A program made the translations under genes and the position numbers. DNA of 64,000 nt from the NCBI GenBank assembly GCA_022496205.1, contig WTXD01000035.1, positions 1 through 64,000 on the forward strand, in the 5' to 3' direction. Under the pieces are notes generated by a model. That model made no database searches. It saw only the letters and a program-made list of their open reading frames with translations, and was not told where the DNA came from. Below are positions 1 to 64,000 of this stretch, piece by piece (positions within the stretch are counted from its first letter, which is position 1; the number at the start of each line of letters is the position of its first letter). This DNA comes from Gloeopeniophorella convolvens (taxonomy: Eukaryota > Basidiomycota > Agaricomycetes > Russulales).

Positions 1-1
1 T

Positions 2-988
2 CGGCTCAAAGCCGACTCCATTGATCGCTCATCGAACACACTCTTTATTTTCACAGACGGCTCCCGTTTCGACCCGGACGGGGATTCAGTCATGCACTCG
101 GGCTACGGCGCGACCGTCTTCTTCCGAGGAGCGGAAACGGCCAACACGGCGAGATCCCTCGGGACGACCGCCACTATATTTGATGCGGAGATGGCGGCCC
201 TGGCCGCCGGGGCGACGATGGCCCAGACTACTCTTACGTCATACCCTGACTGCCGGCGCGTCATCTTTCTTTCGGACTCTTTTTCATCCCTCCACACAAT
301 CTACTCTGCGCGCCCTCATGTGGCCCAGAAATACTCCCTAACATTCAAACAAACTATTGACAATATCCTCTCTCATTCTAGGGACCTGACGGTGGAAATC
401 CGGTGGTGCCCGGGGCACGCGGGAATCCTCGGCAATGAGCGCGCTGACGAGCTCGCCAAATCCGGCGTCTCCCTCCCCCTCCTTCCGAACCAGAGAGAAC
501 CCCACACTCTCTCCCATCAGCGAATGTCCAACAAGGAAGCTGCCGCGTTTGCTTGGAAACAACGCTGGCACGCATCTCCTCGGCGATCGGACGCTTGGCG
601 GGGCTTACCCAACCCGCCTAACGGCAAACTCGCACCGGCTTACCAAGCCATGCATTCGGCAAAGACGGCCCGGCCCATCATATCCACATTCACCCGTCTC
701 CTCACCGGCCACGCCTTCTGCGGTGCCTACACCGCCATGATGAAGCCGACAGAACGCACGTCATGCGACTGTCCAGACGCTCCACTCCAGACCATCGAAC
801 ACGTCCTCACTTCATGCCCACTCTACGCCGAACCCCGCCGAACCATCCTCCGTCCCATCGCCCACGACTACTCGCTGCACAAAATCTTCGGAACAAAGGA
901 GGGGGGCGCCGCGCTGGCCAAGTTCATCGAGGCCACTCGCTGCCTGATGGTGCCCCGCACGCCCCCTCAGCCCCCGGAACCTCCCTGA
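2..988 (+). CDS. LINE ORF2 C-terminus: RNase H domain plus zinc knuckle (partial)
   Basis: The frame is open from the window edge, so the N-terminus is missing; 328 residues are visible. The RNase H fold is recognisable from its four acidic positions in order: FTDGSR, DAEMAAL, SDSFSSL and NERADELA, the last preceded by the CPGHAGILGN loop. The enzyme would remove the RNA template during retrotransposition. Further on, CDCPDAPLQTIEHVLTSC is the C-x-C-x8-H-x4-C knuckle usual after the reverse transcriptase of such elements. All catalytic positions are intact and there is no stop, so this copy may be young. Fungal LINEs carrying RNase H are often of the Tad1 type; that assignment is family knowledge and was not tested. 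Confidence 0.88.
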   Translation, partial: RLKADSIDRSSNTLFIFTDGSRFDPDGDSVMHSGYGATVFFRGAETANTARSLGTTATIFDAEMAALAAGATMAQTTLTSYPDCRRVIFLSDSFSSLHTIYSARPHVAQKYSLTFKQTIDNILSHSRDLTVEIRWCPGHAGILGNERADELAKSGVSLPLLPNQREPHTLSHQRMSNKEAAAFAWKQRWHASPRRSDAWRGLPNPPNGKLAPAYQAMHSAKTARPIISTFTRLLTGHAFCGAYTAMMKPTERTSCDCPDAPLQTIEHVLTSCPLYAEPRRTILRPIAHDYSLHKIFGTKEGGAALAKFIEATRCLMVPRTPPQPPEPP

Positions 989-1218
989 AGGTCCCATGCG
1001 CGGTTACGGCCTATATGTGGCCACCGCTTTGTCGCTGTGAAAGCGACTCGGATCTCTAACGCCCTAGCGGCGAATCGGACTTTGATTACTTCTTACTACT
1101 TCTATTTGCGCCCGGCCCCGTTACTCATACTCTGGCTCAGACCCTGTGAAACTGTACTATGTATGTAGTGCGACCGCGTCTTGCGATGGACTCGCTGTTG
1201 CGGAATATAAATGCTGAC

Positions 1219-1238
1219 AAAAAAAAAAAAAAAAAAAA
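1219..1238 (+). repeat. Poly(A) tail of the LINE
   Basis: Twenty consecutive A residues lie directly after the LINE 3' untranslated region, on the same strand as its coding frame. Confidence 0.85.
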
Positions 1239-2079
1239 TGGCTGGGCATCGCGGTTGTCCGCGAGGTCGACAATCCTGGCCCCGGACGGGCCCGGGTGTA
1301 AACATGTCAACGACGGATCGGACCAGAAACTCTGCGTGCTTGCACCGGCATTGGTGGTTTTAAACGGTACTGCCATACTAATAGGAGTCGCGCCCGTCAC
1401 GCGCACGCGTAACGGCACGTGCGGGGAGCACGTGAAAAGTGACGGACGCGTCAATTTTACAACTCGCTTGAGCGGACTCGTCATGGTGACGACTGCGGCA
1501 ACTCTGACCACATCGGTCTGCAAGGACATCCTCCGCAACCCTCCGCATATACCTCTCGCAGACTTTGTGGGGAGGCCATTACTCCCGGGATCTGCATCTG
1601 GTCCTCTGGCTTCCGTGCTTTGCGCGTCAACGAACGTCTCTGTAGGGCTCCACTGTCTGCGGTTGGGCATGTGGGACGTGGGATGAGCTTGTCTGTGGAG
1701 TCAAGATCTTGCACAACAATCAAACAATACACGATCTGTTTCATGGCGAGACGGTGAGTGCAGCGCCCCCACGCGGGGCCCATCTAGCTCGTGCATGAGG
1801 GTTCTGATCTAATACTGCGATGCCCAGAAAGGGCGCTGTGACTCGTGGCGTGCTGCTGCGGACCCCCCTATCTACTCGTGAACGACAGCCCACAGCCAGA
1901 TGTCTAGCGTTGCGCCAACCACGCCACCTCTTCGAACTAGTCACTGTCTCCTAGGATTCGATCACGCTATCCTGGAACTCACCATCATTACACGAAGCCC
2001 CTATGTGGTTCATCAATTACTTCCTGTGCATGGCCTTTAAAATCCGCGTACGCATTTCCCTCCGCAGCCTTACGCTGGC
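1239..2079. other. Intergenic, no gene recognised
   Basis: Open frames of up to about 175 codons exist on both strands here, but none shows a known motif, a splice-consistent structure or similarity to the neighbouring genes. The last 100 bases or so should hold the promoter of BTB-1. Confidence 0.5.
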
Positions 2080-3445
2080 ATGCCTCGGCCTACAGTCTCC
2101 TGGAGCACCTCTACCGCCATGCCGCCCCGCGCACCCTCCCCGGCGCCGTCCCTTGTGCCCTCTGTTATTTCTATCGACACCATCGTACTCCTCAAGGAGT
2201 ATACCGGTCCCCCCGAGTCCCCCATAGAAATCTCCGAGCTCCGGTCCCTGCCCGGCAGTGCCCCGGTCGAGCCGCTCGGGGCAAAAGCAGCCTCCACGAC
2301 CACATCACTAGCTTCGCCATCTGAAGAGCCGGCTTTCACGCATCACAAGACGTACTTCTTTGAAGACGGAAACGTGACGTTCCTTGTACGCCCTTTGCCC
2401 TGCGCTTTGTGGCTGTGACTGGTGAACTGACAGGCGCACCCTAGGTAGACAATATGCTCTACTGCGTGCATAGGTACTTCTTCGCGCGTGATTCAACGTA
2501 CTTTTCGACGCGGCTCGCACGCCTAGGCACCCGTGAGCACGAGACGCTATCCACTATCATCGCCCTCAGCGACGTCAAGCGTGCAGATTTCGAGGCGTTC
2601 TTGTCGATCTTATTTCCTGCGTACGTGGTTTGTCTTCTGTATCTGGGAGTTTTCCAGCTAACCATCGGCTCGTAATATGCAGTGAATTTGATAAGCGCGA
2701 GCTTTCGTATGAACAATGGAGAGGTGTGCTGCACCTCTCCACACTCTGGGGGTTCGCCTCCGCCCGCAGGCTTGCGCTCAATTCACTCGAACCTCCCACT
2801 CCATTTGACCAGCTCCTTCTCGGACGCGCCTATTCCGTGGACCACTACATTGTCCCTGCCCTATCTTCGCTTTGCGAGCGACCGGCGCCTCTCACGCTGG
2901 ATGAAATTCGCCAGATGAGCCTCGAGGACGTCGCGCTGGTCACCACTGTGCGCGAGATCATCCGTACATCCACGCTGGAAATGGCTTCGCCCGACGTATT
3001 CAACATCGTGAAAGCGGCCCAAGCATACCTTTCGCACCCTCGTGCTGACAGCAGCGCCCTATTCGAATTGATCAGGGAGAGCGCTCTCGTCAAGCGTGGA
3101 CCCGGAAACATCAGTATCAGGAACGTTGCCCCCCGCAAAATCGTGCAAGGATCGGACGGGCCAGGTGCTCCCAGTTACCCGAAAGGTGCTGGGCCCGCAA
3201 CAAATATGCGGTCTGCGCGTTCTGCCACCCCGGACCACCCTGTGTCACTGAGGCCATCCAGCGGCGCCAGTGCGCACGTAGTGGCCCAAGGAGTGAAGTT
3301 CGCTGCGGCAAATTTTCCGCCCACGGAGAGGGAAGCGCCGGCGGCCACGGCTGCCATAATGCTGCTCCTCCCGCGGACAAAAAAGCACCTCCTCCCTCAC
3401 CAAAGGCAATCCGGACGCCTCGCGAGCCCCTGCGGATGCTGCTAA
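2080..3445 (+). CDS. BTB-1: BTB/POZ protein, clade A, tail lost to frameshifts
   Basis: Exons are 2080-2385, 2445-2620 and 2683-3445, giving 414 residues. The start MPRPTVSW matches the clade A N-terminus. The BTB core runs from FFEDGNVTFL through CVHRYFFARDS to FEAFLSILFPA. The BACK-like part follows (SYEQWRGVLHLSTLWGFA, then FDQLLLGRAY) with a divergent MSLEDVALVTTVREI. Unlike its neighbours it has no Ala/Glu/Lys coil. The reading frame stops at 3445, but tail sequence related to BTB-4 and BTB-5 continues to about 3731 in the two other frames, including an ADKKAPPPSPKA stretch like the ADQQVPPPAPK of BTB-5. The tail is therefore broken by at least two shifts. The shortened product could still fold as a BTB protein. 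Confidence 0.72.
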
Positions 3446-3731
3446 GACGATGGAACCCCCAGTGGTGCAGTCAGCGTCACAAGCTGCACCGGCCGTTCAG
3501 GATGGTGTCGATGCGGGGGCAAATGCGCCAGTAGGAAATCCTGCGCGTCGGCTTAATCACCTTATACTGGGGAGTGGTGCTCCCACAGCGGATGGATTGA
3601 GCCCTGCACCGCCCACGGACAAAGTCCTTCCAGTCGAACTAGGCAAGGGCGAATACGGTGATCCCTGGACCCGTGGAATGCCCACGCGTAGAAAGAAACT
3701 CAGGAGGTTGAAAGTGGTGAATATAGCGTGA
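3446..3731 (+). pseudogene. Frameshifted C-terminal tail of BTB-1
   Basis: This stretch encodes Pro/Ala-rich sequence ending in an RLNHLILGSG block that corresponds to RLNHIRMESG in BTB-4. It lies in a different frame from exon 3. An undetected intron is the alternative, but two frame changes within 100 bases favour decay. Confidence 0.55.
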
Positions 3732-4808
3732 CCTCGAGGTGAATTAGTTCGATTCTCGTCCGGTGCCACCATCACTAACAAAGGTCATAATCAGTCGCAA
3801 TTTTTGGGTGTGTCTCTTCTTCAGCCCCCGTCGACGTGCCAAGTTCTGGGCAGATTCACAGCTGACTCGCGGAGTCAAATGTGAGGGAGACTGGGGATGG
3901 ATGTCCAAGCCTGGGCCGACGCCCGCCGCGGGTCCTGATGATGAGCGACCGTGCTGCCCAGTGACGATTGGTGTGAAGCACCACGCTATCTTATTTGCCT
4001 TTGGATCCCCATCCCCGTTGTTGGCTGGTACAACTTCCGGAGCTAAACCCCAATATTCAATGTGCTTGCCTTCGACCTTGACAGTCACTGCAGCGTGCAA
4101 TACCTCCTTACCACGCCATCCACTGCTGCGCAAAGTAAGTCGGACAGCATCCATACGTATTGTTCGTCCTGGTGCTGCGCAGTGTATGCTCCCTGTACAT
4201 ATGTATCCTTCAAATGTTTACGATGCACGGTTACTGCGGATGCCGTATCGCAAGTTATTTCCCGTCGCGTATTCACACGTCTTTCCAGATGTCCTGCAGT
4301 CTGCGCCCTATGTATATCTTTTGAACATTGCCCACGCGTGGTTTTCTTCGGCGCCTCATATCGATATGTCCCACCGGGAAAGAGTCGCCCCCTGGAGAGT
4401 TCCTGGAGTGCCTCAGGGTAAGTACAGTGCGCACCCCCGTGTTCGGCCATCGATGTCCTTCGACGCCTCCCGTTACAGCCGAAGTCAAAACCGTCACCAA
4501 TGGATGTTTAATCTCCGCCCAACCCAGATGGAAGGTCCGCCCGTAAGCGAGTCGTTCTGATTTGCCGCGCTCGGCCGGTGGACACACGCGCAAGCGTGAT
4601 TGGACGGATGCTGCCGCTGTGCATATGATGGGTCTCGATCCCCGCCAGAACTCAGCCTTGAACGCAGAAGAGGTCTATCATTGACTTCGGCTGTATTTAT
4701 ATTGATTCGATCCTACTTTATAAGTACGCTGAGTCTCGCAAGCCTCCTGTGAAGTCTCCTTGAAGACCCAACCTTTGCCCGTTGAAACTTCAGCTAGATC
4801 TTGATTCG
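3732..4808. other. Spacer with unresolved minus-strand open frames
   Basis: No gene is supported. On the minus strand, frames at 4154-3744, 4450-4085 and 4593-4273 give non-repetitive peptides that could be exons of one unrecognised gene, but I found no convincing splice set or motif. At 3745-3775 a tRNA T-arm-like sequence (TTCGATT loop, ending in GGTGCCACCA) stands alone without an A box. From about 4680 a badly decayed clade A exon 1 may be present upstream of BTB-2. Confidence 0.4.
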
Positions 4809-6824
4809 ATGGTAGCTCCCAAGAAACATCATCCGACCTTACAGCTAGCGGAAGAACCATTCACACGCCATGAGACATATTTCTTCGAAGATGGAAACGT
4901 CACATTCCTTGTGCGCCTTCTCACGTCCTAACCCGCGAATGGCTGGCTGACCGACAGATCGCTGCACCGCGACACAGGTGAACAATTTGTTGTACTGCGT
5001 GCATCGTTACTTCGCGCGTGACTCGGATGCCTTCTCGGCGGCGTTCAGACGGCTGGACACCCGTGGTCACGAAGAGCTCGACGTGATAATATCTCTCGAC
5101 GATGTCGAACGCGTAGACTTTGAGGCATTCTTGTCGATATTATATCCCAGGTAGGTGATGGCTATCGCGTCTGACAATTGCCCAGCTAACCGCTAGCCCA
5201 TACTGGTATGCAGCCAATTTGACGAAAACAAGCACTCGTACGAACAGTGGAAGGCCGTGCTGCATCTTTCTACGCTCTGGGGATTTGCTTCTGTCCGCCG
5301 ACTCGCCCTCGCGTCACTCAAACCGCCCACGCCATTTGACCAGCTGCTGCTCGGGCGCGCATACTCTGTGGATCATTACATAGTCCCCGCCCTATCTTTG
5401 CTCTGCGAACGCCCTGAACCTCTTACCCTTGGAGAGGTCCGGCAGATGAGCGCCGAGGATGTCGTACTCATCACCTCTGTGCGCGAGAGCATCCGAGGAC
5501 CTATGCTCAATTTCGAACTGTCGGAAATCTCGAACCTCGTGCAGTTGATGCAGTCGCGTCTTCATGGCGAATCTGTGGCAACGGGGGAGGCCAAGGTCGA
5601 AAAGGAAGCCGAAGAACAGACTGCGGAGCAAGAGGGGGCACACAGAGCTGCGATCGCCTCGAACAACGCGTTGAGCGCGACTCCGGAGACTCGAACTTGT
5701 GTTCTTGGTCGCAGTGGCAGGGCTGGGCCCAGAACGTCATCTCCTTCAGTGTCATCCAGGACGTTCACACCTGGTACCCAGTCTCAGCCATTAGAAGCCA
5801 GAAGCCAAAACCTTCGGAGCCCGACGAAAGCCCTTGTAGTGCAGGCCCCTGGACCAAACGTCATGCGGAGCAAAGTGCCACTTCAGAGCCCGAGCATGAG
5901 TCCCCAATCAATCCGACTCCTAGCATCGTTCCCGGTCCAGCAAGTTCTACCCCTCCCGTGTTCCCAATCTCCTGCGTAACGCACGGACCTGATGAGATCA
6001 ATTCCGCCGAATCAGACGGTATGCCACTCCCTGCAGTCTATCCCATCTTTGAACTGATTGCTTGCTGGGCGCACAGGATCGAATGATGCAGCTCCTAGGC
6101 TTTCTATGAGAGATCTTCCTTCCATGGCCCTGGGGGCGCCCTTAATCAAGCTGAGGAGACAATATCAAAGACCTCTGGACGTCCCGAAGCGTCTGATGCA
6201 GACACACTCGACAACGCTACAGTTTCTATCTCCGAGACGTCGAGCGACCAAGTCGCAGGTTCCTATCCTGCTCCCGTTCAAGGCATATTAACAGGTTTAC
6301 CCAAGACTGTGGCACCAGATCTTGAGGCCCAGCTCAGCCAGGAAACTACATCGCACCTGCAACCTGCGTCCGAGGAGACCGAATTCACCGCGACCAGGAT
6401 CCCTCCCCCTGTGGCGGACCAACAAGTGCGTCTTCCCACCCCAAGCAACCAGCTAGGTGCTCCACAGAACTTGGTCAGCATAGCTGAAGTGGCGGAAGCA
6501 CTTTCGCCGCAACCGGTTGGCCCAGAGGTTGCTCCTATCTCGAAGGGCGTCATTGTGGACTCTGTTGGAGGAAAGAAGCCGGCGACGGACGTTCCGCCGA
6601 AGCCTGAGGGTTTCTTTGTGGCAAGCGTCACTTCCGCGAGGAGCTACTCGCGTCCTGCGATACCTGCAGTTGACAAAGCTGCACCACCCGCTATCCCGGA
6701 GACTCATGGAGAACAGGGTAGTGCCAAGAGATTGAGCAAAGCTCAGAAGAGGAGGATGAAGCAAAAGTTGCTGCGGAAAACGGAGACTACCATGTGCAAC
6801 TGTAGTATTTGCCAACGGCAATAA
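4809..6824 (+). CDS. BTB-2: BTB/POZ protein, clade A, N-terminus lost and tail disrupted
   Basis: Exons 4809-4910, 4978-5150 and 5214-5979 read through as 346 residues. The clade A N-terminal segment is missing: the first ATG lies only 34 codons before intron 1, just ahead of the TRHETYFFEDGNVTFL strand. Exon 2 is 173 nt rather than 176, because one Phe codon of the usual RYFFARDS is deleted. The BACK-like region is intact and carries MSAEDVVLITSVRES, the variant also seen in BTB-13. After about 5690 the best tail reading is in another frame and runs, with a possible intron, to the stop at 6824 (SAKRLSKAQKRRMKQK, like the LSKGQKKRLKLR of BTB-5). Either an intron was missed or the tail has shifted. 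No TATA box or normal exon 1 is visible. Confidence 0.55.
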
Positions 6825-6925
6825 ATATCATGCGTTACTAGTTACGTCCTGCACACCTCTCTTATACATGAGGCCCGGTAGGCGCTGGGCCGCATTCGTG
6901 CTTCTCCTGCGCCTCATACATTACG

Positions 6926-7359
6926 ATGTCTCGAGGCTCCGTGATCTTGTCTCCTGGGGTGCCATCCGCGATGACTCGTACTATCCCCGCGTGCTGTCCC
7001 CGATGCCTTCTCTCTCGTCCTCCATTGTCTCCGTTAATTCAATGCTCGCCGATGAGTCTGGCAAGTCTGGCAAGTCTCTCACCGACAACACCGAGCATCG
7101 ACCCCTACCCGGCAAAGTTCCCATCATATCGCTCGACCCGTTGCCAATGCCTGAGAGCGAGCCCAAACCCCTACAGTCAGTGCCAGCGGAGACAGAAAAC
7201 GTGGAGACGATGATCTGGAGAAGGTTTCTAGGAGATTTAGACGAGAACGCGTTTCGGACGGACGGAAAGAGAGCTCGTGATCAGCCCGAAAGAGTCGGCT
7301 CGGAGTCCCGGGCTGGAGAGCGGAGGCGAGAACCGGAAGACGAACCGCTCGAGAGGTGA
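6926..7359 (+). pseudogene. BTB-3: relic of a BTB exon 1
   Basis: Only the N-terminal exon is recognisable. An ATGTCTCGA start is followed after a small indel by LVSWGAIRDD, then PMPSLSSSIVSVNSML. This corresponds to the VSWSAS, then APSPAPSLTPSVISFDS, pattern of clade A. The EDGNITFL strand, exon 2 and exon 3 are absent downstream. The frame stays open to 7359, so a short peptide cannot be excluded, but the lack of the BTB core marks it as a relic. Confidence 0.55.
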
Positions 7360-8276
7360 GTCACCTCATGCAGAGACCAAACTCACATGAGGCGCTCATG
7401 ATGCTACCAGTACTGTTCGAGGCCCCACGCGCATCGGCTCTGCATCGGGCTCGTGGATCGAGAAGGGAGGGATAAGAAGGTGGATTCCGGCGGAAAAAAG
7501 AGAACGTGTTGTAATAGTGAATGGTGACCGTACAGGAGAGCACGACGTTAGGCTGTGCGTAAAGTGCGCTTCTAGCCGTACCGAGAGGTTTGAGAGGAGA
7601 CCCGGTTCTACTGAGGGCCGCATATGGCAGAAACTAGACTGACAATAGTGCGCCCTGCAGTGTCCTGGAAATGGGCAGATCCTGGTCTGTGGAAGCTCCG
7701 CCAAAGTCTTCCTGGGGCTTCTCAACAAGTGACGCCGTTGCGTCACCTCGTCACGTCGTTATCTGTCCATGCGCGGGATGATCCGCACTGCTGCGGATGC
7801 TGCGGACAGAGCACCCGATGGCATTTCTGGCATGCGTCAAACGAGGCAAGTGGTCGAAGTCGCGCTCCAACGCGAAGCGGGCCAGGCCAGGCCAGGCCAG
7901 GCCAAGGTACGGGATCCATTGGCTTCAATCGACGCACGCACTTGCAGCCCACAGCAATAAGCACTACGTCTCAGATCCGAACTCTCTTCTGGTAACGGAT
8001 GATTGAGCAGAGAAAGCAAATGGTCGGGGGCAACAGTGGAAGTTCGAGAAGCGAATGCAAAGCTGCGCGGGATCAGAGCGCCGGGGTGGGCGACACCGGT
8101 TCCCGGGGCCGGCCCGGGTGCCCTCACCGCCGACGTCCGCCGACGCACTGCATCATTTGAGCGCTCGCATCCTCGGAATACCACGATATCCTCGACATTA
8201 TATGGTCTGTCGTTGCGCCCTGTAAGCAGTTTAAATCGTGTACTCGCACCATGGTTCTCCGACGCATCTCGCCTCG
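7360..8276. other. Spacer upstream of BTB-4
   Basis: No gene is recognised. It contains a short GGCCA tandem repeat at 7880-7904. The last 50 bases or so (ATGGTTCTCCGAC block) resemble the 5' leaders of BTB-5, BTB-6 and BTB-7. The clade A GCCAGATTACGTCGACC box is not found here. Confidence 0.5.
7880..7904. repeat. GGCCA pentanucleotide repeat, five copies
   Basis: Five uninterrupted GGCCA units lie in non-coding spacer sequence. Confidence 0.85.
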
Positions 8277-10532
8277 ATGTCTCGCCACATCGTCTCTTGG
8301 AGCGCCTCTGTAGAGTCACAGCCCCGCGCCCAGTCGCCAGCGCGCTCTCTCACACCCTCCGTGATCTCATTCGATTCCTTACTCCTCGACGATGACGTTG
8401 AAACTCCTGGATCCCCCTGTGATGGACTCGAGTCCCAGCCTCCTAGCGACATCCCCGCCATGTCGCTCGATGCACAAACGATAGGAAACCCCAGGAGCGA
8501 CTCACTGCCAGCACCGGTAGCAGCGGAAGACTCAGCATTCACGCGCCATGGGACGTACTTTTTCGAAGACGGTAATATTACATTCCTCGTACGCCCTTCT
8601 TACACGCCGTGATTAGTTCACCTCCTAACTGATTGTTCTATTTTCGCGCCATCGCGACAGGTGGATAATACACTTTTCTGCGTACACCGCTACTTTTTCG
8701 CGCGCGACTCGAGCCACTTCGCAAAGCGACTGGTGCGGCTTGGTGCTCGCGAGAATGAAGCGTTAGAGGCTACCATCTCGCTGAGAGACGTCAAACGCGC
8801 GGACTTTGAGGCGTTTTTGTCAATTCTATATCCTGCGTATGTGGCGCATTGACCCCGAGGGTCTTCCGACCGACTAACACATCCTATCATTTTACAGTGA
8901 GTTTGATGAGCACAGCCGCTCGTATGAGCAGTGGAAGGGCGTACTCCATCTCTCCACACTCTGGGACTTCACCTCTGTCCGTAGGCTCGCCCTCGCATCG
9001 CTCAAGCCGCCCACCCCATTCGACCAGCTCCTCCTCGGCCGCGCCTATTCTGTCGAACATTACATTGTCCCCGCTATGTCTTCTCTCTGTGAGCGTCCAG
9101 AGCCTCTCACACTGGGCGAAGTGCGGCAAATGCGCCCCGAGGACGTCGTGCTCGTCGCCAGCGTGCGCGAGAGCATCCGCGGGGCCGCGTTGGAGATCGA
9201 GCCTTCGGATATTCCGGCCTCGGTGCAGGTGGCGCTGTCGCACCTTCATGGACCTCATGCGGATGATGGCGTACTTTCGTATACCCTTAGAACGGCCAGG
9301 AAGGGAGCTGAGGCCGACGAGCACTTGGTGCGCGAGCGTGCTGCCAACGAGGCGCACGCGAAGACACAAACTGAATCCAGGCAACGCGTGGAGGCCGAGG
9401 TCAGGGCGCATGAGGCCGAAGATGCCAAAGCGTGGGCAGAGGCCGAGGCGAATGCGAACGCCGAAGCTGAAGTCCAGGCCCAGGCTCAGGCGGAAACCAA
9501 GGCTAGGGCTGAGGCAAAGGAGGAAGCTGGAGTAAGCGCCAGGGCTTACGCGGAGGCAAAAGCTAAGGTTGAAGTGGAAGCCAAAGCTTTTGCTGACGCT
9601 AAGCGTGCGAAGAAGGAGGCTACGAAGAAGGCAACTGCCGCGAAGGCCAAGCACAAAGAAGCTAAGGCGATGGCTGAGAAGGCTAAAATCAAAGCTGGGG
9701 CAGAGGCGAAGGCCAAGGCTGAAGCTGAGGAGCAGGCACGCCGCGAGGCCGAAGCAAAGGCTGCCAAAGCCACGTCTGCAGCTACCTTCACACAGTGTGA
9801 ATCGGGCGAGGTCAGGCCCACCAAGTTGGAAAGTGAGTATCTCCCACTGGCAGACATGGCTCTTTGACCGACCCCCTTCCAGAGGCGGCATGCACCAATG
9901 CTGGGCCAGCGAAAGCTGTAGCAAGCATCTCCGCCAAGGTCATCGACAAGGTCCTAGTCCAAGCTATAGGCCAGCTCGCCGAGGCCAGCGCAGGGAAATC
10001 TGAGCCTACACAAACACCGGCCGCGAACGCCGGCGAGAGTGCCGAGCCGGCCGTTGCCCCGCAGCCCCCCAACGCTCCTGCCAACGTGGCCAAGTCAACG
10101 GAGCCCGCCCAGGCAGCGCCAGAATCCCAGCCCTCCAAGGATGACCCTCTCGCTACTTCACAGCCCCCACCTGTCCCTGAGAAGAGGGGCGTCTCCGCGA
10201 CCACGGACGCTGCCCCAGTCACAGACCAACAAGCACCTCTCGCGCTCGAGGACGAGTCGGCTGTCTCGCAGCCCTCGGCGAACGTAGCTCAGGCGACCGA
10301 GACTCCTGCGCCTCAGTTGACGGGCGGGACAACGCCACCCGCCCCGGATGCTGCCGATGCAAAAGCGGGTAGGTCAGCAAGTATACCTGTGCTAAGGCTT
10401 AATCACATTCGAATGGAGAGCGGCTGGGGTCCTTCGACACCTGCCGATGATGTCGCGTCGGGTAGCGAGTACGCCGAACAAAGCGGCACAAAGCAATCCT
10501 TAGAGAACCAGAAGAAGAAATCGAAGAAATAG
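8277..10532 (+). CDS. BTB-4: BTB/POZ-coiled-coil protein, clade A
   Basis: Exons are 8277-8588, 8661-8836, 8898-9832 and 9883-10532. All phases close to give 690 residues. The start MSRHIVSWSAS is the clade A signature. Residues about 90-190 form the BTB domain, split by two introns. Residues about 163-290 are the BACK-like helical part with VVLVASVRESIRG. An Ala/Glu/Lys-rich coil of about 170 residues follows (about 294-463), then a Pro/Ala-rich low-complexity tail. The last intron starts GTGAGT. The TAG at 10530 is premature relative to BTB-5: the frame continues after it with a MAQKGENNSPHTP block matching the AQRGEENGSHTPS of BTB-5. The acidic Gly-Trp end found in BTB-5 and BTB-6 is therefore lost. 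The cellular role is unknown. Confidence 0.88.
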
Positions 10533-11248
10533 ATGGCTCAGAAGGGTGAGAATAATAGTCCACACACTCCGTTCGGGGTTGCCGCGGGCAGCGTAGATCT
10601 ACCCTTTCATGTACTCGCACCGGTTCTACCACCGTTCCAGACTACCCCTTTCCGTTTTTCCCGATTAGCGGGCCGCCACCATCACCACACAAAACGTGCC
10701 CATTATCGACGTCACTAGGTTATGTAGTAGCGTTCCGTGACAGGTTTTGCCTTGCTCACACTATACTGCACCCATACCACTCTTAACTTGTTCTCTCTAC
10801 GACCTTCTCCTATGATACATAAGATCTTGGATCCCGGGCTACAATGTTATCACCCTTGTCTGTTCTCGAGATGTGCCGTCTGCTGGGGCCCCCAACCATG
10901 CGACTGATCGGGGCTCTCGACCACGCACCTAGTTTTGCTCAGATCTAATCTGCTAGAGAAGGAAACAACGCCAGGCGCGAAGTACGATAAGTAGCGCCGG
11001 TAGGCAGAACACCTTGTTTTCAGTGCGGCGAGATCCTGAGATCTTGAGATCTTGAGACGCGAGATGCACAAGCTGAGCCTAGGCCGGCCGAGAGGCAGGC
11101 GTCAGATTACGTCGACCGCCCGCGGGATCGACTCAGAATCATCCAAACAACTGTAAGTACAGTATGTACGTATCCTGGCGCTCTCACCGACACACTGCGC
11201 TCGCACACAGCGCTTCGTGATGGTTTTCCGACTCCTCTCGTCACGCCG
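10533..11248. other. BTB-4 tail relic and BTB-5 promoter region
   Basis: The first 60 bases or so are the untranslated remnant of the BTB-4 tail. The middle shows short GATCTTGA repeats near 11036-11056 and no gene. The conserved clade A upstream box is at 11092-11117. Confidence 0.55.
11092..11117 (+). promoter_or_regulatory. Clade A upstream box of BTB-5
   Basis: A GAGGCAGGCGTCAGATTACG block followed by TCGACC lies 132-157 bases upstream of the ATG. The same box recurs before BTB-6 and BTB-7 inside otherwise diverged spacer. The TTACGTCGAC core resembles a bZIP/CREB-type half site, but function is inferred from conservation only. Confidence 0.5.
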
Positions 11249-13882
11249 ATGTCTTGCCATGTCGTCTCTTGGAACGCCTCTGTAGGATCGCAGCCCCGCG
11301 CCTCTCCATCTCCAGCTCCCTCCATCACACCTTCGGTGGTCTCGTCCGACTCTCTACCCCCCGACGACGTCGCCGCATCCCCCGGTGATGGTCCTGAATC
11401 TCAGCCTCCTAGCAATTTCTTTGCCACGCCACTTGACATACTCTCAATGGGACCCCCTGGGAGCGATTGGCGGTTAGCACCAGAGGCCGCGGAAGACCCA
11501 GCATACACGCGCCATGAGACGTACTTCTTTGAAGATGGAAATATCATGTTCCTCGTACGCCATTCTTACACCCATAACTGGTCTATCTCCTGACCGATTT
11601 CCTGAATTCCGTGCTATCGCGACAGGTGGAGGATACGGTTTTCCGCGTACACCGCTACTTCTTCGCGCGCGACTCGAGCCTCTTCGCAGCGCGGCTGTTG
11701 CGACTTGGCCTTCCCGAGTACGAGGCGCCAGAGTTTGTCATCTCGCTGGAAGACGTCAAGTGCGCAGACTTTGAGGCATTTCTGTCGATTCTATATCCTG
11801 CGTACGTGGCGCATCGGCTCGGAAGGTCTTTCGACTAGCTAACACATATCATCGTTGTACAGTGAATTTGATGAACACGACCGCTCGTATGAGCAGTGGA
11901 AGGGCGTGCTCCATCTCTCCACGCTCTGGGGTTTCGCCTCCGTCCGCAGGCTCGCCCTCGCGTCGCTCAAGCCACCGACTCCGTTCGATCAACTTCTCCT
12001 CGGCCGCGCGTATGCCGTCGAACACTACATCATCCCCGCCCTCTCTTCTCTCTGCGAGAGGCCGGAGCCTCTTACACTCGGCGAGGTGCGGCAGATGCGA
12101 CCCGAGGACGTCGTGCTGGTTGCCAGCGTGCGCGAGAGCATCCGCGGGGCCACGCTCCAGATCGATCCTTCGGACATCCCGGCATCGGTGCAGGTGGCTC
12201 TGTCTCATCTCTCTGGGCCTCACACGGACGGCAGCGCACTTCTGCACACCCTGAGGGCGGCCAGGAAGGAGACTGAGGCCGATGAGAGCCTGGAGCGCGA
12301 GCGTGTTGCCAACGAGGCGCGTGCGGCGCGTGCGAAGACACGAGCTGAGGTCAGGCAACGCATGGAGGCCGACGCCAGGGCGCATAAGGATGCCAAAGAA
12401 GCCAATGCGCGGGTGGAGGCCGAGGCGGTCGCGAACGTCAAAGCTGAGGTTCAGCTCGAAACTCAGGTGGAAACCAAGACAGAGGCACAGACAGAGGAAG
12501 CCGGAGCAAGCGCCAAGGCTTACGCGGAAGCAGAAGCTAAGGCCGAATCGGGGGCCAAAGCTCTCGCAGACGCTAAGCGTGCAAAGAACGAGGCTACGAA
12601 GAAGGCAACTGCCGCGAAGGCCAAGTACAAAGAAGCTAAGGCGATGGTCGAGAAAGCCAAAGCCAAAGTCGAGGCAGAATCCAAGGCCAAGGCTGACGCT
12701 GAGGTAAGTCTGACGTGAAGGCTGAAGCTAGGGCTGAAGCTGAGATGCAGGCACACCGCGAGGCCGAAGCAAAGGCTGCCGTCGAGGACGCCAAAGCTGC
12801 GTCTGCAGCTACCCTCGTACAGTGTGGACCTGGCGAGGCCAGGCCCACCGAGCCGGAAGGTGGGTATCTGATACTGGCAGACGTGGTTCCTTGACCAACC
12901 CCCTTCCAGAGACGGCAGGCAACAATGACGGACAGGCGAAAGCTATAGCAGGTGTCCCCGCCAATGTCACCGATAAGGCCCCGAACCAAGCCAAAGGCCT
13001 GCCTGCCGAGGCCAGCGCAGAGAAGCCCGAGCCTACTCCAGCACCGCTTGCGAACGCCGGCAGGAGTACCCAACCACCCGCTGCCCTGCAGCTCACCGAT
13101 ACTTCTGCGAACGTGGCCAAGTCGACACAGCCCGCCCAGGCAGTACCAGAGTCCCAGCCTGCCAATGATAACGCTCCTCCTTCTGCAGACGCTTCGCAGC
13201 CTCCACGTGTCCCTGAGAAGAATGGTATTTCCGCAGCCGCGGACACTGTCCCAGCCGCAGACCAACAAGTGCCTCCTCCCGCGCCGAAGGACGAGCCGGC
13301 CGTCTTGCAAACGTCAGCGGACACAGCTCAGGCGGCCGGGACCCTTATGCCTCAGTTGACGACAGAGGCGGCACCAGCTGCTCCGGATACTGCCTATGCA
13401 AAAGCGGTGGACCAGCAAGCAAACCTACGCTAAGGTTTGACCACCTTCGAATGGAGAGCGACGCCTCCGCGACGAGCGGCTCGAGCCCTTCGACACCTGC
13501 TGATGATATCACGTGGTCGAAAGTCGAGGATAGCGAGGATGGCGAACAAAGCGGCATGAAGCAACTTTCGAAAGGCCAGAAGAAGAGACTGAAGCTAAGG
13601 CAGCGGAAGGCTCAGAGGGGTGAGGAGAATGGTTCACATACTCCGTCGGCGTCCGGGGCCACCACGAGTAGGGTAGTAAATGTGGCCGCACAGGGCCTTA
13701 AAGCCCCTTCTGTTGCCGCTGTCGATGTTCCTGTTGAGGAGGGCGATGGTGAACTCGTAGACTCCAAGGTGGGAAATAGTGGCGACGAGCCGGTGATCGT
13801 CGACAGCCCTCCTTCCACTGACGAAGCGAAGGTTAGCAATGGCTTCTTTGATGACGACGATGACGACGACGGGTGGTTGTGA
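11249..13882 (+). CDS. BTB-5: BTB/POZ-coiled-coil protein, clade A, with a late frameshift
   Basis: Exons are 11249-11554, 11626-11801, 11863-12703, 12751-12859 and 12910 onward. Read directly, the protein is 651 residues and stops at 13433. Compared with BTB-4 and BTB-6, one base is missing between about 13405 and 13432. If that base were present, the frame would continue through FDHLRMESD and LSKGQKKRLKLR to an acidic end, a D7-GWL, at 13882. The 47-nt intron 12704-12750 lies inside the coil where BTB-4 has plain coding sequence. Without it the frame meets TGA, so it is either a newly created intron or a mutated exon. The coil is about 165 residues. The shift could be a sequencing error or real decay. 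Confidence 0.7.
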
Positions 13883-14357
13883 CAGCGGGGCTGGGGATGT
13901 TAATGAACGATTGCTCCGGTTGATGTTTTATGGTGGTTCACTATGCATGATCGCTATTTCTCGTCGTCACCTTGGCTCCTTTTGATGAACTATGAAGCTT
14001 AAAGTCACGATGTCCTCACAATTAATAACTGGAGCATGGCAAGGGTGGCGAGCGACCAATCTAGAAGTTGCCCCTTGTCACCACTGGCCACGCCTTGAAT
14101 CTGATATCTCACTAAACAGCGCGCCGCGAACGCGCGACGCGCGCCCCGCCCAAGGAGCCAGCGGGCCCAGGCGGGCCTAGGCTGGCCTCCCAGAGGCAGA
14201 CGCCAGATTACGTCGACCATTGCCCCGCGGGATCGAGGAATCAGGATCTTTCATCCAAACAACTGTACTGACTCCGGCGCTCTCGCCGACACGCCTCGCA
14301 CACTTCAAGTTCGCCCGAGCGCTCCATGATGGTTTTTCAACTCCTCTCGTCACGTCG
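13883..14357. other. Spacer BTB-5/BTB-6
   Basis: No gene is seen. The sequence shares blocks with the BTB-6/BTB-7 spacer (CTCCTTTTGATGAA, GTCCTCACAA, AGAAGTTGCCCCTTGT), so spacers were duplicated together with genes. The clade A box is at 14193-14218. Confidence 0.6.
14193..14218 (+). promoter_or_regulatory. Clade A upstream box of BTB-6
   Basis: GAGGCAGACGCCAGATTACG followed by TCGACC lies 140-165 bases before the ATG. It is nearly identical to the box of BTB-5. Confidence 0.5.
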
Positions 14358-17184
14358 ATGTCTCGCCGTATCGTCTCCTGGAGCGCCTCTGTAGAGTCGC
14401 AGCCCCGCGCCCCGTCGCCAGCGCCCCCTCTCGCACCCTCGGTGATCTCGTTCGACTCCGTACTCCTCGACGATGGTGTTGTATCCCCCGGTGATGGTCC
14501 CAAACCCCAGCTTCCTAGCAATATCCCCGCTATGCCGCTCGACGTACCCGTGACAGGAACCCCCGGGAGCGACCCGCTGTTAGCACCGTCCGCAGCGGCA
14601 GGCCAAGCGTTCACGCACCATGGGACGTACTTCTTTGAAGATGGCAACATCACATTCCTCGTATGCCCTTCTTATACGCCGTGACCAGCCCACATCCTAA
14701 CTGATTGTCCTATTTTTTTCTCAACAGGTGGACAATACACTTTTCTGCGTACACCGCTACTTCTTCGCGCGCGACTCGAGCTTCTTCGCAACGCGGCTGT
14801 TGCGACTTGGCATTCGCGAGCACGAGGCGCTAGATGTTACTATCTCGCTGGGAGATGTCAAGCTTGCGGACTTTGAGGCGTTCTTATCAATCCTGTATCC
14901 TGCGTACGTGGCGCATTACTCTGAGCGTCTTCTGACTGATTAACGCATCGTATCGTTGTTACAGCGAGTTTGATGAACATGATCGCTCGTATGAGCAATG
15001 GAAGGGCGTACTTCATCTTTCCACGCTCTGGGGTTTCGCCTCCGTCCGCAGGCTCGCCCTCGCGTCGCTCAAACCGCTGACTCCATTCGACCAGCTCCTC
15101 CTCGGCCGCGCCTATTCCGTCGAACACTACATCGTCCCTGCCCTTTCTTCTCTCTGTGAGCGTCTAGAGCCTCTCACCCTGGGCGAAGTGCGGCAGATGC
15201 GCTTCGAGGACGTCGTGCTGGTTGCCAGCGTGCGCGAGAGCATCCGCGGAGCCGCGCTCCAGATCGATCCTTCGGACATCCCGGCCTCGGTGCAGGTAGC
15301 GCTATCTCACCTCTCCGGGCCTCACATGGACGGCAGCGCACTTCTGCACACCCTGAGGGCGGCCAGGAAGAGGGCCGAGGCTACCAAGCGCGAGACGCGC
15401 GTGAAGGCACTGGTTGAGGTCAGGCAGCTCTTGGAGGCTGAGAGCAGGGCGCGAAAGGAGGCAGAAGAAGCGAAGGGGGAGGTGGAGGCGAAGGCGAAGC
15501 TAGAATCCAAAGCTGAACTTGAGGCGAAACGCGCCGCGGAGGCCAAAGTTAAGGCTGAGGCGAAATCTAAAGCCGACGTGGAGGCTATGGCCAAAGCGGA
15601 AGCAGCGGCCAGGGTTAGAGCTGATGCCGAAGCCAGAGCCAAAGCCGCCGAAGAAACCAAAACTAAGGCCGAGGCAGAGCGAGTAGAGGCGGATGCGAAG
15701 ATCAGAGCTGGGGCCAATGCCAGCGCGACGTCAGAGGCAGCAGCCAAAGCGAAGGCCGAGGCGGAACTGCGCGAGCAAGAAGCCCGGGAGCGCATCGCGA
15801 GGCAGAGAGCAGCGGACAAAGTTTCAAGGGCGGCCGCCAGCAGTACGCCGAGCTGTCCAAAGAGCCTAGCTTGGGGATCTAGCGGCGGCGGCGGCGGCGG
15901 CGGCGGCGGCGTCTGGTTCAACAAATTAGCTGTGGCAGCATCCGGCGCGGCTTCTTACATCAGTGGTGACCCTCAGTCTCAGCCAACAGACGACAGAGGC
16001 TCCATGTCTTCGGGGTCTAGCGGCAACCCGTGGGGTTCAGACCCGTGGGCCAAACGCCAGCAAACAAGACGCTGGCCTACTCCCCAACCCGCTCTTGCAT
16101 CTACGATAGATATCGCATGGGGCATTGGCAACCCCGGCCTGCGCATGCAGACCCCAAACCCTGCTTTGTGCTCACCAGACCCTACTCTTTCCGCGTCCTC
16201 CGCTGCCCCGCCCCAGTCCCCCAGCAGTGCTGCGTCCTCGTCTACTCTCGCACAGCGCGAATCCGGTGAAGCCAAGCTCACTACGCCGGAAGGTGAGTAT
16301 CTCCTACTAGTAGGCTTGGCTCTTTGACCGATTTCCTTTCAGAAGCGGCCGGCATCAACGATAGACCGGCGAGAGCTGTAGCATGTGCCCCCGCGAAGGT
16401 CACCGACAAGCCCCCGAACCAAGCCAAAGGCCCGCCTACCGAGGCGGGCGCAGAGAAGCTTGAGCCTACTCCGGCACCGGTCGGGAACGCCGGCGACGGC
16501 GCCGTGCCACCCTTTTCCCCGTGGCTCCCCAACGAGAACTCCGCGACCCTCGATGCTTCTGCCAACGTAGTCAAGTCGACGAGTTCCGCGCAGCCAGCAC
16601 CAGAATTCCAGCCTACCAAAGATGACGTCTCTGCTCTCTCAGATGCATCGCAGCCCCCGCCTGTCCCTAAGAAAAGCGCCGCTGCGACTGTTGTGGCTGC
16701 GGACGCTGCTTCAGCCGCAGACCAACAGGCGCCTTCTCCTGCGCCGAAGGACGAGCAGGTCGCCTCGCAACCCTCAGCGGACACAGCTCAGGCAGATGAG
16801 ATGCCCGTACCTCGATGGACGATAAAAGTGGCGCAAGTTGCTCCGGATGCTACCGATGCGACGACGGACGGTCCAGTAAGCAGATCTACGCTTAGGCTTG
16901 ACCACCTCAGGATGGAGAACGGCGCCTCCAGCCCTTCGACCCTCGTGGATGAAGTCCCGTTATCTGCGGTCGAGGGGATCGATGATGGTGAACAGGGAAG
17001 AAAGCTTTCCAAGAACGCGAGGAAGAAGCTGTTGAGACAGAAAGAAAAGAAGGCTCGGGAGGCTGAGAGGAGTAGACCATACATTCCACGCTTCACACGT
17101 GAAGGACTGGTGGTCCTTGACAAGCCTCCTACTAACGAAGGGAGGGCTGACAATGGCCTTATCGACGATGACGGGTGGGACTAG
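14358..17184 (+). CDS. BTB-6: BTB/POZ-coiled-coil protein, clade A, full length
   Basis: Exons are 14358-14660, 14728-14903, 14965-16292 and 16343-17184, giving 882 residues with all phases closed. It is the longest and most complete family member. In order it has MSRRIVSWSAS, the BTB core (CVHRYFFARDS), the BACK-like part and an Ala/Glu/Lys coil of about 160 residues. These are followed by a run of nine Gly after WGSS, a WFNKL block, an NPWGSDPWAKRQQ motif, the GTGAGT intron, a Pro/Ala tail with ADQQAPSPAPK, LSKNARKKLL, and an acidic IDDDGWD terminus. It can serve as the reference for defining losses in the other copies. Function is unknown; BTB domains commonly mediate dimerisation or cullin-3 binding. 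Confidence 0.9.
15882..15910 (+). repeat. GGC trinucleotide repeat coding for poly-Gly in BTB-6
   Basis: A run of nine GGC codons lies between the coiled coil and the WFNKL block. The paralogues have two to four Gly at this place (SGGGGWF in BTB-11, SGGGDWL in BTB-7), so the run has expanded here. Confidence 0.85.
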
Positions 17185-17727
17185 TCATAGACGATTGCGC
17201 TGATTGACGATTTGTTGGGCGGTTCAACGTTACTAACCAAGAGCACTGATTCTGCCTTCGCCTCAGCCCCTTTTGATGAAATTTGAAGTCGCGACGTCCT
17301 CGCAAATGACTTGAGCACCGGCAAGAAGAGCGACTGTTCTAGTTGTAGAGTACATGTGAGTGACTGCCCTCACTTAGTGAGTGGCCAGTCTGTTACGGAG
17401 ACTGTTTAGAAGTTGTCCCTTGTACATGTCACCAGTCAACAGTCACTAGTCACCAGCCACGCTTTGAATCTAATATCTCAAGTACCTGGCTGAAATTTGG
17501 CTCCTTGGTTCAGTAACCCGCAGAAATGCTCTCATACTTTTCCGGAGGTTGGAGGGCCACCGGCGGTAACAAGAGGCAGGCGCCAGATTACATCAGCCAC
17601 ATGTTGTTCCGCGGGATCCTTCATAGAACTGTATCCCGGCGTTCCCGCCGATACGCCACGCCCCGCACACGCGCACTTCAACTTCACACAAGCGCTCTCT
17701 GATGGTTCTCCGACTCCTCTCGCCACA
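17185..17727. other. Spacer BTB-6/BTB-7
   Basis: No gene is seen. It is homologous in blocks to the previous spacer, with an extra segment of about 100 bases around 17350-17455 containing repeated GTCACCAGT-like words. The clade A box is at 17573-17598. Confidence 0.55.
17573..17598 (+). promoter_or_regulatory. Clade A upstream box of BTB-7
   Basis: GAGGCAGGCGCCAGATTACA followed by TCAGCC is a slightly diverged copy of the box before BTB-5 and BTB-6. It lies 130-155 bases upstream of the ATG. Confidence 0.45.
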
Positions 17728-20158
17728 ATGTCTCGCCACATCGTCTCTTGTAGCGCCTCTGTAGAGTCGCAGCCCCGCGCCCCGTCGCCAGCGCCCTCTC
17801 TCGTATCCTCGGTGATCTCGTTCGACTCCGCACTCCTCGACGACGATGTTACATCTCCTGGATCCCCCGGTGATAGATCTGAGTCTCAGCCTCCTAGCGA
17901 CATTCCCTTCATTCCGCTCGATCCACCGATGACAGGAACCCGCGGGGGCGACTCGCTGTTAGCACCGGCAGCAACGGAAGACCTAACGTTCACGCGCCAT
18001 GAGACGTACTTCTTCGAAGATGGCAATATCACGTTTCTCGTACGCCCTTATTCTAAGCTGTGACCAATCCATTTCCTAACCGATTGTCCGATTACTACGC
18101 CATCGCAATAGGTGGATAATACACTTTTCTGCGTACACCGCTACTTCTTCGTGCGCGACTCAGGTCATTTCGCAAAACGATTGGTGCAGCTTGGTGCTTG
18201 CGAGCATGAGGCGCTAGAGACTGCCATCTCGTTGAGTGACGTCAGCCGCGCGGACTTTGAGGCGTTTCTGTCGATTCTATATCCTGCGTACGTGGCGCAT
18301 CGACTCAGAAGGTCTTCTGACTAGCTAACGCATCTTATCGTTGTACAGTGAGTTTGATGAACACGACCGCTCATATGAGCAGTGGAAGGGCGTGCTTCAC
18401 CTCTCCACGCTCTGGGGATTTGCCTCCGTCCGCAGGCTCGCCCTCGCGTCGCTCAAGCCTCCCACTCCATTCGACCAGCTCCTCCTCGGCCGCGCCTATT
18501 CCGTCGAACACTACATCATCCCCGCCTTATCTTCTCTCTGCGAGCGTCCGGAGCCTCTCACATTGGAAGAGGTGCGGCGGATGCGCTCCGAGGATGTTGT
18601 GCTCGTCGCCAGCGTGCGCGAGAGCATCCGCGGGGCCACGCTGGAGATCGATCCTTCGGACATCCCGGCCTCTGTGCGGGTGGCACTGTCGCACCTCTCT
18701 TGGTCTCACACGGACGGCGGCGCGCTTATGCATACCCTGAGGACAGCCAGGATGGGAGCTGAGGCTGCCGAGCGCGAGGAGCGCGAGCGTGTTGCCAGCG
18801 GGGCGCGCGCAGAGGCAGAGGCCGAAGCGAGGCAGAGCGTGGAGGCAGAGCTCATGGCGCTGAAAGAGCATGAAGAGGCCATGGCGAGGGCGGAGGCGAA
18901 GGCGAAGGCTGAGGCGGAAGCTAGGGCCAGGACTGAAGTTGAAGCTTGGGCTAAGGCCGAGGCCGAGGCGAAGGCGAAGGCGAAGGCTAAAGCTGAGGCT
19001 GAGGCCAAGGCGGAGGCTAAGGCAAAGGTAGCAGCTGAAGCAAAGGCTAAGGCTGACACCGATGCGAAGGCCAAAGCCGATGCTGAGCTTAGGGCCAATA
19101 GTGAAGCTGAGGAGCAGGCGAAGCGCGAGGCTGAGACAAGGGCCGCCGCTGAGAGAGCCAAAGCTGAGGCCGAGGCCGAAGCGACGCGCGTCGCGAAGGC
19201 TGAAGAAACTGAGGCCAAAGCTCAAGGCGAGGCCAAAGCGAGGGCGGAGGCTCACGCTAAGGCGAAAGCCAGAGCTAAGGCGGAGGCAAAAGCTACAGCT
19301 GATACCAAAGCCAAAGCTGTTGTGGAAGCCAAGGCCGAGGCCGCACGAGCGGAGGTGGACGCGAAGTTCAAAGCTGAGATCGAAGCTATGGCGAAGGTGG
19401 AAACGGCAGCCAAAGCAAAGGCCGAGGTCGAGAAAAGAGCTGCCGCAGCGACGGCAGACGCTGAAGCAGAGACGAGAGCTGAAGCCGACAAGCTTGTCGC
19501 CAAGGTGAAGGCGAAGGAGGAGGCCGAACGGAAGGCACGCGCTGCTTCAGAAGAGAAGAGGAGGAGGGCCGATGCAGAATGGCGCGAACGAGATGCCCGT
19601 TGGCAGGGGTGGATCGCGAAGCAGAGAGCAGAGACCAAAACTGCGGGTGCGGCCGCGAGCAATGCGCCAAGCGCTACAAAGAGCCCAGTTCAGGGATCTG
19701 GCGGCGGCGACTGGTTGAGCAAGTTCACCTCAGCAGCATCCAGCGTAGCTTCTATCATCAATGACGATCCTCAATCCCCTCAGCCAACCGACGACAAGAG
19801 CCCTATGTCTTTGAAGTCCAGCGGCAACCCGTGGCGCTCAGACCCGTGGGCCAAACGCCAGCAGACGAAGCAGACTGCCCCCGCTCCCGCGCCTGCGATA
19901 AATGTCGCCTGGGGCGCTGGCAGTCCCGGCCGGCATGCGCAGGCCCAAAACCCCGCTTCGCGCGCACCAGGCTCCGCCCTTTCCACGTCTTCAGCTGCTC
20001 CACCTCGGTCTTCCATCAGCGCTACGTCTTCAGCTACTGCTGTCGAAATGGATGACGATGCTGATGCGGGTTGGCAAGCTCTCCAAAAGCACGAGAAAGA
20101 GGCAGAAGGAGAGCGCGGGGATTCGGGTCTCCGAGGCTCAGAAGGGCGAGAAGAATAG
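17728..20158 (+). CDS. BTB-7: BTB/POZ protein with the longest Ala/Glu/Lys coil, clade A
   Basis: Exons are 17728-18039, 18112-18287 and 18349-20158, giving 765 residues with phases closed. The N-terminus is MSRHIVSCSAS. BTB and BACK-like parts match BTB-4 and BTB-6. The coil spans about 300 residues of AEAKAKAEAE-type repeats, roughly twice the length in BTB-6, followed by SGGGDWLSKF and NPWRSDPWAKRQQ. The usual last intron is not used. The end shows DDDADAGWQAL and then reads out of the paralogous frame to a stop at 20156-20158. Sequence equivalent to the BTB-5 tail continues 3' of the stop and is interrupted by a transposon insertion six bases downstream. Confidence 0.87.
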
Positions 20159-20163
20159 TCCGC

Positions 20164-20171
20164 ATGATGAC
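20164..20171. repeat. Left target-site duplication (8 bp)
   Basis: ATGATGAC directly precedes the left inverted repeat and is repeated exactly at 21131-21138 in the same orientation. Confidence 0.85.
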
Positions 20172-21130
20172 AGGACCCCTGAATATGCCGCGAAAGGATC
20201 GAGGCTAAAATCCCCGAAAAAGGGTGCGTTTGTGGCCATAGGTATGATGCATTTCCCCCGAAATGGGGTGCTGATGGCGACGGGCCGGACGGGCCGGAGG
20301 CATATGATTGAGGCTAAAACCCCCGAATTTCAGCTACCCAGGTCGAGGATCGATGCTAAACCCCCGAAAGCGATGGTCTGTCAGAACCAGGTGGGAGGAA
20401 ACAGTAGTGAGGCCAGTGGTGGCTGGTACCCTGGCAGAAGTTATTAGTTGAATGCCATAGTAGCATTCACTTTGGATCAGATCAGAGCAAATCTACATCC
20501 CGCCTAGTCCAGACATCCCAGCTACCTTACTTTTCCCCCCGTCCTGCAGTGTCAGGCATGCTTGATATATACTACTGGTGGACATCACTTACATTGGTGT
20601 CGGTGATGCAATGGTAGTTGGTGCCATTTATAATTTTGACCTGTGTACCGGAGTTCGGTGTTCAACTCCCCGGGTATGCTCTTTTTTTGTGAAGCATCTC
20701 TTGGCCCCTTAACCTCAGATTCTACCACAGACACTCGCAGAAAGCTATACTAGGGTCTTCTAATGCTTTCTGTAACCCACTATGCCCCAAAATACTTACA
20801 CTTGTGTGGTGTTGCATATAGTTCCCACGGTCTGAAGGAGGCGGGGGTGACTGCAATATGAGTTTCCTCCCTTACTTTAGATTCAAACGGGTCCAGAAAC
20901 TAGTGGATCAGACGAAGGCGAGACATATAATCGCGTATGCGGTGCAAAACAGCGAGTCGCGTGCCGTTTAGGGCGACTTTTGGATGTTCGATGCGAAAAC
21001 CCCCGAAAATCGATGACCCGCGCGGAGGACCGAGGCAAAACCCCCGAAACCCGCCGGCCCGGCCCGGCCCGGAAACCCCCGAAAACACCCATCTCGGGAT
21101 CGATCCTCTATTGGGATATTCAGGGGTCCT
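20172..21130. mobile_element. 959-bp non-autonomous DNA transposon (hAT-like MITE) in the BTB-7 tail
   Basis: The element begins AGGACCCCTGAATAT and ends with the exact reverse complement of these 15 bases. A second matching AGGATCGA block further in extends the inverted ends to about 31 bases imperfectly. It is flanked by identical 8-bp duplications. No transposase frame is present. An 8-bp target duplication with short inverted ends is characteristic of the hAT superfamily, though a few other groups also make 8-bp duplications. Seven copies of an AAACCCCCGAA-like motif sit near the two ends, and a tRNA-like promoter lies inside. Sequence homologous to the BTB-5 tail is found on both sides. 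Confidence 0.85.
20595..20688 (+). other. tRNA-like Pol III signature inside the MITE
   Basis: A degenerate A-box-like region (TGCAATGGTAGTTGG) is followed after about 40 bases by a T-arm with loop TTCAACT and a five-pair stem having one mismatch (20656-20672), then seven T. The acceptor arm does not pair, so this is not a working tRNA. It may be a tRNA relic or a SINE-type promoter carried by the element. Confidence 0.35.
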
Positions 21131-21138
21131 ATGATGAC
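21131..21138. repeat. Right target-site duplication (8 bp)
   Basis: An exact copy of the ATGATGAC at 20164-20171 directly follows the right inverted repeat. Confidence 0.85.
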
Positions 21139-22006
21139 CCGCTGTCCGGGCCGTCCGGGACCAGCATGAACAGCATGGATACATACTTACATGTGATCGT
21201 AGCTTGGCAGGGCCCTATAAAGAATTACCCCTCTTTTGCCGCTATCGATGTTCGTGATCTCCCTATACCTCCTACGCAGAATGACACGTTGACCACCTTT
21301 CGGTGGCAATGGCTCCCGGGAGCTCTCGGGCTACCCATTCCAACGAAGTTCTGGGAGCCGAACATGCACTTGAAGGGCCCTCGAACACATATGCGTCGTC
21401 TGGGAAAATGTAAGTCAAATAACTATTTGCACTCATGCATGAGCTGAGAACTTGCTGTTCATATACAAGACATTATGTCCCCCAAATGTCCGGCCCCCAG
21501 GGATGGTGGTGTCATCTGATATCACTTTTCCGGTGCGTACAGCTAACTTTCATATACGAGTACAACGTTCTGTGACAACTTCTGTGTTTACACTGTATCG
21601 GGTACATATGCCACTCCTGACTTCAATGACAGTGTGCTCCCATCGACCCTTCCCCTATGAAGCGACAGAGGCCTCGGATCCCATGTTGCGGTGTAATCAT
21701 TCTCTTCCGTGCCCGAAGTCTACCTTCAGCCATCTGATCTCGCACCGCTGCCGTCCTCCGTTTCGCACATTACATTACACCCGCTGCCGATACCGTCCGC
21801 GTTCCCGCGCCCGCGCCGACTTGACCCTCGCCGACTCGTTTCATCTTCATCCTACCCCGCCAATCGTGACTTCCTCTTCTCGTGTCCACGTCTTCCGCCC
21901 GGGACAACGCTCCTATACTCGTATGAATACCTTCGAACCCATTTTGCATACGTGCCAAGACCTTGCACCGTCAAGAGTCGCAGAGTTGATGACACATTCT
22001 GCACAT
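21139..22006. other. Displaced BTB-7 tail relic and spacer
   Basis: Around 21205-21270 the sequence TTGCCGCTATCGATGTTC and its surroundings match TTGCCGCTGTCGATGTTC of the BTB-5 tail at 13709-13726, showing that the BTB-7 tail resumes after the transposon. The rest, to 22006, has no recognisable gene. Confidence 0.55.
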
Positions 22007-22412
22007 TGTGAGTTCGACTCACTCAATCTCTCGGACGAGCAATGGAAAGCTATCTTTCATCTCCCCATGCTATTGGGATTCTCTCTGTCCGCAAGCTTGC
22101 ATTGGTCTGGATTCCCCTACTTCATTCGACTGACTCCTGCCTGGGCGCACAGTGATACTCAATGGACCATCGGTACATCCTGCCTGCTCTGTCTACCTTA
22201 TGCTTATGCTGGAGGCCCGATTCTCTCACCCTATGGAAAGTCTGCCAGCTGAACCCATCTGATGTCGTGTCCATTACCGCTCTGTGTGAACGCGTACGCC
22301 CCCTCGCAGTTGAGATCCGCATCAGGAGACATCGAAGACCTCGTGCAGTCGGCGACCCCACACATACAACTGTTCGAGTGCAGCATAATCTTATTCGGAG
22401 TCGAGCGCGGTG
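22007..22412 (+). pseudogene. BTB-8: relic of a BTB exon 3
   Basis: The peptide EFDSLNLSDEQWKAIFHLP followed by LLGFS corresponds to the start of exon 3 in intact copies. After a frame change near 22160, the reading HRYILPALSTLC, then PDSLTLWKVCQLNPSDVVSI, matches the second half of the BACK-like region. At least one frameshift and many substitutions are present. Neither exon 2 nor the coil is recognisable. Confidence 0.7.
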
Positions 22413-22650
22413 ACTATCATAGCGTGTACCATTATACTTACTTCTAAATATACTGATCATTGACAATCACATCCCATCTGAGGTACCGCTGCTTTGGGTG
22501 CCGTCCGCGTGCCGCGTCAGCCTGAGGGCGTCAGATCAACTTCGTGGTCCAACCGTCCAGGGTGCCGGCACGAGAGCGAAGCGCCCGTGCATTCGTACAT
22601 AATTACCAGCACGCCACCGTGCCGCGACACGCCCCGTGGTATTTGCCCCC

Positions 22651-24406
22651 ATGTCTCCCAGTATCATCTCCTGGAGAGCCTCCACGGACGACTACACCGA
22701 CATCTCATCCCCAATCTCATCTCGATCTGCTACACCATCTATAGTCTCGATCGACTCTATAGTTCCCGGAAGAGAGGCCATGGCTTGGTCCAACACACGA
22801 GAGGCCCAACCAGTCAGCGAGTCGCATGTGAAGCCACCGCCGAGCGTACCTATGTTATCAGAGCCCAAGGTACCTATCAGCTTGCGCCCTGTGCAGGACG
22901 AGGAGCCGCCATTTGTGCGCCACGACACGTACTATTTCGAAGATGGCAACATTACGTTCCTCGTGCGTGCCGCATTGCATCCCACATTTCCTCTGATCGA
23001 TGCTCACAGAACCGCCCATTGATTGAAGGTGGATGGCGTGTTGTATTGCGTGCACCGCTATTTCTTCGCGCGCGACTCGGTGTACTTCTCCACGAGGTTT
23101 GCGCAGCTCAATATCCGAGAACACGAGGCGCTTCCTACGCTCATATCCCTGGGAGACGTCAAGCGCGGAGATTTCGAGGCATTCCTGAGTATTCTGTACC
23201 CTCCGTAAGCTCATGTATTTCCTGAATCTGGGAAGGGCGAGGCTGACCATTGCTATTGTGTTTAGCGAATTCGATGGACGCGACCTCTCGTACGAGCAGT
23301 GGAAGGCAGTGCTCCACCTATCCACGCTCTGGGGCTTTGCCTCCACCCGCAGGCTCGCGCTCGCATCGCTCAAGCCACCCACCCCATTCGACCAGCTCCT
23401 CCTCGGCCGCGCCTATTCTGTCGAGCACTACATCGTTCCCGCCCTGTCTTCTCTCTGCGAGCGTCCGGAGCCTCTCACCTTGGGCGAGGTGCGGCAAATG
23501 CGCTCCGAGGATGTCGTGTTGGTCGCCAGCGTGCGCGAGAGCATCCGCGGGGCCGCACTGGAGATCGAGCCCTCGGACATCCCGGCCTGGGTGCAGGTGG
23601 CGCTATCCCGCCTTTCTTTGCCCCACACAGATGGTGGCGCGCTCCTGTATACCCTGAGGACAACTAGGGTGAGAGCTGAGGCTTCCGAGCGCGAGGAGCG
23701 CGAGCTTGCTTCCAATGAAGCGTGCGCAAAGGCAGAGACCGAAGCGAGGCTCTGCGTGTTCGGCGCGCTGAAGGAGCATGAGGAGGCCATGGCGAGGGTG
23801 GAGGCGGAGGCGAATGCTGAGGCGGAAGCTAAGACCAAAGCTGAAACCGAAGCTAAGGCTAAGGCCGAGGCCGAGGCGAAAGCAGGAGCCGAAGCCGAGG
23901 ACAAGGCCAAGGAAGCAGCCGATGCGAGGGCGGCGCGGCAGGTGGCGGCTGCTAAGGCTAAGAAAGTGAAGGCTGGGGTCATCAGAGCAGAGGCGGAGGC
24001 GAAAGCGAGGGCAGAAGCTGAGGCAAAGGCAGCAGCTGAAGCTGAAGCAAAGGCTAGAGCCGATGCCGAAGCCAAGGCCAAGGCCGAAGCTGAGGAACAG
24101 GCGAAGCGCGAGGCCAGTGAGGCAAAGGCCGCCTATGAGAGAGCCAAGGTTGATGCCAATTCGGCAAAGGCAAAAGCTGAAGCCGACAACGTGCTTGCCG
24201 CCGAGGCGGAGGCGAAGGAGGGGGGTGAACGTCAGAGGCCACTCACGGCCGAAGGAGAGAAGAGGAAAATGGCCGAGGTGGAACAGCGTGAACGAGAGGC
24301 CGCGGACTCGCGGATCGCGGAGCAGAGAGCGGCGGACAGAGCCGCAAGGGCGATTGCATGGAGCGCCCGTCCAAAGACCAATGGCTGGTTCAGTAACAAA
24401 TACTAG
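22651..24406 (+). CDS. BTB-9: BTB/POZ-coiled-coil protein, clade B, shortened tail
   Basis: Exons are 22651-22962, 23029-23204 and 23266-24406, giving 542 residues. The start MSPSIISWRAS is the clade B signature. The BTB core reads RHDTYYFEDGNITFL, VDGVLYCVHRYFFARDS, then FEAFLSILYPP. The BACK-like part is almost identical to clade A. The coil is about 235 residues. The protein ends at SNKY with TAG shortly after NGWFS, where paralogues continue WFNKL. The remaining tail (a PWAKCQETKR-like segment) persists untranslated in the next 320 bases. A small indel therefore removed the PWAKRQQ motif. Confidence 0.87.
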
Positions 24407-24840
24407 TTATCCTCAGCAACACCCGGCGTACCTTCTATCATCAATAGTGATTCTTAGTCTCCTCAGTCAACAGACGACAAAAGTCCTATATATGTATGTC
24501 TTCAAATTAAAGTCCAGTCACGACCCGTGGGCCAAATGCCAGGAGACAAAGCGGACTGCCTCTCCATTGCGGCCGCCCACTCCCGGCGCGGCGCCTGCGA
24601 CGACTCGGAATGTCGCTCGGAGTGCTGGCAGTCCCGGCCAGCGCATGCAGCTACGCAGGCCCCAAACCCCGCATCGCGCGCACCGGGTCCCACTCCTTTC
24701 GCGGCCTTGCCCGTTCCAGGTCTGCCTTGCGGTCTAGGGTGCCGGCATGGGAAGCGCCTGTGCGGCCATACAACCACACACACCAACATGCCGCGACACG
24801 CTACGCGCTACGTATACGTAGTGCATACATACCTACTCCC
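24407..24840 (+). other. Untranslated tail relic of BTB-9 and promoter of BTB-10
   Basis: From 24407 to about 24730 the sequence still resembles the family tail in shifted frames (DPWAKCQETKR, then RNVARSAGSPGQRMQ). From about 24735 it passes into the clade B leader (GGTCTAGGGTGCCGGCATG, then CACCAACATGCCGCGACACG) upstream of the BTB-10 ATG. Confidence 0.6.
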
Positions 24841-26480
24841 ATGTCTCCCAATATCATCTCCTGGATGACCTCCGTGGACGATTACACCAATATCTCATTG
24901 ACGTCTCCAATCTCGTCCCAATCTGCTGCACCATCCGTAGCCTCGATCGACTCCATACTCGCCGGAGAGGAGACCCTGGCTGGGCCCAACGCGCAAGTGG
25001 CCCAGCCAACCACCGAGTCCCAAGTGAAGCCACTACCGAGCGTACCTATGTTATCAGAGCCCAAGACGCCTATTAACTTGCGCCCTGCGCAGGACGAGGG
25101 GCCATCGTTTGTACGCCACGACACGTACTATTTCGAAGATGGCAACATCACGTTCCTCGTGCGTGCCGCCCCGCATCCCACGCTTCCCCCGATCGATGCC
25201 CACCGGACCTCCTATTGTAGGTGGATGGTGTGCTGTACTGCGTGCACCGCTATTTCTTCGCGCGGGACTCGGTGTACTTCTCCAGAAAGTTTGCGCAGCT
25301 CGATATCCGAGAACACGAGACGCTTCCTACGCTCATATCCTTGGGCGACGTAGAGCGTGTCGATTTCGAGGCATTCCTGAGCATTCTGTACCCTCTGTAA
25401 GCGCACGTGCTTTCGGGTCTGGGAAGAGCGGGACTGATCGTCGTTGTTGCATGCAGCGAATTCGATGGGCGCAACCTCTCGTACGAGCAATGGAAGGCAG
25501 TACTCCACCTGTCCACGCTCTGGGGATTTGCCTCCATCCGCAGGCTCGCACTCGCGTCGCTCAAGCCGCCAACTCCGTTCGACCAGCTCCTGCTCGGGCG
25601 CGCGTATGCCGTCGAGAAGTACATCGTCCCCGCCCTCTCTTCTCTCTGCGAGCGTCCGGAGCCTCTCACCCTGGGAGAAGTGCGGCAGATGCGCCCCGAG
25701 GACTTCGTGCTCGTCGCCAGCGTGCGCGAGAGCATCCGTGGGGCCGTGCTGGAGACCGAATCATCGGACATCCCGGCCTCGGTGCAGGTGGCGCTGTCCC
25801 ACCTTTCCGGGCCCCACGCGGATGACAATGCGCTTTTGCATACCCTGAGGACAGCTAGGATGGGAACTAATCCTGCGGAGCGTGAGGAGCGCGAGCATGT
25901 CACCAACAAGGTGCGCGCAAAGGTACAGGCTGCAGCGAAGCGGCGCGCAGAGGCTGAGCTCATGGCGCTGGGGGAGTATGAAGAAACCATGGTGAGGGTG
26001 GAGGCGGAGGCGAAGGCTGAGGCGGAAGCTAGGGCCAGGGCTGAAGCTGAAGCTGAGGTTAAGGCTAAGGCCGAGGCCGAGGCGAAGACTAAAGCTGAGG
26101 CTGAGGCCAAGGCCAAGGAAGCAGCCGACGCGAGGGCGGCGAAGCAGGAGATGAAAAAGGCGAGGGGAGCTTCTGCTAAGGCTAAGCGCGAGGAAGCTAA
26201 GGCGAAAGATAGTGAGGCGGAAGCCTCGAAGGCAGAGGCGGAGGCAATGGCCAAGGCGGAGGCGGAGGCACAGGCAGCAGCTGAAGCGAAGGCCAATAAC
26301 GATCCCGAGGTGGAAGCCAAAGTCGAGGCCGAGGTCAACGCCAAGGCTGAAGCTGAGAGGCAGGCGACGCACAAGGCTGAGGCAAAGGCCGCCTATGAGA
26401 GAGCCAAAGCTGAGGCTGAGGTAAAGGTCAAAGCTTATGCCGAAGCCAAAGCTTTTGTGGAAGCGTTGAATTGGCGTTGA
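24841..26480 (+). CDS. BTB-10: BTB/POZ-coiled-coil protein, clade B, ends within the coil
   Basis: Exons are 24841-25158, 25221-25396 and 25457-26480, giving 505 residues. The N-terminus is MSPNIISWMTS. The BTB core and BACK-like part are intact, and the latter carries PEDFVLVASVRES. The coil runs about 205 residues to the stop. An 11-base tandem duplication (GCGTTGAATTG next to GCGTTGAAAGC, near 26464-26485) shifts the frame and creates the stop. Coil-like codons continue out of frame to about 26540. No tail motif is left, so the product is a BTB domain with an open-ended helical rod. Confidence 0.86.
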
Positions 26481-26963
26481 AAGCAAAGGCCGAGGCTGAG
26501 GGGGCGGAGCTTGCGGAGGGGAAGGCCATCGAAGCTGAGATCTGAGATCTGACCTAGTCAGAAACAAAATTCCTCGCTTCGACGCGTTGCAGCAGGTTGT
26601 AGCCAACTTCGGCGATTGTTTACATATGGTGACCCAATCTCTCACGAATGCCTTCCCGGCTTCATCTAGCATCATGTTGGTCGGGTCTGCCCAGGTCTGC
26701 TAGGTCCCACATTCTTTTCGGAGCCATACGCGCCTCCTCATAGCGACCGGCAGCTGTCATAGCATATACCAATGGGCTTTGGAAGTACGCTAATCATTGG
26801 TTTACATATCTTCTGAGGTACAAATTTGGTTTGCCATCTGCCACGCCACCTCTCAATCTGCCTCACGGTACAGGTTGCCGGTATCAGATGGGAAGCGCTT
26901 GTGCAGCCATATAATATATAACCATGCACACTAGCACGCCGCAACGCACCCCACGGTACTCCC
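26481..26963. other. Spacer BTB-10/BTB-11 with clade B promoter
   Basis: A coil remnant reaches to about 26540, then no gene. The clade B block ACCAATGGGCTTTGGAAG, then TTCTGAGGTACAAATTTGGT, lies at about 26769-26842. A TATA-like CATATAATATATA is at 26909-26921. Confidence 0.55.
26804..26921 (+). promoter_or_regulatory. Clade B promoter block of BTB-11
   Basis: A CATATCTTCTGAGGTACAAA, then TTTGGTTTGCCATCTGC, block is shared with BTB-12, BTB-13 and BTB-14 at about 115-160 bases before the ATG. A TATA-like CATATAATATATA follows, 43-55 bases before the ATG. Function is inferred from conservation and spacing. Confidence 0.5.
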
Positions 26964-28905
26964 ATGTCTCCCAATATCATCTCCTGGAGAACCTCCGCGG
27001 ACGACTACACCAATATCTTATCGGCATCCCCAATCTCATCCCGATCTGCTACACCATCTGTGGTTTCCATCGACTCCATGGTTCCCGGAAGAGAGGCCAT
27101 GGCTTGGCCCGATGCGCGAGAGGCTCAGCCAGCTAGCGAGTCCCAAGTGAAGTCACCGCCGAGCGCAGTTGTGTTATCGGAGCCGAAGGCGCCTATCAGC
27201 TTGCGCCCTGTGCAGGACTCGGACTCGCAGCCATTTGTGCGCCACGACACGTACTATTTCGAAGACGGCAACATTACGTTCCTCGTGCGTGCCGCATTGC
27301 ATCCTACATTTCCTCTGATCGATGCCCACAGAACCGCCCATTGATTGCAGGTGGATGGCGTGTTGTACTGCGTGCATCGCTATTTCTTCGCGCGCGACTC
27401 GATCTATTTCTCCACGAGGTTTGCGCAGCTCAATATCCGAGAGCACGAGGCGCTTCCTACGCTCATATCTCTGGGCGACATCAAACGTGGCGATTTCGAG
27501 GCATTCTTGAACATTCTATACCCTCCGTAAGATCATGTACTTCCTCAACCTGGGAAGGGCGGGACTGATCACCGCTACCGTGTGTAGCGAATTCGATGGA
27601 CGCGACCTCTCGTACGAGCAATGGAAGGCTGTACTCCACCTGTCCACACTCTGGGGCTTCCCCTCCGTCCGCGGGCTCGCCCTCGCGTCGCTCAAACCCC
27701 CCACTCCATTCGACCAGCTCCTCCTCGGCCGTGCGTATGCCGTCGAGCACTACATCGTCCCTGCCCTGTCTTCTCTCTGCGAGCGTCCAGAGCCTCTCAC
27801 CTTGGGCGAGGTGCGGCAGATGCGCTCCGAAGACGTTGTGTTGGTCGCCAGCGTGCGGGAGAGCATCCGCGGGGCCGTGCTGGAGATCGATCCTTCGGAC
27901 ATCCCAGCCTCCGTGCGGGTGGCGCTGTCGCACCTGTCTGTGCCTCACTCGGACAGCGGCGCGCTTCTGCGTACCCTGAGGACAGCTAGGATGGGAGCTG
28001 AGGCTGCCGAGCGCGAGGAGAGTGAGCGTGCCACCAACAAGGTGCGCGCAAAGGTACAGGCTGCAGCGAGGCGACGCGTGGATGCTGAGCTCATGGCGCT
28101 GGGGGAGTACGAAGAGGCCATGGCAAGGGTGGAGGCGGAGGCCAAAGCCAAGGCAGACGCTGAAGCGAAGGCAGCAGCTGAAGAAAAGGCTAAGGCCGAG
28201 GCCGAGGCCATGGCCAAGGCCAAAGCTGAGGAGGCGAAGCGCGCGGCTGAACAGGCCGCCTACGAGAGGGCCAGAGCTATTGCCAAAGCCAAAGCTTTCG
28301 AGGAAGCCAGAGCGAAGGCCGGAGCCGAGCGAGCGGAGGCGGAGGGGAAAATGAAGGCCAAAGCTGAGGCCGAAGCTATGGCGAAGGTAGACTCAGTGGC
28401 AGCCAAAGCGAAGGCCGAGACTGAAGCAACTGGGGCGGCCGCGAGCAATGCGCCGCCGGCTCGGAGCGCTCCAATGAACCCAGCTACTAATCGAGGATCT
28501 GGCGGCGGCGGCTGGTTCAACAAGTTATCAGCAGCGTCCAGCACAGTGTCAACTATCATCAGTGACGATTCTCAGCCGACAGACGATAGAGGTCCTATGT
28601 CATCAAGATCTAACGGCAACCCCCTGTGGGGTCCAGATCCGTGGGCCAAACGCCAACAGACTGCCCCTCCACTCACTCCCGCCGACGCTCCTGTGACGAA
28701 CATTGCTCGGGGTGCTGGCAGTCCTGCGCCCGGCCAGCGCACGCTGGCTCCAAACCGTCTCGCTTCACGCGCACCACGCCCCACCGCCCCCACGCCCTCG
28801 CCCGCCCCAACTCAGCCGTCCATCAGTTTTGCATCTTCGGCTACCCTCGTACAGCGCGAGTCTGAATCCGGCGAGGCTGCAGAACCCGGGGCCCCAGCAT
28901 TGTAA
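26964..28905 (+). CDS. BTB-11: BTB/POZ-coiled-coil protein, clade B, with PWAKRQQ tail
   Basis: Exons are 26964-27284, 27351-27526 and 27588-28905, giving 604 residues. MSPNIISWRTS starts the protein. The BTB and BACK-like regions are intact (VVLVASVRESIRG). The coil is about 145 residues. The tail has SGGGGWFNKLS, SQPTDDRGPMSS, then NPLWGPDPWAKRQQ, closely related to BTB-6 and BTB-7 although the N-terminus is clade B. The last intron of clade A is not used and the protein ends EPGAPAL. It is the best-preserved clade B member. Confidence 0.89.
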
Positions 28906-29579
28906 TCGGCAACTACACGCGCCTGAAGTCCGAAAAGACGGTATTCGTGATCGTGGCCGGATCTATTATAGGTCCAACATTCGACGTGAGGACCTTGAAT
29001 GAAACAAGTGAATCAGTGTAGAGTATCTATGTACCTCGTGCTGGTGCCTTCATCCTTCTAACGAATGGCACGCCCCAGTGCCTTGTACAGAGTCCTTCGC
29101 GTCAGCCTCCGTCTGGCATTTGTGTACAATATATACCGTTCCGCTCATATCAGTTGCTCTGACACGAACGTGTGTGCTACTATACTGAAGACGTTTGGGC
29201 TTGTTGTGCTCACCTACTAGCGATTCCACCTCTGACCCTGTTCCCACCACTTCCGGAATACGAACCCAGAGCGATGGGACTGGCCTTTTCAACCTTGGTC
29301 TTACTATACTTTGTCCCCGACTTGAAGGCGCAGCCACTCCCAGTACCGTCAAGTACGATGACACAACCAACTCCCGAGTGTCTGCTGAGCGCTGATCGAG
29401 ATTATTGATGTCACATATCATCTGAGGCACAACTTTGGTTTACCATCTGCGTCCCGAGCCGTCCAAAACCACCTTGCGGTCCAGGTTGCCGGCATCAGAC
29501 GGGAAGCGCCTGTGCGGTCATACATATAATCACGCACACCAGCGTGCCGCGACACGCTCCGTGGTGCATACGTACTCCC
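28906..29579. other. Spacer BTB-11/BTB-12 with clade B promoter
   Basis: No gene is recognised. Open frames on both strands near 29050-29430 lack known motifs. The clade B block TCATCTGAGGCACAACTTTG is near 29418, and a TATA-like CATATAAT is at 29523-29530, 50-57 bases before the ATG. Confidence 0.5.
29411..29530 (+). promoter_or_regulatory. Clade B promoter block of BTB-12
   Basis: It contains TCATCTGAGGCACAACTTTG and then GGTTTACCATCTGC, followed about 70 bases later by TATA-like CATATAATCACG. The arrangement and spacing match BTB-13. Confidence 0.5.
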
Positions 29580-31160
29580 ATGTCTCCCAATATCATCTCC
29601 TGGAGGGCCTCCGCAGACGACTACACCAATATCTCATCGACACCCCCAATCTCGTCCCAATCTGCTACACCATCCGTAGTCTCCATCGACTCCATAGTTC
29701 CTGGAAGAGAGATCATGGCTTGGCCCAACGCGCGAGAGGTCCAGCCAGCCAGCGAGTCCCAGGTGACGGTATCACCGGGCGCGGCTATGTTATCTGAACC
29801 CAAGGCGCCTATCGGCTTGCGCCCTGCGCAGGACGAGGAACCACCATTTGTGCACCACGACACATACTATTTCGAAGATGGCAACATCACATTCCTCGTG
29901 CGTGCCGCCCCGCATCTTACGTTTCCTTCAATCGATACCCACCGGACCGCCCATTGATTGCAGGTGGATGGAGTGCTGTACTGCGTACACCGCTATTTCT
30001 TCGCGCGCGACTCGGCGTACTTCTCCACGAGGTTCGCGGAACTCAACGTCCGAGAGCACGAGGCGCTTCCTACGCTCATATCCCTGGGCGATGTTGAGCG
30101 TGTCGATTTCGAGGCATTCCTGAGCATTCTGTACCCTCCGTAAGCGCGCGTGCTTTCTGGATCTGGGGGGAGCCGGGCTGATCGCCGCCGTTTACGTGCA
30201 TCATGCAGCGAATTCGACGGGCGCGACCTCTCGTACGAGCAATGGAAGGCCGTGCTCCACCTGTCGACGCTCTGGGGATTTGCCTCGGTCCGCAGACTCG
30301 CGCTCGCGTCGCTCAAGCCACCCACCCCATTCGACCAGCTCCTCCTCGGACGCGCCTATTCTGTCGAGAACTACATCGTCCCCGCCCTGTCTTCTCTCTG
30401 TGAGCGGCCGGAGCCTCTCACCCTGGGCGAGGTGCGGCAGATGCGCCCAGAGGACGTCGTTCTCGTCGCCAGTGTGCGCGAGAGCATCCGCGGGGCCACG
30501 CTGGAGATCAAATCATCAGACATCCCGGCCTCGGTGCAGGTAGCGCTGTCCCACCTTTCTGTGACTCATACGGATGGCGGCGCGCTTCTGCATACCCTGA
30601 AGGCAGCTAGGATCGGGGCTGAGGCTGCCGAGCGCGATGAGCGCGAGCCTGCCACCAATGAGGTGCGCGCAAAGGTACAGGCCGCAGCGAGGCAGCGCGT
30701 AGAGGCCGAGCTCATGGCGCTGAAGGAGTATGAAGAAACCATGGCGAGGGTGGAGGCGGAGGCGAAGGCTGAGGCGGAAGCTAGGGTTAGGGCTGAAGCT
30801 GAAGCTGAAGCTCGGGCTAAGGCCGAGGCCGAGGCCGAGGCGAAAGATAGAGCCGAGGCCGAGGCCAAGGCCAAGAAAGCAGCCGATGCGAAGGCGAAGC
30901 AAGAGGCTGCCAAGGCGAAGATGATGCATATGAGAGCGGAGGCGAAAGCAAAGGCGGAGGCGGAGGCAAAGGCAAAGGCTGACGCCGAGGCAAAAGCCAA
31001 GGCCAAGGCCGATGCCGAAGCTAGCGAGGAACAAGCAAAGCGCGAGGCCGAAGCAAAGGCCGCCTGGGAGAGAGCCAAAGCTGAAGCTGAGGCAAAGGCC
31101 AAAGCTTATGTCGAAGCCAAAACTCTTGTGGAAGGGTTGAAAGCAAAGGCCGACTCCTGA
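29580..31160 (+). CDS. BTB-12: BTB/POZ-coiled-coil protein, clade B, short
   Basis: Exons are 29580-29897, 29964-30139 and 30209-31160, giving 481 residues. It has MSPNIISWRAS, the BTB core with ARDSAYFSTRFAELNVR, and an intact BACK-like part. The coil is about 185 residues of dense AEAKAKAEAE repeats and ends LKAKADS. The frame stops at the same general place as BTB-10, with no tail motif. Downstream bases to about 31210 still resemble the BTB-10 3' flank (GAAGGCCATTGGAGCTGAT, then GATCTGAGATC). Confidence 0.87.
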
Positions 31161-31639
31161 GGCTGCAGAGGCGAAGGCCATTGGAGCTGATATCCGAGAT
31201 CTGAGATCCGACTCAGTGAGAACTACGTCGCAAAAATTCTCGAGAAATACTTGTTCCAACGCTTGCAGCCAATTTAAATTGGCGATTTTTTGATTGTGGC
31301 GACTCAACAGGCTCTCACGTTCGAATACCTCTTCGGCTTCATCTGGCATGATGGTCAGATCTGCTCAAGCCTACGAGGCCCAACATTCTTATTCGGAGCC
31401 ATACGCACCTCATCATAGGGACCGGTAGTTATCATAACATACACCAATGGACTTTGGAAGCACGCTGATAATTGGTGCTACATATCATCTGAGGTAAGTA
31501 CAGCTTTGGTCTGCCATCTGCGCCCCGAGATGTCCAAATCTGCCTCGCGGTCCAGGTTGTCGGCATCAGATGGGCAGCACCTGCGCGACCACACATATAA
31601 TCACGGACACCAGCGTGCCGCGACACGCCCCGCAGTCCC
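31161..31639. other. Spacer BTB-12/BTB-13 with clade B promoter
   Basis: No gene is present. It is homologous to the BTB-10/BTB-11 spacer (ACCAATGGACTTTGGAAG near 31443). The clade B block is at about 31479-31530 and the TATA-like CATATAATCAC lies at 31593-31603, 37-47 bases before the ATG. Confidence 0.6.
31479..31603 (+). promoter_or_regulatory. Clade B promoter block of BTB-13
   Basis: It holds CATATCATCTGAGGTAAGTA, then CTTTGGTCTGCCATCTGCG, and a TATA-like CATATAATCACG further down, as in BTB-12. Confidence 0.5.
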
Positions 31640-33409
31640 ATGTCTCCCAATATCATCTCCTGGAGGGCCTCCGCGTCGGACGCCTACACCAGCATCTCAT
31701 CGACATCCCCGGTCTCGTCCCAATCTGCTACACCATCCGTAGTCTCCATCGACTCCATAGTTCCTGAAAGAGAGATCATGGCTTGGCCCAACACGCGAGA
31801 GCTCCAGCCAGTCAGCGAGTCGCCCGTGAAGCTACCACCGAACACGGCTACACTATCAGAGGCCAAGGCGCCGATCGGCTTGCGCCCTGTGCAGGACGAG
31901 GAGCAGCCATTTATGCGCCACGACACGTACTATTTCGAAGACGGTAACATCACATTCCTCGTGCGTGTCACCTCGCATGCCACGTTTCCTTCGATCGATG
32001 CTCATCGGACTGCCCTTGATTGCAGGTGGACGGCACGCTGTACTGCGTGCACCGATATTTCTTCGCACGCGATTCGATTTACTTCTCCACGAGGTTTACT
32101 CAGCTCAACATCCGAGAGCATGATGCGCTTCCTACGCTCATATCCCTGGGTGACATCAAGCGTGGTGATTTCGAGGCATTCCTGAGCATTCTGTATCCTC
32201 TGTAAGCGCACGTCCTATCCGGATCAGAGAAGAGCGACACTGATCGAAGCTTGCCGTTCGCGTGCATGCAGCGAATTCGACGGGCGCGACCTCTCGTACG
32301 AGCAATGGAAGGCCGTGCTCCACCTGTCTACGCTCTGGGGCTTCGCCTCCGTCCGCAGGCTCGCCCTCGCGTCGCTCAAGCCACCGACCCCGTTCGACCA
32401 GCTCCTCCTCGGGCGCGCCTATTCCGTCGAGCACTACATTGTTCCTGCTCTATCTTCGCTCTGTGAGCGACCTGAACCCCTCACTCTGGGAGAGGTGCGG
32501 CAGATGAGTGCGGAAGACGTCGTGCTCGTCACCACCATACGCGAGAGCATCCGGGGAGGCGCGCTCTTGGTCCGGCCGTCCGACATTCCGGGCTTCGTGC
32601 AGACTGCACTATCACATATCCCGAAACTTTACAAGGAGCACTCACATCTCTCCGAAGAGGCCGACAGGAGAACCGAACAGAAACAAGAAGCAGATGCTGA
32701 CGTACGAGCGAAAAAAGTGAAACTGACGGAGGCGAAAGCTGAGGATGTGGCCGCGGAAGCAGCTGGGGAGGAAGCTGGAGTCGAGGCCGTAGCCCAGGCC
32801 GAATCCGTGCCCCTCAGTAAAGTTGCGAAGAAAAGACAAATGATGAAGGCCAGGACACAGGCAAGAGCTGAAGCCGAGGTGGGAGCCGAGAAGGTCGAAG
32901 TTGAGGTGGCCAAGGCGGGAAACTCAGCGGCTGAGATGGGTATGACAGCTGAAGATGGAAGCGCTATAGGGGTCAAGTCGACCGAAGCTAGGCAACGGGC
33001 CCGAGAACAATTCATTAGCGCCTCGGCGTTGGTGGTGATGACCGAAGCTGAAGCAAATGCGTTCATGGAAAAAGCAAAGGCTGAAGCGGCCGCGGCGGCC
33101 AGGGTCAGGGAAGAAGCAGAGGCGGAGGCAGCGGCAAAGAAGATCGAACTCGAGAGGGCGGAACGCGATGCGAAGCAAAGAGCAGCCAAGAACGTCGCTA
33201 GTGTTTCAAACCCGGCTCGAACTGGGGGTTCTGATGCGCCGAGACCTCCAGCCTCGAGTCCGGCAGCGTCAAACTTGTTCTGGTGGTTGCGGGAGCTTTC
33301 CGAGTCAGTGTCGCCAACAGGGACAACCGGTGAGCCCTCCAATATCGGCAACCCTTGGGCTTCTGGTAGTACGTCGACGAAACGGCAGACAAAACCACCT
33401 CCATCCTGA
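31640..33409 (+). CDS. BTB-13: BTB/POZ protein, clade B, mosaic exon 3
   Basis: Exons are 31640-31960, 32026-32201 and 32272-33409, giving 544 residues. The N-terminus (MSPNIISWRAS) and the first 75 or so residues of exon 3 are typical clade B. From MSAEDVVLVTTIRES onward the protein resembles BTB-1 and BTB-2 rather than its neighbours (which have VASVRES). The coil of about 190 residues is less repetitive (EEAGVEAVAQAES, KKRQMMKARTQARAEAE). The tail FWWLRELSESVS, NPWASGSTSTKRQTK is a variant of the PWAKRQQ segment. The protein looks like a recombinant between lineages. Confidence 0.86.
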
Positions 33410-33765
33410 CTCATTCCAAGTCGATCGCGGTAATGAGTACTAATGATGCGCCCTTGTATGTTTTTTTACCAATATGGAATGCAACGTTATCCTCTGTGTG
33501 CGCTGCTATGGAGAGTCTTGGACCTTGAGTGCATCTTCCTGTCCCCGAACTTTGGTGAGGGACCAATAGTAGGCGCGGCCGCTCACACATCCAATAGCAG
33601 AGGATGAGACGCGTTTCAAGTGCGCGGAACCAGTAAAAGGAGATAGAGCCAGTGGTAGCGCAAGAGCGCGCCAGTATGTCAATCAGTCAACTAGCAGCGG
33701 GAGTTGAGTCGGTGAGGGCAGGTGAAGCAGTACTGGCAGAGGTCTATATATAGTAGTCAATTCGC
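33400..33765 (+). repeat. Duplicated 3' flank, copy 1 (after BTB-13)
   Basis: This block matches 36197-36535 after BTB-14: CACCCTTGTATG-type starts, a GTGAGGGACC segment, CAATCAGTCA, and GAGGGCAGGTGAAGC near the end. The gene and its 3' flank were duplicated as one unit. Confidence 0.75.
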
Positions 33766-34411
33766 AGCAAACGTGCGGCGTTCGCTCGACGTAGATACAC
33801 GGTTTTTGTATCAAATATGATTCCTTGATGAAAAGAGTCTTGTTGGGTGACGCGCGCGTTTGAAAACTGTGCGCGCGCGACACTGATGGAGTGAGGGGAA
33901 CGGTGAGTGCGGGGAGAACTCGAACACGCGCGCTGCGCGCGCGACCCCCAGTCACTAACATGCTTCGAAAGCATGCTGATTGTTAGTGTCATACAGAGCT
34001 AAGGTTTGGGTTAGTGCCTCGACATAGAACATCAATTGTTGTTGCAGATAGTGAGGAGAGAAGTACATGATGATTACAGTATGTTCAAACCGTGCGCTAT
34101 CTAGTCGACGGATCACGTGCTATGATGTAACCCCAGAATCATCTGAAGCGAAGCATGACTTTGGTTTGCCATCTGCATCCGAAAGGGCTTCCCGGAATGG
34201 TTCAGGTTGCCAGTGGAATAGAGGGCAGCGCAGCAGAGAGAGAAAGAGATGTAGAACGAGATCATGAACGCGAGGTGATATCGCTAGAGTAGTCAGGGTC
34301 CGGGAAACGCCGAACCTCCCCTTCTGACACCACGCCTGGCGGCAGCGCCATCTCCACCAGAATTGGAAGCACGCATACCAGCGAGCCGCGACACGCCCTA
34401 CGGTAATCCCA
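33766..34411. other. Spacer BTB-13/BTB-14
   Basis: No gene is present. It has alternating CG-rich stretches (GCGCGCG-type runs at about 33850-33945), a hairpin at 33953-33988 and, near 34135-34185, a decayed clade B block (AATCATCTGAAGCGAAGC, then TTTGGTTTGCCATCTGC). Confidence 0.5.
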
Positions 34412-36196
34412 ATGTCTCCAAATATCATATCCTGGAGGGCCTCCGCGGACAACTACACAGTATCTCATCGGCATCCCGGTCTCGTCCCAATCTGCTGCAC
34501 CATCCGTAGTATCGATAGACTCCATAGGTCCCGGAGGAGAGACCATGGATTGGCCTCACGCACGAGAGCCCCGGCCAGCCACTGGCGAGTCCCAAGTGAA
34601 GTTACCACTGAGCGTGGTTACATTATCGGAGCCCAAGGCGCCTATCAGCTTGCGCCCTGCGCAGGACGAGGGGCCACCGTCTGTGCGCCACGACACGTAC
34701 TATTTCGAAGATGGCAACATTACATTCCTTGTGCGTGCCGCCCTACATGCCACGTTTCCTCCAATCGATACCTACCGGACTGCCTATTGATTGCAGGTGG
34801 ACGGCGCGCTGTACTGCGTGCACCGCTATTTCTTCGCGCGCGACTCGGTGTACTTCTCCACAAAGTTCGCGCGGCTCAATATTCGGAGCACGAGGCGCTC
34901 GATACGCTCATATCTCTGGGCGACGTTGAGCGTGTCGATTTCGAGGCGTTCCTGAGTATCTTGTACCCTCCGTAAGCGCGTGCGCTTTCTGGGTCTGGGA
35001 AGAGCGAGGCTAATCGTTGCCGTTGCCGTGCATGTAGCGAATTCGATGGGCATAACCTATCTTACGAACAGTGGAAGGCAGTGCTCCACCTGTCTACGCT
35101 CTGGGGATTCGCCTCCATCCGCAGACTCGCGCTCGCATCGCTCAAGCCGCCCACCCCGTTCGATCAGCTCCTCCTCGGCCGCGCCTATTCTGTCGAACAT
35201 TACATCGTCCCCGCCCTGTCTTCTCTCTGCGAGCGGCCGGAGCCTCTCACCCTGGGCGAGGTGCGGCAGATGCGCCCGAGGACTTCGTGCTCGTCGCCAG
35301 TGTGCGCGAGAGCATCCGCGGGGCCGTGCTGGAGATCGAGCATTCGGACATCACAGCCTCAGTGCAGGTGGCGCTGTCGCACCTTTCCGTATCTCACACG
35401 GATGGCAGCGCGCTTCTGCATACCCTTACGACAGCTAAGATGAGAGCCGAGGCCGCCGAGCTTGAGGAGTGCGAACGTGCCGTCAGCGAGGCGTGCGCAG
35501 AGGCAGAGGCTGAAGCGAGACAGCGCGCAGAGGCCGAGTCCAGGGCGCTGGGGAGTATGAAGAGGCCATGACGAGGGTGGAGGCGGAGGAGGCGGAAGCT
35601 AAGGCCGGGGCCAAAGCTCAAGCTCAAGTTCAGGCCAAGACCGAGGCCGAGGCAAAGACTGAACCCGAGGCTGAGGTCGAGGCCAAGGAGGCAGCCGATG
35701 CGAAGGCAGCTGCGCAGGAAGCTTTGGAGGCGGCGGCAAAGGCGGCGGCTGAAGCGATGGCTAAGGCTGACGCCGAGGTGAGAGCCGCTAGAGCTGAGGC
35801 CAAGGAAGCGGCGGACGCAAAGGCCAGGGCCGACGCGGCGGCCGAAGCTGGAGCAGAGGCCATAGCGAAGGCCATAGCGAAGGTGACGGAGCAGGAGATT
35901 TCATGAGTAGGGCTGCTGCTAAGTGTGCGCGAGTGAAGGCCAAAGCATATGCCGAAGCCCAAACCTTCTTTGCGGAAGCCAAAGCAAAGGCCGAGGCCGA
36001 GCGAGCGGAGGTAGAGGCGACTAAAGACCAGAGCTGAAACATGAGACCCAGTAAGAACTAACTAGGGTGTCCGGGACTTACAGCAGCGGGGGATTCTCAG
36101 TCGGTATCGCCAGGAGTGAACCGTCCAACGCCACTGGCAACTCTTGGGCTTCGGATAGTACCTCGACGAACGGTAGCGAAGCTGACAGTCCCTGCT
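34412..36196 (+). pseudogene. BTB-14: frameshifted BTB/POZ gene, clade B
   Basis: All parts are present but broken. Exon 1 (34412-34730) is 319 nt, with a shift near 34460 soon after MSPNIISWRASADNYT. Exon 2 (34797-34971) is 175 nt instead of 176, with one base lost near AATATTCGGAGCACG. Exon 3 starts at 35038 and loses one base near 35275, before GAGGACTTCGTG. The coil then changes frame again near 35555 and ends with TGA at 35904. A tail remnant like BTB-13 (GGCTTCGGATAGTACCTCG) remains near 36150. At least four independent lesions rule out a single sequencing error. Confidence 0.88.
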
Positions 36197-36535
36197 TCAT
36201 CCTGACCCATTCCAAGATCGCAAAAATAGGCAGTAGATGCACCCTTGTATGTTTCGTACCGACATGGAACGCAATATTACTCCATTGCATGCACCATTTC
36301 GAGGAGTGTTGGCCTTGGGTGCATATTCTCGCCTCCGGGCCTTTGTGAGGGACCGATGGTATGCGAGGCCGCTCACGTATCCAATCACGCGCCTGAGTGC
36401 GTGCGCCGTGGGACCATTGAAAGAGAATAGAGCTGGTAGTAGCGCATGAGCAGGCCAGCATGCCAATCAGTCAGCCAGCAGCAGGAGTCGAGTCGGCGAG
36501 GGCAGGTGAAGCCCGGCGGCAGAGGTCGGAAACTC
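36197..36535 (+). repeat. Duplicated 3' flank, copy 2 (after BTB-14)
   Basis: This is the counterpart of 33400-33765. It is more diverged in the middle but collinear over its length. Confidence 0.75.
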
Positions 36536-37082
36536 GGGAGACTTTCGATGGCGAGTTCGAGCTAGTTCGATTAATCTCGTAGCACCGAGATGCGATATTT
36601 TCGTGTACATCCGTGTTTCGCTCCGCCCACGTCGCTGTCAGAGTCGGAGCAATCTGACTCTAGAATTATTGTGACGACAGTGCACAACGACAAATCTGTG
36701 AAAACCTGTTCCGTTCAGTCCTTCCAAGGAGTCACTAGTCACTGACCACGCAATAATGATAGAAGTTCAACGGGCCATTGAACTGCCATGGCTCGAACAA
36801 AGAGCTCGAAGGCGCGGATGGGCCTGGATGGGCACACGACGACGACTAAGTATGTAATCGAGCAAGCCGCAGCCCCCGAGGCCCGAGGGCCCGAAGCGTC
36901 GACTTGGGGACAACGAGGCTGTTGCCAACGGGCGCTCCGACGCTGCGAGCACTGGACTCGGACGTCATCCCACCGCGTTTCCTTGTCATCCTTTTGTCCA
37001 GTCCGCTTGAACCTTTGCGCCCGCACGCGAGGCTGACGACCGCGCGTTCCCCGCGCCCCCAAATCCTCTGTCTCTCCCTACA
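36536..37082. other. Spacer BTB-14/BTB-15
   Basis: No gene is recognised. It contains the promoter region of BTB-15. Neither the clade A nor the clade B upstream box was found. Confidence 0.5.
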
Positions 37083-38648
37083 ATGGCATCCCACATCGTG
37101 TCCTGGGGAGGCGGCGTGCGCTGCGCCTCGCCGGCCTTATCTGTCCTCTCCATCGCCTCGTTCGAGTCCTCTCTCACGGACACCCACCTCACGTCGTCCA
37201 GCGCCCTCGATGCCCTACGGGCGAAGCACCCGGCGCTGGACGACCTGAAGCTGCCCGCAGACGAGCGGGACGGCTTTGAAGAGCCATTCGAGCGCCACGA
37301 TAAGTGGTTCTTCAAGGATGGCAACATCACGTTCCTAGTGCGCATGTCCTTTGATCGTGATTGGCATGTGCTGACGAGGCGCAGGTCGACGGCATGCTGT
37401 ACTGCGTGCACCGATACTTCTTCTCCCGCGACTCGGAATACTTCGCAAACCGGTTCGACCAGCTCGGCATACGCGAGCACGAGGCCCTGTCCACCGTCAT
37501 ATCCCTATCGGACGTCGAGCGGAAGGACTTTGATGCCTTCCTCTCCGTCATATACCCCGAGTACGCCCCCGAGCCAATCCACCCCGTCGTACCTCGACTA
37601 ATGTGTACACTATTACAGCGACTTTGATGAGCGCGCGCTTGCATTCGAGCAGTGGAAGTCCGTGCTGCGCCTCGCCACGCGCTGGGGCTTTGCCTCCCTG
37701 CGCAAGCTCGCGATCAAGTCGATCGCACCGCCGACGCCGCACGACCGGCTCCTGCTCGGGCGCGCGTACGACGTTGACCCGTGGGTGCTCCCCGCGCTCT
37801 CGGCGCTGTGCGCGCGCGAGGTGCCGCTGAGCCTGCGCGAGGCGCGCCAGATGCGCGTCGAGGACATCGTGCTCGTCGCCACCGTGCGCGAGGACATCCG
37901 CAAGCCGACGCTGCAGGTCGACCCCGCCGAGATCCCGCACTGCGTGCAGGCCGCGCTGGACGGGATGCGCGCGCTCGAGGCGGGCAGCGGCGCGTTCGCG
38001 CGGCCTGATGCGGAATCCAGCGCGGCGGCGAGCGAGTCGGGCGGCAGCGCCGAGGCGGACCCGCTTGTGGCGCCCGCTGCTGCTACTACGAATGCGGAGA
38101 AAGAGGGCGACGACGACGCCGCCACAATGTCCCCTGTGGACACGAGGCAGGTGGCGGGCTCGGACAGCGACGAGAAGGCCCGGGTCGCCTCGCCAGCGGG
38201 GTCGAACGAAGGCGAGGAATGGCAGTCCGCCAATGCGAGCCAGCGCGAGGAGGCGGAGGAGCAGCCGCGGTCGGCCAGCGCGCGGGCTATGCCGCAGGGC
38301 ACCCGGGCGACGATGATGGCCATGGTACTCGGCAAGGAGCAGCGGGCGCGGATGAAGACGCGCCAGACGCAGATCGAGGCGCTGCGGCGGGCGCTCGCGG
38401 CGAAGGAGAGGCAACTCGAAGAGGACACCACGGACCAGGAGCCTCCGGTGGTCGCGCGCACTGTTCCCATTCCCCGTGCGAAAGGACAGCCCGCGGCCGA
38501 CGCGGCGGAGAACAGGGTGTCTTTCGCTTCGTCGTCTGGCACGCTTGTTGCTCAGAACGAGGAAGCGCCTCAGGCTCAAGCCCCCAGGCTTCCTGCCACC
38601 TACTACGACGAGGATGAACTTGATCGCGACAGTGGTTGGCGCTGGTAA
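37083..38648 (+). CDS. BTB-15: divergent BTB/POZ protein without the long A/E/K coil
   Basis: Exons are 37083-37337, 37385-37560 and 37619-38648, giving 486 residues. The exon structure is that of the array: exon 2 is again 176 nt with the same phases. The N-terminus MASHIVSWGGG resembles clade A. The BTB core is diverged (HDKWFFKDGNITFL, VDGMLYCVHRYFFSRDSEYF, LSVIYPD), as is the BACK-like part (RLATRWGFASLRKLAIKS, VLVATVREDIRK). The long coil is replaced by an acidic low-complexity region and a short helix (MKTRQTQIEALRRALAAKE). It ends DRDSGWRW, the acidic-Trp end also seen in BTB-5 and BTB-6. It may be the closest to the ancestral gene from which the array expanded; this is inference. Confidence 0.88.
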
Positions 38649-38927
38649 GTTACTCGACGTTGACGTGGCAAGCCGCTTCAATTTCCTCCCAGCAGACACT
38701 GACACGAGCCAGCCCGGTATCTACACCACACTGATTTTTGTACGGCGTATTGGTTACTTGATGAATTGTACAGTACTCGTGTATATCGCAATGCAATGAA
38801 AGAGCAAGACAAAAACTTATGAAAGCTGAGAGAGGTGGAGGGAATCCCGGGCCGGCGGGGGACAAAACTGCGGTGTTGGCGGTTTGGCGGTTGGCCCGCT
38901 CAGTCCACGTCCGTCGCCTCTCTGGCA

Positions 38928-40934
38928 ATGAACCCCGCCCTCCTCCTCCGCGCCGCGCGCCGCGCGCCCATCGTCGCCCACCAGCCCGCCCTCCTCCGCT
39001 CCTTCGCCGCAAAACGCGGGCCGAACCCGCCCAAAACGCCGCCCTCGGGCGCCGCGCCATCAGCGCCGCCGCCTCCCCCGCCCGAGAACACCCCACCGCC
39101 TGCCGACGCTAGCGCAAAGTCCGCAGAGACACCAGAGGCGGAGCGCGGCGCCGCGGTGTCCGTGCCACCTACGACGCTCTCGCTCGACTTTGCGCCGCCC
39201 GAGCCCGGCGCGGGCCAGGAGCGCACGGGCGCAAAGTCGAGCAAGGACAGCCTGTCGAGCATCGAGCGGCGCCGCCGGCAGATGAGTCGTATGGGCCTCG
39301 GTATGCTCGCGCTTGGCATGGCGAGCTTTGGCGTGTACCTCGGGCGCGAGTGGGAGTCGGAGGAGGTCGACGCGCGCAGGGCGGTGCGTGCTGTTGCGGC
39401 CCTTTGTCTCTCCAGCGCGTTGTGCTGACTGTGCTCGTGCTTGCGGGGGTTTCTTCCTTTTTCTAGAGGGGCGAGGCACTCCCCGACTCGCGGTGGGGCC
39501 GCACGTCGAGTCGCTTCTCGTCGCTGTTCGATGTACGTGCACGCATTGCGGTGACACGTCGCGCGCCGGGACTGACTGAGGCCGCGCATCCCCGCAGTAC
39601 TTCTCCAAGCCGATCTGGCAAGAACTGCTTCCGCCGATGCTCCCGCCGCCGCACCAAAAGCCGTACACGCTGCTGCTGTCTCTCGATGACTTGCTCGTCA
39701 CGAGCACTTGGGATGTGAGTGTCGCTGCCGCGTGGTCCGCTGTTCGCGGAGTCGCCCGCCTGCGAGCGCGGGCGACCTACGCCACTCCGTTGCTTTTCTA
39801 TCTGGATGCTGACGCGGTTTCTTGCAGCGCCAACATGGCTGGCGCACAGCAAAACGTCCCGGTGTCGACTACTTCCTCGCATACCTCTCACAATTCTACG
39901 AGGTCGTCATATTCACCACGCAACACCACTATGTATGCGCACGTTTTTCACCGTCGGCCTCGTCTGACACCCCTCCGCGCGCAGACCGCGATGCCGATTC
40001 TTGAAAAGTTGGACCCTTACAACTTCTTTATCGTGTATAAGCTCTTCCGCGAGGCCACGCGCAGCTCTGAGAACGGGCCCGTAAAGGACCTGTCATACCT
40101 CAATAGGCCGCTCGACCGCGTCATCATCGTGCGTGCCCAGCCTTTGTTCTGTCCGCCCACTGAACATCCACTCCTGCAGCTCGACACCCACCCCGAGCAC
40201 GTGGTGACGCACCCCGAGAACGCGATCGTCCTGAAGCCATGGAAGGGCGAGCCTGGCGATAAGGGCCTCGTCGAGTTGATTCCCTTCCTCGAATGTACGC
40301 CCTACCCTCTGACCCTGATCCGCGGAGTTGACAATGCGCCGCGCAGCCATCGGCATCTACAAGCCGCCGGATGTGCGCGCGATCCTCAAAGCGTACGAGG
40401 GAAAGAGCATCCCGGTCGAGTACGCCAAGAAGGAGGCGGAGAGCAAGCTGCAGTTCGTCGAGGAGTGGAAGGCGCGCGGCGGCGGCAAGGTGCGTCCGCG
40501 CGCTTGCACCGACCCGCGTGTATGCGCTGGCTGACGATCCACACCGCAGGGCTTGAGCAGTGGCGGCTTCACCTTCAGCTCCCTCTTCTCTGGCAGCACC
40601 GAGAAGGTTCGCCTTCCCCTCCTTCCCACCCTCTCAACCAGCTAACAAGCGACCCCCGCGGGGGCAGCAGCAGGCCCCGCTCCCGCTGACGTACCTCGAG
40701 GCGAAGCGCCGCGAGGCGCAGGCGATCTACCGCGAGGAGCAGAAGTACATCCGTGAGCACAAGGACGAGTTCGATGCGCTGCTCGAGGCGGACCGCCAGG
40801 CGCAGGCGAGCGCGCTGAGCGGCCCGCTATGGGCGAGCGTCGCGACGACGCTCGGCGGGGGGCCGCCGCCGCCGCCCGAACCGGGCGCGGCGGAGGAGGC
40901 GGGCAATGCGGACGCCGGCACGGCGCAGGCGTAG
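38928..40934 (+). CDS. TIM50: Mitochondrial import inner membrane translocase subunit TIM50
   Basis: Nine exons (38928-39383, 39467-39532, 39598-39714, 39828-39932, 39985-40128, 40180-40294, 40347-40489, 40550-40606, 40668-40934) give 489 residues. TIM50 is the receptor of the TIM23 complex that takes presequence proteins from the TOM complex in the intermembrane space. The Arg/Ala-rich N-terminus ([16 protein letters not shown]) is a presequence, and [17 protein letters not shown] near residue 135 is the membrane span. The FCP1/HAD-like domain starts with [17 protein letters not shown], whose DxDxT-type site is degenerate as usual for TIM50. Family blocks [35 protein letters not shown] and [11 protein letters not shown] follow. 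The C-terminus [16 protein letters not shown] is typical. The donor of intron 8 (GTTCGC) is weak. Confidence 0.93.
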
Positions 40935-41361
40935 TAGAGGGTGCCCGTGCGTGCGTGCTTAGAGACTGGACGGAGGGGATGGTATATATAGCGCTTTTTA
41001 ATGCATGGTTGCACCACTCTTCATCCGAGCTTCGTCACCGTGCTCGGTCTTGCGTTGTCGTACCATAGCGAGCGAATGAGTTCCGCTGGAGAACAGATAG
41101 GTTGGGATTCGTACACGGTACAGAGACACAGATAGGGTGGGAGTAGAGTACATGGGCGAACTAGAGCGAGGGTGTGCGGGACGGTGCCCGGAGGTGATAA
41201 TAAGTGCCATTACAGATAACGTATCAAGACACAAGAACAGTCGCGGGTGCCGGTGGGTGGCTACGTGTATACATATGTGGATGAAGCAAGCAGACAGACG
41301 ACGAGAGCAAGAGGATTATATTGCATCGTGCAGGAGAAACGACGATGGGAAACGCGCGCAC
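40935..41361. other. Convergent 3' flanks of TIM50 and 7TM-1
   Basis: No gene is recognised. This stretch should hold both polyadenylation regions; an AT-rich TATATATA stretch lies near 40983. Confidence 0.5.
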
Positions 41362-42921
41362 TCAGACCTGGAAGCGCGCGTCGGCGCGCACGGGCGACGA
41401 TGGCGCGGACGGTGCGGCGCTGCCCGGGATGCTCTCGAGGTCGCCGGGGCGGAGCAGCGCGCCCGACGGGCGCGGGGGCGTGTCTACCTTCGCACCCGCG
41501 TCTGCCGCGCGGCGCGCGCGGCGGCCCCGCCAGAAGCACCACGCATCCACGACGTCGCTCTGCGTGGCGAAGATGAGGAAGTACGAGATGCTCACTGCGC
41601 GCCGGGGCGGGGTCAGTGCTGCGGTGTGGTAAGGTGGGAGGTGGGGGACGCACGGGTCGAGACGTAGATGTCGCGCACGAAGGTGTCGCTGTGATCCCGG
41701 ATCGACCAGAGACTCGCCCTGCGGGTCCGGAGAAACAGGGTGTCAGGCGGAGCTAACGAGAAGTGCGGGAGGGATCAGACGCACGAGAGCGCGATGAAGA
41801 GGTACGTCATGAACGCGACGAGGCGCAGCACGAGGCGCACGGCGTTGACCTGGCGCTGCGTGCGCCGCACGAGGCGCAGGAACTGGTACATGCGGAAGCA
41901 CATGCGCGCTGCAAGGCGGTCAGGCGGGCCGCCCCGTCGATGCGCGGGCTGCCAGAGACGTACCTGCGAGCCCGATCGCAGAGAAGGAGACGATCGCCGT
42001 GAAGCCGATGGACGTCAACGAGCTGCGGGCGGCGCGTCAGCCTGGTGAGGCGAGGCGATTGTGGGAGACTCAGACGCACGCAACACGCGACTCGATGGAG
42101 CAGTACAGCATGCGGCGCTCGCGCGTCACCGCGTCGGGGTGCTGGGAGCCCAGCTGCGCGGCGGGCAGTCCCGGTCAGCACCCGCTCGCACGCACGCACG
42201 CGTGCAGGGACAAAGACGCACCACATAGGTGAGAACGAAGAAGCCGAGGAAGGCAACGTACGGCGCGGCGAGCATCTGGCGCGCGGTCAGATGCGCCGTG
42301 CGCGTGTGATTGATTGATGAGAAGGCGCACGATGATAAGCCACCGCAGCGGCTTGCGTTCTTTGCCGAAGACCGCTTCGACTTTGGTCCACACTTGCACG
42401 ACGAGGGCGAAGATGGCGGCGCCCCACCTGATGGAGGCGTCGACAGCAGTGAGCGAGCGACAGCGTCTGCGGACAGGGACACGTACATGGGAGGACCTGC
42501 ATCAAACGCCGCAGCCTGGAATATGCATAGCGTCTTGTTGGGCTCGGGCCCGACGTATTGATTTGCGTAGAGCCTAGGATGGCTGTGGTTAGCGACAGGA
42601 CAGGGGGCAAGATGGAAGCAGACTGACAGTAGGCAGTTGAACACGCTCATCAGCGAGAACGTCAGCCCAAGGTTGATAAGCGCTGCATCGCGCTTGGCTT
42701 GAGAGAACAGGAATGTCGCGAGCAGGACAGGGATCAGGAAGTGTCCGCCGACGATGTGGAAGGTGAACCAGAGATCGAGCAGCGTGCGCACATAGGGAGT
42801 GTAGAGTGCGCCCGGGTTTGCCGCTTTGGGGACACGGCGGGGGTGTAAGCCAGGTGCAAGCTGTGTCTCGGGCTGGCGATTACTCACCGCTGTTGTCTGC
42901 CGTGATAGACGTTGCGTTCAT
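41362..42921 (-). CDS. 7TM-1: fungal seven-transmembrane protein
   Basis: Ten exons (42921-42888, 42823-42628, 42573-42487, 42427-42331, 42275-42222, 42153-42080, 42022-41964, 41908-41785, 41718-41654, 41594-41362) give 340 residues. About seven hydrophobic helices are visible, among them FHIVGGHFLIPVLLATFLF, WGAAIFALVVQVW, MLAAPYVAFLGFFVLTYV, SLTSIGFTAIVSFSAIGLA and LRLVAFMTYLFIALS. A luminal loop holds GPEPNKTLCIFQAAA. The C-terminal tail is polar, as in receptor-like proteins. It belongs to a 7TM group common in agaricomycetes and of unknown function. No STE3 pheromone-receptor signature is seen. It lies head to tail with its paralogue 7TM-2. Confidence 0.85.
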
Positions 42922-43957
42922 GTTTTCGAATCTGAGAAAACCACCAACACTAGATGTTCAACGAAGAAAAGGCCGCCAGGGCCAGCCGACTAGGGCGATA
43001 GAACGAGCGAGGGTAGTGCTCGCCGGCGAGGGGCGCTGGGGAAGAGAACGAAAATACCAGTGGATCAGCATGGCTGAGATCCACGAGATGTTATATATGA
43101 GGTGGTGATGTGATGCCTTCGTATCATAGCCCGCGACGAGACTGAAAGTGCTTATTTGGCGCCATGATGATCCCAAGGAACGGACACTTCAAGTTCGCTG
43201 GCGCGGCGATGCTGATCGCCGATGGCCTGTCCCCGTCCCACCGACGTCGGCGCCGCACACGGTCTCTTGCGCTAGCTACAGACGGCTTGCCTCAGCATCT
43301 GCGCAGAGGCGATGTATGTCAGAGAGCGAGGCGGACGTCTGAGGACATCCCCAACATGCTCACGTCGTCCATCACTGCCACGCAAGGATCAAGTTCACGT
43401 AAAGGACGGACAGCCTTGCGGGCGTCCAACAGCGAGAAGAAACGCGAGTCCAATCATCGTGCGATGTGCGTGTTGGAAACGCGAAAGCTGCGAACAAGAG
43501 TTAAGCTCAGGGGCCGTGGCCGAAGAACGGAAGGAGAGAGATTTTGTTGGCCGGCCCAAAGCCGGTCACTACTTATCGCACGCCGCAAGGACGAATCGCC
43601 CTTTGCAGCTCTTCGCAGAATTCCGATCCAAAGTTCAAGCTGGGCTACCATCATCAACTGCGGCTTTCTTTCCGTTGCCATATCACCGCCAGGCGTCCCG
43701 CATCCCAGCGCTGGCCTCAACAAGTGAGCGATAGTATTAGCGCACTACAGCGAATATTACAGGTGAATAAATGATAACAAGTCTTCAGGATATCATGAGT
43801 AACGTGAAAGGGCGTGCTAGCACCCCGACTATACAGTCCGCAATGTACAGTTCGAAGGCCGAATCAAAGTGTACAAGGAAAAGAGTTCATGCCATGTTCA
43901 TGGAGTGTCGCAGCTTTTCGGACAGATCTGCCCCCGAGTTGTCCGACCCGAGAGACG
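42922..43957. other. Spacer between the two 7TM genes
   Basis: About 1 kb without a recognisable gene, including the promoter of 7TM-1. Open frames near 43160-43730 lack hydrophobic helices and do not resemble the 7TM genes. Confidence 0.5.
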
Positions 43958-45430
43958 TCATGCTGGCGCCGCGCCCGGCTTGTTAGTGCCGTCGGCGTCG
44001 ATGACGGAGGTAGAGTACACGTCCGAGTGCTCCGTACTGACGGCAGCGGTGCCTTGCCGCCGCCAGAACATCCATACACGGATGACATCGCGCTGCGTGC
44101 CGAAGATAGCGAAGACCGCCAAGGAAACTGATAGGATCGAACCATGTCGACGTCAGCCCTCAGTCTTTCGTTCCAAAGAAGCAGAGACGTACGAGTGGAA
44201 ATGTATATATCGCGGGGCGTGGCGTCTGCATTCACAAATGCGGACGCGATGCCAAAGCTAGGTGAACCGTCAACAACCGTTGCCAAGGACGACGTACGTC
44301 GGGGTTACTTACACTAGCCCAGCCAAGATGTACGCCCCGAAGGTCATGATACGGATAGTCAAGCCCATATCATGAATTCCCGGCGTGCCGGCTCTCCGCA
44401 TGCAGTGTATCGACTTGTACAGCCTTATTCCAAGGTGGACTGGACCCGCTATTGTTAGACAGATTTCATGGCATGGTGTTTGTGACATACATGTGAGCGC
44501 TACGGCAACAAGGTCGAGGATGCAAGTATATGCAGCAGATACTCTTGGCCTGCAATGTCAGCCAATGTCAGTCGCGAGAGATGTTTCAAAAATGAGACGT
44601 CTTACATGACTTTGGCACTGGTGTCACAGTACAGCTGCCGTTCCGACCGTTTGAGAATCTCGGGGGTCTGGGACGTAATCTGGAGAAATCGAAAACAAGT
44701 CAGCGTACACACGAGGAGAAAGAGGCACCGGACGCACGGCAATGTTGGCGATACAGAATACTAGGAACACAAAATAAGGTGCGATGATCACCTGCTGTGC
44801 GTGAGCTGTGATTTCCCGCGTTCATGTGCCACGGTACGCACGATGGCCTTCTGGTATACGGTAAACGGACGCCATGTTGAGTTCGGATCGACAACTCTCC
44901 ACATATGGTAGACGAACGCTAACAACGCTGTCACCCACCTGGAAGGACTGGTGAGACGGCAAAGAGGTGTCATGGACTGCGACATACATTGGAGGGGATG
45001 CATCCACAGCCGCAGACTGGAACATACAAAGAACCTTATCGGGTTCTGGACCCTGGAACTCCCCCGTGTACAATCTAGCGAGGCATGTCGCCATCAGCAA
45101 ATTGTCCGGGTAGAGAATACAGATACTCACAATAAGCACGAACAAATGGCAGTAATAATGAATGTAGTACACAGGTTGACGAGGGTAATGTCCCTCCGGG
45201 CCCTCGAGAACATGAAGGTGCCCACGAGCAGCGGCATCAAGATGTGGCCCCCCAAGAGCTGGAAGAAGAAATAAAAGCCGAGGAGCACCTTGTGGTTTCC
45301 GGCATGATCATGAGTGTTGTCGTCGGTCGCTGGCGGAAAGTAAGGATGTTGAGTGCGCACTGCAGCCGCAGACGTGTGAGTCAAACTCACCCCGGGAAAG
45401 AACGACACGGATGGTGTCTAATATAACCAT
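43958..45430 (-). CDS. 7TM-2: paralogue of 7TM-1
   Basis: Ten exons (45430-45391, 45329-45131, 45074-44988, 44938-44842, 44791-44738, 44679-44606, 44549-44491, 44448-44313, 44257-44193, 44127-43958) give 326 residues. Exons 3, 4, 5, 6, 7 and 9 have exactly the lengths of 7TM-1 (87, 97, 54, 74, 59 and 65 nt). Conserved points are QLLGGHILMPLLVGTFMF, FQGPEPDKVLCMFQSAA, WVTALLAFVYHMWRVV, VIIAPYFVFLVFCIANIA, RDIYIST and FGTQRDVIRVWMFWRR. The sequences are strongly diverged, so the duplication is old. Cytosolic tail and N-terminus differ most. Function is unknown; a role in sensing is only suggested by topology. Confidence 0.85.
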
Positions 45431-46241
45431 GTTGCGATGACAACAGAGGCGCTTGTAGACCAGTCTAAGCGCCAGATAAGGAAAGCAAGGTCGCAGACCC
45501 CGCGACTCGACCTGCAAATAACGAAGTGCGCACGACGACCACTCGCCAGCGAGTGACGCGAATATTTAAGAAATAGGAAGAGAGAAAAAAAGACACCGTG
45601 CGGGGAGCAGAGAGGCAGTGCGTCACATAGGCGGCCAATGAATTTTCTGAACCGGGTGGAGCCACTGATGGGCCCGCTGATGTGCACGTGCGCCCCCCGC
45701 TCCGGCATCGGCACACGTCAATTCCCGTTGCCATCCGGGTGCAGCCGCCGGCGTCGCAGCTTGAACTAACCATGCTAACAGTCTAGCTGCTTGCGCCAGT
45801 TGTCAGTATACAAGGTGGCACCCTTCGTGTGTGTTGCCAATCACCAGCACTTGTGCACAACGCACCGGCGCATCTGCGCGCGCTATCTGGTTCCGCTGGT
45901 GAAACCCGGTGCGTTAGCACCGCAAACCATCACTGAACATTCTTAAGTGCGATCGCATCCTTGCCTGTCGATCGAAGTCAATCGTCCAGAGCGGTCGGAC
46001 CTGAAGGCCCTGAATGTCTAACATATCTCCGAAATCACCTTCGGCGAGTTTCGTACTCTTTCGCTTCATTGGCATGTTGTGCCGTTGGCCAATATAATTT
46101 CACAGAGTAGACTCGGGCAGGGCGGGCCCAATCGGGCATGCAGACGTTGAGCCTTTCATTGAGAGTGAGGAGACAGTGAACGCTACTTGCTCCTTGCGGC
46201 GCCTGCGCCCGAGACAGCCTGCCGTACTGGCACGTAGCTGC
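45431..46241. other. Upstream region of 7TM-2
   Basis: No gene is seen. On the minus strand a TATA-like TTAAATATTC lies near 45568, about 130 bases before the 7TM-2 ATG. Confidence 0.5.
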
Positions 46242-47772
46242 TCACCATACCGTGTTCGCCAAAAGTGTGCCGACTTGTGTGCCGAAGATAACCTGTGCGG
46301 GGCTCGATGGGTGGAGGTTATTTCTAGGCACGCAAGCGCTCCAGTCAGTCCGAGGACTGGGGCCAGAGTCATTTAGAACACGCACCCCCAGAAGTCACCC
46401 GTGTTCCCGTAGGACGTCGCGTCGACGAAGCCGTAAGTGGTGGGGTCATTCAGAATCGTCGTGAATGCAGAATTTGAGTCAAACTGCCACGTCTTGACAC
46501 CGGTGTGCGTCGCGGTGAGGTTCGCGATCTTTGCGGTGAGCTGCTGGTTGAAGTCCAGGATAACGCTCTTCTCGAGCACCTGAGCTGATGTAGCCTGGCC
46601 CAGCATCTGCAGCGCCACCGCCGTGAGTTTTCGCGGGCGCAGAAATAGCTTACATTACGCACGAGAGGTGATCGATCAACGGGCGGCACATTGACAAAGA
46701 GAAAGTTGCGCGCGCCAGTGCCGTACTGCGAACGAATACAAATTAATAGGAGGCCTGCGCCCTGATCGTATGTGCTTACGAGTTTTTCGACAAGGTTGAA
46801 GTAAGCGTTGAGTAGAGTCGTAGAGAACCTGCCATTGAATATGTCAAAGGCTGTAAATGCTACGAATCCGGACGTTCGGTGATGAAACGTACTGCGTCCT
46901 GTTCCCGCTGTTGTAATAGCTGTTCCCGATGTCGTTGATCCCGATCCACACCGAGAAGAGCGAGTTGGAGCTTGTCCATATCTTTGTGCCTGTGCCGACA
47001 TTGGGCTGGGTCAGGAACTGGTTGACCTGGTCCGTGAGCGAAAGGACGGTCGGCTCGTAAGGCTGAACCAGGGTCGCGTCGATGGTTGCGCCGCCGTATG
47101 CGTAGTTGTAGGTGAGCACGAGCGAGTGGTTGGAGACAACCGTCGCTTGGTCGATCCAATTCACACCTCCAACAGCAGTATAGCCCTGATCGTTTGATTC
47201 AGTAGGAGCATACCCAAAGAGAACACACTGCATACGGGATAAGGTGGGTTCCCAAGGGGGTTGCCGACAGAAGGCAATGTCTCGTTGTTCAGAAACCCAG
47301 TTTGGGTATACGAATCGCCGCTGGTGAATGTCAGTGATCAACTGATAGCGCAGAACATAAGTGGGGCACGTACAAGCTGAACCAGTAGTTGACGGCGCCG
47401 GGCGTTGGTACAGAACTCACGGATGTCGTCGAGGAAGACTTGGTCGTCGAGTGACTGGATGAAGAAGTGCTAGTGCTTGTAGAGGTTGTGGACCCAGCAA
47501 GACATTGACTGAAGTCTGATCAACGTATAAGTACCGACATACCAGTTGAGCAATGAAGATGCCGCCTACAAGGATTAAGGACGGTACAGGCCCACCTTCG
47601 GAAGGAGATGGTAGAGTCAGCGAGGAATGCACTCTCGACGTAATGGCACTCACCCAGAGGTGCACGCCGTCGATCCACTCCACCCTATCCCTCCGCATTG
47701 GCCATATGGCTGGCTTTGTGCCAAAGCAAGAGGAACGAATGTACCAAGTGCAAGAACGAGTTTGAGAGCCAT
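46242..47772 (-). CDS. Secreted CBM1-SGNH esterase (CE16-type acetylesterase)
   Basis: Nine exons (47772-47654, 47595-47570, 47515-47374, 47320-47236, 47185-46893, 46828-46780, 46725-46654, 46606-46386, 46323-46242) give 362 residues. A signal peptide (MALKLVLALGTFVPLALAQ) leads into a CBM1 cellulose-binding module (QPYGQCGGIGWSGSTAC, then WACTVLNPYFSQCL) and a Ser/Thr linker. The SGNH hydrolase domain has the nucleophile in FGDSYTQTG (Ser99), the block III GIND near 206-209, and the catalytic His in GNNLHPSS near the end. The residue three before His is Asn rather than Asp. Such enzymes remove acetyl groups from hemicellulose oligomers outside the cell. The module combination points to a plant cell wall decayer. 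The acceptor of the eighth exon is the least certain. Confidence 0.88.
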
Positions 47773-49482
47773 CGCGTGGATCCTTCATGTCGCACAGAAC
47801 AGAGCAGCTATATATCGCCACAACAGCTGTGACGTGGTGCGAGATCCGCGCAGCCCACGAGAACTCCTACCCACATAAACACGGTCAATGCTCGGAAAGC
47901 TGGTCATGACGACTCTGCGTTCGGATGTGATATGCGCCTTAGCATTGCACGAGACGCAAATGTAGCCGGAGATTCACCGTGCTAGTCCTGGTACTGAAGT
48001 ACAGCTCGTGGCGCCAGGAAGTTCCCTCTTCTTGCTCCAAACACCACTCATGGGCGACCGCCGCGGGCTCTAAAAGGCCAAGTGCCGTGTGAGCAGAAGA
48101 GTATGAATGACCAATAATCGATGGAGGTCGCCGCCCCGGGTGCGGCCATCGGTGCATCCAGTTACTTACCCCAGCGAGGACTCCGTCCTCAGTTACGTTG
48201 ATTATAAAGGGCCAAGCTGTGTCACGCTGCTGAAGAAGGGCGGAGAAGAAACAGGGTCGTAATTTTGGTGTGCTTCCTGCGAGTTACTTCAGCAGGAACC
48301 ATTCCATTAAAGATCATCTTCGATCTTCTGGTTCGTCAGAGCGCTGAGCCGCAATTCGGAGGGGTGTCGGACGTGCAAAGCGGATAAACCACCACCTGCT
48401 GCAGGCCACACCTGCTACTTCCTGCACCTCAATCAGTGCGAGAACCGGAGTGTCAATATAAAGGGGCACCGGGCAAGCCTTGCTGCCGCATTTGGTCCGA
48501 GGCGGAACCGATACACTACGTCAACGTGACCTCTGAACCCTGTGTTCTCGGGGACGGCGGGCCATAGGAGCAGACGATTGACGGGCTTAGGAACCCGATG
48601 TTCCCAATACCACAGGCCTCACAGGTCAGGTTGCATAAATGTATATGAGGGCCCGCGAAGGCGATATCGCAAGGATCCTGGGACATTGTCTGGGACGCCA
48701 CATCCCAGGCAGGTGTTCTAGCGCATTCACGTACGTGGAAATAGAAAGCCTTCGTCTCGCGCGCGTGGGAGCGCATGTCACGATTATCACCCGGACGGAA
48801 GCGCTGTCTTGTGTTGGTTGGGCGGGTGCCACCGCGAGGAAGACGGACAGGGATGGGAGTCGCGGTATGAAATCATAGTCCACGATCAAGCCGCGAGTGT
48901 CTGAAAAGTAGCGAGGAGAGGAAGCTTAAATAAGGTTAAAGGTTGATATAGCGGAGCAGTAGCGGAGAGGCAAAGGCATGTCGGTGGGGCTGCGGGAGGA
49001 AGTGAGAAGCTCTGAGAACGGGGGACCACGGATTTGACGTCAAGCGGCGCGCTGGGAGCTGCTGGGAGACGCTGGAATACAGCCGGGTACGCATGTGATG
49101 CTTATCGCGGGTGGTGGTTGATTTGTGTTTGCGGACGCGCTCATAGAACAACACTGGCGAAAAGGGTTCGGTGACCGGCAAGCCATACCTCGTGCCCGGC
49201 TGGCGCGAAATGGTGTCAGGAGAGATCACACTTATCAAACTCTGCTCCGCCGTCCCGCCTGCAGGCATGTTCGTTGGAGTACGTGTGTGACTCCGAAGGA
49301 CGAATTAACGGGTCTAGTTCCACCATCGCCCATCATCACCTGCTCGAACGGCCGCCAGGCGGCTTTTGCCCTTACTCTCTCCTTCCCTCAACTTGACTGC
49401 CCTGCGGCTCAAAGCGTAGCCCTTGGCCGGCTTCGTTTCCCTTTCCCCTTCCTTCCCTCCTGTTTATGACCATCCTCGTATC
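47773..49482. other. Divergent intergenic region, 1.7 kb
   Basis: No gene is supported. A minus-strand TATA-like GATATATAG at about 47808-47816 lies roughly 40 bases before the esterase ATG. Further TATA-like words on the plus strand (AATATAAAGGGG near 48455) are not followed by a convincing coding frame. Short open frames near 48520-48890 on both strands lack motifs. Confidence 0.5.
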
Positions 49483-50088
49483 ATGGTGAGTCCCATGGCC
49501 CATCCTCCCTCTGCGTGCGCAGCGATCGGCTGACCTGTGAGGCCGACATAATCGTGGCACCTCTGTTGACAGTCCTTCACGTTTGACTGTGACGCTCTGT
49601 ACATCGAAACCCACTCTCTGCATCAGGAAGGGAAATACCAGTGGGCACTGGTGTTCATCGACTCGGCCGGCGTTGTGACTCGGCTACCAACCCCAAAAGT
49701 GGCGTCGCGGCCCACCTCCCGCCATGGGGGCAGCCTTTCGCAGCGAGAGGCGCCAGCGCAGCCCGCGCAGACGCAGCCAGGCAGCCCGCGCTCGGGGCCC
49801 TCGCAATTGCTAGGGTACTGCAAGATTGGGTCGTATGTGGGCGGCATGATGCGGAACGAGTTCGAGGAAGTCGGGAGCGCGGCCCTGATCGGCAAAAAAG
49901 ACAACGTGCGGCCAGTGTGGCTGCTGCAAGTGCTCGGGACGCTGCAAGAGCGGGGTCACATCCTCTGGGACGGTCCTGTTGCGTCTGTGGAGGGGCGGGT
50001 GCTGGAGATCAACCGGGAGGCCGACATCAGGTGGCTTCAGGCTTTCCTGCGCAGTGCGCCATACAGGCTTTATGTGACGACGGTCTAG
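49483..50088 (+). CDS. Small protein of unknown function, 172 residues
   Basis: The model has a minimal first exon consisting of the ATG alone (49483-49485), an intron with GTGAGT donor, and exon 2 at 49573-50088. The frame of exon 2 is open from its acceptor. The protein starts SFTFDCDALYIETHSL, continues KYQWALVFIDSAGVVTR, has a Pro/Gln-rich insert, and ends with a helical part including PVWLLQVLGTLQERG. The KYQWAL-type strand followed by a late helical part resembles short agaricomycete proteins of unknown role. I cannot assign a function. A longer first exon in another frame (ATGACCATCCTCG) would not match the phase. Confidence 0.6.
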
Positions 50089-50506
50089 TATGTTACGTTG
50101 GATGGATGGAATCGTGATACCATGTTTATAGGTGAGTGGCACCGCCGGAGAGCTGGGTTGGGCTAACGCTGACGTGCTCGGGTAAGACAACAGAAAGCGT
50201 TGCGTCTCTGCGACGGAATGGCTGTTGGTGATGTGGAGCGGACCAAGTTGCGAGAGTTGGGCACGAATGTGTACATAAGTATATTGGCTCGGTGCTTCCG
50301 TACGGTGACGAGACAGAGTGTCCAAATCCGAGACGACGCTTGTCCAATGCGCGTGCGCGGGGGCCCGGAAGCCCGGTCCGATGTGGCTGCAGTGGCTGAA
50401 ATTGAAGCGGAGCTTGGAGCGGAGAAAGGAGTGGCGCGGGCTGGGAGCGGCGGGCGTCATGCTTAACCGAGGTCGTGACCAACGTCGCGCTCGTCCGTGA
50501 CAATCA
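50089..50506. other. Spacer before the Cys-rich protein gene
   Basis: No gene is recognised. It contains the 3' end of the preceding gene and the promoter of the next. No clear TATA box was seen. Confidence 0.5.
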
Positions 50507-52969
50507 ATGCTCCATTCAACAAACGAGCCCGTTTCCTCTCTCAAGGGCAAACACTCTTCTGGCACAAAACCTTGGGCACAGTTGCCCCCAGAGATAATCA
50601 GGTTCGTTTCCCTCATCGCTCGCCACACTCCGCTGTCAAGATGTCAACATACTCTTTCCAGGCTCATTGCCACACACCACATCCTAGACGTGTCCCATTC
50701 CCACTTCTACCCTGCAACATGGGATCTACTCGAATATTGGCCGCAGCGCATGGTCTATGAGGCTTTTCGCGACGCGTTTGCTCTCGAAAAGTTGATGGGT
50801 CTTTGTCCTTCATGGGGGTCTGCGCGTGAGCCACAATCGCGTCCTAGCACGCGCCCGCACCCTGATCTTCGTCTCCAGTCGAATGGCACCGCTTCTGGAA
50901 CCATGCCTGCTGCACGATCGATCCCTATGACACGCTCGCACCGCACGCCGTGGCTCATCGTAACGACAATGTGTCCACGCCCCAGCGCCTCTCGCCATAT
51001 CGCCACTTTCGCATGATCGCCCAATGTTCATGTTATGTGTGTAGGATCAACAACCCTGCCACAAACGTCGGCCTTGCCACCGCAAAACGTGTAGTCTCTG
51101 TCCCCTTTCTTGGCACCATCCTCACCTGCAAGGCGCACAAGAAGAGCTCATACTGCGGCTTGTGCTTGCATGACGCTTCGCGTCGTGACGCGTATGCGGC
51201 CGATGTAGCTGCGATAGGCTGTGTCGAAAACGAAGACCTCGAGACGTGGCCTACCGTCGGGTCGACCTGCCGCAGCTGTCGCAGTGAATGGATCTGGCGA
51301 CGCATTGGTGTCTCCCCAGCTGACCGCGAGGCCGCCAATGGCGACTCCTCATACTGGTCATCACTAGACTGGGAGGTTCGCCAAGGCATTGACGTTTTCG
51401 TCGAAGCAGGCGAGGGCTCTCTCGGCAACATCATCGCGACGATGCGGGAAAAGTACTGGTTAAGCCGCTACACCCGCATCGCCAAGCACATGGAGCATGC
51501 TCTCGCCCAGCAACGGTTAGATATGCGCACAAGTGTATACGGCTACGAGGGCGATGAGGATGCCATGAACGGCGACTTCGACTCGGACGACTACGAAACA
51601 CTGGCAATGGCCGAGGAGATGCACAGTGTTCGTGATATGGCGGAGGCGGATTGGGCCCGCACGCGGATCCTGGACGGACTTTGGTTATCCCCTGCCGACG
51701 AGTGGCACGGCTATCGCCCTCGAATACCTCCCGCCGAACACCCAGCACCTTGGGCGCTTTCATCGATTGACGGCCAAGCTCACCCGTGCTTAGCGAACGT
51801 GCGCGTGCCCCCTGCGCCTACCTTCAAGCTCGCGCAGGAGCTCTATCGGACGTACGACCACCAGCTGCGGAAGATACTTTTGCCCGCGATGCAGAATATC
51901 ATCAAGCGCATTATGTTCCAAGGCCGTGCCGAGGCGATGAGGACTGTCGCTACTATGGACATCGAGGACATTCTGCGCGCGCTTCAGCAAGCGTGGGCGT
52001 GGAGCAAAGACTTGCGCCGGCCCATGGGCCACGAAAACGAGCCGGATCCCGGCACGCCAACAGACGACGCGAGTTCAAGCTCCAAGTCGGATGCCTCGCA
52101 TACAACCAGCCCAGTGCTGAGCACCGCCACACTCCAGACGACGCCTTCGCCTCCACCGAGCGACGACAAAAGGGAGAAGGAGGGGGATGTCGATTCACCC
52201 CGCGAAGAAGTTCCACGGATGAATATCTTCACAGAGTTGGGCCCTCCCGAGCCATCAAACCTACTCCATGATATCCCATACATCCCTGCGACTATGGGAG
52301 GTATGCCATCGTGTTCAATTGATGCGTTCATTGGGGTATGTATCGCTTCTGCGGCCCACCGTGCCTACTGTCCTGACATTGCCCCAACAGGTTTGGCGTG
52401 AGTCTTACGCTCCTTTATTCGCATGCAGTTGCAAGATATGTGAGCGAGCAATGTTGCACCGCAACGTTGCCGATGCCGCACGCTGTGCAAATCCGAATGC
52501 GGAACAGACTGCACCCACGTATCAGCAGGCATATCCCCAGCGCGAGCAGCAACACGTACCCCCGGGGAACACCATCCGGCTTGAAGAAGCCGTGTACGAG
52601 GAAGAAGAGGAAGAGGACGACGAAGAGGACGAGGAGTTGACCTACTCGGAGATGTCCGACACCGACCTTGGGGTGCTCGCGAGCCTGACGGACGAGGACA
52701 TCGCTGCAATCGTGTCGCGCAAGCGCGACGAACCTACCGAGCCGGAGCCGGGAACGCCGCCGAAACGCTCCCGCATTGAGGGCGCGTATTCGCCGCTCAC
52801 CGCCGCCGAGGTCGCCGCCGCGCGCGTCGCCAAGCGCGGACCGGACGGCGTCGTGCTGTCAAGCATCGCTGCGGGAAAGCGGCCGCGTGTCGCGGACGAC
52901 GAGCCCGCAGTGGGCGTGCGGACGCACCTACAGTCGCCTGGACGCGTTGGGGTTGGCGGGGAGACGTGA
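50507..52969 (+). CDS. F-box-like N-terminus, Cys-pair protein of unknown function, 764 residues
   Basis: Exons are 50507-50601, 50662-50825, 50879-52335 and 52391-52969, with all phases closed. The N-terminus KPWAQLPPEIIRLIATHH resembles the first helices of an F-box, which would link substrates to an SCF ubiquitin ligase. Paired cysteines recur: CSCYVC, TCKAHKKSSYCGLC, STCRSCRSEW and, much later, ACSCKICERAM, so metal binding is possible. A middle region is acidic (GDEDAMNGDFDSDDYE). The C-terminal part has a run of Glu/Asp (EEEEEEDDEEDEE) followed by KRDEPTEPEPGTPPKRSR, a likely nuclear signal. I recognise no enzyme motif. Confidence 0.8.
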
Positions 52970-53613
52970 GCACTCGCTGCTGCTTTCTTTGTAAAATATG
53001 TGCGTCCCGCCGAAACTTTCTCGTGTCTGCTCTGTGTGCTGAGCTAGCCGCTGCAGTAGCCCACTTTAGGATCGCCTGTCAGTGTATCAATCCAAGCGCA
53101 AGCGCGCACTGAGTCTCCTTCTGCCCTTCAATGTAGATAGTAGGATCGCCCCCGTGTATCGTACGTATATATACCGCATGCACCCCCCTCCAACTCCCCA
53201 AACCAGTCCCTGTCCTCGTACCTCATTCCCCCCTCTTGTTCCCGTGTATCCGTGTCTGTGGAGACTATCTGTGTGGTATAGCGAGCGGAATCGAGTTTTG
53301 TTTCACCTTCCTCGTTGGTTTCCCGTATGTTTCGCTCGAAGTTTGCGGTGCGCGTCGACTAGGGTATATATTTGGCGTCGCTCGTACTGCAATACAAGGG
53401 CAAAAGAACGATACAATGCGGAAGCAGGATATGTATAGAACGCGGTGGGCATATCGCGACGCCAGGACTCGCGGCAGCGCGGCCCGCCCCGCCTGCCAAT
53501 GTTCAAATGTCCAGCAGTCCGTGCTGCCCGAGAATAACTTCGGAAAGCCTGCCCCGTCAAGATATACATAGATAGATGGAATCCTAGGAGGATCGTCACC
53601 AAGAATAACCGAG
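52970..53613. other. Convergent 3' flanks, no gene
   Basis: Open frames here are short and lack motifs. The long minus-strand frame at 53265-54116 is a shadow crossing the CFEM gene. Confidence 0.5.
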
Positions 53614-54466
53614 CTAGAGTAGTGCAGCGCCGAACACCGCGGCAGCGGCAGCGGCGGCGGCGGCGCCCCATGCACGCACGTCCAAGGATGGGACGGCGCC
53701 ATTCGCAGGCCGAGAGCTGCTCGACGTCGCTGGCGACGTGGGGGACGAAGACGAAGACGAAGACGAGGAGGCGCGCGGGGAGGTTGCGGAGGGCGCGGCA
53801 GTCGACGGAAAGGAGAGCGTCGTATTGTCCAGCGTGCAGAACTGCTGTGCGAGGGTCTCAGCGGCGGGCACCGAGGCGCTGCAGTTCGCGGCCGTGCAGG
53901 CGTAAAGCGCGCCCGGGAATGCACTGGTAGGGGGATGAGCATGAGTGTATCAGCCGGTTGGGAAGGAGGGTGCGTGGGACGCACGGTTTTGGGCAGTAGC
54001 ACGTTACGGCGGTGATACTCGTGCAATTGACCTGCGCAACGGCATGATTGAAGCAATCGGTCACTGTGCACGAGATGGAGGGTCAGCTTGCTCCGGGAAG
54101 GGTGGGGAGAGTACACTCACCACACTGTGGAACGCCCGTGAGGCTCGGGAAGGGCGCGGACGAGGTGGTGGTGGGGGTAGAGGTGGGCAGCACGGTGATG
54201 GGCACGGAAGTGATAATGGTCGAGCCTTGCGCGTTGGTCGTGGTAATGCCCGCAAAGGAGGTGGTGGACAAGGAGGTGGTGGACACGGAGCTGCTGGACA
54301 CAGCACCGCTGCTACTTATACCACTATTGCTCCTGCTGCTGGAAGGCGCACCGCTCGCGCTCGTGCGCCGGCTGCTGGTATGCGTGCTATGCGAGGATGA
54401 TTGTGCCGCTGCGAGGGTGGCGGCGAGAAGAACCACCAACGTGTAGGGTAGGAAGAGTAGATTCAT
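53614..54466 (-). CDS. CFEM-domain GPI-anchored surface protein
   Basis: Exons are 54466-54121, 54063-53985 and 53923-53614, giving 244 residues. A signal peptide (LLFLPYTLVVLLAATLAAAQ) is followed by about 90 residues of Ser/Thr-rich stalk. The CFEM domain then has its eight cysteines in order: PQC, TDC, VNC, VTCYC, YAC, ANC and QFC. A second Ser-rich stretch precedes a hydrophobic C-terminus (RAWGAAAAAAAAAVFGAALL), the signal for a GPI anchor. CFEM proteins sit in the fungal wall or membrane; some bind heme iron or take part in surface sensing. The Ser/Thr stalk here lies before the CFEM domain, whereas many family members have it after. Confidence 0.9.
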
Positions 54467-55030
54467 GCTAGCGGCGGCGTCTGGATAAATAAAAAGAAGG
54501 GTTTTCGGTACGTGGGCCGGACGCGACAGCGAGCTCAGGTCCTGCCGCCGCAGAACGTTGAAGATGGGCCCAACCTAGCCTAACGGGGTTGGCGACAATG
54601 CGCCGTGGGAAAAGCGCGTTTAGTAGCATACCGGGCCATCGGCATCCGGCATTCGGCACCGGGCCGCTTCCCAAAGCCTGGCCGCGCTCTTTCTCCTTGC
54701 TTTCTCTCTTTGTTTTGCCACACCATCATGAAAGGCTCACGACAATCTGTACAGTACCACTGTTTATTCGAAACCCCCAACATGACTCGCTGCTGTACTC
54801 TAGCCTCATATGGAACGTCTGATGTGGCCTCCAGAATGTCGGCAAACCCACCGTTCCATTGTTCGTTCTTTTGGGGATATTGGCGTCTGCGCTCTTTGCC
54901 ACCGTCCAGCAACTGCACAACGAGCGCTCCCATTTGTAGGTTGCTCCGAAATAATCGTCTTTTATCATTGCCTCCATCCCACAATCGGTCTGCAAAGTGT
55001 TGCGCTGCTATGCAATAGCTATTCTTTCCT
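54467..55030. other. Spacer before the dynamin cluster
   Basis: No gene is supported. A minus-strand open frame of 162 codons at 55068-54580 has no recognised motif and overlaps the start of the dynamin fragment on the other strand. Confidence 0.45.
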
Positions 55031-55476
55031 TTGAATTCACCGATCGACAAGGTGATCAAGGGGCTCAACGAACTTGGCTATCCCGCACAACCGGGCGACC
55101 TTGCGCGACTCGCGGAGCACGACGGGACGGAGAGTGCGCTTGAGACCATAGCGAGCGTCCGCGCGTACTTCCAAGGTGTGCCTCCCTCTCTTCCTCTATT
55201 CTGCCTACGCCTGCTCACATATACGCGCCAGTCGCATACAAGCGCTTTGTGGACAACGTGCCGATGGGTATCGACCGTACGCTGCTGCGCGGTGCGGTGA
55301 GGGAGCTTGAGAAGGTGCTCTACGACGGGCTGGAGATTGACGGGCCGGCTGCACACGAACGCTGCACCGAGTTGCTCGGTGAAGCGAGTGGCATCAGGGA
55401 GCAGAGGGCTGTGCTGAGCCATCGCCGCGAGCGCCTGGAGAAGGCCAAGGGCGAGCTTGTGGAAGCGTTCACTTGA
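55031..55476 (+). pseudogene. Dynamin C-terminal (GED) fragment
   Basis: Two exons (55031-55175 and 55232-55476) encode about 129 residues matching the end of the neighbouring dynamins: ALETIASVRAYFQ, then after an intron at the same site and phase [20 protein letters not shown], and a charged helix to the stop. There is no in-frame ATG between the upstream stop at 55016 and the homology. The GTPase and middle domains are absent. The exon-intron junction is intact, so the loss of the 5' part is probably recent. A free GED could in principle act on assembly of its paralogues, but expression is doubtful. Confidence 0.8.
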
Positions 55477-56443
55477 GCACTGGGAGCTGGAGGCCGACTG
55501 GGCGGCGCTGCCTGCCTGCTAATATCCATGGGTAATTTGTACTCGAGTACACTACATGAGATGCATCATTCATTCCCTGGCCTGTGCCATAATACACTGT
55601 TTGTAGAATAGCTGTATATGCACTTATGCATGAGTGCCGTTTAGCATTTGTTGGCAAGGCGACGTTTCGTCCAGGTTTGCGCGAATCTGAGTTGAGGAGG
55701 TACCGGTGGGAACGAGCGGACTTTGAGCTGTTTCTGAGTCCGCGGCGGACGACGGTTTTCTTCCTCACCTCGATAGCAACTACCCACCGCTCCACATGTA
55801 AAGATTGGCACACAACTATCAGGCAGCTCGGGTAACGTCTCTCTAGCCAGTGTTGCTGTCACAATGGGACGTCGCTTTGTTCTTGTCTAGCATGAATCGC
55901 AGATGTCCGCCACCCCAGCGCTGTCAATGCCCTTTCATGAGAACATGCAGCATCGGGTACCTTGCAAGCGTCCTAGGGTTCAGACATCCCTTTATGCGGT
56001 TCTGCGTCCTCATCAGTCGTAATTTGCCAAATTAAGAACATGGCGTCGCGAGGAGATCACCGTGTGCACACTGCACGCCAGCGGCGATCAGAACACTGCT
56101 GGCCTGCCGTACTACCTAGCAGGCTGTGGCGGATCGAAGGTCGCACCCACGCACATTTTAGGACCAGATATTGGGGTCTGTGCATGATGCGCGGCGCAGG
56201 CGCTGTCCTAGGTTCGACGTCCCATTGACATTCGGACGTCTTCTCGATCGCAGGAGCCCCGCTGCGCCACCTAGAGGCGCCCAGAGATTCGCTGGATCAC
56301 CTAGGGGTGCTGACGGGTGCGTATCGCGCGCTGCGGATGGTCTCGTTTCTGTGGCGTATAAAAGGTCGCTCCCTATACGCCGATGTGCCCCAGTCTCCGC
56401 ACACCTACCAAACACCCAATCACCTGACCTTGCCCCTGCAAAT
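55477..56443. other. Promoter region of the first dynamin gene
   Basis: No gene is recognised. A consensus TATA box lies at 56357-56364. Confidence 0.55.
56357..56364 (+). promoter_or_regulatory. TATA box of the first dynamin gene
   Basis: TATAAAAG lies 80-87 bases upstream of the ATG at 56444, a plausible distance for a short 5' leader. Confidence 0.65.
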
Positions 56444-59184
56444 ATGTCTCTCGACGGATCCACCGATGCCAGTTCCATGATCTCGGCTGCGACAGCTGAA
56501 TTCATAGATGCCCCCGTCGGTCTCTCCGACCCACAGTACGTCGCGCAGAAGCGCAAGATGCTGGATGCTGTCAATCGCATCCGCGGTACAGGGTAGGTCA
56601 AAGCACCCCTATCCCACCCCCTTCTCACCCTTCTATGCAACAGTGCCCAGCTGGATCTGGACATACCCGTGATTGCTGTCTTGGGCTCGCAGAGTGCCGG
56701 GAAGTCGTCGCTCATCGAAGCTATCTCCGGCATCAGCCTGCCGCGTGCCACCGGCACTTGCACCAGGTATGCATGACGCCGCGTGCTCCTATCATTCCGG
56801 CCTCATGCGCCACACAGGTGCCCGACGGAATGCCAACTCTCTCACTCTTCCGGGCCATGGTGCTGCATCGTCTCGCTGCGCATCGTGACGGATGAGAACG
56901 GCGCGCCGCTCGGGCAGCCACGTCGCGTCGACTTTGGCGAGCCCATATTATCCAAGGCGCTCGTGACAGATCGTATCCGCCGTGCGCAGTGTGCGATTCT
57001 GAACCCGGGGACACCGAGCAGCTACTTCCTTGACGCGGCATCCGACGCCCTCGAGGACCGGGAGCTGTCGTTCTCGTCCAATTCGGTCTGCCTCGAGATC
57101 AGCGGGAAAGACATCGACGACTTGTCATTCGTTGATCTTCCCGGTAAGTGTGGTGTTACAAAATGACGTTGGCATGGGTCTGACGTTGGCATGGTTCTTT
57201 ATAGGTCTGATTGTTGGCGGAGAGCCGCGCGACTCCGCGCTGGTCCAGCAACTTGCTGAACAGTTTATATCCAAGGAAAGCTGCATTATCCTTCTCACCA
57301 TTGCGTGCGAGAGTTCGTATTCTTTGCCTATCCACCTCTCTCGACCGCTAACCATCAGGCACTGGCAGCCGACTTTGAGAACCAAAGCGCACACCGCCTT
57401 GCCGCCCAGTTTGACCCGAAAGGGTCCCGAACCATCGGTGCGTCGACTGCGCGTGCTGCGTCCCCGCGCCTGACATGTTTCCGCGTCAGGCGTCCTTACG
57501 AAGCCTGATCGGATCCCTCCCGGCGAGGAAAACGGCTGGATCGGCAGGATCCGTGGTGACAGTGAAGGCGGTGGGATTGAGTACTACTCTGTGAAGAACC
57601 CGGACTCCCAGGATATCAGGAATGGGATCACCTACGAGCAGGCGCGTGAGCGAGAGACCCAGTTCTTCTCCGCGACAGCCCCGTGGTCCGGTCTCGAATG
57701 GTTGTACCAACAGCGCTTGGGCACTACCAAGCTCACGCATCGCCTCGGTCAAGCCCTATCGGGCTTAATCTCCAAAAGGTGCAGATCCATCCCATGATCC
57801 ATGACATGATGTTGACTAGACTTCGGTCGGCAGGCTCCCCGAACTCCAGGAGGAACTCGACAAGCTGCTCGATGAGACTAGCGACAAGATCTCTAGGCTC
57901 CCGAGCCCGCCTTCCTCCGAGCCCATGGGGGAAATCCTTAAGCTGATTGGCACGTTCGTGCGCGCCATAGAACGTCTTATCGACGGCACGCCGGATGAGG
58001 ATGGTCTGATGCAAGCGCTCCGTAGTCCGCGAGACGAGTTCAGGCGCGCAATTCGTCGGTCCGCACCTGACTTCCGACCCTTGGAGCGCAATCACTCGCC
58101 GTCCCCATGCCCCCCACTCCCCTTTTTATCAAACGAAGAAGAGGGTGAGGAGTTCCAGCCAAGCGACGACAGTGGCGCTATATATGTTGAGGACGTCAAG
58201 AAACGGGCAGAATTGTGAGTGGTCACTAATTCACTCGAATCTGTAGTTTCCTTACCTTGATCTTCCGCAGAGCCGTGACCAGGGAGCTCCCGAACAACTT
58301 CCCGTTTATCGTGAAGAAACAGTACATAGGCGTCATTGTTAAGCTGTGGAACAGGCCGTCACAAGACCTTTTTGACTTTACTCGGAGGGAATTAATCAAG
58401 CGCGTTAAAGCCATAGTGGAAGAGCACTTCGCTCAGTATACTCATGGCCACCTCAAGCAAAACATCATGTAAGGATCACGACCTCCTCGCATGAAAGATC
58501 CTGAGCTAACGCCTCGTGTTGTTCAGGCGAATCATGCAGGATCATGTGCAGGCTCGTGCAGACAGCGCGGAGCAGCATATCAAGTCGCTCATTGCTCAGG
58601 AGCGGGAGCCCTTCACCATGAACCAGCACTATTACATGGACTACCGGACGAAATTCCTCGCGCAATACAAGGGGATTCGCGAGAAAGCCAAAAGCAACTT
58701 CATGCAGAACTTGGAAGGCGGCGATATGCAGGATGCGGTCAACACTACCCTGGCTTCTCTCGCGAGCCTTGGCTTGCAATCCATCGGTGCATCGTCGCTC
58801 GCCCAGCTGCTGCCGCCGGACCAGATGGAGCCCGCTATCGGGATCATGGCCGATGTACGCGCGTACTTCCAAGGTTGTCTCCACTTCCACCATTCGTCGA
58901 AGTGCACGAGCGCATGGCTGATGTGGCTGCATGTTACAGTCGCGTACAAGCGCTTCGTCGATAATGTGCCGATGGGCATAGACCGCACGCTGGTGCGCGG
59001 CGTGACAGACGGCCTCGAGCAGGCGCTCTACCAGGGGCTGGCAATTGGCGGATCTGGCGGGTCCGAAAAATGCAGGAAGCTGTTGAGCGAACCCGAGAGC
59101 ATCGCGGAGCAGCGGGATGAGCTTCGAAAGCGGCGGGAGCGACTCCGGCGGGCAAAGGACGAGATTGTGGAAGCATTCGCGTGA
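56444..59184 (+). CDS. Dynamin-like GTPase 1 (DYN-1), 744 residues
   Basis: Ten exons (56444-56592, 56644-56766, 56818-57143, 57205-57312, 57369-57437, 57490-57778, 57834-58214, 58271-58468, 58527-58873, 58940-59184) close exactly. GTPase motifs are G1 GSQSAGKSS (about 63-71), G2 Thr in GTCTR, G3 DLPG (about 197-200) and G4 TKPD (about 262-265). A stalk follows ([29 protein letters not shown]), and the GED ends with [17 protein letters not shown]. There is no PH domain or Pro-rich tail, so the layout is that of Mx-like or fungal dynamin-related proteins rather than classical endocytic dynamin. Such proteins remodel membranes by GTP-driven assembly. The C-terminus is nearly the same as the upstream GED fragment. 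Confidence 0.92.
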
Positions 59185-59713
59185 TCCTCCGAGTCAAGAG
59201 TTCGACGGAAGCCGACTCAGGCTGTGGGTGACACGGCGGCTCGCTGGTTTCACTTCTTGCATCGTTATCCTGTATCTGTAGATATCTGTGCTGCGAATAC
59301 CTTCTACTAGTCTAGAATGCGATCTGATGTGATGAAGTTCAATGGTGCTGCGGACTGTGACTCGTGCGTGCATCGATTGCGACGAATGGGTCCGAGTGGG
59401 TCCCAGATTTGGCGGGCGTGGGAAGGCGTGGCCCGCCTCGTGTCGGCGCACGGCTTCGATGACTTGCCTCTTTCGCCTGTCAGACACACCCAATACTCCG
59501 TCCGCAGCATCCGCAGCAGCGCGATTGCCTTCGAAATTCGCGGACGACAGCTTTTCGAATCGACATCAACATGCAGCAGGGCCATGCAGCGGCGCAGGAG
59601 CGTCACGCACTGCGGAGGGAGCAGGGGGGGCTCCCACTTAATGCGGGCGCAACTCTAACTTCTTCAGATGAGTCGCTCAGGATCTTCGCCTGCCCGCTGC
59701 TCTGCTCGTGCCA
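59185..59713. other. Spacer between the dynamin genes
   Basis: No gene is recognised; it holds the promoter of the second dynamin gene. Confidence 0.55.
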
Positions 59714-62589
59714 ATGAACCAGTCAGAGGCAACTCGCGTGAGTGCTCCCTCATCCCTCGCCATGACCATCATATTCACCCGTCCTCTCGATGCTTCTCAT
59801 GACCAGTCCGCACCAGACATGCTTTTAAACAGCGACTACCTGGAACAATCTACAACGTCAACACAAGTAGACTTGGAGATTACAATAGGCTCCGTGGATG
59901 GGAGATATGCTCAGAACGCATTATGTCTCATCAACAACTTGAGGGATATCGAGTCCGTCTTCGCTTTCCCTCTTGGCCATGGCCTGCCTCTGATTGAAAA
60001 CAGCCTCGATCGTGACGTCGATCTCCCCTGCATCGTGATCATCGGGTCACAGAGCTCTGGGAAATCGTCCACTATTCAAGCTGTATCTGGCGTCCCGCTC
60101 CTAAAAGCCCCAGGGGACGCCTGTACAAGGTTGGTTCAATTCACATTCAGACACCCGTCATCTCGATATCGACGCCAAACCACGTAGATGTCCCCTAGAG
60201 TGTAGACTTACACGGGCCGATGGCCCCTGGACATGCGTAGTCTCGCTACGCCATGTTACTACTCTGGACAGAGGCAGCACCTCTGTTAGCCAACCCAAAG
60301 TGACCTTCGGTGATGCTATCACAGAGAAAGCTCAGCTCGAGGACCGAATCCTGAGAGCACAACTGGCAATCCTGAACCCATCACGACCCTCATCATCTTT
60401 CTTGGACCCAGGTGCTGACCTGGCCAGTCCACCGGAGCTCTCTTTCTCCCCGGACATAGTGTGTCTCGAAATCACTGGACCCGAGTACCATGACATATCT
60501 TTCGTCGACCTACCCGGTATGCTGTTTCCCTTCGAGTTATGATATAAGCAGGTTCTCACCGTCCCCCCAGGACTGATTCGGACCGTCGGGACGAGTGGAG
60601 ACAGAGAAAACATCCAACTCATCGAGAACTTAGCCATAAGTTACATCAAAAAGGAGAACTCAATCATCCTTGTTACGATAACCTGTGAAAGTACGTCTGG
60701 CTTTCTGTTTGATGTTATTTAAACTGGCTTACATGACGTGCCAGCCGACTTCGCAAACCAAGGGGCGTATGAGCTTGCGCGAACATATGATCCAGAGGGA
60801 AAGCGCACAGTTGGTTAGACACTTTTGCATGCATGGTTGCTGACCCGAAGCTCATCTCTTACTGGTTACCGTGCTGCCTAGGTGTCCTCACCAAGCCTGA
60901 TCGGAGTCCGGAAGGTCTCCAGGACAAATGGGAGGCCTTCATCCGGGGCGAAGCCGAGATGCTGCAGCATGGCTGGTTCGGAGTAAAGCAGCCAGACACG
61001 CAGTCGCCACATCCTCTCCCCTCTCTAACAGAGGCGCGACAGCAAGAGGAGATGTATTTCAAGAAGCATTGGGGAACCCTTCCCCGACAATACAGGTCCC
61101 ACTTGCAGACCAAGAACCTCGTTCGGCACCTGGCCGAGATTCTCTCCTCGCTCATCTCATCGAGGTACTTCGAGTTTAAGATACCCTCGTCTGGTCATAG
61201 TCGATGACATCTCATTAGGATGCCAGATATCATCAATCAAATCAGGGATCAGCACGCGCTGACGTCGGAAAGTTTAGAGTGTCTGGGTAAACCGCCGTCC
61301 AACGACAGCGTCGGCGAAGTTATGGGCCTTATAGACCAGATCACCCGAGATGTTGAGGCAGAAATTGAGGGAAGATCTGGTAACATACTCGCCCTCATCG
61401 AGAAGGAGGCCGCCGAGCTTGGCAACAAGCTTAGGCACGATTGCCCGGAGTTTCGCCCGTGGAATCATGACGAGAAGGATACTCCAGAACTGACACTTCC
61501 CGACTTCCTTGTTGAAGATGGCGTGGTCCTCGCCACATCTACGGCGCGCAGGGTCATATTTCTGAACGAGATTATGGAGAAGAAAACGCCGTAAGTCATC
61601 GCTTGAGTTCCGTTTTGACTTCTGCTCACCTCTGGTCGAAGAACGTCTGCGCGCGGCCTTCCGGGCAGCAGCCAAGACGACATAGCACAGCAATATCTTC
61701 GAACATTCACGAGGAGATGGGACCTACCAGCACGTCAATTCGTCCTCATGGCATCGTCACATCTTCGTAGTACCATCAAAAAGACCATCAACGCGCGCTG
61801 TGGACAACTGGCAAACGGTGGCCTCGATCACCACATGACGTGAGCTTACACCTTTCCAGATAGCGCTACCCATACTGAATAGAATACTAGGACCACCATC
61901 GCGTTACATCTAGACGATAAGATAGAGCAAACGCTAGCTGCGGCGGATCTGCTGGTTCAGCTTGAGCGCAACGCGCACACGCGAGATGAGAGGCAATTTC
62001 GGCAGTACAAGGAGAAGTTCTTTGAGCATTTCAAGATGCTACGCCCAGAGAAATCTGGCAACACCTTCCTCCGCGACCTTGCGCGTATGAAGAAGGGTGG
62101 TCAGTTCTCGCCACCGGTGGCCTTCGTGTCTGGCATCAATGCGGCTCGCAAGAGCCTCGCCAGCTTGGGCCTTCCCCTTGCCGAAGAAGGCTCGCTGGCG
62201 AAGCTCCTCCCGCCGGACCCGAGCGACCCTGCGCTTGAGGACATGGCGCGCGCGTATGCCGGGTTCGAAGGTGCGACACTGTGTGAGATTGCATCCCGCG
62301 CAGCTGCTAATTCGAATGCGCGGCAGTCGCGCTGCGGCGGTTCACCGACTACGTCCCGCTCGCAGTCGACGCGAAGCTCGTGCGTGGGCTTGGCGAGGGC
62401 CTCGCGTCAGCTCTGCGCGAGAGCTTTAAGCTCAGTGAGCCCGGCGCCCTCGAGCGCTGCCGCGAGTTCCTGCGCGAGCCGCCGAAGCGCGAGGCGGAGC
62501 GCGAGGAGCTGCGGCAAAAGATGGACAGGTTGACACGGGCCGCGCAGGAGTTACAGACTTCCTGGCCGTGGACATCCTCCGCGCCGTGA
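59714..62589 (+). CDS. Dynamin-like GTPase 2 (DYN-2), 786 residues
   Basis: The exons are 59714-59737, 59807-60129, 60188-60516, 60571-60690, 60745-60813, 60882-61164, 61219-61590, 61642-61839, 61891-62270 and 62327-62589. Motifs are G1 GSQSSGKSS (about 88-96), G2 Thr in ACTR, G3 DLPG and G4 TKPD. Splice positions from the P-loop exon onward coincide with those of the previous gene; exon 5 (69 nt) and exon 8 (198 nt) are equal in length. The N-terminus is longer and different. The first intron (59738-59806) is 69 nt and stop-free, so it could also be retained, adding 23 residues. Sequence identity to its neighbour outside the GTPase motifs is low, so the duplication is old. Confidence 0.9.
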
Positions 62590-62732
62590 TGGTTCAACTC
62601 TCACTATTGCTTAGTCGCTGTCGTTGCTTTCTTGATGTGATATCGCACGCGTGTAGATGTATAGATAGTCATGATCATGAGATGTATTCCATACAGTCAT
62701 TCGCCCCGTAAGCTTGCTCCAACGTCAATAGC

Positions 62733-64000
62733 TCAAGCAGAAACCTGGAAGTTCGATGAAGTCCCAGTGAAAGCAGAAATAGACCCAATCAGAGGCTTCG
62801 AATCGCCGAAGTACTTCAGACGGTAGGTGCCGCCTGCGAGGCTACTGTCAGAGATTGTTCAATGCGTAGACGGTGGACAGACGTACTCGGTGTCCCGTCC
62901 TCGATCGTCCTGGCACAAAGCCACTTAATTAGCGAGACGGATGGAACGACTGACTATCATATACTCACCAGGACAAGGTGACAGTGCTGGTGCCCAGAAT
63001 CTATGCGACCGATCAGCACAAGGGTCACTGAAGCCACAACGGTGTCGGGCCGTACCGTGCTGTTCCGCACCCAACGGTAGGTTGTGGACGGGTGCGAATC
63101 GGAGCGCACCGCCTGCCAGTTGTTGTTGACGAGCTCCTCGACCGACATGAACGTGCCCTCAAGCCGCAAGTTGTTCTATAAGACCGTGAGCTCAGATCAA
63201 ACGTTTGACGGGCCAGCGCGCTGCGCACCCTGGGGTTCGCCCCAACGAACTGGGTCGAAACGGTCTGGCCGGCGCTGAAAGTTGAGCCCGCTGGCACGTC
63301 GGTGAGGACGTCGCCGAAGCTGTGCCCAATTGGCGAGCTGTCAAAGATGACGGCCGTCTGCAATCGAGCGATGGGGCATCAGCGGGAGTTTGCGTAGGAT
63401 AAGACGAGAGAGAGAGCAGCGCGCGCACCCGCAGCGAGATCGCCTTGCCCGTCAAGTCTGGAGGTGCAGGGTCGGAGGGCGGCACGGCGCCTGTCGTTGC
63501 GGAATCCGCGAGGTAGGATACCAGGCTGCCGTACTTGTCGATGTACGCATCGAGGGTGTCTGCGGGCGCGTACAGTCAGCCTTGGCCGTGGCGCCGCGGA
63601 GGTGGCGTAGGTATGCCAACACACTCGGACCAAAGAGCGTGGAAGCGCCCTCGTAGCGCTGCACGGCATACTCTTCGCGCGTAGCGATGTAGTGGCCGTA
63701 GGTGTTGGCTGGGCCCGCAATAACTACGTACGCATCCTGGCCAATGATACCTTGGGAGATGAGCTGCGCGCGCACGGCGTTCCTACACGAATACAGAGTA
63801 TATGAGTAACGCATGCAATTCACAAATGAGAGTGATGCGCCAAGTTCGAAAAAAAAAACGGTTGCATAACACCAAAACGAGTGCGAACGAGCGGATCGCC
63901 GGACGTACCGGATGCGTCGACCAGCCATGGTCGTCAACTCGCCGGGGATGATGAGCATAACAAGGTTCCCAACGCGGAACATCTGGATGTCTACGGTGGT
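62733..64000 (-). CDS. Neutral ceramidase, C-terminal part (cut by the window edge)
   Basis: Visible exons are 64000-63909, 63782-63625, 63559-63429, 63357-63229, 63175-63056, 63000-62969 and two short 3' exons ending at the stop 62735-62733. Family blocks are VMLIIPGELTTMAGRRIR, QDAYVVIAGPANTYGHYI, TREEYAVQRYEGASTLFGP and DTLDAYI. The C-terminal immunoglobulin-like domain follows (NNLRLEGTFMSVEELV, YRWVRNST, GTYRLKYFGD). Neutral ceramidases split ceramide into sphingosine and fatty acid, usually at the cell surface or secreted. The catalytic Ser and zinc site lie upstream of the window. The gene converges on the dynamin cluster, leaving 143 bases between stop codons. Confidence 0.9.

Follow-up and report, generated by a model that had tools for sequence, protein, structure and literature searches.

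A tandem array of related BTB genes spans 36.5 kb of a 64,000-nucleotide stretch of Gloeopeniophorella convolvens (Russulales) DNA, hereafter the window, with a conserved head followed in most modelled copies by a rod rich in Ala, Glu, and Lys (A/E/K) and a variable tail. We propose, with somewhat less than even confidence, that it encodes BTB-BACK-like adaptors or scaffolds whose helical spacer and tail can be exchanged. The head, under strong purifying selection, would most likely self-associate; like the structurally similar heads of SPOP and KBTBD proteins, it may also serve as a docking site for a ubiquitin ligase of the Cul3 type. In most copies, a near-neutral, Ala-rich single helix of ~120–290 residues would space the tail from the head, spanning roughly 18–43 nm (the α-helix rises 0.15 nm per residue), and the tail, probably disordered for the most part, may use short recurring motifs as a partner site. 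Copies would be born and lost via tandem duplication, with rod and tail varying, decaying, and apparently passing from one copy to another; a single head type would thereby carry many spacers and tails.

Profile searches over the six frames of the window gave matches to one or more of exon 1, exon 2, and the exon-3 head at 15 sites between 2080, the first ATG, and ~38.6 kb, where 38648 is the last stop, and the reported profile matches all lie on the plus strand. This bears out both the fifteen same-strand units or relics and the limits given by an earlier, sequence-only reading. Thirteen units retain exon 2/3 heads, one is an exon-1 relic, and one a head relic (Table 1). An exon 1 (phase 0), an exon 2 of exactly 176 nt, an exon 3 (phase 2), and GT-AG sites recur in 11 of the 13 head-bearing units; the other two are U2, with its shorter exon 2, and the frameshifted U14. 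Two deposited G. convolvens proteins derive from the array. P0010 (BC834DRAFT_892163) agrees with the 173-nt exon 2 of U2, its residues 1–280 of 567 matching the U2 exons exactly (the exon trace covers those 280), and P0005 (BC834DRAFT_958893) follows the splicing of U4 from an internal ATG (U4 residue 62). The suggested plan of three to four exons holds with three modelled in most units and a fourth backed by P0005 for U4; with U4 as model, U6 may possess an extra exon reaching 17184. The best own-genome protein match to each exon-3 head ranges from E 9e-117 to 3e-41 (7e-7 for U8), far beyond chance. The array of related genes is real. Neither the matches listed for the protein of one exon-3 head nor those listed for the U15 stretch include a second near-identical copy of the array.

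Table 1. Units of the BTB array, in window coordinates.
Unit	Description	Position	Strand	Exons or other details
U1	BTB gene without A/E/K rod	2080–3445	+	exons 2080–2385, 2445–2620, 2683–3445
U2	Rodless BTB gene	4809–6824	+	173-nt exon 2 (4978–5150), shortened exon 1
U3	Exon-1 relic	6943–7180 (end approximate)	+	profile positions 4–81, E 3e-8
U4	Four-exon rod unit	8277–10532	+	exons 8277–8588, 8661–8836, 8898–9832, 9883–10532
U5	Rod unit	11249–12718	+	exons 11249–11554, 11626–11801, 11863–12718
U6	Rod unit	14358–16327	+	exons 14358–14660, 14728–14903, 14965–16327
U7	Rod unit	17728–20158	+	exons 17728–18039, 18112–18287, 18349–20158
U8	Decayed exon-3 head relic with stop	22007–22317	+	profile match
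U9	Rod unit	22651–24406	+	exons 22651–22962, 23029–23204, 23266–24406
U10	Rod unit	24841–26480	+	exons 24841–25158, 25221–25396, 25457–26480
U11	Rod unit	26964–28905	+	exons 26964–27284, 27351–27526, 27588–28905
U12	Rod unit	29580–31160	+	exons 29580–29897, 29964–30139, 30209–31160
U13	Weaker diverged rod	31640–33409	+	exons 31640–31960, 32026–32201, 32272–33409
U14	Pseudogene of rod unit	34412–36037 (limits approximate)	+	frameshifts in exons 1, 2, 3
U15	Rodless diverged unit	37083–38648	+	exons 37083–37337, 37385–37560, 37619–38648

The damaged units differ in what they keep. The profile search of the window frames found no head match between U3 and U4. U8 matches the profile at ~22007–22290, its main piece at E 1.5e-11, and exons 1, 2, and 3 of U14 are each matched in two frames or broken off, as judged partly by eye.

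The A/E/K partner noted earlier is present in nine of 11 modelled units (U4–U7 and U9–U13, weakly in U13), as open rods of 119–287 residues by a 60% A/E/K test, with the longest in U7. It is absent from U1 and U15 by this test and from U2 as judged via P0010, and a similar stretch is visible in the reading frames of U14. Its description as a coiled coil is not upheld: hydrophobicity carries no 3.5-residue signal in any of 15 rods (z at 3.5 from −0.9 to 1.6), and a canonical coiled coil is rejected, with one exception in a measure restricted to I/L/V/M/F (U5, z 2.8). Alanines two residues apart are enriched 1.4- to 2.0-fold in all 15 rods, eight of which have an Ala z greater than 3 at period 2, and the net charge lies between −6 and +6. 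Structure prediction returned uninterrupted charge-rich helices of 129 and 156 residues, and the rod is predicted to form one long single α-helix (SAH-like). The rod DNA of U7, U9, U10, and U12 consists in part of imperfect tandem units of 6–42 nt. Such units favor a different account, in which mostly neutral birth-and-death shaped the array, copies and rods drift, the rod is a by-product of GCN-RAR hexanucleotide-like repeat growth behind a BTB gene, and rod and tail variation plays no part in partner choice. A GCN-RAR-like repeat would also encode the two-residue Ala spacing. We regard this account as rather unlikely; the open rods kept in the array speak against it, as do the long rods of Lactarius proteins described below.

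Tail motifs recur between units, with QRAADK, WFNK, and DPWAKRQ in U6, WLSK and DPWAKRQ in U7, and WFNK and DPWAKRQ in U11. Some are found again in Lactarius proteins, and a related rod-tail lies behind a second, distant BTB head. A basic SKxQKKR-type motif occurs in four of 83 database matches and, within the window, behind U2 and U5. The tail comparison gave no match for U10 or U12 and one broken by two stops for U9, and a tail-only protein search over 343 candidates gave no match at E ≤ 0.01. Neutral drift would explain such unmatched or broken tails, together with the one pseudogene and two relics, and also a neighboring BTB locus with two copies on one haplotype contig and one on the other. 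The U1 tail possibly continues beyond an intron, and a tail-like sequence in a different frame lies downstream of U5.

Substitution rates separate the parts of these genes. dN/dS is mostly ~0.1 in the head, ~0.2–0.6 in exon 1, and, where dS is unsaturated, ~0.2–0.5 in rod and tail; purifying selection is strong on heads and much less so on rods and tails. Rods and tails are therefore variable, as anticipated, but the tail is not simply fast-changing, given its recurring motifs. Moreover, among array units of the same group, every rod/tail dS that can be estimated exceeds the corresponding dN, contrary to neutral drift. Recent gene conversion as the source of the conserved heads is unsupported among array units, with dS within groups of 0.38–0.70 in the head versus 0.22–0.92 in exon 1.

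The family was thought to be lineage-specific, and this holds for the expansion of its heads, not for its architecture. In the head tree, 13 of 14 G. convolvens heads form one clade (97/92), with U15 falling outside the clade of the other array heads, and 15 of 16 Lactarius heads form their own (100/100), so copies multiplied independently; judged from these sequences, the family underwent separate expansions in two or more lineages of Russulales (Gloeopeniophorella and Lactarius). The Lactarius paralogues (e.g., P0018, P0041, and P0048) have heads 54–67% identical to that of U11 and several matches per contig. A long A/E/K stretch is present in 16 of 46 Lactarius matches, and some Lactarius proteins carry tail motifs of the array; motifs shared across the divide between the two head clades speak against drift. 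Athelia homologues (37–42% identity) fall outside the Russulales heads and include no long rod in seven proteins, although P0081 meets the cut in three windows. BTB genes abound in mushroom-forming fungi, and to our knowledge a role has been assigned to few of them; the present family is a compact, testable case, with one head and many spacers and tails in tandem. One article (PMC8893723) names BTB/POZ genes among those for protein ubiquitination in fungi with complex multicellularity, and the main text of a Lactarius transcriptome study makes no mention of BTB (PMC8417538). No description of the architecture was found in literature titles and abstract openings, which covered few subscription journals.

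The conserved BTB head with BACK-like helices is borne out by the predicted fold, in which residues ~29–202 of P0005 form a BTB domain followed by 3-box/BACK-like helices. Pfam placed BTB/POZ (PF00651), the domain of other agaricomycete BTB/POZ proteins, above its cut-off in all three proteins scanned (24.7–37.5 bits versus 20.5); its BACK model gave no match in them at E ≤ 1, but the fold match does cover the BACK region. The best E in a PDB sequence search was only 0.28. Among the 50 fold matches listed, the longest (156–169 residues) are SPOP, KBTBD2/4, A55, and NPR1, and the predicted head resembles SPOP and further Cul3 adaptors most closely. Cul3 recruitment would fit this modelled fold, and the genome has three loci of the cullin family. 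The array proteins share the BTB and 3-box/BACK-like helices predicted in P0005 with BTB-BACK Cul3 adaptors (SPOP, KBTBD2/KBTBD4, vaccinia A55), but differ in their A/E/K helix and disordered tail; in the three scanned proteins, Pfam reported no MATH, Kelch, NACHT, HET, WD40, or DNA-binding domain. The BTB-only folds ZBTB8A and Miz1/BCL6 equal the Cul3 adaptors in Z (about 10), and this, with the basic motif in some tails, could suit scaffolds that work without Cul3, their heads oligomerizing and their rods projecting tails in a transcriptional or cytoskeletal role. We consider such scaffolds improbable, as the longest fold matches listed include no transcription factors and Pfam reported no DNA-binding domain in the three proteins scanned.

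Contig pairs of the single assembly, inferred to be alleles, add a comparison between haplotypes. At two of three doubly assembled loci, a near-identical head is followed by a rod and tail ~10–13% apart plus indels. In gene A of C168/C80, 0 of 312 positions differ in exon 1 and 2 of 289 in the exon-3 head, versus 85 of 669 in the rod, with 294 gap columns, and 49 of 372 after it; gene conversion possibly accounts for the near-identical head. In C344/C84, 4 of 1530 positions differ before the rod and none in its first 268 nt, versus 110 of 1147 in the remaining rod and 48 of 436 after it, plus gaps. Because the tails, which are not repeats, have diverged as much as the rods, slippage alone is an insufficient explanation. 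Polymorphism exceeds that of flanking sequence in these two pairs, but the contrast is suggestive only, because the same genome has other divergent blocks without rods (two 1-kb C80/C168 blocks at 2–4% and C50/C279 at 3.6–14.5%).

Both pairs could reflect a polymorphic self/non-self recognition family whose rod/tail alleles differ between the nuclei of one individual, with diversity maintained. In Podospora HNWD/NLR allorecognition genes, a conserved head is joined to a repeat part that varies among alleles and is exchanged between paralogues; the likeness is in the idea only, and NACHT, HET, and WD40 were not reported in the three proteins scanned. The mechanisms of basidiomycete somatic incompatibility, moreover, are called completely unknown in a passage of a 2021 article (PMC8229728). 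A recognition role is nevertheless very improbable: the rods of C122/C168c show no difference, the rod-free blocks deprive the contrast of uniqueness, and allelism is inferred within one assembly. Least credible is a mobile rod-plus-tail module swapped among BTB heads at separate loci and maintained as a polymorphism between the nuclei of one individual, its rod and tail alleles serving as the identity label of a basidiomycete recognition system made from ubiquitin-ligase adaptors. For the adaptor or scaffold reading, if rod and tail select partners, swapping them would reveal how ubiquitin adaptors become diverse in fungi. Should the haplotype differences prove general in populations, these would be candidate loci for basidiomycete somatic incompatibility.

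An apparent BTB enrichment among doubly assembled regions reflects clustering, since second contigs number five for BTB versus six for kinase genes (by-eye pair counts were 11 in 56 BTB rows and eight among ~150 kinase matches listed). The sequences compared include no single recent donor of the divergent haplotype block; elsewhere in the genome, the best donor-like segments reach ~93% identity at most, and which of them matches best shifts along the rod.

Two profiles made from modelled units, one for exon 1 and one for the exon 2/3 head (the predicted BTB plus BACK-like region), were compared with six frames of the window and mark 15 places from 2080 to ~38.6 kb, every reported match lying on the forward strand. 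This bears out the 15 same-strand units or relics (U1–U15, numbered 5′ to 3′) claimed in the sequence-only reading. Exon 2 and exon 3 heads are present at 13 of the 15 places. The proposed plan of a 176-nt exon 2 with fixed intron phases holds for 11 of the 13 head units, which have GT-AG introns in phases 0 and 2; it fails for U2, whose exon 2 measures 173 nt, and for U14, a pseudogene with frameshifts. At two units the splicing matches deposited Gloeopeniophorella convolvens protein models, themselves predictions: P0005 equals U4 over 413 residues to the third intron, followed by one junction residue and an exact exon 4, and P0010 equals U2 over the first 280 of 567 residues, the end of the splice model used. 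A third deposited protein, P0006, departs from the splice model at C168c, a related locus, by a single residue close to the first junction (Q in place of L at residue 102). The array contig, WTXD01000035.1, is 261,484 bases long; since the window starts at its first base, the array begins 2 kb from the contig end and may be longer than these 15 units. A 75% identical stretch recurs 3′ of U13 and before U15, so duplications may have taken in downstream sequence.

Coordinates and places of features of the BTB family
Feature	Location	Strand	Description
U3	~6943	+	exon-1 relic (profile match)
U8	~22007-22290	+	head relic (profile match)
Shared stretch	33513-33744 and ~36304-36527
L059	C344:213200-216800		distant BTB head, long linker, array-like rod and tail
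L060	C84:7900-11500		distant BTB head, long linker, array-like rod and tail
Copy-number difference	L058 4012-6921 vs L057 (C279:144945-145471)
Tail matches	U6, U7, U9, U11, C80, C122, three places on C168, and two pieces each on C344 and C84

An Ala/Glu/Lys (A/E/K) rod, scored as 60% A/E/K in 30-residue windows, follows the head in nine of the 11 modelled units; it is missing from U1 and U15, and also from U2 as represented by P0010. The coiled coil envisaged for it is not supported: across 15 rods (nine from the array, three from related genes on contigs C80 and C168, three from Lactarius), hydrophobicity shows no heptad periodicity, with z between −0.9 and 1.6. All 15 are enriched in Ala at lag 2 (1.41- to 1.97-fold), and the period-2 Ala signal has z > 3 in eight. 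A single helix is predicted by AlphaFold2 in both P0005 (129 residues) and P0018 (156 residues). Imperfect tandem units occur in the rod DNA of U7, U9, U10, and U12.

NG86 estimates from 24 pairwise comparisons, each inside one of two groups of rod units and with the C80A/C168A pair kept apart, gave dN 0.02–0.10 and dS 0.38–0.70 for the head, and dN 0.10–0.24 and dS 0.22–0.92 for exon 1. Values for rod and tail, dN 0.18–0.81 and dS from 0.37 to saturation, depend on an uncertain alignment.

Related genes lie on C168, C80, and C122 of the same genome, and on C344 and C84, where the exon-3 head is 28% identical. Stretches of C168 recur on C80 and C122, which are probably haplotype contigs. Between C168 and C80, gene A differs at 1/299 positions over the 300 bases upstream, at none from exon 1 through to the end of intron 2, at 2/289 in the exon-3 head, 6/90 in the linker, 85/669 plus 294 gap columns in the rod, and 49/372 after it; both models are open (646 and 724 residues). 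Beyond, the spacer differs at 45/892, gene B at 30/1311, and the 3′ flank at 5/975. C344 and C84 differ at 4/1530 positions before the rod, none in its first 268 nt, 110/1147 plus 109 gap columns in its remainder, and 48/436 plus 53 gap columns after it; the C344 frame is open for 1145 aa, and the C84 frame shifts close to the rod end. The third pair, C122/C168c, showed no differences in the rod region. In a sliding comparison, some rod segments match another locus better than the partner contig, consistent with exchange between loci or, alternatively, with an effect of repeats.

Haplotype divergence in this genome is patchy: two further 1-kb blocks of C80 and C168 differ by 2–4%, and C50 differs from C279:143-150 kb by 3.6–14.5% across ~8 kb, where the BTB genes are rodless. 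Because of this patchiness, because rods are repeats, and because collapsed assembly could exaggerate the likeness of the flanks, the excess of rod/tail over head and flank divergence between contig pairs is suggestive only. Beside an upstream reading frame that is identical on both contigs, the C50 region has two rodless BTB genes on one contig versus one on its partner, a difference that suggests copy number is still turning over.

Thirteen places in the genome match the tail query, each preceded by a BTB head as far as inspected. By loose patterns devised for this analysis, QRAADK occurs in the window in U6, WFNK or WLSK in U6, U7, and U11, and DPWAK in U6, U7, U9, and U11. At least one of four patterns is found in 12 of 83 database matches (eight Lactarius, two G. 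convolvens, one Russula, one other), and two or more of three rod-tail motifs in four (P0012, P0018, P0046, P0051).

The array protein resembles BTB-BACK adaptors in predicted fold and is a candidate Cul3 adaptor. We tentatively read the array proteins as adaptors or scaffolds with a helical spacer and an exchangeable tail, a reading slightly short of an even chance that we place ahead of neutral drift, the less likely account of the array. The BTB-rod-tail architecture was not found described in the literature searched (titles and abstract starts, mostly outside subscription journals). BTB/POZ proteins are named among ubiquitination genes in a passage on complex multicellular fungi (PMC8893723). 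For Aspergillus fumigatus incompatibility, variation between allele classes is reported to reach only several hundred base pairs past coding regions (PMC11138114), and the mechanisms of somatic incompatibility are described as still unknown (PMC8229728).

The 83 protein matches, tallied by genus from protein names, comprise 46 Lactarius, eight Russula, four Lactifluus, one Multifurca, seven Athelia, three G. convolvens, and 14 others. Rods, here scored as over 40 windows of 40 residues at 60% A/E/K, are present in 20: 16 from Lactarius (10 species), two from G. convolvens, and two others. None of the eight Russula, four Lactifluus, one Multifurca, and seven Athelia matches has one, weak evidence of absence because only 7,998 candidates were scored. 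Several Lactarius matches lie on contigs of equal length (seven of L. sanguifluus, for example), which suggests BTB arrays there too. In a tree of 43 heads, whose bootstrap had not settled, one clade (97/92) takes 13 of 14 G. convolvens heads, leaving U15 outside, and another (100/100) takes 15 of 16 Lactarius heads, leaving P0009 outside. The tree covers heads other than those of U2, U14, the second C168 locus, and P0015, P0028, P0033, and P0082, four of 33 database proteins tried that the extraction pattern missed. The Russulales ancestor has been dated to 88 million years (PMC7550596).

Three Lactarius proteins (P0001, P0002, P0004) carry two or three consecutive BTB heads, and are either genuine multi-head proteins or adjoining units fused by gene prediction. 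P0068 and P0070, two BTB proteins of Russulaceae, include Pfam domains of the eIF4G type, PF12152 in the Lactarius sanguifluus protein and PF02854 in that of Russula earlei, possibly a recurrent BTB-eIF4G fusion or merged gene models.
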